The notes under the pieces are model-generated. The model was not told the origin of the DNA, did no database searches, and worked only from the letters and a program-made list of their open reading frames with translations. The position numbers and the translations under genes are program-made. From Bacteroidaceae bacterium (GTDB lineage: Bacteria > Bacteroidota > Bacteroidia > Bacteroidales > Bacteroidaceae), in contig JAFXDG010000076.1 in assembly GCA_017521285.1 (NCBI GenBank), positions 1 to 35,226 on the forward strand: a DNA stretch of 35,226 nucleotides, written 5' to 3'. Below, piece by piece: positions 1-35,226 of this stretch (positions are counted from its first letter, which is position 1; every line of letters begins with the position of its first letter).

Positions 1-141
1 CGGGGAAAGGGAACACACGTTAGAATGGATGTCTTCTATATGGGCATTGTCGTATGTATTTCTCTCCATGCCACGAAAAACCTCCACCACACTGTGTATG
101 GCCGTTATTTGATGCTGAGGGTTTTCTAACTTGAATTTCAT
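1..141 (-). CDS. Type III restriction enzyme (Res) / DEAD-helicase N-terminus, partial
   Basis: Reading the minus strand from ATG at 141-139 gives 47 open codons that run off the left edge. The peptide starts MKFKLENPQHQITAIHSVV and continues with VEVFRGMERNTYDNAHIEDI. The early QxQxxAI element resembles the Q-motif that opens SF2 helicase/nuclease subunits, and the order '...VVxVFxGxexNtxdna' is what I recall of type III restriction (Res) subunits in Bacteroidetes. Res subunits hydrolyse ATP and cut DNA together with a Mod methylase. The Walker motifs and the nuclease domain lie outside the window, so this is a family call from the N-terminus only. No mod gene lies upstream; the upstream neighbour is the divergent HU gene, so any partner must be to the left. 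Confidence 0.5.
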   Translation of the reverse strand, partial: MKFKLENPQHQITAIHSVVEVFRGMERNTYDNAHIEDIHSNVCSLSP

Positions 142-211
142 TTAAATTTCTTCCAGTAATTTATAAACTCCCAATAATAAATCTTTTTCAGAGTGTATCT
201 GATTCAGATTA

Positions 212-219
212 CAAAGATA
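212..219 (-). promoter_or_regulatory. Possible -7 box for the left-edge Res-like gene
   Basis: On the minus strand this octamer reads TATCTTTG, an exact match to the Bacteroidetes -7 consensus TAnnTTTG, about 70 nt upstream of the ATG at 141. I see no clear TTTG at the usual -33 spacing, so it may be a weak or regulated promoter or a chance match. Confidence 0.3.
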
Positions 220-280
220 ATGCAAATAATCAATACTACATCATAAAGAATACAAAATCTTGCATTTTTCACAAAGCAGA

Positions 281-308
281 TTTCTTCATTAGTCGACTAA
301 TGAGGAAA
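281..308. repeat. 28-bp palindrome with 18-bp perfect core
   Basis: TCATTAGTCGACTAATGA at 286-303 is a perfect 18-bp palindrome. It extends to 281-308 with a single mismatched pair (T285/G304), flanked by TTTC and GAAA. It lies in the intergenic region between the divergent Res-like and HU genes, about 60-70 bp upstream of the possible Res promoter. It has no T-tract, so an operator is more likely than a terminator. The binding protein is unknown. Confidence 0.55.
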
Positions 309-424
309 ATTAGAACCGTATAGGAAACTCCCCCGCCCTTCATCCTGACTCACCTCATACACCTTACTTCCCAACCACATCTAACCTACCTGCCCTACCC
401 CCTCGATACAGACTCTCCAAACAG

Positions 425-510
425 ACTCACTTGATGCGAGTCGGAAAACTCACAATGAGTGAATCGGGGAACTCACTTGGGGTGAGCCGGGCGACTCACA
501 AAAGTGAATC
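425..510. repeat. Four-unit, 23-bp tandem array of mini-hairpins
   Basis: The hexamer ACTCAC begins at 425, 448, 471 and 494, an exact 23-bp period. Each unit can fold on itself. Unit 1 has GACTC...GAGTC, unit 2 has ACTCA-CAA-TGAGT, unit 3 has CTCAC-TTGGG-GTGAG, and unit 4 has TCAC-AAAA-GTGA. The array ends just upstream of the -33 region of the HU-like gene. The 5' flank (about 326-410) is strongly pyrimidine-rich on the plus strand. Apart from this array, the palindrome at 281-308 and the promoters, I see nothing coding in 142-575. Confidence 0.7.
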
Positions 511-521
511 TTTGTAAAAAG

Positions 522-553
522 CTTGCTTTCGGGGAGTAAATGTAGTATCTTTG
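522..553 (+). promoter_or_regulatory. Promoter of the HU/winged-helix gene
   Basis: The -7 box is TATCTTTG at 546-553 (TAnnTTTG). The -33-like box is CTTG at 522-525, with a 20-nt gap. The ATG follows at 576, giving a leader of roughly 15-18 nt. Confidence 0.6.
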
Positions 554-575
554 TGGAGACTAATACATAATTGAG

Positions 576-1172
576 ATGGCTATACACTATGAATTTTACA
601 GAAACCCAGACCCAAAGGGAACGGGTGAAAGGCGCTATCATGCGCGGGTGGTGAACTACGGACAAGTGAGCACAGAGCATCTTGTACGGGAAATGATGAA
701 AGGGAGCAGTGTGTCGAAAGGCGAAATACAGGGCATGCTGATGACACTGGCAGACAAGCTGAAAGAGTATCTGGGCGAAGGAAGAAGGGTGACAATTGAC
801 GGCATCGGTACGTTTCAGGTGAACCTCCGATGCAAAGAGGATGTGACAGACCCAGACAAAGCACAGGCTAGAGATATTGAGTTCAAGTCCATTTCATTCC
901 GTGCGGACAAGGGATTGCGCAAGGAGATGAAGCAGAAGCAGATTCTACGTTCCTGTTTCAAGCCGCACTCGATGCCGATGACAGACGAGGAGATGAAGGC
1001 CAAACTGGAGGAATATTTTGCCAAGGAGGAGGTAATCACACGGAAGGGACTGCAAATCTACTGCAACCTGACAAAGTCAACGGCAACGCGCACCCTCAAA
1101 CGCTTGGCCGAACAGGGGATTCTCCGCAATGTCTCTACAGACAGGAATCCGGTGTATATGCTGAATAAGTGA
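576..1172 (+). CDS. HU-family DNA-binding protein with C-terminal winged-helix domain
   Basis: This 198-aa protein has two parts. Residues about 1-118 form an HU/IHF-like fold of the Bacteroidetes type: an N-terminal strand, then the helix region HLVREMM...IQGMLMTLADKLKEYL, then the strand motif RRVTIDGIGTFQVNL. Residues about 130-198 (MTDEEMKAKLEEYFAKEEVI, then RKGLQIYCNLTKSTATRTLK) look like a winged helix-turn-helix, with a helix-turn-helix at LQIYCNLTKSTATRTLKRL and a wing ending in NPVYML. HU proteins bend and organise DNA; the extra domain suggests sequence-specific binding. It is monocistronic, with its own promoter and a terminator starting at its stop codon. I infer a chromosome- or repeat-associated regulator, since no target is shown. 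The start is chosen because the promoter and leader fit and the HU fold begins at once. Confidence 0.75.
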   Translation: MAIHYEFYRNPDPKGTGERRYHARVVNYGQVSTEHLVREMMKGSSVSKGEIQGMLMTLADKLKEYLGEGRRVTIDGIGTFQVNLRCKEDVTDPDKAQARDIEFKSISFRADKGLRKEMKQKQILRSCFKPHSMPMTDEEMKAKLEEYFAKEEVITRKGLQIYCNLTKSTATRTLKRLAEQGILRNVSTDRNPVYMLNK

Positions 1173-1240
1173 AGAGTGAAGAATGAAGAATCCTATAGTC
1201 TGTACATTATGATTCTTCACTCTTCGTTCTTCACTTTTTT
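1169..1240. terminator. Bidirectional terminator built from GTGAAGA-type repeats
   Basis: The arm at 1169-1192 pairs with 1211-1234 (21 of 24 positions complementary) around an 18-nt loop, and a T-run follows on the plus strand. The left arm begins inside the HU stop codon region (TGA at 1170-1172), and the right arm ends at the stop of the convergent neopullulanase (1239-1241). Both arms consist of degenerate 7-bp GTGAAGA units. Confidence 0.65.
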
Positions 1241-3140
1241 ACAGTTCCAACACCAGCGACTCACGCGGAGCGAGTTTGAGTGTGCCTGTCAGGTTGACTG
1301 ACTTGCTGGTAAGAATATCTTTTGCTGATGTTCTGCCTGAGATGACTTCAGCATAGCGCTCCATGGGAAGTTCATTTTCTTTAGTCGTTCCATTCAGTAT
1401 GACAAGTACTGTCTTTCCTTCATGCTGACGGGCATAGACGTAACAACCCTTGAAAGGAATAAAGTGGGTGAGTGTACCCTCATGGATAGCCTTGCATCCC
1501 TTGCGCCAGTTGAGGAGGGTCTTGCACCAGTTGAACATATCGTTCTGGGCTGCATTGCGTCCTTGGGCAGTGAAGCAGTTGTGTTTGTCCCCCGGCCATC
1601 CGCCAGGGAAGTCCTTACGCACATGACCGTCAGTAATCTGTTTGGTTCCGTTCATCAACACTTCGGTACCGTAATAGAGTTGGGGAATCCGACGTGTAGT
1701 GAGCAACAGGGTCAGTGCCTGCTTCAGCATGGGCACATCTTGTCCGTTACGCAGGAAGCGGTCAGTATCGTGATTTTCAATAAAAGCCATCACGCTGGCG
1801 GGATTGGGATACAGGTAGTCATAGACAAAGTTGTTGTAGATACGATTCAGTCCTGTCCACCACTCATCGGTCTCCTCCGAAGCTGCCTGATTGATACGGT
1901 CATAAAAGCTGAAGTCCATCACAGTCTTGAGGTTGCTGTTCAACCCAGCCACAGGACTGTCTTTCTGCCAAGCAGCAGTATAGGCAGGTTCAGTGACCCA
2001 TGTTTCGCCTACCACATTAAAGTTGGGGTACTCTTCATTCAGTTCAGCCATCCAGGCAGCCATGGCCCGAGCATCGGCATAGGGATAGGTATCCATGCGA
2101 ATACCGTCGATGCCAACGGTTTCAATCCACCATTTGCTGTTCTGAACCAAGTAGCGCATCACGTGGGGATTCTTCTGGTTAAGGTCGGGCATAGTGGGTA
2201 CGAACCATCCGTCCACTGTCTCACGCTTATCAGCTTTGGAGGCATAAGGGTCAAGCACCGGAGTCAGTTTGTACGAAGTCTGCAAGTAGGGACTGTTCTT
2301 CACATTGTTCAAACAATCGGGTGTACTCAACCACTCTGGCTCGTTGAACCAATCTTTCGATGGCATATCCTTCACCCACGGATGTTCAAATCCACAATGA
2401 TTGAATATCATGTCCATCACCAACTTGATGCCACGTGCATGACAATCAACAGCCAATTGACGGTATTCATCATTGGTGCCAAATCGGGGATCTACCCGAT
2501 AGTAGTTCGTTGTGGCATAGCCATGGTAAGTACTATTGCCATCACGGTCGGGCGAGTCATTCTCCAATACAGGCGTAAACCACAAAGCGGTCACTCCCAA
2601 TTCGGTGAAGTAGTCCAAATGTTGGCGCAATCCTTCGATGTCACCTCCATGGCGTAGGCTGGGTTCTTCACGGTTTACGATATAGTCAGCCATACCCTTC
2701 AACTGGTCATTTTCAGGTTTACCGTTAGCAAAACGGTCGGGCATAAGCATGTAGAGTACATCGCTGGCATCAAATCCCTGACGAGCGTTTCCATCCATAC
2801 GACGGGCACGAAGTTCATAATCGACCACCTGTTTCTTCTTTCCCTTCGCAAAGGTCAGTTGTAAAGTACCAGGAAGTGCATCTTCGTCCACATTCAGATA
2901 GACCAACAGATAGTTAGGCGAATCCAATCTGACGACACTACGCAATGCCACTCCATCATAATCGGCTAATGCCACATCAGCCTTGGCAATACCATCGCCA
3001 TACACCATCAGCTGCAACTCGGTCTGTTTCATCCCTGCAAACCAATATTCAGGCTCTATTCTCTCCACTGCCTCCGGTGCCTTGGCCGAAAGCCCCAAGC
3101 AGGACATCAGAAGTCCCATGAGTAATGTTGATTTTTTCAT
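1239..3140 (-). CDS. susA: Neopullulanase / cyclomaltodextrinase, GH13 (SusA type)
   Basis: A 633-aa secreted GH13 enzyme that hydrolyses alpha-1,4 (and some alpha-1,6) links in maltooligosaccharides and cyclodextrins. Residues 1 to about 20 are a signal peptide (MKKSTLLMGLLMSC...), predicting a periplasmic location. Residues about 25-112 form the N-terminal beta domain of cyclomaltodextrinases. The catalytic barrel follows from about 125, with the nucleophile D350 in GIDGIRMDTYPYAD, the acid/base E379 in NVVGETW and the third acid D458 in AFIENHDTDR. A C-terminal beta domain ends in LAPRESLVLEL. Length and motifs match SusA of the Bacteroides thetaiotaomicron sus locus (about 617 aa). It is the last gene of the operon GH77-pullulanase-GH97-GH13, 14 nt after the GH97 stop. 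All catalytic residues are present. Confidence 0.9.
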   Translation of the reverse strand: MKKSTLLMGLLMSCLGLSAKAPEAVERIEPEYWFAGMKQTELQLMVYGDGIAKADVALADYDGVALRSVVRLDSPNYLLVYLNVDEDALPGTLQLTFAKGKKKQVVDYELRARRMDGNARQGFDASDVLYMLMPDRFANGKPENDQLKGMADYIVNREEPSLRHGGDIEGLRQHLDYFTELGVTALWFTPVLENDSPDRDGNSTYHGYATTNYYRVDPRFGTNDEYRQLAVDCHARGIKLVMDMIFNHCGFEHPWVKDMPSKDWFNEPEWLSTPDCLNNVKNSPYLQTSYKLTPVLDPYASKADKRETVDGWFVPTMPDLNQKNPHVMRYLVQNSKWWIETVGIDGIRMDTYPYADARAMAAWMAELNEEYPNFNVVGETWVTEPAYTAAWQKDSPVAGLNSNLKTVMDFSFYDRINQAASEETDEWWTGLNRIYNNFVYDYLYPNPASVMAFIENHDTDRFLRNGQDVPMLKQALTLLLTTRRIPQLYYGTEVLMNGTKQITDGHVRKDFPGGWPGDKHNCFTAQGRNAAQNDMFNWCKTLLNWRKGCKAIHEGTLTHFIPFKGCYVYARQHEGKTVLVILNGTTKENELPMERYAEVISGRTSAKDILTSKSVNLTGTLKLAPRESLVLEL

Positions 3141-3154
3141 GTTTATTACGTGAT

Positions 3155-5287
<2,133 letters not shown>

Positions 5288-5308
5288 TTATTGATTTTAT
5301 TATTCGTC

Positions 5309-7294
5309 TCACTTATAGAATATCATAGCAGACTGGGCCGGCACGCTTACCTTGCCTCCCTTCACAACACCAAGACCTGCCTCATTCACCTGTCCGTCGC
5401 GACACACAACGGTGTATTCCCCTTTAGGAACATCCAGCTTCACGGCTTTGCGATTACCATTGAAGACCACATATATATCTTCCCATGCATCGCCACCAGC
5501 ATGTTCTTTCAGGCGATAAGCCACTACATTGGTTTTCTTTACAGGCAGGAACTCCAAATGCTTCACCACCTTCTCTGCATCTCCCAATCGGAATGCAGGA
5601 TGATGCTTACGCAAAGCAATCATATCCTTTATATATTTATATACATCGGCATATTCGCTTTTCTGTTTCCAAGGTATGACGTTGATGCTGTCAGGACTAT
5701 TGTAACTGTTGTGAACCCCCTTCTTGTCGCGCATCACTTCATCACCAGTCCAAATAAAAGGTACACCTTGCGATGTAAGGACAGCCGTCTCAGCCAATTT
5801 GTGCAAGCGTATGCGTTCCTCCATTTTGGCTTTAGATGAAACCGTGGCTTTAATGCGGTCGGCCAGACACATGTCATCATGACAGCTTACATAGCTGATC
5901 ATCTGTGTCGGTTGTGCAGCCCAAGGTGCCTGACTGTAATTCACCTTGGTGTAATCTACCTGTGGATGATTAATGGCTCCCACGATGCCAAACTTGATGC
6001 TTTCCTCATGTTCGGGTAACCCAATGAGGAATGCTCCGTCTGCGTCGTTGTTCCAAGGACCACGAAGACCGTCACGAATTTCATCACCAAATGCAGCAAT
6101 ACCCGGCAATTGGGCTGTATTGGCCTTCATAGCCAGTTGTTCAGCAGGAAGCACAGGTGATGCGGCAGCCCATCCCTCGCCGTAGATGAAAATGGTAGGG
6201 TCGATGCCGCTCACGGCACTACGGATGGCATTCATTGTTTCGATGTCGTGAATGCCCATCAGGTCAAATCGGAAGCCGTCAATGTGATATTCGTTTATCC
6301 AATAGAGAACAGACTCTATCATATACTTGCGCATCATAGGCATTTCGCTTGCCGTCTCGTTGCCACAACCACTTCCGTCAGCCAACGAGCCATCGGTGCG
6401 ATGACGATAGAAATATCCGGGTGCCGTACGCTCGAAATTGCTTCCAGCCACATCGAACACATGATTGTAAACCACATCGAGCACCACACGGATGCCAGCT
6501 TTGTGTAAAGCCTGTACCATCTGTTTGAATTCCTTAATACGTACAGCAGGGTCGGCCGCATTAGTAGAGTAACTACCCTCAGGTACGTTGTAGTTCAGAG
6601 GGTCGTATCCCCAATTGTATTGAGGCACGTGAGGTTTGCTCTCATCTACCGATGCATAATCATACGAAGGAAGCAGATGCACATGATTGACACCCAATTC
6701 GATGAGATTATCCAACCCTGTAGAGGCTCCATCAGCATTCTTGGTGCCACGTTCGGTCAAGGCCAAGAACTTTCCTTTGTTCTTAATCCCCGACTCAGGA
6801 TCGATACTATAGTCCCGATGGTGCATTTCATAAAGCACAATGTCGGCAAAACTGTTCAACGACGGACGTTCATCGTTCTCCCACCCTTCAGGGTCGGTAG
6901 TATCCATATCTATGATAGCTGCACGCCGGCCATTTACTCCCACCGCTTTGGCAAAGATACCGGGATTTTCATCAAGCCATTTCCCCTCATACATCAATTG
7001 GAATGTATAGAACTTGCCTTGCAAGTCTCCACTCACTTGGGTACTCCACGTGCCATCCATCGAACGGGAAAGTTCATACACCGATGTGGGTTTTCCACCT
7101 TCACCCGCATCATATAGGTTCACACGAGCCTTCTCTGCCATAGGTCCCCATACACTGAAACGGGTTGCAGCCGGGACATACGCCATTTCACAGATAGGCC
7201 CGGCAGGAATAGGCCATTGAGCCATATTTTGCGCCTCGGCAGCCATAGAAAGGCTCAGTAAAGAGGCGGCACAGATAAGGTTTATTGTTTTCAT
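5309..7294 (-). CDS. pulA: Type I pullulanase, GH13 (alpha-1,6 debranching)
   Basis: A 661-aa debranching enzyme that cuts alpha-1,6 links in pullulan and branched dextrins. The signal peptide (residues 1 to about 22, ending AAEAQ) predicts export to the periplasm. Residues about 40-130 form a CBM48-like N-terminal module. The type I pullulanase signature YNWGYDP lies at 226-232. The GH13 catalytic residues are D344 (GFRFDLMG), E373 (YGEGW) and D473 (SCHDD). It is the second gene of the operon. It follows GH77 after a 117-nt gap of degenerate ATTTAC-type repeats (7295-7411), in which I find no convincing promoter. Unlike its exported neighbours SusA and SusB, this activity is absent from the classical eight-gene sus cluster, so this operon covers branch points too. 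Confidence 0.92.
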   Translation of the reverse strand: MKTINLICAASLLSLSMAAEAQNMAQWPIPAGPICEMAYVPAATRFSVWGPMAEKARVNLYDAGEGGKPTSVYELSRSMDGTWSTQVSGDLQGKFYTFQLMYEGKWLDENPGIFAKAVGVNGRRAAIIDMDTTDPEGWENDERPSLNSFADIVLYEMHHRDYSIDPESGIKNKGKFLALTERGTKNADGASTGLDNLIELGVNHVHLLPSYDYASVDESKPHVPQYNWGYDPLNYNVPEGSYSTNAADPAVRIKEFKQMVQALHKAGIRVVLDVVYNHVFDVAGSNFERTAPGYFYRHRTDGSLADGSGCGNETASEMPMMRKYMIESVLYWINEYHIDGFRFDLMGIHDIETMNAIRSAVSGIDPTIFIYGEGWAAASPVLPAEQLAMKANTAQLPGIAAFGDEIRDGLRGPWNNDADGAFLIGLPEHEESIKFGIVGAINHPQVDYTKVNYSQAPWAAQPTQMISYVSCHDDMCLADRIKATVSSKAKMEERIRLHKLAETAVLTSQGVPFIWTGDEVMRDKKGVHNSYNSPDSINVIPWKQKSEYADVYKYIKDMIALRKHHPAFRLGDAEKVVKHLEFLPVKKTNVVAYRLKEHAGGDAWEDIYVVFNGNRKAVKLDVPKGEYTVVCRDGQVNEAGLGVVKGGKVSVPAQSAMIFYK

Positions 7295-7386
7295 AATTAC
7301 AGGTACAAATTACGATTTACAAAGTACAATTTAGCAGGAACCAATTACCATTCACAAAGTACAGCATCCACATGGGAATGGTACCT

Positions 7387-7410
7387 TGTAAATGGTAAAT
7401 CGTAAATGGA
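7387..7410. repeat. GTAAATN micro-repeat array directly after the GH77 stop
   Basis: Three degenerate 7-bp GTAAATG/GTAAATC units abut the minus-strand GH77 stop codon at 7412-7414. Inverted and direct relatives (TTTACAAAGTACA-like) fill most of 7300-7375. This is the only notable content of the 117-nt gap between the GH77 and pullulanase genes. Confidence 0.5.
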
Positions 7411-7411
7411 T

Positions 7412-10093
7412 TTATCTTCCACTACGTTTTATCAAATTCAGAATCTTTTCGTTCAGTGCCGGTTGCTCCATTAATTGCTCGATGGTCAAATGCATACGGT
7501 AACGCCAGTAATGGCGCGGATTGGCGGGCACGTTGATGCGTTCAAAGTTAGCATCCGGATAACGCAATTGCTCATCCATTGAAAGCCAATCCTGCAAACT
7601 GAGCAGACAAAGCATAGAGGGGCAGAAGAGGTGACGTGCAACCACTTCCTCACACAACCATCCGGGCATAGGATGCGGGGCATCACCGTCCTTCTGAAGC
7701 ATGTAGTTGTAGAAGCGTTGGGTGCGCTCTGCATCTTCGTCCCACCAGCCACGCAAAGTGGCCATGTCGTGGGTTGAAATGGTGGCCACTGAGCGGTAAG
7801 GGTTCTCTTCCAAGTGACCGAACTCATAATCAGGATTCTTCGACATGCTCTGAATTTCCAACGTCAGGATACGCAAGTCATTCATCACCCAAGGCACACA
7901 CGTAGGCACCATACCGAGGTCTTCGGCACACACGAGCATACGGGTAGCTCCCGTCAGGGCTGGCAATTTCTTCATGGCCTCATCGTACCAGAATTGGTCG
8001 TGGCGGCTATAGAAATAGTCATTATACAAACGGTTGAAAGCCTCTTTGTCGTTCCAGCTCAACGTCTGATACAGGAAATCATTCTGTGCACTGATGCGCG
8101 GATGATAGGAACCGGGCACTTTACGGTCGGGAACGAACAATACATTGCTGATAAGCGTATAGAGGCCATCACGGATGCAAAGGCTGTCACTGTCGGTACG
8201 CCCGCTGAAATGGGCTTCCACCTTACGTTGGGTGTCAAACTCCGGTTTCATTTCGTAAGTGCCGTCGCCCAAACGGTTCAGATAGGTTGTCCTTACCTCG
8301 TCGGCATGGCGGCCAAAGAGTGTGTCGAGCATACCTTCAGCAATGTAGGGACGGGTAAAGAAGTCTTTGCGGAAATAGAGACCATAGCCTTCAATCTCTT
8401 CGGGAGTCATAGGCATCGCCGGTGAGAACTGTCCGAGCAATCCGTGTACGCTATGCAACGGGATTTCCCAAATGCGGAAAAATCCCAGCACGTGGTCAAT
8501 ACGATAGGCATCGAAGTATTCGGCCATCTTGCTGAAACGGCGAATCCACCATTGGTAACCGTCGGCAGCCATAGCATCCCAGTTATAGGTGGGGAATCCC
8601 CAGTTCTGTCCGTTCACACTGAAGGCATCGGGCGGTGCACCGGCTTGTCCGTTCATATTGAAGTAATGCGGTTCCACCCATGCCTCCACACTATTGCGGC
8701 TGATGCCGATAGGGATATCACCCTTGATGACCACTCCCTTTTCACGGGCATAGCGCCCGGCTTCGAGCAGCTGCACGTGAAGCAGGTATTGCACATAGCA
8801 ATAGAAAGCTATTTCATCGGCAGCCTTCCCGGTAGTCAGTTCGGCCACCTCTTCAGTATTGTAGATGGCATGAGTGCTCCATGCACGGAAATCAGCCGTG
8901 CCGTTCAAGTCGCGCAAATAGCTGAATGCCGCATAGGGGCGCAACCAGTGTTCATTCTCTTTGTAGAAAGTCTTGTACGCCTCCGTAGCCAACGTATCTT
9001 TTCCCTGTTCCTTATATAATTGGCGCAAATAAGCCCGCTTGGTATTGTTCACTGCCTCGTAGTCAATTTGCGACAACGCATTCAGTTCCTTCCGTTTTGC
9101 TTCAAACTCATCGCGCATCTTTTTTACCTTCAAGGGCGGCAAGGCACGCACGTCCACATATTGCGGATGGAATGCATAGATAGAGATGCTGTTATAGGGG
9201 TATGAATCTGTCCAGGTGTGGTTAATCGTCGTATCATTGATGGGAAGAATCTGAATGACACGTTGACCCGTCAAGACAGCCCAATCAATCATACGGCGCA
9301 AGTCTCCAAAATCGCCCACGCCAAAACTTTCCTCGCTACGAAGCGAAAAGATGGGGATGACACATCCAGCCCCCTTCCAATCGCGCATGGGCAGATTCAC
9401 CGGTTCATCGTTTTGCACATGCACTTCATTCTCCTGCATATAGGGATAGCCCAACCGACGGTTGTCGCGGGCCTCCCAAGCCACCACCTCACCGGTTTCG
9501 CCATCCAATGCCAGGTATTTGTAATCAACAGTTCCCTGAATGTCGTCCACCTCCACAGGCACCATCCACACATTGGGAGCCGTCTCCACCATGCGCACTG
9601 CCTTACGGGTGTCCCACATGCCCCACATGGGATGGCTGCCACAGACGGCCAACACCTGGCCGCGTCCCAACCGGGGAGCCTCCACGCGCAACACCAATGT
9701 ACGCCCGCCGTAAGTCAATTTCGGTGTAGCGCCCATGTGGCGGGTAAAACTTTCGGTAAAGGCTGAAGTATAGAGATAAGCCTCCACAGGAATGTCGCGC
9801 CAATGATCGCACAAGGTATAGAGGCGGTTCTTGGCATCCAACGGAAGTCGGCGCACTCCTGCGGCTGTCCATTCGCGACGCACTACCTGTCCGTCATTCA
9901 CCACTTGGTAGCTATACTCCAAGCGACGTGCTGACATTGGCAAATCCACTTCACCACTCCAACAATAACCATCAGTGGTGCTCATCTCCACATTTTTGGA
10001 ACTCAGCTTTGAAGCCGACGAACCGTAGTTCAGCGCTATATTCAGTGCCTCGCCCCACTGGGTACGGTAAGCTATCAGAAATCGTATTTTCAT
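7412..10093 (-). CDS. malQ: 4-alpha-glucanotransferase GH77 with tandem N-terminal CBM20 (DPE2-like MalQ)
   Basis: An 893-aa amylomaltase that transfers alpha-1,4-glucan segments between maltooligosaccharides. There is no signal peptide, so it is cytoplasmic. Two starch-binding CBM20-like modules lie at about 1-110 and 125-235; the second contains VLAVCGSHPMWGMWD. The GH77 barrel starts near 245 (GCVIPIFSLRSEESFGVGDF). Family motifs are GDIPIGI (about 458-464), the 480s loop QAGAPPDAFSVNGQNWGF, the nucleophile D533 in FDAYRIDHVLGFFR, CAEDLG with the acid/base glutamate, and STHDMATLRGWW. A long insertion at about 320-430 inside the barrel matches the architecture of plant DPE2 rather than the roughly 500-aa bacterial MalQ. 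It is the first gene of the glucan operon, with a TACTTTTG promoter and an upstream LacI-type operator. Confidence 0.93.
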   Translation of the reverse strand: MKIRFLIAYRTQWGEALNIALNYGSSASKLSSKNVEMSTTDGYCWSGEVDLPMSARRLEYSYQVVNDGQVVRREWTAAGVRRLPLDAKNRLYTLCDHWRDIPVEAYLYTSAFTESFTRHMGATPKLTYGGRTLVLRVEAPRLGRGQVLAVCGSHPMWGMWDTRKAVRMVETAPNVWMVPVEVDDIQGTVDYKYLALDGETGEVVAWEARDNRRLGYPYMQENEVHVQNDEPVNLPMRDWKGAGCVIPIFSLRSEESFGVGDFGDLRRMIDWAVLTGQRVIQILPINDTTINHTWTDSYPYNSISIYAFHPQYVDVRALPPLKVKKMRDEFEAKRKELNALSQIDYEAVNNTKRAYLRQLYKEQGKDTLATEAYKTFYKENEHWLRPYAAFSYLRDLNGTADFRAWSTHAIYNTEEVAELTTGKAADEIAFYCYVQYLLHVQLLEAGRYAREKGVVIKGDIPIGISRNSVEAWVEPHYFNMNGQAGAPPDAFSVNGQNWGFPTYNWDAMAADGYQWWIRRFSKMAEYFDAYRIDHVLGFFRIWEIPLHSVHGLLGQFSPAMPMTPEEIEGYGLYFRKDFFTRPYIAEGMLDTLFGRHADEVRTTYLNRLGDGTYEMKPEFDTQRKVEAHFSGRTDSDSLCIRDGLYTLISNVLFVPDRKVPGSYHPRISAQNDFLYQTLSWNDKEAFNRLYNDYFYSRHDQFWYDEAMKKLPALTGATRMLVCAEDLGMVPTCVPWVMNDLRILTLEIQSMSKNPDYEFGHLEENPYRSVATISTHDMATLRGWWDEDAERTQRFYNYMLQKDGDAPHPMPGWLCEEVVARHLFCPSMLCLLSLQDWLSMDEQLRYPDANFERINVPANPRHYWRYRMHLTIEQLMEQPALNEKILNLIKRSGR

Positions 10094-10148
10094 CGTATCT
10101 CTCGGTTTAATAAATGTTTAGATTCTGTTTTCAGTTTTTCTTTTGGGT

Positions 10149-10156
10149 CAAAAGTA
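10149..10156 (-). promoter_or_regulatory. -7 box of the GH77-pullulanase-susB-susA operon
   Basis: The minus strand reads TACTTTTG from 10156 down to 10149, fitting TAnnTTTG. The first base is 61.5 bp from the centre of the operator at 10210-10225. No TTTG lies at a 20-nt gap; the nearest is at a 23-nt gap (plus-strand CAAA at 10180-10183). The ATG at 10093 follows a leader of about 50 nt. Confidence 0.6.
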
Positions 10157-10209
10157 CGACAAAAATACAACCGTTTTGGCAAAGAATTGCATTTTAATCT
10201 GTTAAATAG

Positions 10210-10225
10210 TTGCAAACGTTTGCAA
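10210..10225. promoter_or_regulatory. LacI-type operator upstream of the GH77 operon
   Basis: TTGCAAACGTTTGCAA is a perfect 16-bp palindrome with the central CG typical of LacI/CcpA-family sites. It lies between the divergent GH77 operon and the porin gene. Its core is identical to that of the operator beside the LacI gene (18411-18428). Confidence 0.8.
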
Positions 10226-10341
10226 TTTTGCAATTTGAATTTTCCAAAAAAGCCAGTCGCAAAAAAGAAAAAGCAAGTCGCATTTTTATTCCCTACACCA
10301 ATAAAAAATGTAATATGCGCGCGTAAACCGACTTTTTTCCC

Positions 10342-10349
10342 TAAATTTG
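10342..10349 (+). promoter_or_regulatory. Possible -7 box of the porin gene
   Basis: TAAATTTG matches TAnnTTTG but ends only 8 nt before the ATG at 10358, which would give a nearly leaderless transcript. No clear -33 box is present. It may be a chance match. Confidence 0.3.
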
Positions 10350-10357
10350 CAGCCGAT

Positions 10358-12775
10358 ATGAAGCGAATTGTATTTTTATTGACCCTGATGATAGCGGCTA
10401 CGACGGCCGTATGGAGCCAACAACGGCTCCCCAACAGAAGTACCAATGCCATGGGCATTGGCGATGACCTGGGAACCAACATGACCGACGAAGACCGTAG
10501 CCGTGCCCAAGAGGGTGGCGAGGGCGGAACGGATGTGGTGAACGTGCCCGTTGATGTGAACCAATGGACTCTCTCGTCCCGGTTTGGCGATGTCAGACCT
10601 GTACAGGTAGATACTTTGTGGGAATATTATCAGAATGTTCACTTGACCGAGGGGCTGCGTGGGGAATATAACCATATCGGAAACTTCGGTTCCCCCCGCT
10701 TGTCGCGCATCTTTTTTGACCGTGAGGATAGAACGCAACGCTTCTTTACCGATGTCTATGGGCAATTCTATCTGAAACCCGACCAATTCCGCTTTACCGA
10801 TACCAAGTCGCCATACACCAACCTGACTTATCATAGCGCGGGCGACAAACTGACGGGTGATGACCATTTTAAAGCTTACTTTGCTGTGAATGCCAACAAA
10901 CGTTTTGGTTTTGGATTTTTAGCGGATTACCTCTACGGACGCGGACAATACAATAGCCAATCGACCGCCTATTTCAATGGAAGTCTCTATGCCTACTATA
11001 GGGGTGAACGCTATCAGGCCTATTTCCTTGGCAGCCGCTATCACATGAAACAAGCAGAGAATGGAGGTATCACCGACGACCGATACATTACCGATCCGTT
11101 GGAAATGGCCGAGGGAGAGCGTACCTACGACCCCGAAAACATTCCTACGCGTATGGAGAGGAGTTGGAACCGCAACGAAAACTGGAACTTCTTTCTGACC
11201 CACCGTTACAGCATCGGATTCTATCGCGATGCTGATGAGGATGTGGCTGTTGGGGATACAACCCTGACGGAACCATTGCTCCCTCAGGCCAGACCGGCTG
11301 AGACCATCATAGAAACACCCGCTCCGCAACCTGTGGCCACTGGGGATGATTCTATCGCTGTTGCACCCAAACTGTTGGCTCCGTTTGTGGCTGATTCTAC
11401 TATTGCCGCCTCTGTTCCGCAAGGTGTGACTGCGGCCGATTCGGTCGCCGTATCTCTTCCGCAGACGATGGCTGTGGCCGACTCGGCTATCGCTGTACCT
11501 TTGGCTGCAGCGCCGGGAAGTGTTGCCGTTGCTCCTCAAAAGGAGATGAAAACTGAAGTCAAGAATGATGGCGATGGAGAGACTGTTTTTGTTCCCGTCA
11601 CCAGTTTCATTCACACGGCTGAAGTAAGCACCAACGAACACAGTTTTATTGCCTATCAGGAGCCGGATGACTATTATCTGCACGATTATATGCCTTACGA
11701 TTCGATTGATAAGACGACCTACCTGTCGGTGAAGAACACATTGGCTGTAGCCACCTTGGAAGGATTCAGCAAGTGGGCACAGGCGGGACTGACTGCCTTT
11801 GTCACTCATGAATACCGTCGCTTCAATCTGCCAGACACTTTGATAGGCACTATGCGTGAGTTCCGCCACCAATATACCGAGAACTCCGTAAGTGTGGGCG
11901 GACGCCTGCAACGTACACAGGGACGGACTTTGCACTACGATGTAACGGGCGAAACGGTCATTGCTGGTGATGACCTCGGACAATTCAGTCTTGAAGGGCG
12001 TGGCGATTTGAACTTCCGTCTCTTCAAAGATACAGTTCGTTTGGACGTACATGCCTTCATGAAGAATCTCCGTCCGGCTTTCTATTTCCGACATTATCAT
12101 TCGCATCACTACTGGTGGGACAATGACGATTTGGACAAAGTCTTCCGCACGCGCATCGAGGGCGGACTTACCATCGACAAAACCCGAACCCGCTTACGTG
12201 CCGGTGTGGAGAATATCAAGAACTATACTTATTTGGCCAACGCCAGCCAGCCATTGACCAACAATCAGGGTGAGACGATGGGGTTTGCCAATGCTGTCAA
12301 TGTGGCACAGTGTAGTGATAACATACAGGTGTTCACTGCCCGCCTGACGCAGGATTTCAAGTTGGGCATTTTCCACTTGGACAACGAGGTGACCTATCAG
12401 AAATCAAGCGACAATACTGTGCTGCCTCTTCCTGAATTGTCACTCTACCACAACTTTTATCTTCAGTTCAAGTTGGCCAAGGTGTTGAGTATGCAACTGG
12501 GAGCCGATGTCAGATTCTTCAGCAAATATGCCGCTCCTGATTATGCTCCTGCTTTGGGACAGTTTGTCCAGCAGAATCAGGCCGACAAAGTTGAAATCGG
12601 AGGGTATCCTTTTGTGAACGTTTATCTGAATGCCCACTTGAAGCGAACGCGCTTCTACGTGATGATGTATCATGTCAATCAGGGTATGGGTGACTCCAAC
12701 TATTTCTTGGCACCGCACTATCCCATCAATCCGCGAACCTTCCAGTTCGGTCTTTCGTGGAACTTCTATGATTGA
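10358..12775 (+). CDS. Putative porin (Porin_10-like outer-membrane beta-barrel)
   Basis: This 805-aa protein belongs to the large Bacteroidetes 'putative porin' family, whose substrate is unknown. The signal peptide is MKRIVFLLTLMIAATTAVWS, then QQRLPNRST. The body is rich in alternating aromatic strands (for example FFTDVYGQFYLKPDQFRFTD) and ends in a C-terminal strand, FQFGLSWNFYD. A low-complexity stretch at about 293-410, rich in Ala, Val, Pro and Ser with ADS(V/A/T)xA motifs, interrupts the barrel sequence and probably forms a long loop. I chose the ATG at 10358 because the in-frame extension back to 10187 is lysine- and phenylalanine-rich, crosses the operator and precedes the signal peptide. 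It is the first of four co-directional genes (gap 55 nt to the next). Confidence 0.8.
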   Translation: MKRIVFLLTLMIAATTAVWSQQRLPNRSTNAMGIGDDLGTNMTDEDRSRAQEGGEGGTDVVNVPVDVNQWTLSSRFGDVRPVQVDTLWEYYQNVHLTEGLRGEYNHIGNFGSPRLSRIFFDREDRTQRFFTDVYGQFYLKPDQFRFTDTKSPYTNLTYHSAGDKLTGDDHFKAYFAVNANKRFGFGFLADYLYGRGQYNSQSTAYFNGSLYAYYRGERYQAYFLGSRYHMKQAENGGITDDRYITDPLEMAEGERTYDPENIPTRMERSWNRNENWNFFLTHRYSIGFYRDADEDVAVGDTTLTEPLLPQARPAETIIETPAPQPVATGDDSIAVAPKLLAPFVADSTIAASVPQGVTAADSVAVSLPQTMAVADSAIAVPLAAAPGSVAVAPQKEMKTEVKNDGDGETVFVPVTSFIHTAEVSTNEHSFIAYQEPDDYYLHDYMPYDSIDKTTYLSVKNTLAVATLEGFSKWAQAGLTAFVTHEYRRFNLPDTLIGTMREFRHQYTENSVSVGGRLQRTQGRTLHYDVTGETVIAGDDLGQFSLEGRGDLNFRLFKDTVRLDVHAFMKNLRPAFYFRHYHSHHYWWDNDDLDKVFRTRIEGGLTIDKTRTRLRAGVENIKNYTYLANASQPLTNNQGETMGFANAVNVAQCSDNIQVFTARLTQDFKLGIFHLDNEVTYQKSSDNTVLPLPELSLYHNFYLQFKLAKVLSMQLGADVRFFSKYAAPDYAPALGQFVQQNQADKVEIGGYPFVNVYLNAHLKRTRFYVMMYHVNQGMGDSNYFLAPHYPINPRTFQFGLSWNFYD

Positions 12776-12830
12776 TGCCCTAATAGCTTTCGGGAAGAAC
12801 GTTTTACCTATTTATATATTATAATAAGGA

Positions 12831-13622
12831 ATGACAAGCATGGATAGACGTTACTTGAAATATCTCGTTATCGGTCTTATCATCGCCATTGTTTCGGCTT
12901 TGATGCTTCCCCAGAAAGAAGAGGAGAGGGGAGTAGGACGTGACTATGATGCTATCAGCGAGGAGGGCATACTGAGAGTTACTATGTCCTATGCGGCCAA
13001 CTCATATCATGTGGGTGATGACGGTGAGCCGGATGGATACCATTATCGTCTGGTCAGAGATTTCGCCGAAGAGCATGGTCTGCGGTTGGAGGTTATTCCC
13101 GAAATGGATGTAGCCAAGCAAGAGGCCATGCTGGCCGAAGGACGTTGCGACCTGATTGCTGACGGACACCTGCTGACCGAAGAGTATGACACCATTCACT
13201 TGCAATATACACGTCCCGTGAGGGTCGATCGCCTGTTGTTGGTGCAGCGGAAGGCTGGGGTGGACAGCCTGTGCACTCATCTGCGGAGTCAGATAGAATT
13301 GGCCGGACAGACGGTATGCATTCCCGAAAATTCTCCATTCAAACAGCGAATCAGGCACATCATGGAGGAAATAGGCGACAGCATCTACGTGGACGAAATC
13401 CCTCGCTACGGGCAAGAGCAATTGATGGCAATGGTTGCTCACGGCGACATCTGCTATGCCATCTGTGAAAAGGAGGTGGTAAACACCCACATCAGCCGTT
13501 TCCCTCAATTGGATGTCAGTTTGCCCGTCGGGTTTAACCAATTCTACTCGTGGGCGGTTGGAAGACACGCACCCGCCCTGCTCGACAGCATCAACCTTTG
13601 GCTCAGTCTAAAGCATGAATAA
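12831..13622 (+). CDS. Membrane-anchored solute-binding-protein-3-like protein
   Basis: This 263-aa protein has a single N-terminal membrane segment or uncleaved signal (residues about 11-26, VIGLIIAIVSALML). The rest resembles family 3 extracellular solute-binding domains, as found in amino-acid-binding proteins and in the N-terminal half of the lytic transglycosylase MltF. The visible pattern is GILRVTMSYAANSY, then DLIADGHLLTEEY, then QTVCIPENSPF and GDICYAICEKEVVN. No transglycosylase domain or transporter genes follow. In this family a small ligand is held between two lobes; the ligand here is unknown. It lies between the porin and the oxidoreductase, so a role tied to the envelope is inferred from position only. 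The alternative start at 12840 (MDRR) is also possible. Confidence 0.65.
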   Translation: MTSMDRRYLKYLVIGLIIAIVSALMLPQKEEERGVGRDYDAISEEGILRVTMSYAANSYHVGDDGEPDGYHYRLVRDFAEEHGLRLEVIPEMDVAKQEAMLAEGRCDLIADGHLLTEEYDTIHLQYTRPVRVDRLLLVQRKAGVDSLCTHLRSQIELAGQTVCIPENSPFKQRIRHIMEEIGDSIYVDEIPRYGQEQLMAMVAHGDICYAICEKEVVNTHISRFPQLDVSLPVGFNQFYSWAVGRHAPALLDSINLWLSLKHE

Positions 13623-13670
13623 ATTCCTGTCCGTTATTTATAATTCATAAATCAAAACCAAAGTTATTCA

Positions 13671-14651
13671 ATGAACACCGTACAATGGGGCTTTATCGGC
13701 TGCGGCGAAGCCACGGAAAAGAAGAGTGGACCGGCTTTCAGCCAAGTGGAAGGGTCGAGTGTCGTGGCTGTGATGAGCCGGAATGCCGAGAAGGCCAAGT
13801 CGTACGCTCAGCGACATGGTATCGGGAAGTGGTACACCGACGCTCAAGAGCTGGTGGATGACCCACAAGTGAACGCTGTCTATATTGCCACTCCGCCGTC
13901 GTCTCACGCCACTTTCGCAATTATGGCTATGCGGGCGGGAAAGCCGGCTTATATCGAAAAACCTATGGCTGCCAGTTACGAAGACTGTGCCCGCATTAAC
14001 CGCATCAGCGAGCAGACGGGGGTTCCCTGTTTTGTGGCCTATTATCGTCGTTATCTTCCTTATTTTCAAAAGGTGAAAGATCTTATCCGTGACGGAGCAG
14101 TGGGAAATGTTATCAATGTACAGATACACTTTGCCCAGCCTCCGCGCGATTTGGACTATAACAGCCGTAACCTTCCTTGGCGTGTATTGCCTGTCATCTC
14201 GGGCGGCGGATATTTTTACGACCTTGCACCTCACCAACTTGACCTTTTGCAAGATATGTTTGGTGTCATTCTTCGTGCTCAGGGCTATACCAGCAACCGG
14301 GGTGGTCTCTATGAGGCTGAAGACACTCTGAGCGCCAGTTTCCAGTTCGATAGTGGACTGCCAGGTTCGGGCTCGTGGTGCTTTGTTGCCCATGAATCGG
14401 CCAAGGAAGACTGCATTGAAGTCATTGGTGACCGTGGAATGCTAAGTTTCTCCGTATTTACTTTTGAACCTATCGTGTTGCATAATGAACAGGGGGTACA
14501 ACGCTTCGACATACCCAATCCCAAATATGTGCAGCAACCGTTGATCCAACGTGTGGTGGACCACTTGCTGAAGCGGGGCGTGTGCACTTGTGACAACATC
14601 AGTGCTACGCCGACGAATTGGGTGATGGACAAAATTCTGGGAAAACTATGA
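13671..14651 (+). CDS. Gfo/Idh/MocA-family NAD(P)-dependent oxidoreductase
   Basis: This 326-aa cytoplasmic enzyme has the Rossmann start QWGFIGCGEATEKKSGPAF. The family's EKP motif lies at about 97-99 in KPAYIEKPMAASYEDC, and the substrate-side motif SGGGYFYDLAPHQLDLL lies near 180-195, where the conserved histidine/aspartate pair supports catalysis in relatives. Such enzymes oxidise or reduce sugars, inositols and related polyols with NAD(P). The substrate cannot be told from sequence. Its TGA stop overlaps the ATG of the next gene by 4 bp (ATGA), so the two are translationally coupled. Confidence 0.85.
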   Translation: MNTVQWGFIGCGEATEKKSGPAFSQVEGSSVVAVMSRNAEKAKSYAQRHGIGKWYTDAQELVDDPQVNAVYIATPPSSHATFAIMAMRAGKPAYIEKPMAASYEDCARINRISEQTGVPCFVAYYRRYLPYFQKVKDLIRDGAVGNVINVQIHFAQPPRDLDYNSRNLPWRVLPVISGGGYFYDLAPHQLDLLQDMFGVILRAQGYTSNRGGLYEAEDTLSASFQFDSGLPGSGSWCFVAHESAKEDCIEVIGDRGMLSFSVFTFEPIVLHNEQGVQRFDIPNPKYVQQPLIQRVVDHLLKRGVCTCDNISATPTNWVMDKILGKL

Positions 14652-15763
14652 GACGTTGGATGTTCCTCATGTTGTTCTTGCCTTTCGGCCTAAAGGCCCA
14701 AACGGTTTTACCTGTTTCCGAATCTGGTGGGGCTGTCACCGTTAAGACAGATTCTGTGGCTACAGTGAAGCAGAAAAGGAACATCCTGACCAAGGTACGT
14801 GATGCTATTGTGTGGTATCTCGACTACTACGACTATGACACGGCTTACATCAGCCCACCAAAGTTCTATTATACGCTGATGGTGCAACAGAGTGCAAGTT
14901 TTGAACAATACACTATCCGTACCACGGGCGAACGGTCTCAGATGTTACGCTTTGCTCCCGATCATAGCTACAAATTGGGGGCATATTTCGGATGGCATGG
15001 ATTTTTTCTCGGTGCATCAGTCAATGCGGATGAACTTTTTTCCAAACGAAACGGAACGAACAAGAAGACGGAGTATTTCGTCAATCTCTATGGAGCCAAG
15101 GTTGGCGCCGATTTCTTCTATCGTCGGACGGGGAATGATTTTAAGATTCGTCGCGCTGACGGATTTGGACCAAATGGGACGGATCTTCCCGAACTCGGCG
15201 GTATGGACTTCAATGGTCTGAAGGTGCGTGCTATGGGGTTTAATGTATATTACGTCTTCAACAACAAACACTTTTCGTATCCCGCTGCCTATGCACAAAC
15301 GACCGTACAGAAAATCAGCAGAGGTACATTGGTCGCCGGATTCTCGTGGTCTCGTCATCATTTGGATTTCAATCATCACCTGTTGCCCGACCCTATCTGC
15401 GAAACCCTAAGCGATGACCTGAAGTTCAAGCAGGTGAAATATGTGGACTTCAATATCAATTTCGGATATGCCTTCAATTGGGAGTTTGTCGATAACTGTT
15501 TGTTGGCCGTAGCACTAACTCCTGCTGTTGCCTACAAGTCGTCGCGCATCACGACGGAGAATTCAATACACAACCAGCGACACCATAATCTCAACCTTGA
15601 CTTCATAACCCGGACTGGTTTGGTGTATAACAACAACCGCTTTTTCGCCGGAGTCTCGGCGGTGGCTCACGTTTATCAGTACTATCAGCGGAATTTTGCT
15701 TTGACGGACAATTTCGGCATCGTAAATCTTTATGCCGGATTCAATTTCGGACGCAGGAAATAA
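14648..15763 (+). CDS. DUF4421-family outer-membrane-like protein
   Basis: A 371-aa exported protein with signal peptide MRRWMFLMLFLPFGLKAQ. The body has alternating aromatic strands and the segment RNGTNKKTEYFVNLYGAKVG followed by FFYRRTGNDFKI, which I recognise as typical of DUF4421 proteins of Bacteroidales. It ends with a beta-signal-like strand NLYAGFNFGRRK, suggesting an outer-membrane barrel. The function of the family is not known. I chose the ATG at 14648 rather than the upstream in-frame ATG at 14618 because the signal peptide begins there and the start overlaps the previous stop. It is the last gene of the porin block. Confidence 0.75.
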   Translation: MRRWMFLMLFLPFGLKAQTVLPVSESGGAVTVKTDSVATVKQKRNILTKVRDAIVWYLDYYDYDTAYISPPKFYYTLMVQQSASFEQYTIRTTGERSQMLRFAPDHSYKLGAYFGWHGFFLGASVNADELFSKRNGTNKKTEYFVNLYGAKVGADFFYRRTGNDFKIRRADGFGPNGTDLPELGGMDFNGLKVRAMGFNVYYVFNNKHFSYPAAYAQTTVQKISRGTLVAGFSWSRHHLDFNHHLLPDPICETLSDDLKFKQVKYVDFNINFGYAFNWEFVDNCLLAVALTPAVAYKSSRITTENSIHNQRHHNLNLDFITRTGLVYNNNRFFAGVSAVAHVYQYYQRNFALTDNFGIVNLYAGFNFGRRK

Positions 15764-15811
15764 GGTCGGAAAAATACGGTTTGCGTTTTTGAGTAGATTG
15801 TCAGATAAAAA

Positions 15812-15847
15812 AGACAGGTGTCCACACTTTGCGGCGGACACCTGTCT
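15812..15847 (-). terminator. Terminator of the lacI-MFS unit
   Basis: A perfect 12-bp stem (AGACAGGTGTCC / GGACACCTGTCT) with a 12-nt loop. Read on the minus strand it is followed by a run of six T, so it terminates transcription from the MFS gene. On the plus side the downstream sequence is not T-rich. Confidence 0.8.
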
Positions 15848-15873
15848 GTGTAGTAGGGATTAATACTCCGTTT

Positions 15874-17229
15874 TTACTGTTCTTTTTCCTTGATGACAAA
15901 CACACAAGCGGCTCCAGCAAACAATAATAGACCCGCCAGTGCGAGCATGTAAGCCTCGGGGGCTGCTTCACCGACAGCGGTAGGGAAGAGGCTCAGTATG
16001 AGTCCGCCCAAAGCAGCGGCAATAATTTGCGGCAGACAGATGGTGCCGTTGAACAGTCCGAGGTAAGTGCCCATGTGTCCACCTGTCAGAGCGTTGGTCA
16101 GGATGGTGAAAGGCAATGCTAACATGGCGGCCCAAGCGCATCCAATAAGCAGGAAAGAAACAAAGATGAGGTAAGGGTCGTGGATGAAATTTGTGCTGAT
16201 GAATCCAACACCGCCGAGTACGAGGCTGAGGGCATAGATGGCCTTCAGGTTCTTGAAGCGGGGGATGATTATGGCCCACAGGACAGATCCGATAGCTTGG
16301 ACTGCAAAGAGTACGCCCACCCAGTTTCCTGCCTCCTGATATTGGGTAGAGGTGGTGTCGAGCAACCATTTACCAGTACGCTCCACCACAGGAGCATCGA
16401 AAACGTTGGCGGCTACGGTGCCGTTCGTATAAGTCCACATGAACATAAAGGCGGCCCAGCAGAAGAACTGTACGAGTCCTACTGTCCAGAAAGCTTTTGG
16501 GGCCTTTACTAACAATTTTAGCATGTTTGTTTTTTCATTTTTCTCTTCCTCAGGATTGATGCCGTGGTATTCGGCATATTCTTTCGGAGGCATCTCCTTC
16601 ACTTTTATGGTGGTGTAGATGACACAGAGGATGAGGATTGCTGCTCCGATGTAGAACGAAAAGATAACCGAATCGGGGATGACTCCCTCGGGGGCAACAT
16701 TACTGATGCCGATGAGGGCAAAAATGAAAGGGAAAAGATAACCGGCCAGCGAGCCTGCATTGCATAAGAAACTTTGGATGGAATAGGCGAGTCCTTTCTG
16801 TTTCTCGTTCACCATGTCGCCTACTAACATTTTGAAAGGTTGCATGGCCATGTTAATGCTGGTGTCGAGGAACATCAGGGCTATGAGGCCGAAGATCATG
16901 GCGGTGCTAATCGTCATACCAAAACTTCCAGCATTGGGCAGCAGGCACATAACCAGTACGGACATGGCGGCTCCTGCGAACAAATAAGGTATGCGACGGC
17001 CGAAGCGGCACCACGTCTTGTCGCTGGCTGCACCGATAATGGGTTGCACGATGATTCCCATCAATGGGGGCAGAATCCAAAAGTAGCTCAGACTGTGTGG
17101 ATCAGCACCGAGAGTGGCAAAGATGCGGCTGATGTTGGCACTTTGCAGGGCGTAAGCAATCTGTACGCCAAAGAACCCGAAACTCAGGTTCCACAATTTC
17201 CAAAAACTAAGATCAGGCTTTGTTTTCAT
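15874..17229 (-). CDS. MFS sugar transporter (maltose/maltooligosaccharide-type, SLC45/GPH-like)
   Basis: A 451-aa inner-membrane protein with about 12 hydrophobic segments. The start MKTKPDLSFWKLWNLSFGFF and the loop motif GAASDKTWCRFGRRIPYLFAG (with its conserved SDK...GRRxP pattern) are typical of bacterial disaccharide-proton symporters related to Caulobacter MalA and the eukaryotic SLC45 carriers. A charged cytoplasmic loop (KVKEMPPKEYAEYHGINPEE) lies between the two halves. It is co-transcribed with the LacI gene (42-nt gap), and its position in a starch locus makes maltose or short dextrins the likely cargo. That would feed the cytoplasmic GH77. The substrate is inferred. Confidence 0.85.
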   Translation of the reverse strand: MKTKPDLSFWKLWNLSFGFFGVQIAYALQSANISRIFATLGADPHSLSYFWILPPLMGIIVQPIIGAASDKTWCRFGRRIPYLFAGAAMSVLVMCLLPNAGSFGMTISTAMIFGLIALMFLDTSINMAMQPFKMLVGDMVNEKQKGLAYSIQSFLCNAGSLAGYLFPFIFALIGISNVAPEGVIPDSVIFSFYIGAAILILCVIYTTIKVKEMPPKEYAEYHGINPEEEKNEKTNMLKLLVKAPKAFWTVGLVQFFCWAAFMFMWTYTNGTVAANVFDAPVVERTGKWLLDTTSTQYQEAGNWVGVLFAVQAIGSVLWAIIIPRFKNLKAIYALSLVLGGVGFISTNFIHDPYLIFVSFLLIGCAWAAMLALPFTILTNALTGGHMGTYLGLFNGTICLPQIIAAALGGLILSLFPTAVGEAAPEAYMLALAGLLLFAGAACVFVIKEKEQ

Positions 17230-17271
17230 GATTTCTTTATGTTTTTTATAAGTTGTTCTAATAAATGTTCG

Positions 17272-18312
17272 TCATTCTGTCAATGGTTTCGTTGTACCTC
17301 GGACTATCAGTTTGGTCTTGATAATTCGGTTGCGGAATTTCTGCTTTTCCTCTCCTTCGGCTTCATATTCCTCAATCAGGCAGGTTGCAGCTGCTACCCC
17401 CACATCATAACCGCGTTGTTCGACGGTTGTCAGTTGTGGGTCACAACTTTTGGCTCGTATGCCGTCAGTAAAACCACAGATAGATACATCGTCGGGTATG
17501 TTGTAACCTAAGCGTTTGCATGTATATAGTACACCCAAGGCTGTGTCGTCATTGATGGTGAAGAATCCGTCGGGACGATTCTCTAAAGCCATCAGTTCGG
17601 GGGTAAGTTTTTCGGCCTCTTCGCGGTTGTCGCAGATGCGGAACAAATCTTTGTCCACTGGTAGTTTGTACTTCAGTAGGGCATCGCGATACCCGTTATA
17701 GCGGTTTTTTGAGATTTCTAAATTCATGGCTGCGCCGAAAAAGCAGATGCGGTGGCATCCAGTTTTAATCAGGTATTCGGTGGCGGTGAAAGCACCGGTA
17801 TAGTCATCAACCACTACGCGGTTAGTGATTATGTCAGTGCAGATGCGGTCGAAAAATACGATGGGGCTACCATCTTTCACCACTTCATGAAAATGGTCGT
17901 AGCAAGTAGTCTCTTTTGCTTGTGATACAATGAAACCACAGACTCTTGTCTGGCGCATAGATTCAATGATTTCCCGCTCCCGTTCGTAGGAGTCACCCGA
18001 TTGGGCAACGATAATTTGGTAGCCATGCTTGCTGCATGTTTCTTCGATGCCTGTCAGGATGCAGGAAAAATAATAATGGGTAAATTGGGGCAAGATAACA
18101 CCGATGAGTTTGGAACGTGCACCTCGGGATGAACGAAGGGTGGTTGCTAACGTGTTGGGCTGATAGCGATGTTCGCGGGCATACTCTTGAATGGCTTTCC
18201 TGCGACTCTCACTGATGTCGGGGTTGTCTTTCAAAGCGCGCGATACGGTCGAGATGGATACTCCCATTGCATCTGCAATATCTTTAATTGTAATAGGGTC
18301 TTTGCTCATCAT
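17272..18312 (-). CDS. LacI-family transcriptional regulator of the starch locus
   Basis: A 346-aa regulator. Residues about 6-50 form the LacI helix-turn-helix and hinge (ITIKDIADAMGVSISTVSRA, then YQPNTLATTLRSSR). Residues about 65-340 form the periplasmic-binding-protein-like effector domain, with KLIGVILPQFTHYYFSCILT at its start and DGFFTINDDTALGVLYTCKR and VSICGFTDG further on. A sugar effector is expected. The VSISTVSRA recognition helix is the usual partner of GCAAACGTTTGC-like sites, five promoter-linked copies of which occur here. It is divergent from GH53 across a shared operator, so autoregulation is likely. The classical sus locus uses SusR instead, and none is present. The start could also be the second Met (18309). 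Confidence 0.93.
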   Translation of the reverse strand: MMSKDPITIKDIADAMGVSISTVSRALKDNPDISESRRKAIQEYAREHRYQPNTLATTLRSSRGARSKLIGVILPQFTHYYFSCILTGIEETCSKHGYQIIVAQSGDSYEREREIIESMRQTRVCGFIVSQAKETTCYDHFHEVVKDGSPIVFFDRICTDIITNRVVVDDYTGAFTATEYLIKTGCHRICFFGAAMNLEISKNRYNGYRDALLKYKLPVDKDLFRICDNREEAEKLTPELMALENRPDGFFTINDDTALGVLYTCKRLGYNIPDDVSICGFTDGIRAKSCDPQLTTVEQRGYDVGVAAATCLIEEYEAEGEEKQKFRNRIIKTKLIVRGTTKPLTE

Positions 18313-18349
18313 GGAAAGATTTTTCAGGTAAAAACCAAGTAAACCGAGA

Positions 18350-18357
18350 CAAAGTTA
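18350..18357 (-). promoter_or_regulatory. -7 box of the lacI-MFS unit
   Basis: The minus strand reads TAACTTTG (TAnnTTTG). Its first base, 18357, is 62.5 bp from the centre of the operator at 18411-18428. No TTTG stands at the -33 spacing. The leader to the ATG is about 30-35 nt. Confidence 0.6.
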
Positions 18358-18410
18358 GTTCACTCTGTCTGATAAGTTTGGACAGCCGAATTATAATCTG
18401 AAAGAAAAAT

Positions 18411-18428
18411 AGTGCAAACGTTTGCACT
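18411..18428. promoter_or_regulatory. LacI operator shared by lacI and GH53
   Basis: AGTGCAAACGTTTGCACT is a perfect 18-bp palindrome, the best site in the window. It lies between the divergent lacI and GH53 genes, 62.5 bp from the lacI -7 box and 64.5 bp from the GH53 -7 box, so one site can serve both. Confidence 0.85.
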
Positions 18429-18483
18429 ATGAGCATTTGGAATAAAAAACTTGCGGCAGTGTGTAGGGTATTGTTTTTATTGT

Positions 18484-18491
18484 TACTTTTG
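18484..18491 (+). promoter_or_regulatory. -7 box of the GH53 gene
   Basis: TACTTTTG matches TAnnTTTG; the ATG at 18522 follows after 30 nt. There is no recognisable TTTG about 20 nt upstream, as at the other operator-linked promoters. Confidence 0.6.
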
Positions 18492-18521
18492 TGCCCAATA
18501 AACAGAATCAATACAAAAATT

Positions 18522-19682
18522 ATGAAAAATCCGAATTTTTTGGCCATTTTTGTTGTGGCCGTTTTTGCTCTTTGCTCCTGTAACAGTTGCAGTAAGAGCG
18601 ACGAACCAGTAAACAAACCGGAGAATGAAAATCCCGTTGACTCCGTTCCTTCACAGGTTCCAGTGGACAGTGTGCCCTCGCAAGAACCTGTTGTGACAAC
18701 TGCTTTTGTGAAAGGTGCTGACTTGGGGTGGGTGACTGAGATGGAGGCCGATGGTGTGACGTTCTATGATGCCGACGGAAAGGCCACCGAATGTTTTGCG
18801 CTGATGAAGCAGTTGGGAATGAACGCTGTCCGTCTGCGTGTGTGGGTGAATCCCGAAAAAGAGTATTGTAATTACTGTAACCTACCCGATGTGTTGGTAA
18901 AGGCCCGTCGTGCCAAAACATTGGGGATGGATGTAATGATAGACTTCCACTACAGCGACTGGTTTGCCGACCCAAGCCGCCAGTTGATCCCTTCGGCATG
19001 GGAGGGGAAGACATTGGCCGGCGTGAAGGAGGCAATGGTGGCACATACCAAAGAGGTGTTGGAGGCCTTGAAGTCCGAGGGTATCATCCCACGATGGGTA
19101 CAAGTGGGAAATGAAACCCGTAACGGTATGTTGCACCCTCACGGACAATTGTGGGACAACAATGGTAATATAGAGAACGGATGGCAGAACTATGTGGCCT
19201 TGAGCAATGCCAGTTACGATGCCGTGAAGGAAGTGGCTCCCGAAACTCAGGTCATCGTTCATATAGATAATGCATGGGACAATAATGAATGGTGGTTCAA
19301 TCAGTTTAAGGCGCTTGGTGGTAAGATGGACATTATTGGTCTTTCACATTATCCGCAGACAACTTCAAAGACGTGGCAGGAGATGAATAACTTGGCATTG
19401 AATCACATCAACAAATGGGCGAAAGCATACGGCAAGCCGGTGATGGTGTGCGAGGTTGGTGTGAAGTCTGAAGCCGACGAAGCGCTGGCGGCTACCGTGC
19501 TCACCGATTTTTTGACTCGGGCAAAGAAACTGGAACATTGTTTGGGTGTGTTCTATTGGGAACCTCAGGAGTACGGATGGTGGAAACCTGCCATATATGA
19601 AAAACTGGGATGGGATGCCTACAACATGGGTGCTTTCACCATGGAGGGACGCCCCGCTGCTGCTATGAAAGCCTTTGAGTAA
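18522..19682 (+). CDS. GH53 endo-beta-1,4-galactanase lipoprotein
   Basis: A 386-aa enzyme of the arabinogalactan endo-beta-1,4-galactanase family, which cuts beta-1,4-galactan side chains of pectin. The signal MKNPNFLAIFVVAVFALCSC has a lipobox-like end (Cys18 or Cys20), so it should be a lipoprotein. A linker follows with PVDSVPSQ written twice. The catalytic domain starts at FVKGADLGWVTEME and carries GMNAVRLRVWVNP, MIDFHYSDWFADP, the acid/base in WVQVGNETRNGM and the nucleophile in VMVCEVGVKS. All key residues are present. I chose ATG 18522 because the longer frame from 18429 crosses the promoter and overlaps the operator region. Its control by the starch-type operator, without any other galactan gene in view, is odd. 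Confidence 0.88.
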   Translation: MKNPNFLAIFVVAVFALCSCNSCSKSDEPVNKPENENPVDSVPSQVPVDSVPSQEPVVTTAFVKGADLGWVTEMEADGVTFYDADGKATECFALMKQLGMNAVRLRVWVNPEKEYCNYCNLPDVLVKARRAKTLGMDVMIDFHYSDWFADPSRQLIPSAWEGKTLAGVKEAMVAHTKEVLEALKSEGIIPRWVQVGNETRNGMLHPHGQLWDNNGNIENGWQNYVALSNASYDAVKEVAPETQVIVHIDNAWDNNEWWFNQFKALGGKMDIIGLSHYPQTTSKTWQEMNNLALNHINKWAKAYGKPVMVCEVGVKSEADEALAATVLTDFLTRAKKLEHCLGVFYWEPQEYGWWKPAIYEKLGWDAYNMGAFTMEGRPAAAMKAFE

Positions 19683-19718
19683 GCATAGAGATTTGACATT
19701 TTATAGCTAAAATGTAAG

Positions 19719-19757
19719 AAAAGGATGCTTTCCGAAACGAAAGTGTCCTTTTTCCTT
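19719..19757 (+). terminator. Terminator of the GH53 gene
   Basis: A 14-bp stem (19719-19732 with 19739-19752, two G-T wobbles) with a 6-nt loop, followed by TTTTTCCTTTT. A small perfect hairpin, ACATTTTA-TAGC-TAAAATGT, lies just before it (about 19696-19715). Confidence 0.75.
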
Positions 19758-19812
19758 TTCAGAAAGATTCCTTCGCTTAGATTTGGCTTGAATTTCAGCC
19801 TTTTTTGTGGAT

Positions 19813-19824
19813 GCAATCGTTTGC
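19813..19824. promoter_or_regulatory. LacI-type operator upstream of susC
   Basis: GCAATCGTTTGC differs from the perfect GCAAACGTTTGC core at one position. Its centre is 62.5 bp upstream of the susC -7 box, the same distance as at the lacI and amylase promoters. Confidence 0.7.
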
Positions 19825-19880
19825 GCTCCTTATTGCTAACATTTTTTAGTAGAGTTGTTTTACCTTATTCTTGAATCTCA

Positions 19881-19888
19881 TACTTTTG
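19881..19888 (+). promoter_or_regulatory. -7 box of the susCDEF operon
   Basis: TACTTTTG matches TAnnTTTG and is identical to the GH53 and GH77 boxes. The region at the -33 spacing reads GTTT, a poor match. The expected start of transcription is near 19893-19895, leaving a leader of about 106 nt to the susC ATG. Confidence 0.65.
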
Positions 19889-19894
19889 CTTCGC

Positions 19895-19948
19895 AGAACT
19901 ACCTTTAGTGAACTCAGTAACTGGGTGAATTATTGGAGTGGTAGTTCT
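19895..19948 (+). promoter_or_regulatory. Stem-loop at the predicted 5' end of the susC leader
   Basis: AGAACTACC at 19895-19903 is perfectly complementary to GGTAGTTCT at 19940-19948. Inside, ACTCAG-TAA-CTGGGT can form a second stem with one G-T pair. The structure begins within a few nt of the predicted transcription start. It could protect the mRNA 5' end or bind a regulator. Confidence 0.55.
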
Positions 19949-20000
19949 GATTTTGGGAATATACTAATAAATTTTTATTGTTAACTTTAATATTAAACGC

Positions 20001-23000
20001 ATGAAGCAAGTTGATTCAAGAATCTTTCGTTTGATTCTTACCCTATTGTTTGGGGTATTCTTGTCAGTGGGCGCTTATGCACAGAGCATTAATGTGAAAG
20101 GACACGTTAAAGATGCTATGGGTGAGGTCATAGGTGCCAATGTAGTTGAGAAAAGTAATCCGGGTAACGGTACTATTACCGATGTCAACGGAAACTTCTC
20201 TCTTAAGGTAAAACAAGGTGCAACGCTCGTTGTATCTTTTGTCGGCTATATCACTCAGGAAGTGAAGGCTGCTCCCAATGTTACAATTACGTTGGAAGAC
20301 GATTCAGAACTTTTGGAAGAAGCCGTAGTAATCGGTTACGGTGTGGCCAAGAAGAGTGATTTGACAGGTTCTGTTATCGCAATGAAACCCGACTTGAAGA
20401 ATAAGGGTGTGGTAATCAATCCGCAGGATATGATGGTGGGTAAGATTGCCGGTGTGAACGTGACCAGCAGTGACGGTACTCCGGGTGGCGGTAATCAAAT
20501 CCGTATTCGTGGCGGTTCTTCACTGAACGCCAGCAATGACCCCCTTATCGTTATTGACGGTGTGGCTATGGACAACAATGGTATCAAGGGTGTGGCCAAT
20601 CCTCTTTCTCTGATTAATCCGCAGGATATTGAGAGTTTCAACGTGTTGAAGGATGCCTCTTCAACAGCTATCTATGGTTCTCGTGGTTCTAATGGTGTTA
20701 TCATCATTACCACCAAGAAGGGAAGCAAGGGACAGAAACCTCAAGTATCATACGCAGGAAGCTTGACTGTCAGCACCAAGAAAAACTCCATCGATGTTAT
20801 GGATGCCAATGAGTACCGTGCCTTTATTAAGGATATCTGGGGTGAGGAAAGTGATGCTTATCGCGCATTGGGTACCGCCAATACAGATTGGCAGGACGAA
20901 ATCATGCGTACAGCTATCAGTCACGACCATAATGTAACATTGTCCGGTTCTTTCAAAAACTTGCCTTATCGTGCATCTGTCGGTTATACAGACCAGCAGG
21001 GTATTATCAAGACTTCTGAGTTCCAACGTGTGACAGCTTCGTTGAATCTTAATCCGACATTCTTCGATGAGCATTTGACCATGAACTTGAATGCAAAGGG
21101 AATGTATTCAAGAAGCCAATATGCTGATGGTGAAGCTATCAGCGACGCTATCGTGTTTGACCCTACACAGGATCCTTACGATTATACTTCTGATTTCCAC
21201 AATGCCATGTTCAACAAGTATGATGAGGAGCATGGTTACCCCATGGGAACCACTATGGCTGCCACTTGGGAGAATATGGGACACTATTTCGAGTGGCCTA
21301 TGGCTGGTGCATACAACGATAATACTTGGCCTTATACCTATAATAACTTGGCTCAGAAGAATCCGTTGGCTATCCTCAATGAGAAACATAATGTCGCTCA
21401 TAGCCGCGCTTTCATCGGTAGTGCTGATGTTGATTACAAAGTACATGGTTTTGAAGACTTGCGTCTGCACATGACTTTGGGTGCTGATATTTCTAAGGGT
21501 CGTCAGCAGACAAACACGACTCCGGCTTCTCCGCAAGCTATTTATTACGGAAGCTATGGTGCCGATGAAATCTTGAAGCGCAATCTTTCGTTGAATGCTT
21601 ATGCACAGTATTATAAGGATTTCAACAAGAATCACCATTTCGACATTATGGGTGGTTACGAATGGCAACACTTCTGGCGTAGTCAGAACAATGATTATGT
21701 AGGTTACTATCCTACTACCAATAATGATGCATCGTTGGCTGGTACAGAGCGTCCGCACACTCCTTATAAGTTTAAGACCGAGAACTATCTGGTTTCTTTC
21801 TTCGGACGTGCCAATTACATTTTGAACAATCGCTACTACTTGACTGGAACTATTCGTTACGATGGTTCTTCACGCTTCTCTGATCACTGGTCGTTCTTCC
21901 CCTCTGCTGCTTTTGCATGGAAGGTGAAGGAAGAAGCTTTCTTGAAGGATGCTGAATGGTTGTCAGACTTGAAACTCCGTCTCGGTTATGGTCAGACTGG
22001 TCAGCAGGATGTGAACAATGATTATGCATGGGTTCCGACCTATTCAATGTCAACCGGAACAAACGGTTTCTATCCGCTGTTGGGTAATGGTGAACTTTAT
22101 CGTCCTGACAACTATACTCCCGACCTTAAGTGGGAAACAACTACTACTTACAACGTCGGCCTTGACTTCGGGTTCCTCAACCAACGACTCACTGGTAGTG
22201 TGGACGTTTATTACCGTGAGACAACAGATTTGTTGAACTATGCTCCTACTGTTTCAATGTCTGCTTTCCGTAATCAGGCTTGGCAGAATATTGGTTCGTT
22301 GGAAAACAAGGGTGTTGAATTGACATTGGATTGGAAGGCCATCCAGACAAAAGATTGGTTCTGGACATTGAGTTACAACGTGACTTACAATCAGAACGAA
22401 ATTACTGACCTTAGTGGTGTTTCTACTGATGGTGAGCCTGTTGCCAATACGGGTATTACCATTGGTACCGACAAGTACTTGCAGTACAATCAGGTGGGTC
22501 AGCCTATCAATTCGTTCTACGTGTACCAGCAGGTTTACGACCAGAACGGCAAGGCCATTGAAAACTGCGTGGTTGACCGCAACGGTGACGGACAGATTAC
22601 TGAAGGAGACCGCTATTTCTATAAAAGCCCGGCTGCTCCTGTCACCATGGGCTTGACCTCACGTTTGGAGTACAAGAATTGGGACTTCGGTTTCTCGCTC
22701 CGTGCAAGTTTCGATAACTATGTGTTTAACAACATTGAATCAGGTTATGCTAACTTGAACAAGAATGAGATTTGGGCTTCTACCCAGTTCCTCACTAATC
22801 GTCCGACATGGACTGTAGCCGACAATTGGCAGACTTATTCTCCCACAGCTTTGCTTTCTGACCGTTATGTTCACAACGCCTCATTCTTGAAGTGCGACAA
22901 CATCACGTTGGGTTACAGCTTCCAGAATCTTTTCAAGGCTGGTTCATATAAGGGACTTGCCGGTCGTGTTTATGCTACGGCTTCTAACGTATTTACTATT

Positions 23001-23102
23001 ACCAATTACGACGGTCTCGACCCCGAAATTTCTAATGGTTACGACAACGAACTCTATCCGCGTCCGTTCTCATTCATTGTGGGTCTGAACTTGAATCTTT
23101 AA
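20001..23102 (+). CDS. susC: SusC-type TonB-dependent outer-membrane transporter
   Basis: A 1033-aa outer-membrane importer that works with SusD and the TonB system to take up starch oligosaccharides. The signal peptide ends at AYAQ (about residue 28). Residues about 31-105 form the carboxypeptidase-regulatory-like domain (NVKGHVKDAMGEVIGANVVE). Next comes the EEAVVIGYG segment and the plug (about 115-235; GVNVTSSDGTPGGGNQIRIR, PLIVIDGVAMD, ASSTAIYGSRGSNGVIIITT). The remainder is the 22-strand barrel, ending RPFSFIVGLNLNL. The size is typical for SusC. SusD follows 21 nt later. The signal-peptide region is preceded by a structured leader and an operator-linked promoter. Substrate assignment rests on the linked SusEF and amylase genes. 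Confidence 0.95.
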   Translation: MKQVDSRIFRLILTLLFGVFLSVGAYAQSINVKGHVKDAMGEVIGANVVEKSNPGNGTITDVNGNFSLKVKQGATLVVSFVGYITQEVKAAPNVTITLEDDSELLEEAVVIGYGVAKKSDLTGSVIAMKPDLKNKGVVINPQDMMVGKIAGVNVTSSDGTPGGGNQIRIRGGSSLNASNDPLIVIDGVAMDNNGIKGVANPLSLINPQDIESFNVLKDASSTAIYGSRGSNGVIIITTKKGSKGQKPQVSYAGSLTVSTKKNSIDVMDANEYRAFIKDIWGEESDAYRALGTANTDWQDEIMRTAISHDHNVTLSGSFKNLPYRASVGYTDQQGIIKTSEFQRVTASLNLNPTFFDEHLTMNLNAKGMYSRSQYADGEAISDAIVFDPTQDPYDYTSDFHNAMFNKYDEEHGYPMGTTMAATWENMGHYFEWPMAGAYNDNTWPYTYNNLAQKNPLAILNEKHNVAHSRAFIGSADVDYKVHGFEDLRLHMTLGADISKGRQQTNTTPASPQAIYYGSYGADEILKRNLSLNAYAQYYKDFNKNHHFDIMGGYEWQHFWRSQNNDYVGYYPTTNNDASLAGTERPHTPYKFKTENYLVSFFGRANYILNNRYYLTGTIRYDGSSRFSDHWSFFPSAAFAWKVKEEAFLKDAEWLSDLKLRLGYGQTGQQDVNNDYAWVPTYSMSTGTNGFYPLLGNGELYRPDNYTPDLKWETTTTYNVGLDFGFLNQRLTGSVDVYYRETTDLLNYAPTVSMSAFRNQAWQNIGSLENKGVELTLDWKAIQTKDWFWTLSYNVTYNQNEITDLSGVSTDGEPVANTGITIGTDKYLQYNQVGQPINSFYVYQQVYDQNGKAIENCVVDRNGDGQITEGDRYFYKSPAAPVTMGLTSRLEYKNWDFGFSLRASFDNYVFNNIESGYANLNKNEIWASTQFLTNRPTWTVADNWQTYSPTALLSDRYVHNASFLKCDNITLGYSFQNLFKAGSYKGLAGRVYATASNVFTITNYDGLDPEISNGYDNELYPRPFSFIVGLNLNL

Positions 23103-23123
23103 TCCTAATAAAAGAAAATAGTC

Positions 23124-24731
23124 ATGAAAAAATATATAAAGAATATTCTTCCTATGGCGGCCATGGCCTTGTCATTAGGTGTGGCATCTTGTACTGGGGA
23201 CTTGGACGTTGAGCCTATCAACCCCAACTTGTCGCTTGATTACGATGTCAATGGATTGTTCAACAAGTGCTACGCAAACATTGCTCTTGCTGGCAACGGC
23301 GGAGCCAATGGCGACTGCGATATTGATGGTCTCGATGGCGGAACAACAGGTTTTGTTCGTCAGATGTGGAACTCCAATGAGTTGACTACCGATGAAGCTC
23401 TCTGTCATTGGGGTGATGATGGTATCCAAAGTTTTTGTTACAATACCTATGATGCTTCACATCCGATGCTTAATGGTTACTATGCTCGTCTGACGACCGG
23501 TATTTCATACTGTAACCAGTATCTGAATGTCGCTTCAGGTCACGATGCAACGATGACGGCAGAAATTCGTTTTATCCGTGCCCTCCATTATTATATGTTG
23601 ATGGATGCTTATGGTAACATTCCTTTTGCAACTTCGTTGACACAGCCTTCACGCATGACTCGTGCCGAGGCTTATGCTTGGTTGGAGGCTGAATTGCTCG
23701 ACTTGGAAGCTGGTTTGTCTGAAGCTAAAGCAAAGAAGTCAACCGATGCGAACTATGGCCGTGTGGACAAGGCTGCTTGTTGGATGTTGCTTTCACGTCT
23801 TTATCTGAATGCAGAAGTTTATACTGGTACAGCTCAGTGGGGCAAGGCTGCTGAGTATGCACAGAAGGTGATGAATTCTTCTTATAAACTCCACACTGCG
23901 GGAAAGAATGGATGGAGCGCCTATCAAATGCTCTTCATGGGTGACAATGGTGAGTCTGATGCTGCTTACGAGTGTGTATTCCCTATTTTGCAGGATGGCT
24001 TGACTACTACCAGCTGGGGTACTTCACTTTTCTTGATGGCTTCAACGTATGATGCTGATATGCATTCAAATCCTAACGATGCCGTTGCAACCAACGGAAC
24101 CGATCAGAACTGGGGTGGAAACAAGGCTCGTCCTGACCTTATCAAGAAATTCTTCCCGAATGGTAATGCTCCTCAAGTGAATGCCTACAACATGGCAGAA
24201 GCTGCAGGTGATGACCGTGCTCTCTTTGATGGTGTTGGTCGTGAGAGCATCGAGAATTCCAAAGGCTATTTGGGTGACTTCAAAGATGGTTATGCAGTTG
24301 CTAAGTTTGTTAACTTCAAGAGCGACGGTAGCGCCGGACACGATGCTACTTTCCCTGACATGGATTTCTTCTTCTTCCGCGTGGCTGAGGCTTACCTGAC
24401 ATACGCTGAGGCTACTGCACGTGCTAATGGCGGAACGATGACTCCCGAAGGTGTTCAGGCTATCAACGATTTGCGTACTCGTGCCAATGCTGCAACCAAG
24501 GCTGGTTATTCTATGAATGACATCTTGGACGAGTGGAGCCGCGAGTTCTATTTTGAAGGCCGTCGTCGTGTGGACCTTATTCGTCATGGTAAGTTCGGTG
24601 GCAACAACGACTACAATTGGCAATGGAAAGGTGGCGTGAAGGAAGGTCGTAATATCGATGCTACTAAGAATATTTTTGCCATCCCTGCCGCTCAGGTGAA
24701 GGGTGCCATCATTCAAAATCCTGGTTATTAA
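23124..24731 (+). CDS. susD: SusD-family starch-binding surface lipoprotein
   Basis: A 535-aa lipoprotein that caps SusC and binds glucan. The signal MKKYIKNILPMAAMALSLGVASC has its lipid-bearing Cys at 23, followed by TGDLDVEP, whose acidic residues fit a Bacteroidetes surface-export signal. TPR-like helices frame the fold (SYCNQYLNVA, IRFIRALHYYMLMDAYGNIP). The C-terminal motif REFYFEGRRRVDLIRHGKF is diagnostic for the SusD family. Its length is close to B. thetaiotaomicron SusD (551 aa). It is the second gene of the operon, with a 7-nt or 19-nt gap to susE depending on the start chosen. Confidence 0.95.
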   Translation: MKKYIKNILPMAAMALSLGVASCTGDLDVEPINPNLSLDYDVNGLFNKCYANIALAGNGGANGDCDIDGLDGGTTGFVRQMWNSNELTTDEALCHWGDDGIQSFCYNTYDASHPMLNGYYARLTTGISYCNQYLNVASGHDATMTAEIRFIRALHYYMLMDAYGNIPFATSLTQPSRMTRAEAYAWLEAELLDLEAGLSEAKAKKSTDANYGRVDKAACWMLLSRLYLNAEVYTGTAQWGKAAEYAQKVMNSSYKLHTAGKNGWSAYQMLFMGDNGESDAAYECVFPILQDGLTTTSWGTSLFLMASTYDADMHSNPNDAVATNGTDQNWGGNKARPDLIKKFFPNGNAPQVNAYNMAEAAGDDRALFDGVGRESIENSKGYLGDFKDGYAVAKFVNFKSDGSAGHDATFPDMDFFFFRVAEAYLTYAEATARANGGTMTPEGVQAINDLRTRANAATKAGYSMNDILDEWSREFYFEGRRRVDLIRHGKFGGNNDYNWQWKGGVKEGRNIDATKNIFAIPAAQVKGAIIQNPGY

Positions 24732-24750
24732 ATTCTAAATGACAATGATT

Positions 24751-25956
24751 ATGAAAAATATATTTAAATCATCATTGCTGTTGCTGTGCGGTGTGTGCTT
24801 GTTCACTGCCTGTGAAGACGATAACGATTCGAATCCTACGTTGCAACAGCCTACCACCTTTGTGTTGAATACTCCCGCGTATGCAGCATCTGCCATTGAT
24901 TTGGCTACCTCTACAGAGATTCCGTTCACTTGGTCACAGCCTGATTACGGTTTCCCCGTTGCTGCACAATATCAGTTGCAAGTGTCATTGAATGATTCAT
25001 GGACAGTTTCTACTGATCAGGCCGCTGCTGATGAAAGTGGTGCAACTGTGGCCGACTATGCTATGATTGAAGATGTCTTCTCTCAAGCAAAAGGTTCACT
25101 TAATGCTGCCAAGTTGGCAAAAGCTTTGCAGCAGATTGCTCTTTGGCCTGTAGAAGCTGTTCCTGCTACCCAGTTGGTGAAAGTGCGTGCCTTGTCAGTC
25201 CTCAATGCTGACACTATCTACTCTAACACCGTGGATGTGAATGTAGTTCCTTTCTACGTAGAGTTGAAGGATGCTGCGCCCGTATTGTGGTATCTGGTTG
25301 GTAGTTGTATCGGTGATGGTTCATGGGGCAATAGTGCCGATGGTATTGGCAAAGGATTGATTCCTTTGATGACAATTGCTGGTGAAGAGTACGATAAAGC
25401 TACTGGTACAGGTAAGATTTCTTATACAGGATTCTTCCCCGCAGGCGGTCAGTTCAAGCTTGTTCAGATTCCGGGTAATTGGGACATCCAGAAGAACTTC
25501 GATTCATTCGCAGGTATTGATGCAACGTTGTTTGAAGGAAATTCTGATGGTAATGTAGTTGTTAAGGACGGTTGTCAGGGCTACTATACAGTTACTCTCG
25601 ATACCAAATCAGGTGACATCGCCATTGAACCTTACACTGCTTCAACTCCGCGTGTATTCTCTTCTATTGCAATGCCTGGTGGTCACAATGAATGGAATGC
25701 AGCAGGTGATCCTATGACTGCCACATTCACTTACGATGGTGCCGAGAACCACATGTGGACAACTACATTGACTTTGGGTGCTGATGCAGAATTGAAGTTT
25801 GCTGCCGATGGTGCTTGGGATTTCAATTGGGGTGCTGTAGAGTTTCCCTATGGAGCAGGTACACAGAATGGTGCCAATATTCCTGCTAAGGCTGGTGTCT
25901 ATACCGTATTCTTGAATGACATCACCGGTCAGTACATGTTTATTGCTAACGAATAA
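24751..25956 (+). CDS. susE: SusE-type starch-binding lipoprotein
   Basis: An outer-membrane lipoprotein of 401 aa. The signal MKNIFKSSLLLLCGVCLFTAC gives lipid-Cys 21, followed by the acidic stretch EDDNDSN typical of surface export. Residues about 30-180 form the SusE N-terminal fold (TTFVLNTPAYAASAIDLAT, then FTWSQPDYGFPVAAQYQLQV). Two starch-binding modules follow, one from LWYLVGSCIGDGSWGN and one from FSSIAMPGGHNEWNAAGDPM. Aromatic residues within them (for example in FAADGAWDFNWGAVEFPYG) are likely glucan contacts. In-frame ATGs at 24739 and 24745 would only add MTMI or MI; I chose 24751 because the signal peptide then starts MKN. No Shine-Dalgarno distinguishes them. Third gene of the operon. 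Confidence 0.9.
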   Translation: MKNIFKSSLLLLCGVCLFTACEDDNDSNPTLQQPTTFVLNTPAYAASAIDLATSTEIPFTWSQPDYGFPVAAQYQLQVSLNDSWTVSTDQAAADESGATVADYAMIEDVFSQAKGSLNAAKLAKALQQIALWPVEAVPATQLVKVRALSVLNADTIYSNTVDVNVVPFYVELKDAAPVLWYLVGSCIGDGSWGNSADGIGKGLIPLMTIAGEEYDKATGTGKISYTGFFPAGGQFKLVQIPGNWDIQKNFDSFAGIDATLFEGNSDGNVVVKDGCQGYYTVTLDTKSGDIAIEPYTASTPRVFSSIAMPGGHNEWNAAGDPMTATFTYDGAENHMWTTTLTLGADAELKFAADGAWDFNWGAVEFPYGAGTQNGANIPAKAGVYTVFLNDITGQYMFIANE

Positions 25957-25971
25957 ATCAGTTAAGAAGAT

Positions 25972-27363
25972 ATGAAAAAAATAGTTTATACACTGGGCCT
26001 TGCTTTGCTGGCTGCAAGCTGCTCGGAAGATTATAAGGATTGGTCTGTTTCTCAGGCCAATCCACAAGAAGATGCCAAGAGCGTATCTTTGGAAACTGCC
26101 ACTGCTGCTGATGTGGATTATGCTGCATTGGACAGTTCTTTGGTACAGATTTTCAAGCCTACCATTACGGCTGTAGATGAATGTACAACCACTTATCAGG
26201 TGACTCTTTGGAATGAAAGTAAGAGTGCTAATGGTACTTTGGCTGCTAATGACAGCGGTTATGTCGCTGCCGACGAACTGAAGACGGTGATAGAAACCAT
26301 CTATGGCAAACGTCCTGTGGCACGCAAGTTGTATCTCGACATTGCAGGATACACCGTCATCAACGGACAGAGCATCAAAAATACAGCTGAGGATTCGGTG
26401 AATGTGACTCTCAAAGCTCCCTATATTTCCAATGCCTATTATTTAATCGGTGATATGTTGGCTTGGAGTAAAGAAGGAGCAAAAGCCTTTACTCAGAAGG
26501 GGACGGGAGATGTATATGATAATCCTGAATTTGAGGTAGTATTTACAGTTACTGCTACAGAGGAGAAGACCAATGATTGGTATTGGAAAATTGTTCCTGA
26601 TACTAACTATGATGGAGAAAATTTCTGGTACGAGGGTGAAGATGGTATTGTAGGTGTTGCTGTGGATGGTGATGATAGCTTTGAGGGAGAGTTGGTGACA
26701 ACAAAGCCTCAAGCGGGTAAGGTAGTGAATCCTGGTATTTATAAGATGACTATCAACATGATGCAATATACTTATAAAATTGAAGAACTGAACTTCAATG
26801 AGTACATCTATGAAATCGGAGGATTGGATTGGAGTTCTTCTCGTCCTCTTTACGGTCAAAATTTTGACGGCAAGTATCAGGGTTATTATTGGATAAATAG
26901 TGAATTCAAGTTCAAACCCAATGCAGACAATTGGGAAGGTGATTGGGAAGATGCAGGAAATGGTACTATGACAACAGAGGGTGGACCGAATATGAGTGTT
27001 CCTGCTGCCGGTTTCTACCAGATTGACGTTAATCTGGCAGACATGACCTATGCTGCAACATTGGTTGAGAGCATCAGTATCATCGGAACAGTAAACGGAA
27101 ATTGGGATACTGATACTGACCTGACATACAACAAAGAAACTGGTGCATGGGAAGTGACAGCTACATTGAGTGCTGGCGAGATGAAGTTCCGCATGAACCA
27201 CGACTGGGCTATCAGTTGGGGTGGCGCTAACGGCGATGGAACCAACTTTGATGATTTGACACAGAATGGTGGTGCCAACTTGCAAGTGGCTGCAGGAACA
27301 TATCTTATCCAACTTTATATCCAGTATGAAGGTGCAAACAAAGTGGTACTTACAGCACAGTAA
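25972..27363 (+). CDS. susF: SusF-type starch-binding lipoprotein
   Basis: A 463-aa outer-membrane lipoprotein with signal MKKIVYTLGLALLAASC (lipid-Cys 17), then SEDYKDW. After an N-terminal region (about 20-145), three repeated glucan-binding modules can be seen, starting at AYYLIGDMLAWSKEG, YIYEIGGLDWSSSRPLYGQN and ISIIGTVNGNWDTDTDLTYN. Each has a conserved tryptophan-rich core (for example MKFRMNHDWAISWGGANGDG). SusF of B. thetaiotaomicron also has three modules, which supports the SusF rather than SusE call. It follows susE by 15 nt and is the last gene before the terminator. The middle module is the most divergent. Confidence 0.88.
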   Translation: MKKIVYTLGLALLAASCSEDYKDWSVSQANPQEDAKSVSLETATAADVDYAALDSSLVQIFKPTITAVDECTTTYQVTLWNESKSANGTLAANDSGYVAADELKTVIETIYGKRPVARKLYLDIAGYTVINGQSIKNTAEDSVNVTLKAPYISNAYYLIGDMLAWSKEGAKAFTQKGTGDVYDNPEFEVVFTVTATEEKTNDWYWKIVPDTNYDGENFWYEGEDGIVGVAVDGDDSFEGELVTTKPQAGKVVNPGIYKMTINMMQYTYKIEELNFNEYIYEIGGLDWSSSRPLYGQNFDGKYQGYYWINSEFKFKPNADNWEGDWEDAGNGTMTTEGGPNMSVPAAGFYQIDVNLADMTYAATLVESISIIGTVNGNWDTDTDLTYNKETGAWEVTATLSAGEMKFRMNHDWAISWGGANGDGTNFDDLTQNGGANLQVAAGTYLIQLYIQYEGANKVVLTAQ

Positions 27364-27386
27364 TTTACCATTTTGTCAATAGATTC

Positions 27387-27428
27387 AAGCACGCCTCGGA
27401 GCCGTAAGTTCCGTAGGCGTGCTTTTTT
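27387..27428 (+). terminator. Terminator after susF
   Basis: AAGCACGCCT (27387-27396) pairs with AGGCGTGCTT (27415-27424), with an inner CGGA/TCCG stem, followed by a T-run. It separates susCDEF from the amylase gene, which therefore needs its own promoter. Confidence 0.85.
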
Positions 27429-27439
27429 GTTTGGCAGAT

Positions 27440-27455
27440 TTGCAATCGTTTGCAA
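27440..27455. promoter_or_regulatory. LacI-type operator upstream of the amylase gene
   Basis: TTGCAATCGTTTGCAA is palindromic except for one central pair, and its core is the same variant as at the susC site. The centre is 62.5 bp upstream of TAAATTCG at 27510. Confidence 0.75.
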
Positions 27456-27509
27456 AGGAAATAGGCGATAGTAATCTGTTCGTTGGTCGTGTGATAGGGG
27501 ATAAAAAGG

Positions 27510-27517
27510 TAAATTCG
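27510..27517 (+). promoter_or_regulatory. Probable -7 box of the amylase gene
   Basis: TAAATTCG is one mismatch from TAnnTTTG and lies exactly where the operator spacing at the other promoters predicts it. The ATG at 27546 follows after 28 nt. Confidence 0.5.
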
Positions 27518-27545
27518 CGACGAGAATCAGTTAAGAACCAAGACT

Positions 27546-29555
27546 ATGAAACGTTTCTCTATTTCTTTATTTTCTCTGATGTTGCCATTGCTGATGATGG
27601 CACAGGGGTGGCCGGCCAACTATGGTGGCGTAATGTTGCAAGGTTTCTTCTGGGACTCTTTTGTTGATACCCAATGGAGTAATCTGGAGAGTGAATCTGA
27701 TGAAGTGAGTGAATACTTTGACCTCTTGTGGGTGCCGCAGAGCGGAAACTGTAATACCTCGTACAATGTAATGGGCTATGCGCCTGTCTATTGGTATAAT
27801 CAAAACTCAACGTTCGGCACCGAAGCACAGTTGCGTTCAATGATTAATGCTTATAAACAGAAAGGGGTAGGGGTGATTGCAGATGTGGTCATCAACCATC
27901 GTGGTTCGGTGGGTGTTGGTGGCTCGTGGGTCGATTTCCCGGCTGAAATGTATAATGGTGTGACTTATCAGATGGGATTGGCTGATATCTGCAAGAGTGA
28001 TGATGGTGGAAACACTGCCAAGAATTATGCCGTAACCGGTGCTAATGACACAGGCGAAGATTGGGGAGGTATGCGCGACTTGGATCATACGAGCCAAAAC
28101 GTGCAGGATAATGTGGTGGCCTACCTCAACTTCCTGCAGAAAGATTTGGGTTATGCTGGTTTCCGTTATGACATGACCAAAGGATATGCGGCCAAATATA
28201 CAGGCTTGTACAACTCGACAGTTGGAGCAGAATATTCGGTGGGTGAATATTGGGACGGCAATGTGACAGCTTTGAAGAATTGGTTGAATAATACGAAGGT
28301 GGATGGGGCGATACAGTCTGCCACGTTTGACTTCACTACCCGCTACAGTGTGCGCGATGCCTGTAATGGAAACAACTGGAGCAAGTTGGCCAACCGCGGG
28401 TTGGCGGGCGATAAAGCCTATCGTCGCTATGCCGTGACGTTCATTGAGAATCACGATACGCAGTACCGCTCGGCTACGGAGCAAAACGACCCTATCAAGA
28501 ATTACATCGAAGCAGGCAATGCCTTCATTCTCAGTATGCCGGGTACCCCCTGTGTATTCTTGACCCATTGGAAGAATTACCGTGATGAAATCAAGCAGCT
28601 CATCACCCTGCGCAAACTGGTGGGTGTGCATAATCAGAGTGCGTATGCCGAACGCTCCAGTGCAGCCAACCTCTATGCGGCTGAAGTGACGGGTACAAAT
28701 GGCAAACTTATTGTGGCATGTGGAAATGGCACCTATACACCGTCAAATGATTTTGCATTGGTGCTCAGCGGTAAAGCTTACAAGGTTTATGCTTCCAAGT
28801 CTTTGGAGACTCCGTGGGTGAATGTCCCCTCAAGTGAAAAGGAACAGGCTTTCCAAGTGACGCTGACAGCTCTTTCAACCGATGCTGGAGCTAAGTTGGT
28901 ATATACAACGGATGGAAGTGAACCGACTCCTTCAAGCAAAGCCGTGGCCAGTGGTACGGGTATCACCATCAATGCTTCGTGCACATTGAAGGTTGGTTTG
29001 CTCAGTGGTGGAAAAGTAAAGAACATTGTTACCCGAAATTATCAGGTGGTACCCTTTGTTCCTCACACCGTGACGGTGCACGTGAAGGATCCCGGATGGG
29101 CGAAGATGCATTTCTACGCATGGGCCAATGATGGACAAAATACCCAGCTCAATGGCGGATGGCCAGGCAATGCCGTGACGGATACAAAGGTGGTCAATGG
29201 TGCGACGTGGTATTACAAGACGTTTGACATCACTTCTAAAGACTATTCCTTCAATATTATCTTTGATAAAGGAAGCAGCAGCGACCAGACGGTGGACATC
29301 GGCCCTATCAGCGAGGACAAGTATTATATCCTTTCAGCTGACAAAACGAATGGGAAATACACCGTGACGGATGTCACTGAAGCGACAGCCATTGATTCTC
29401 CCAAGGCCGACATTGTGCAAGAAGGGCCAATGCGGGTGTATGCACTGAGCGGTCAGTTGCTCCGTATTTTTCCGCAGGGTACTTCCATTGCTGATGCATT
29501 GCGTCTGTTACCTTCGGGTCTTTACCTGATAAATGGTCAGAAGGTGGTGAAGTAA
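27546..29555 (+). CDS. Secreted GH13 alpha-amylase with CBM26-like module and C-terminal sorting-like domain
   Basis: A 669-aa endo-acting alpha-amylase. The signal peptide (MKRFSISLFSLMLPLLMMAQ) has no lipobox Cys, unlike the SusG lipoprotein of the classical locus. The barrel carries VIADVVINHRG, the nucleophile D209 (GFRYDMTKGY), the acid/base E234 (VGEYWDG) and D304 (FIENHDTQ). Its overall pattern (LQGFFWDSF, MGYAPVYWY) is closer to plant-like GH13 amylases than to SusG. After the barrel comes a chitobiase-like beta domain (LVYTTDGSEPTPSSKAVASG), then a CBM26-like starch-binding module (about 505-600; AKMHFYAWANDG...LNGGWPGNAV). The last 40 residues (MRVYALSGQLLR...LPSGLYLINGQKVVK) resemble type IX secretion sorting domains. 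It occupies the susG position. Confidence 0.88.
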   Translation: MKRFSISLFSLMLPLLMMAQGWPANYGGVMLQGFFWDSFVDTQWSNLESESDEVSEYFDLLWVPQSGNCNTSYNVMGYAPVYWYNQNSTFGTEAQLRSMINAYKQKGVGVIADVVINHRGSVGVGGSWVDFPAEMYNGVTYQMGLADICKSDDGGNTAKNYAVTGANDTGEDWGGMRDLDHTSQNVQDNVVAYLNFLQKDLGYAGFRYDMTKGYAAKYTGLYNSTVGAEYSVGEYWDGNVTALKNWLNNTKVDGAIQSATFDFTTRYSVRDACNGNNWSKLANRGLAGDKAYRRYAVTFIENHDTQYRSATEQNDPIKNYIEAGNAFILSMPGTPCVFLTHWKNYRDEIKQLITLRKLVGVHNQSAYAERSSAANLYAAEVTGTNGKLIVACGNGTYTPSNDFALVLSGKAYKVYASKSLETPWVNVPSSEKEQAFQVTLTALSTDAGAKLVYTTDGSEPTPSSKAVASGTGITINASCTLKVGLLSGGKVKNIVTRNYQVVPFVPHTVTVHVKDPGWAKMHFYAWANDGQNTQLNGGWPGNAVTDTKVVNGATWYYKTFDITSKDYSFNIIFDKGSSSDQTVDIGPISEDKYYILSADKTNGKYTVTDVTEATAIDSPKADIVQEGPMRVYALSGQLLRIFPQGTSIADALRLLPSGLYLINGQKVVK

Positions 29556-29618
29556 AGATGTTCAAGGGTAGGGTGTCCGATTGGTTGTATCCGTCACCTT
29601 GGCTCTGATGTAAAAAAG

Positions 29619-29656
29619 TGCGGCTTGCAAAATATTTTTTCCAAGCCGCATTTTTT
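29619..29656. terminator. Bidirectional terminator between the amylase and oxidoreductase genes
   Basis: TGCGGCTTG (29619-29627) pairs with CAAGCCGCA (29642-29650) and is flanked by T6 on each strand in the reading direction (TTTTTTATTTT on plus, CTTTTTT on minus). It serves the amylase and, from the other side, the convergent gamma-subunit gene. Confidence 0.75.
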
Positions 29657-29683
29657 ATTTTCTCCCGTAGCAAAATGGGTAAA

Positions 29684-29715
29684 TGCAAGCCGCAAAAAAT
29701 ATTTTCCAAGCCGCA
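29684..29715. repeat. Further GCAAGCCGCA repeats next to the terminator
   Basis: Two more copies of the 8-mer CAAGCCGC at about 29685-29692 and 29706-29713 surround an AAAAATATTTTC spacer that is nearly the same as the terminator's loop. They are direct repeats of the terminator's right arm. Confidence 0.6.
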
Positions 29716-29745
29716 AAATTCGCCGATGACGCGGTAAAAGTTTTT

Positions 29746-30288
29746 TTACGCCTCTTTTACAATCTCCATGCCCTTGCGGATGGCCTCCTCGTTCATGGGG
29801 ATAAGGTGGTGGTGGCGCTCGGGCAATGTCTTGCGGAGGGCTTTTACCACACTGTCGATGCTTACCATCGGTTTCAGTTTCAGCAATCCACCGAGGACAA
29901 TCATGTTGAATGCCTTGGAATTACCCATCTCAGCAGCGGCATCCATGGCATCGATGCGATACACCTTGATGTCCTTGCGGGTGGGAGCTTCGGCTATACC
30001 GTAACCGTCGTACATCAGGATACCGCCGGGTTTCACTTTGTTCTCAAACTTTTCCAACGAAGGTTGGTTCAAAATGATGGCCACATCGTATTGGCTGAGG
30101 ATGGGCGATGATATGCGGTCGTCGCTCACAATGACGGTCACATTGGCCGTACCGCCACGTTGCTCGGGACCATAGGCTGGCATCCATGTAACCTCCTTGT
30201 CTTCCATCAATCCTGAGTAAGCCAGAATCTTACCCATAGAGAGCACACCCTGTCCGCCGAATCCGGCTATAATTATCTCTTCTTTCAT
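29746..30288 (-). CDS. korC: 2-oxoacid:ferredoxin oxidoreductase, gamma subunit
   Basis: A 180-aa cytoplasmic subunit of a 2-oxoacid (2-oxoglutarate or branched-chain) ferredoxin oxidoreductase, which decarboxylates the 2-oxoacid to the acyl-CoA and reduces ferredoxin. The start MKEEIIIAGFGGQGVLSMGK and AYGPEQRGGTANVTVIVSDD are diagnostic of the gamma subunit family. The length is normal. In the minus-strand gene order it follows the beta subunit, but a four-helix-bundle gene lies between them. VOR-type naming is equally possible, since substrate cannot be read from sequence. Confidence 0.9.
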   Translation of the reverse strand: MKEEIIIAGFGGQGVLSMGKILAYSGLMEDKEVTWMPAYGPEQRGGTANVTVIVSDDRISSPILSQYDVAIILNQPSLEKFENKVKPGGILMYDGYGIAEAPTRKDIKVYRIDAMDAAAEMGNSKAFNMIVLGGLLKLKPMVSIDSVVKALRKTLPERHHHLIPMNEEAIRKGMEIVKEA

Positions 30289-30300
30289 AATATTTTTTAA

Positions 30301-30345
30301 TATGCTAATATGCCAATTTGCTAATGTGCTAATGAATATTTGGCT
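30301..30345. repeat. Short TGCTAATRTG-type repeat upstream of the gamma subunit
   Basis: Degenerate 8-bp units here (TGCTAATA, TGCCAATT, TGCTAATG, TGCTAATG) are the reverse complement of the CACATTRG arrays found elsewhere in the cluster. An adjoining TTGGCTCCGCCAA is a small inverted repeat. I see no promoter. Confidence 0.5.
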
Positions 30346-30382
30346 CCGCCAATTTGGGGAATCAAAGATTCTAATGTTTTAA

Positions 30383-30730
30383 TTAGGCATTGCTTTTGGC
30401 TGTATTTATTATTTTATTTATGATTCTCTTGATGTCTTGCAAATTCTCCAATATCTCTTCTTGAAAAGGATAACTTTCTGCAAATTTGCACAGAAGTAAC
30501 CAATATTCGGTCTCATCGGCTTCTTTTGCGGCAATTTTCAGTTTGTGGATAAAATCTGCGCGACTTTCGGGGTTTTGTGCTTCGTGTACATTTGCTCCAA
30601 TGGATGTTCCACATCTCATCAACTGATTGGCTATGACAAACTTCTTCTTATCCTCTAAAATAGAAGTGAACTTTATTATGTCAAGAGCGAATTGAAAACT
30701 CTTGTCTAATAAAATATTCCCCGTTTGCAT
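30383..30730 (-). CDS. Four-helix-bundle protein (S23/IVP family)
   Basis: A 115-aa helical protein of the '23S rRNA intervening sequence/four helix bundle' family. Its recognisable pattern is LDKSFQFALDIIKF, ANQLMRCGTSIGANVHEAQN and FIHKLKIAAKEADETEYWLL. Relatives occur as orphans in many Bacteroidetes, and the Avd protein of diversity-generating retroelements shares the fold. No clear function is established for the stand-alone form, and no retroelement parts (template repeat, reverse transcriptase) are seen here. It sits between the beta and gamma subunit genes in the same direction, flanked by micro-repeats on both sides, which suggests a late insertion into the operon. Confidence 0.85.
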   Translation of the reverse strand: MQTGNILLDKSFQFALDIIKFTSILEDKKKFVIANQLMRCGTSIGANVHEAQNPESRADFIHKLKIAAKEADETEYWLLLCKFAESYPFQEEILENLQDIKRIINKIINTAKSNA

Positions 30731-30764
30731 ACTTTGTTGGTGTTTGATGCCGAATGGTGATTAG

Positions 30765-30796
30765 CACATTGGCACATTAGCACATTGGCACATTAC
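30765..30796. repeat. CACATTRG array (4 units) at the beta-subunit stop
   Basis: Four consecutive 8-bp units CACATTGG/CACATTAG/CACATTGG/CACATTAC end on the first base of the minus-strand stop codon of the beta subunit (30796-30798). Confidence 0.75.
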
Positions 30797-31554
30797 TACT
30801 TGTCCTTCAAATCTCCTAATTCATAATACTTGAACATATTCTCTTCCATCCACTTGTTGGACTTCTCGGGCGACATCTTCCAACCGGAGTTGCAGGTCGA
30901 TACAATCTCTACCAAGTTGGATCCTTTGCCGGCCATAGAGTTTTCGAATGCCTTGCGGATGGCCTTCTTTGCCTTACGGATGGCGGCAACGGTGTGTACC
31001 GATTGGCGGGTAACGTAGGCTGTACCTTCCAACTGGGCGGCTATTTCGGTCATCTTCAGGGGATAGCCGTGCAGAGCCACGTCGCGACCATAGGGGCAAG
31101 TTGCGGTCTTCATGCCCACGAGGGTGGTGGGAGCCATCTGTCCACCGGTCATACCATAGATGGCGTTGTTGATGAAGATGATGGTGATGTTTTCTCCACG
31201 GTTCAGTGCATGGATTGTTTCGGCTGTACCGATGCAAGCCAAGTCGCCATCGCCTTGGTAAGTGAATACCAATCGGTCGGGCCACAGGCGCTTGATGGCT
31301 GTTGCTACACCAGGGGCACGTCCGTGGGCTGCTTCCTGCCAGTCGATGTCGATGTACTTGTAGGCAAATACGGCACATCCTACAGGCGATACACCGATGG
31401 TCTTCTCTTCCATCTGCATCTCTTCAATGACTTCAGCGATGAGCTTGTGCACCACACCATGGCTGCATCCCGGGCAGTAGTGCATGGGCACATCGTTCAT
31501 CAGGGTCGGTTTCTTGTAAACCAGATTTTCCGGTTTGATGATATCTTCTTTCAT
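30796..31554 (-). CDS. korB: 2-oxoacid:ferredoxin oxidoreductase, beta (TPP-binding) subunit
   Basis: This 252-aa subunit binds thiamine pyrophosphate and carries out the decarboxylation step. Visible motifs are MHYCPGCSHGVVHKL at the N-terminus, a cysteine motif typical of the family, and the TPP/Mg motif GDGDLACIGTAETIHALNRG, followed by IFINNAIYGMTGGQMAPTT. The C-terminus has STCNSGWKMSPEKS. The length is usual for the short beta subunits that pair with a roughly 360-aa alpha subunit. It follows the 55-aa membrane-protein gene after 27 nt. Confidence 0.92.
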   Translation of the reverse strand: MKEDIIKPENLVYKKPTLMNDVPMHYCPGCSHGVVHKLIAEVIEEMQMEEKTIGVSPVGCAVFAYKYIDIDWQEAAHGRAPGVATAIKRLWPDRLVFTYQGDGDLACIGTAETIHALNRGENITIIFINNAIYGMTGGQMAPTTLVGMKTATCPYGRDVALHGYPLKMTEIAAQLEGTAYVTRQSVHTVAAIRKAKKAIRKAFENSMAGKGSNLVEIVSTCNSGWKMSPEKSNKWMEENMFKYYELGDLKDK

Positions 31555-31581
31555 AATAATCTTTTTTGTTTGTTGTCAACA

Positions 31582-31749
31582 TTAAAATAGGAATCGGAGG
31601 AGAAACTCTGCCAGTTTTACAAATATTGCAGCCGAGCATACATAGATGAACACGTGGTAATCGTCCACCGTATAGTAGCAGATGACTGAGGCTATTGCTC
31701 CGATGATGAACACAATGTTCAAAATGCTTCTGATTTTGTAAACGTTCAT
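31582..31749 (-). CDS. Small two-helix membrane protein inside the oxidoreductase cluster
   Basis: Reading the minus strand from ATG at 31749 gives a 55-aa protein, MNVYKIRSILNIVFIIGAIA followed by SVICYYTVDDYHVFIYVCSA and a basic-hydrophobic end LAEFLLRFLF. Two hydrophobic segments (about 9-26 and 33-50) are joined by a short acidic turn (VDD). It lies between alpha and beta subunit genes, 27 nt before the latter. I recall similar small proteins at the same place in Bacteroidales, but cannot name a family. It could tie the soluble enzyme to the membrane, which is inference from position only. Confidence 0.65.
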   Translation of the reverse strand: MNVYKIRSILNIVFIIGAIASVICYYTVDDYHVFIYVCSAAIFVKLAEFLLRFLF

Positions 31750-31777
31750 ATTATTCTCTAATCTTAACGGATTGTGT

Positions 31778-31833
31778 CACATTGCCACATTAGCACATTG
31801 GCATATTAGCACATTGCCACATTATCACATTAA
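31778..31833. repeat. CACATTRG array (7 units) overlapping the alpha-subunit 3' end
   Basis: Seven 8-bp units (CACATTGC, CACATTAG, CACATTGG, CATATTAG, CACATTGC, CACATTAT, CACATTAA) run into the alpha-subunit gene. The last Met codon and the TGA stop (31825-31827) lie inside the repeat. Confidence 0.75.
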
Positions 31834-32910
31834 TTTCTCCTTCAAGGCACACACCACTTCATCGGGGTCGGGCACAATGCCACCCAAGCGTCCGAAGTGT
31901 TCTACGGGCACACTGCAGTTTACGGCCAGCTTGATGTCTTCCACCATTTGTCCGGCATTGATTTCTACCGATAGTATTCCCTTCACCTGTTTTGCACGCT
32001 CGGCAATCTGCTTGCTGGGGAACGGCCACAGGGTGATGGGGCGCAACAGACCTACCTTGATGCCTTGTGCACGGGCGTCGTCCATCGCCTTTTGGGCAAT
32101 GCGGGCACATGATCCGAAGGCAACGATGAGGTATTCGGCATCCTCGCAATTGATTTCCTCGTAGCGCACCTCGTTCTCCTCGATGAGGCGGTATTTGGCC
32201 TGCAGTTGGATGTTGCGTTTTTCCATTTCGGCGGGGTCAAGCTCCAGTGAGGTGATGATGTTGGGTTGGCGTCCCTTGGTACGTCCGAAGGTTGCCCACG
32301 GGCACTCTTTGGCTATCTCCTCCTCTGTGCGGCGGGGCTTGAAGGGAGGGAGCACCACCTTCTCCATCATCTGGCCGATGACACCATCAGACAATATCAT
32401 GGCCGGGTTGCGGTATTTGAAAGCCAGTTCGAATGAAAGGTCAACAAAATCGGCCATCTCCTGCACTGAGGCCGGAGCCAATACAATGAGACGATAGTCG
32501 CCATGTCCGCCACCCTTCACACTCTGGAAATAGTCTGCCTGACTGGGCTGGATGGTTCCGAGTCCCGGGCCGCCACGCATCACGTTGACGATGAGGCAGG
32601 GCAGTTCGGCACCTGCAATGTAAGAGACACCCTCCTGCATGAGGCTCACACCGGGGCTTGACGATGAGGTAAGCACACGCTTGCCCGCACCGGCACCACC
32701 ATATACCATGTTGATGGAGGCCACTTCACTTTCTGCCTGAAGCACCACCATGCCGGTAGTCTCCCAAGGCTTCTGTTCGGCCAATGTTTCCAATACTTCC
32801 GATTGGGGAGTGATGGGGTATCCGAAGTATCCGTCCGCTCCGCAACGGATGGCTGCGTGGGCGATGGCTTCGTTACCCTTCATCAATACAACTTCTTTTT
32901 CTGTTGCCAT
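31825..32910 (-). CDS. korA: 2-oxoacid:ferredoxin oxidoreductase, alpha subunit (KorA/VorB type)
   Basis: This 361-aa subunit contains the pyrimidine-binding domain of the oxidoreductase (MKGNEAIAHAAIRCGADGYF, then GYPITPQSEVLETLAE and LQAESEVASINMVYGGAGAG) and the C-terminal domain (VAFGSCARIAQKAMDDARAQ, LLRPITLWPFPSKQI). It pairs with the beta, gamma and ferredoxin-like subunits encoded beside it. Length and motifs match subunits often labelled VorB or KorA in Bacteroidetes. The final Met and stop come from an intergenic repeat (see the array at 31778-31833), so the C-terminus has probably been reset by the repeat. Confidence 0.92.
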   Translation of the reverse strand: MATEKEVVLMKGNEAIAHAAIRCGADGYFGYPITPQSEVLETLAEQKPWETTGMVVLQAESEVASINMVYGGAGAGKRVLTSSSSPGVSLMQEGVSYIAGAELPCLIVNVMRGGPGLGTIQPSQADYFQSVKGGGHGDYRLIVLAPASVQEMADFVDLSFELAFKYRNPAMILSDGVIGQMMEKVVLPPFKPRRTEEEIAKECPWATFGRTKGRQPNIITSLELDPAEMEKRNIQLQAKYRLIEENEVRYEEINCEDAEYLIVAFGSCARIAQKAMDDARAQGIKVGLLRPITLWPFPSKQIAERAKQVKGILSVEINAGQMVEDIKLAVNCSVPVEHFGRLGGIVPDPDEVVCALKEKLM

Positions 32911-32978
32911 TATTTTCAGTTCTTTTGTTTTTAATTCTTAAGTTAGGCCTATCCACCATTCACTGTTAAATAGTAATC

Positions 32979-33005
32979 AGTAAAACGTAAATGGTAAATA
33001 GTAAA
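32979..33005. repeat. GTAAATR micro-repeat array after the 4Fe-4S gene
   Basis: Degenerate 7-bp units (GTAAATG, GTAAATA, GTAAATA), preceded by GTAAAAC-like copies, end about 5 nt from the 4Fe-4S gene stop at 33011. The same unit occurs after the GH77 stop at 7387-7410. Confidence 0.55.
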
Positions 33006-33010
33006 TACTC

Positions 33011-33238
33011 TCACTCCTTCACCTTATACACCGAAATGCATCCGTCGGGGCATACAGTTGCGCAAGCCGCACATCCGATGCAGGTGTCATCTTTCACTTC
33101 GCGGGCAAAGTGGTAGCCCTTTTTGTTCACTTCTTTAGAAGTCAGCTCCAGTACGTCCAACGGGCAAGCCACCACACAGAGGTTGCATCCCTTGCACCTT
33201 TCGGTATCGACTACTGTAGCACCTTTTATTTTTGCCAT
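33011..33238 (-). CDS. korD: 2-oxoacid:ferredoxin oxidoreductase, 4Fe-4S (delta) subunit
   Basis: A 75-aa ferredoxin-like protein with two complete [4Fe-4S] motifs, CKGCNLCVVACP (about 15-26) and CIGCAACATVCP (about 53-64). It is expected to carry electrons from the TPP site of the alpha/beta subunits to free ferredoxin. It lies just upstream of the alpha subunit in the same direction, with a 100-nt gap holding a GTAAATR array. Confidence 0.92.
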   Translation of the reverse strand: MAKIKGATVVDTERCKGCNLCVVACPLDVLELTSKEVNKKGYHFAREVKDDTCIGCAACATVCPDGCISVYKVKE

Positions 33239-33276
33239 ACTATATAATTATGAATTATTAATTTTGAATTATTGAA

Positions 33277-33456
33277 TACATTGTCCCATCAGCACATTAT
33301 CACATTGTCCCATCAGCACATTATCACATTGTCCCATCAGCACATTAGCACATTGTCCCATCAGCACATTATCACATTGGCACATTGTCCCATTGTCACA
33401 TTGGCACATTAGCACATTGGCACATTGGCACATTAGCACATTGTCCCATTGTCCCG
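33277..33456. repeat. Large 8-bp/24-bp tandem array between TPR and 4Fe-4S genes
   Basis: About 22 consecutive 8-bp units of the form CACATTNN or CCCATNNN. In the first part they are arranged as a 24-bp higher-order repeat (units CACATTGT, CCCATCAG, CACATTAT): TTGTCCC recurs at 33281, 33305, 33329 and 33353. The array ends exactly at the stop codon of the TPR gene (33457). The short stretch 33239-33276 is AT-rich with GAATTATT copies and no gene. Confidence 0.85.
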
Positions 33457-33732
33457 TTACTGATTATACATGTCCTTGTTGTAGAACTCCAGTATCTCTA
33501 TCAGCATACGATGGGCTTCTACGGCAGGGCTTTCAGGATTCAGGCTGATGGCCTCCAAGTAATTGTTCAGCGCCTGTTGCCAGTCACATAGCTTGCGGTA
33601 GGCATTGCCACGCAAGTAGTACAGTTCGTCATCCTTGCCATCCTTGCCAATCAGTTCGTCCAACTGGCCTATAGCCTCCTGAAGTTTTCCGTCGCTAATG
33701 AGATTCTTTATAGTTTCTTTTGTTTTCGTCAT
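33457..33732 (-). CDS. Small TPR-repeat protein
   Basis: A 91-aa soluble protein, MTKTKETIKNLISDGKLQEA then IGQLDELIGKDG, followed by one clear tetratricopeptide unit, DELYYLRGNAYRKLCDWQQA with NNYLEAISLNPES. TPR units mediate protein contacts. It is the first gene of the oxidoreductase cluster, so it may assist assembly of the complex; this rests on position only. I chose the ATG at 33732; a TTG at 33744 would extend it by four residues but overlaps the -7 box. Confidence 0.8.
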   Translation of the reverse strand: MTKTKETIKNLISDGKLQEAIGQLDELIGKDGKDDELYYLRGNAYRKLCDWQQALNNYLEAISLNPESPAVEAHRMLIEILEFYNKDMYNQ

Positions 33733-33741
33733 AAGCGGCTG

Positions 33742-33776
33742 CAAAGTTACACTATATTTCCGATATATCTATCAAA
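33742..33776 (-). promoter_or_regulatory. Promoter of the TPR-oxidoreductase cluster
   Basis: The minus strand has TAACTTTG at 33749-33742 (TAnnTTTG) and TTTG at 33776-33773, with a 23-nt gap. The -7 box ends only 9 nt before the ATG at 33732, so the leader would be just a few nt. Confidence 0.5.
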
Positions 33777-33780
33777 AAGC

Positions 33781-33809
33781 GAAAAAAGTGGCAAATATTT
33801 TGCCACTTT
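33781..33809 (-). terminator. Terminator of the DUF4468 gene
   Basis: AAAGTGGCAAA (33785-33795) pairs perfectly with TTTGCCACTTT (33799-33809) around a 3-nt loop. On the minus strand a T-run follows. It starts 2 nt after the DUF4468 stop and isolates that gene from the TPR cluster. Confidence 0.85.
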
Positions 33810-33811
33810 GT

Positions 33812-34402
33812 TTATTTCATGATGCTTTTGATAGCTTTCCGATTGATGAATGTCTCCAAATTGGTGAAGATTTCTTCTGTCCTGTCAATTGTCTTGCGTC
33901 TGAACTTTCCACTCTTTTTGGCCAGCTTGGTTCCCTTTTTGTTCAGTCCCCATTCATTGGTAATCCACTCTTCGGCTTTGTATTTCACTCCACCTTCGCG
34001 CTCCTCGTCGTACCAGTAGTGGATGTCGTAGATGTGGGCGACAATCTTTTTGTCATAGCAGTTCAGTTTTATTTTATAGTACAAGCGCGTGCGATCAAGC
34101 GAAAGGAATCGGTTGCTGAATACCATCCACTCTTCGGCGCTTGCGGTCACTTCACATGCCTCGTCGTGGGTTGAAATCATTTTGTGGTTAGGCATATCCT
34201 TCACTGGAGCATACTGCTCGTTCGCCCATTCCTTCACTGCGGCATAAATGTCGCCTACGTTCATCGGTATTTCAAACTCTTTGGTGAAAATTACGCGGCC
34301 GTTCTCTACGGGTACGGCATCCTTGGCCAAATACTTGGCATCTTTTACTTGTGCCACGCCCAGCAGTGGGAGCATGAGCAGCATCATCAGAATCTTTTTC
34401 AT
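33812..34402 (-). CDS. DUF4468 domain-containing secreted protein
   Basis: A 196-aa exported protein. The signal peptide is MKKILMMLLMLPLLGVAQ, followed by VKDAKYLAKDAVPVENGRVI. The pattern FTKEFEIPMNVGDIYAAVKE then SAEEWMVFSNRFLSLDRTRL and HIYDIHYWYDEER matches DUF4468 proteins of Bacteroidales, small beta-rich periplasmic or envelope proteins of unknown role, sometimes with a TBP-like fold. The C-terminus is strongly basic (KKGTKLAKKSGKFRRKT). I chose 34402 rather than the in-frame ATG at 34444 because the signal peptide begins here. It is monocistronic with a good promoter. Confidence 0.8.
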   Translation of the reverse strand: MKKILMMLLMLPLLGVAQVKDAKYLAKDAVPVENGRVIFTKEFEIPMNVGDIYAAVKEWANEQYAPVKDMPNHKMISTHDEACEVTASAEEWMVFSNRFLSLDRTRLYYKIKLNCYDKKIVAHIYDIHYWYDEEREGGVKYKAEEWITNEWGLNKKGTKLAKKSGKFRRKTIDRTEEIFTNLETFINRKAIKSIMK

Positions 34403-34441
34403 TGTCAGTTCGTATTTTCTCTTTATTGTTTTAATAAAAAG

Positions 34442-34473
34442 CAAATGTAGATTATCTTTTCCGAATATCCAAA
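34442..34473 (-). promoter_or_regulatory. Promoter of the DUF4468 gene
   Basis: The minus strand has TTTG at 34473-34470, a 20-nt gap, and TACATTTG at 34449-34442. This is a textbook Bacteroidetes -33/-7 pair and a useful contrast to the operator-linked promoters, which lack the TTTG. Confidence 0.75.
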
Positions 34474-34544
34474 GCTTTGCTTGTTATTTTATATGTTTTT
34501 AAAGGAATGTTCCCATTTCGTGACTGTTCTGCGATTCTTTTTAT

Positions 34545-34592
34545 TCCAAAACGCAGAGGAGTAGAGGCGCAGAGATTCCCTTTTTAGAGTTT
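34545..34592. repeat. AACGCAGAGG...GGCGCAGAG repeat
   Basis: The plus strand holds AACGCAGAGGAGTAGAGGCG then CAGAGATTCC, a degenerate repeat of CGCAGAG units of a kind I have seen between genes in Bacteroides. It is non-coding. Confidence 0.4.
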
Positions 34593-34650
34593 GAGAGAGG
34601 CTTGGAGAAACAGCCCTCTACGAGCGTTTGGAGGTGTTCCATTGACCGGC

Positions 34651-34866
34651 TTGTCATTCTGACGATAGGAAGACGAGTTGTTGGACATAGCGAAAAATCT
34701 GTAAACGTCAACATAATGGCTATTGCCATTAGCCATCCGCCATAGCTCAATGTCATGCTGACGAAGGAAGCATCTGGGGACGTATGCTTGAGAATTGTTT
34801 TGCTGACATTTACAGATTCTTCACTGCGTTCAGACGAGTTGTTGAGGACTTCGTCCGAAAAATGAC
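34651..34866. repeat. Composite intergenic repeat element
   Basis: ATCTGTAAACGTCA (34697-34710) is inverted, with one change, as TGACATTTACAGAT (34804-34817). TGTCATTCTGACGAT and TGTCATGCTGACGAA (about 34652 and 34751) are direct copies, and AGACGAGTTGTTG occurs twice (about 34671 and 34833). A small ATGGCTA/TAGCCAT hairpin lies near 34715-34735. The minus-strand reading frame here is not a gene. The 34403-34917 interval therefore holds a promoter and repeats only. Confidence 0.6.
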
Positions 34867-34917
34867 AAAGCACCGGAAAAGGAAAATCAAAAATCATAAA
34901 TCATAAATCAAAAAATC

Positions 34918-35013
34918 ATGGAAAAACGAGAGATTTGGAAACTGGTGATTCAGACACTCATCACCATCCTTACGGCCATCGGCACGAGCATCGGGGTGGT
35001 GAGCTGTATGTAA
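34918..35013 (+). CDS. Smalltalk-type micro-protein (31 aa)
   Basis: ATG at 34918 opens a 31-codon frame, MEKREIWKLVIQTLITILTA then IGTSIGVVSCM and TAA. This matches the pattern of the 'smalltalk protein' family of Bacteroidales: a basic start with W at about residue 7, a single hydrophobic helix (about 8-24) and a C-terminal (V/T)SC(M). The Cys near the end looks like a truncated lipobox. The function is unknown. It is usually found close to HU-like proteins and N-acetylmuramoyl-alanine amidases; neither is adjacent here within the window, although one could follow to the right. The upstream leader is A-rich. Confidence 0.75.
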   Translation: MEKREIWKLVIQTLITILTAIGTSIGVVSCM

Positions 35014-35056
35014 GGGGCCTTTCATAATAAAAAACGAGGGTGTGTCATAATTAACT

Positions 35057-35209
35057 TTTTAGACGCAGATAACGCGGATGACGCAGATTTTTCTTGATTA
35101 TTATACCCGACCATACCCTAATGAAAAAATCAAAAGAGGTTTTCGATGAGCCGAAAGGGCGAATAAAGGTTATAATTTATCTGCGTTATCCGCGTCATCC
35201 GCGTCTAAA
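35057..35209. repeat. Inverted repeat of ACGCRGATR units at the right edge
   Basis: The left arm (about 35058-35088) consists of three 9-bp units, ACGCAGATA, ACGCGGATG and ACGCAGAT. The right arm (about 35179-35209) is their reverse complement with about three differences over 30 bp. Some 90 nt of AT-rich, non-coding DNA lies between. No gene is seen in 35014-35226. Confidence 0.7.
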
Positions 35210-35226
35210 GAATGAAAAGAAGGCGC

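Follow-up and report, generated by a model that had tools for sequence, protein, structure and literature searches.

Among gut Bacteroidota, starch use serves as a model trait; its textbook regulator, SusR, acts by positive control. LacI-type proteins of bacteria usually switch genes off, but those with an activating role from upstream sites include Cra and GalR/GalS of Escherichia coli (GalR at gal P2). In Bacillus, the excerpts of the source available describe CcpA, a global LacI/GalR dual regulator that works with HPr-Ser-P and mostly represses, as activating from cre sites upstream of -35 and repressing from overlapping ones in a helix-face-dependent manner (PMC3463425). Within the phylum, the LacI-family regulators KdgR, UxaR, UxmR and UxuR of B. 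thetaiotaomicron are predicted for uronates, the excerpts at hand assigning none of them to starch and describing no positional logic. Finally, sus loci combining LacI, MFS and GH65 genes, and devoid of SusR, have been predicted in B. fragilis and B. uniformis (PMC11633381), with neither sites nor mechanism given in the sections at hand.

The 35,226-nucleotide stretch of Bacteroidaceae DNA analyzed here (the window) carries an enzyme and transporter set similar to that of the SusR-controlled sus locus of Bacteroides [Table 1], with LacI in place of SusR. Unlike the 531-aa SusR-like proteins (DUF6377), the regulator is a soluble protein of the LacI/GalR family, with an N-terminal LacI helix-turn-helix (PF00356, 52.1 bits) and a periplasmic-binding-type sugar domain (Peripla_BP_3, PF13377, 98.5 bits), both above cut-off. 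Its AlphaFold model (pLDDT 88.7) matches CcpA, PurR and LacI, the nearest folds being CcpA (best), RbsR and PurR. The protein is 52-88% identical to 24 aligned orthologs and scores below the cut-off of the NCBIfam ccpA equivalog (150.5 vs 442.35 bits). In contrast to CcpA as portrayed in the excerpts, it would control a local regulon with one fixed spacing nearly everywhere; unlike GalR/GalS and Cra, it would act at single-operator promoters that need no second looping site and whose spacing is kept across many genera. Its likeness to the B. fragilis and B. uniformis loci is one of locus content. Whereas SusR sites are predicted, in the available part of the source, as direct repeats 67 or 77 bp apart (PMC3878776), those of the window are single palindromes.

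Table 1. Predicted operators, -7 boxes and genes of the window (distances run from the operator centre)
Feature	Position	Strand	Details
Operator, GH77 operon	10212..10223		exact GCAAACGTTTGC palindrome; initially read as 10210-10225
Operator, lacI and GH53 (divergent)	18411..18428		AGTGCAAACGTTTGCACT; exact GCAAACGTTTGC core at 18414-18425
Operator, susC	19813..19824		GCAATCGTTTGC
Operator, susG	27442..27453		GCAATCGTTTGC; initially read as 27440-27455
-7 box, GH77 operon	10149..10156	-	TACTTTTG; 61.5 bp
-7 box, lacI-MFS	18350..18357	-	TAACTTTG; 62.5 bp
-7 box, GH53	18484..18491	+	TACTTTTG; 64.5 bp, 2 bp longer than usual
-7 box, susCDEF	19881..19888	+	TACTTTTG; 62.5 bp
-7 box, susG	27510..27517	+	TAAATTCG (one mismatch); 62.5 bp
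GH13, cyclomaltodextrinase type, susA-like	1239-3140	-	domain search
GH97, susB-like	3155-5281	-	domain search
Pullulanase	5309-7294	-	domain search; type I pullulanase model
GH77 4-alpha-glucanotransferase with CBM20	7412..10093	-	domain search; heads presumed operon GH77-pullulanase-GH97-GH13
MFS sugar transporter, behind lacI	15874..17229	-	domain search
LacI/GalR-family regulator, 346 aa	17272..18312	-	Pfam search, fold match, ortholog alignment
GH53 (endo-galactanase family) protein	18522..19682	+	domain search; start shifted to ATG 18522, 3' of the -7 box
susC, susD, susE, susF	20001..27363	+	SusC/RagA model; SusE and SusF domains; susD named from its position after susC alone
susG-like GH13 alpha-amylase with CBM26	27546..29555	+	domain search

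The initial annotation had placed palindromes at four sites, one serving two directions, and had read off five operator-box distances; exact cores were found at these sites and the distances were reproduced on re-measurement [Table 1]. Copies of GCAAWCGWTTGC number four in the 3.38-Mb genome, all within the window. When the five stretches were shuffled 5000 times with dinucleotides preserved, counting boxes with up to one mismatch, at most four of five promoters had a box at 61.5-64.5, and this only once, compared to five of five in the actual sequence. A second exact box lies 11 bp farther upstream in the GH77 promoter, 50.5 from the operator, and the window's porin-like gene has its box at 124.5, outside the 62-bp rule. 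Within 180 bp upstream of the susA, GH97 (susB) and MFS genes no box was found at up to one mismatch, and the pullulanase gene has a single one-mismatch candidate in that range; these four genes are thus probably co-transcribed with GH77 and lacI.

Lack of conservation of the spacing in relatives had been set beforehand as a result that would speak against activation; the spacing proved to be conserved. In 47 loci plus the window, a TAnnTTTG-like box was present at 60.5-65.5 bp in 104 of 113 operator-bearing promoters, or 103 distinct ones once a duplicate row (susC of L040) was removed. All 40 distinct susC promoters had it at 61.5-63.5, as did 39 of 44 ortholog lacI promoters at 60.5-63.5, and the susG (9/9), GH77 (8/8) and GH97 (2/2) promoters obeyed the spacing as well. 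GH53 had a box at 61.5-65.5 in five of six cases, four of these five at 64.5-65.5, which counts against the activator reading. The nine promoters falling outside were, besides that of the porin-like gene, those of lacI in L035, L039, L041, L043 and L075, of GH53 in L064 and of paralogous lacI genes in L076 and L077. Over 123 operator-directions, five offsets held 94 exact boxes and the other 153 offsets together held 37. Because several loci are closely related (e.g. L060/L061, L066/L068 and L070/L071; L147/L148 and L150/L151/L154 have nearly identical promoters, and L127/L128 are one intragenic site in two genomes), these counts are partly non-independent, and standard deviations of the spacing were computed only on a preselected set of promoters, those with a box at 59-66 bp. 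A reduced set of 65 spacers less than 50% identical pairwise, 58 of them at 61.5/62.5, answers the problem of kinship for the starch branch. Ten additional exact operators in seven genomes had a box at 61.5/62.5 in six of six intergenic and none of four intragenic cases, their targets including a SusG with CBM58 (L129), a GH13 amylase with CBM26 (L132) and a 922-aa GH13 protein (L135). None of 27 homologs from other families of the phylum, at 35-42% identity, had the pair in a scan of exact boxes, which may miss degenerate ones; the 62-bp rule is thus seen only in the closer clade.

The operator-linked promoters also lack a -33 element, as the initial annotation had stated for the window: neither TTTG nor TTG stands at -33 before any of its five boxes, whereas the operator-less promoters of HU and DUF4468 have TTG and TTTG there, respectively. 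In the full set, with controls chosen more strictly, TTG occurred at -24..-21 in 8 of 103 operator promoters vs 31 of 85 controls (p 1.4e-6). An earlier comparison with fewer operator promoters had given 8/79 vs 33/101 (p 3e-4); for TTTG alone at gaps of 19-21 the difference, 4/79 vs 14/101, was not significant (p 0.08). The lack of a -33 box is statistically real.

Both traits, an upstream site at fixed helical phase, with 61.5/62.5 dominating, and a target promoter without a good -35/-33 element, are those of class I activation, and the activator interpretation put forward initially is supported. We consider it likely, because a site stands some 62 letters before nearly every promoter served, that the LacI-type protein is a local class I activator of starch genes, an on switch standing in for SusR. 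The centre of a GCAAWCGWTTGC site bound by a LacI dimer would lie 61.5-62.5 bp before the TAnnTTTG box, or at about -72 relative to the start provided that the box is centred at -7. From there the dimer would help RNA polymerase at promoters without a -33 element, most likely through contact with the alpha C-terminal domain. It would thereby activate GH77, susC and susG and, acting in the opposite direction from the same site, its own gene together with that of the MFS transporter; the signal would be starch products imported into the cytoplasm by this transporter. The sequences themselves show the operator and its spacing, the missing -33 box, the regulon, their conservation, the joint occurrence of site and LacI, and the lack of such sites in equivalent loci devoid of LacI; that the protein binds these sites, that it activates, that it touches polymerase and which ligand it senses are what we infer. 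Against activation, classical LacI-type proteins leave the DNA on binding inducer, so that an inducible activator would require either reverse allostery or another ligand. A set of Bacteroidaceae lineages, Prevotella-like ones among them, appears to control genes of this kind through a LacI-type activator, and automatic "LacI repressor" labels may carry the wrong sign. The fixed spacing offers a sequence rule for finding the regulon in unseen genomes, and suggests how activators may replace the -33 element in a phylum whose promoter logic is poorly known.

The best-surviving alternative, which we nevertheless hold unlikely, is repression at a distance, whereby LacI at about -72 would trap polymerase unproductively, in the manner of GalR at gal P1, or block an activator bound in the spacer, with sugar relieving the repression. 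Upstream CcpA at lev blocks productive contact of the activator LevR, according to the excerpts seen, and exact Crp/Fnr-like TTGAN6TCAA dyads precede the box by 26.5 bp (five promoters) or 36.5 bp (four), so that a second regulator may act at some promoters. Such dyads are, however, confined to a minority (16/103 promoters at up to one mismatch, 4.1 expected), and contact repression would be expected at promoters that bind polymerase strongly, whereas these lack the -33 box. Moreover, the family's repressor geometry looks different, with the box at 23.5-25.5 bp and the -33 element inside the operator. The overlap of operator with promoter or start typical of a classical repressor was not found at the 104 promoters with a box at 60.5-65.5; it was found at the orthologous lacI promoters of L035, L041 and L043, where the box lies 25.5 bp from the operator and the operator's own TTTG forms the -33 box with a 20-nt gap. 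In a distant homolog locus, L103, the susC box likewise lies at 25.5 bp, a repressor geometry that counts against the activator reading.

A paralogous LacI branch (27 loci) is similarly divided. In 15 loci the regulator's own promoter has its box at 23.5-25.5, and 14 of these also have TTG at -33; the target promoters have the box at 51.5/52.5 in 21 of 23 palindrome-bearing loci, about one helical turn closer than in the starch branch, with TTG at -33 in 4 of 21. Some regulator-gene promoters of both branches show repressor geometry. We regard as possible, though short of probable, a wider rule by which LacI-family proteins of Bacteroidaceae are commonly position-coded activators, activating from 51.5 or 62 bp, where they would replace the -33 element, and repressing from 24-25 bp, where the operator is the -33 box; the sign would then be readable from sequence, and the default repressor annotation would mislabel much of the family. 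The branches that would show such a code are that of starch (62), the paralogs beside an aldo/keto-reductase-like gene (51.5) and the single case of L230 (51.5). Among other LacI proteins of eight genomes (33 matches, three without a locus excluded, 30 loci read by a crude palindrome search), usable palindrome-box pairs were found mainly in the starch and paralog branches, many loci having none.

LacI paralogs are predicted to recognize related palindromes, e.g. ACGTAAACGTTTGCGC, and the sites might be bound by a regulator other than this LacI. We find this very improbable, as 44 of 45 ortholog loci have a GCAAWCGWTTGC-like palindrome with central CG no more than 420 bp before lacI (the remaining one, L048, begins at a contig edge), and the composite of operator, 62-bp spacing and box follows the lacI gene over 151 genomes, being present in 25 of 27 LacI-positive vs 3 of 124 LacI-negative ones (Fisher p 5e-23), with the reversed pattern in 0 of 151. 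The three matches without LacI came from genomes 81, 81 and 84% complete (G018, G065 and G083); LacI occurred without a match in G023 and G049, with one-mismatch operators in L070 and L071. All 12 genomes that encode a close relative of SusR likewise lacked the composite. That the spacing is a mere relic of descent, an operator-promoter cassette copied to several genes and without present function at that distance, is hardly credible and already disfavoured, for although the promoters all belong to one regulon, many in homologous intergenic regions, spacer identity is near the shuffled level (median 0.31-0.33 vs 0.28-0.30) while operator-box length varies by no more than one or two bases and the distance from box to start by tens of bp.

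Support for starch control by LacI rather than SusR, the different logic proposed initially, comes from ten equivalent loci of a Bacteroides-like genus, which have neither LacI nor exact operator and, where read, a SusR-like gene. Related MFS and GH77 genes occur together in these loci, with susA-type, GH97 and SusC genes in 6-7 of the ten stretches. The window's own genome (86% complete) gave no SusR match at E 1e-40. Exclusion of LacI and SusR by genome counts (27 and 12 of 151 genomes, overlap 0, 2.1 expected, p 0.085) agrees with this but is weak by itself and was set aside as stand-alone proof; weaker SusR-like matches (28-47% identity, short of ortholog level) are nevertheless present in LacI genomes, e.g. 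G055 and G003.

A/T tracts were considered as a signature of the alpha C-terminal domain. They were weakly enriched in operator promoters over controls at -38 (65/103 vs 39/85, p 0.019) and -48 (66/103 vs 39/85, p 0.018), an A/T-rich stretch at -38 being common in control promoters too (0.85 vs 0.97 per base), and therefore do not serve as proof. T occupied positions -40..-36 in 17-21 of the 21 target promoters of the paralog branch.

The initial annotation had proposed five operator-promoter pairs at a fixed distance of ~62 bp, and its palindromes and operator-to-box distances proved base-exact when the window was rechecked. Spacing is measured here from the operator centre to the first base of the -7 box (TAnnTTTG), the position of which denotes a match to the consensus rather than a mapped transcription start; the operator would fall at approximately -72 if the box is, as we assume, centred at -7. 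When the five stretches were shuffled 5000 times, a box at 61.5-64.5 bp was found in a maximum of four promoters, a value reached once. In the source genome (86% complete, 3.38 Mb, with the window as contig C101), GCAAWCGWTTGC yielded four matches, all of them inside the starch locus, and the reversed-pattern control yielded one. The GH53 (galactanase family) gene, situated between lacI and susC, also lies under a starch operator; GH53 spacing is 64.5-65.5 bp in 4 of the 5 promoters with a box, slightly out of phase. A divergent gene, a candidate member of the regulon, carries its own TAAATTTG 124.5 bp from the GH77 operator, without a -33 box.

Features of the starch locus in the window and of the loci compared
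Feature	Strand	Position or loci	Observation
GH77, pullulanase, GH97, GH13	minus		starch locus of window
lacI-MFS	minus		starch locus of window
GH53, susCDEF, susG-like amylase	plus		starch locus of window
GH53 gene		18522-19682	box at 18484-18491
Divergent gene		10358	TAAATTTG at 10341-10348
susC promoters			box at 60.5-65.5 in 40/40 distinct
susG promoters			box at 60.5-65.5 in 9/9
GH77 promoters			box at 60.5-65.5 in 8/8
GH97 promoters			box at 60.5-65.5 in 2/2
GH53 promoters			box at 60.5-65.5 in 5/6
Ortholog lacI promoters			box at 60.5-65.5 in 39/44
Paralog branch		L146-L172 (27 loci)	operator ACG[CT]AA..TT[AG]CGT-like
Promoters with Crp/Fnr-like dyads		L037, L038, L040, L042, L046, L057, L062, L066, L068

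LacI orthologs were found in 27 of 151 sampled genomes of the family (E below 1e-100), three more genomes matching at 3e-64 to 1e-70 through paralogs only. Their distribution is patchy, since the eight other genomes sampled from the genus of the window all lacked a LacI match at 1e-60. The comparison comprised the window and 47 loci, namely 29 fetched loci (three of them paralogs) and 18 additional lacI loci taken from named contigs; because many are related, locus counts do not represent independent events. MFS-lacI, divergent from susC, was the most frequent gene order. Of 45 ortholog loci, 44 had an operator, exact or with a single mismatch, in the 420 bp upstream of lacI; the remaining locus begins at a contig edge. 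Upstream of typed genes there were 124 operator matches; for 37 of them an exact TAnnTTTG started 61.5 bp away and for 44 of them 62.5 bp away, with no other single offset accounting for more than 7. With one mismatch allowed, 104 of 113 operator promoters had a box at 60.5-65.5 bp, so that the spacing, whose conservation in relatives the initial annotation had put forward as a check, is indeed kept. In promoters with a box in this range, the standard deviation of the spacing was 0.4-0.9 bp, versus 10-34 bp for the box-to-start distance, and spacer identity was 0.31-0.33, versus 0.28-0.30 in shuffled spacers; after dropping spacers at least 50% alike, 58 of the 65 left measured 61.5 or 62.5 bp. 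Tight spacing together with near-shuffled identity indicates that the length of the spacer is under constraint, and its sequence hardly so.

The ortholog operator set is conditioned on LacI, the loci having been found via the protein, except in two scans of the 151 genomes. A composite pattern (operator, 54-57 N, TANNTTTG) gave 73 matches in 28 genomes and none when reversed; it was present in 25 of 27 LacI genomes versus 3 of 124 others (p 5e-23). The bare operator, with no box required, was present in 94 genomes. Ten exact operators outside the scored promoters were further examined in seven other genomes; the closest lies 6 kb from lacI, on its contig, and the range extends to sites elsewhere in the genome. 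A box at 61.5 or 62.5 bp accompanied each of the six intergenic operators, with one mismatch in two cases. The four intragenic operators, of which two represent one site shared by related genomes, had no such box. Among the targets of the intergenic operators are a SusG-type amylase with CBM58, a GH13 amylase with CBM26 and a 922-aa GH13 protein. At one site (L126:3062; G150:C1:2653061), an operator with an exact box at 61.5 bp has no clear downstream gene and may serve a small RNA or short peptide. At another (L133:3394), with a box at 62.5 bp, a GH28 (pectin-type) gene lies 369 bp downstream, an odd member for a starch regulon.

We consider it quite likely that the LacI-type regulator acts as an activator at these promoters, because of the missing -33 TTG, a contrasting repressor geometry, the geometry of a paralogous branch and the precedent of CcpA. 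A TTG at -33 was found in 8 of 103 operator promoters versus 31 of 85 control promoters from these loci, a rarity that points to activation. The repressor geometry seen in this family places the operator 23.5-25.5 bp from the box, where it supplies the -33 element. In three loci (L035, L041, L043) the lacI box does lie 25.5 bp from the operator, whose own TTTG consequently forms a -33 box with a 20-nt gap, and susC on the opposite side stays at 62.5 bp; the lacI promoter alone has adopted repressor geometry there, with the sign of autoregulation apparently changed. That such a geometry exists in the family and differs from the ~62-bp layout points to activation at the latter.

The regulators of the paralogous branch are 33-36% identical to the window LacI, and their divergent neighbour is an aldo/keto-reductase-like gene (an assignment by eye). 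A palindrome is present in 23 of the 27 loci of this branch, and in 21 of these 23 the target box lies at 51.5/52.5 bp, with a -33 TTG in 4 of the 21 promoters; the regulator's own box is at 23.5-25.5 bp in 15 loci, 14 of them with TTG. The target spacing is one helical turn from the 61.5/62.5 bp of the starch branch. A difference of this kind is what class I activators would be expected to show, and this second fixed spacing likewise points to activation. The solved structures closest to the window LacI are those of CcpA, which activates from upstream sites and represses from overlapping ones, dependent on helix face, according to one report (PMC3463425). A literature search by title and abstract start retrieved nothing on starch genes activated by a LacI-type protein, nor on a ~62-bp spacing. 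Two single cases were also noted: the palindrome of a third LacI branch (L230; G646:C1:3368597) is CGGGAACGTTACCG, with TATATTTG in divergent orientation at 51.5 bp, and a distant LacI-SusC pair from another family of the class (L103; 35% identity) has its susC box 25.5 bp from GCAAACGTTTGC, in repressor geometry.

In the accessible parts of two publications, the sus loci of B. fragilis and B. uniformis have predicted LacI regulators without SusR (PMC11633381), and the LacI regulators of B. thetaiotaomicron are given for uronates only (PMC3878776). In genus g13 (Bacteroides-like), 40 of 60 genomes had a close MFS relative, and ten of these 40 loci were examined. MFS and GH77 occurred together in all ten, with susA-type, GH97 and SusC genes in 6-7 of the ten stretches. 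LacI and exact operators were found in none of the ten, and a one-mismatch operator, far off and without a box, in two. The three loci with ORFs examined (L193, L194, L199) carry in place of LacI a 531-534-aa gene, which we take by position and size to be SusR; the one copy scanned (L193) has a DUF6377 domain. Close relatives of this SusR-like protein (at least 52% identity, E below 1e-160) were found in 12 of the 151 genomes, including one of the window's own genus (G008), and none coincided with the 27 LacI genomes (2.1 expected by chance, p 0.085).

Exact Crp/Fnr-like TTGAN6TCAA dyads were also seen 26.5 bp (five lacI promoters) or 36.5 bp (four susC promoters) before the -7 box, two positions 10 bp apart in phase, and possibly mark a second regulator.
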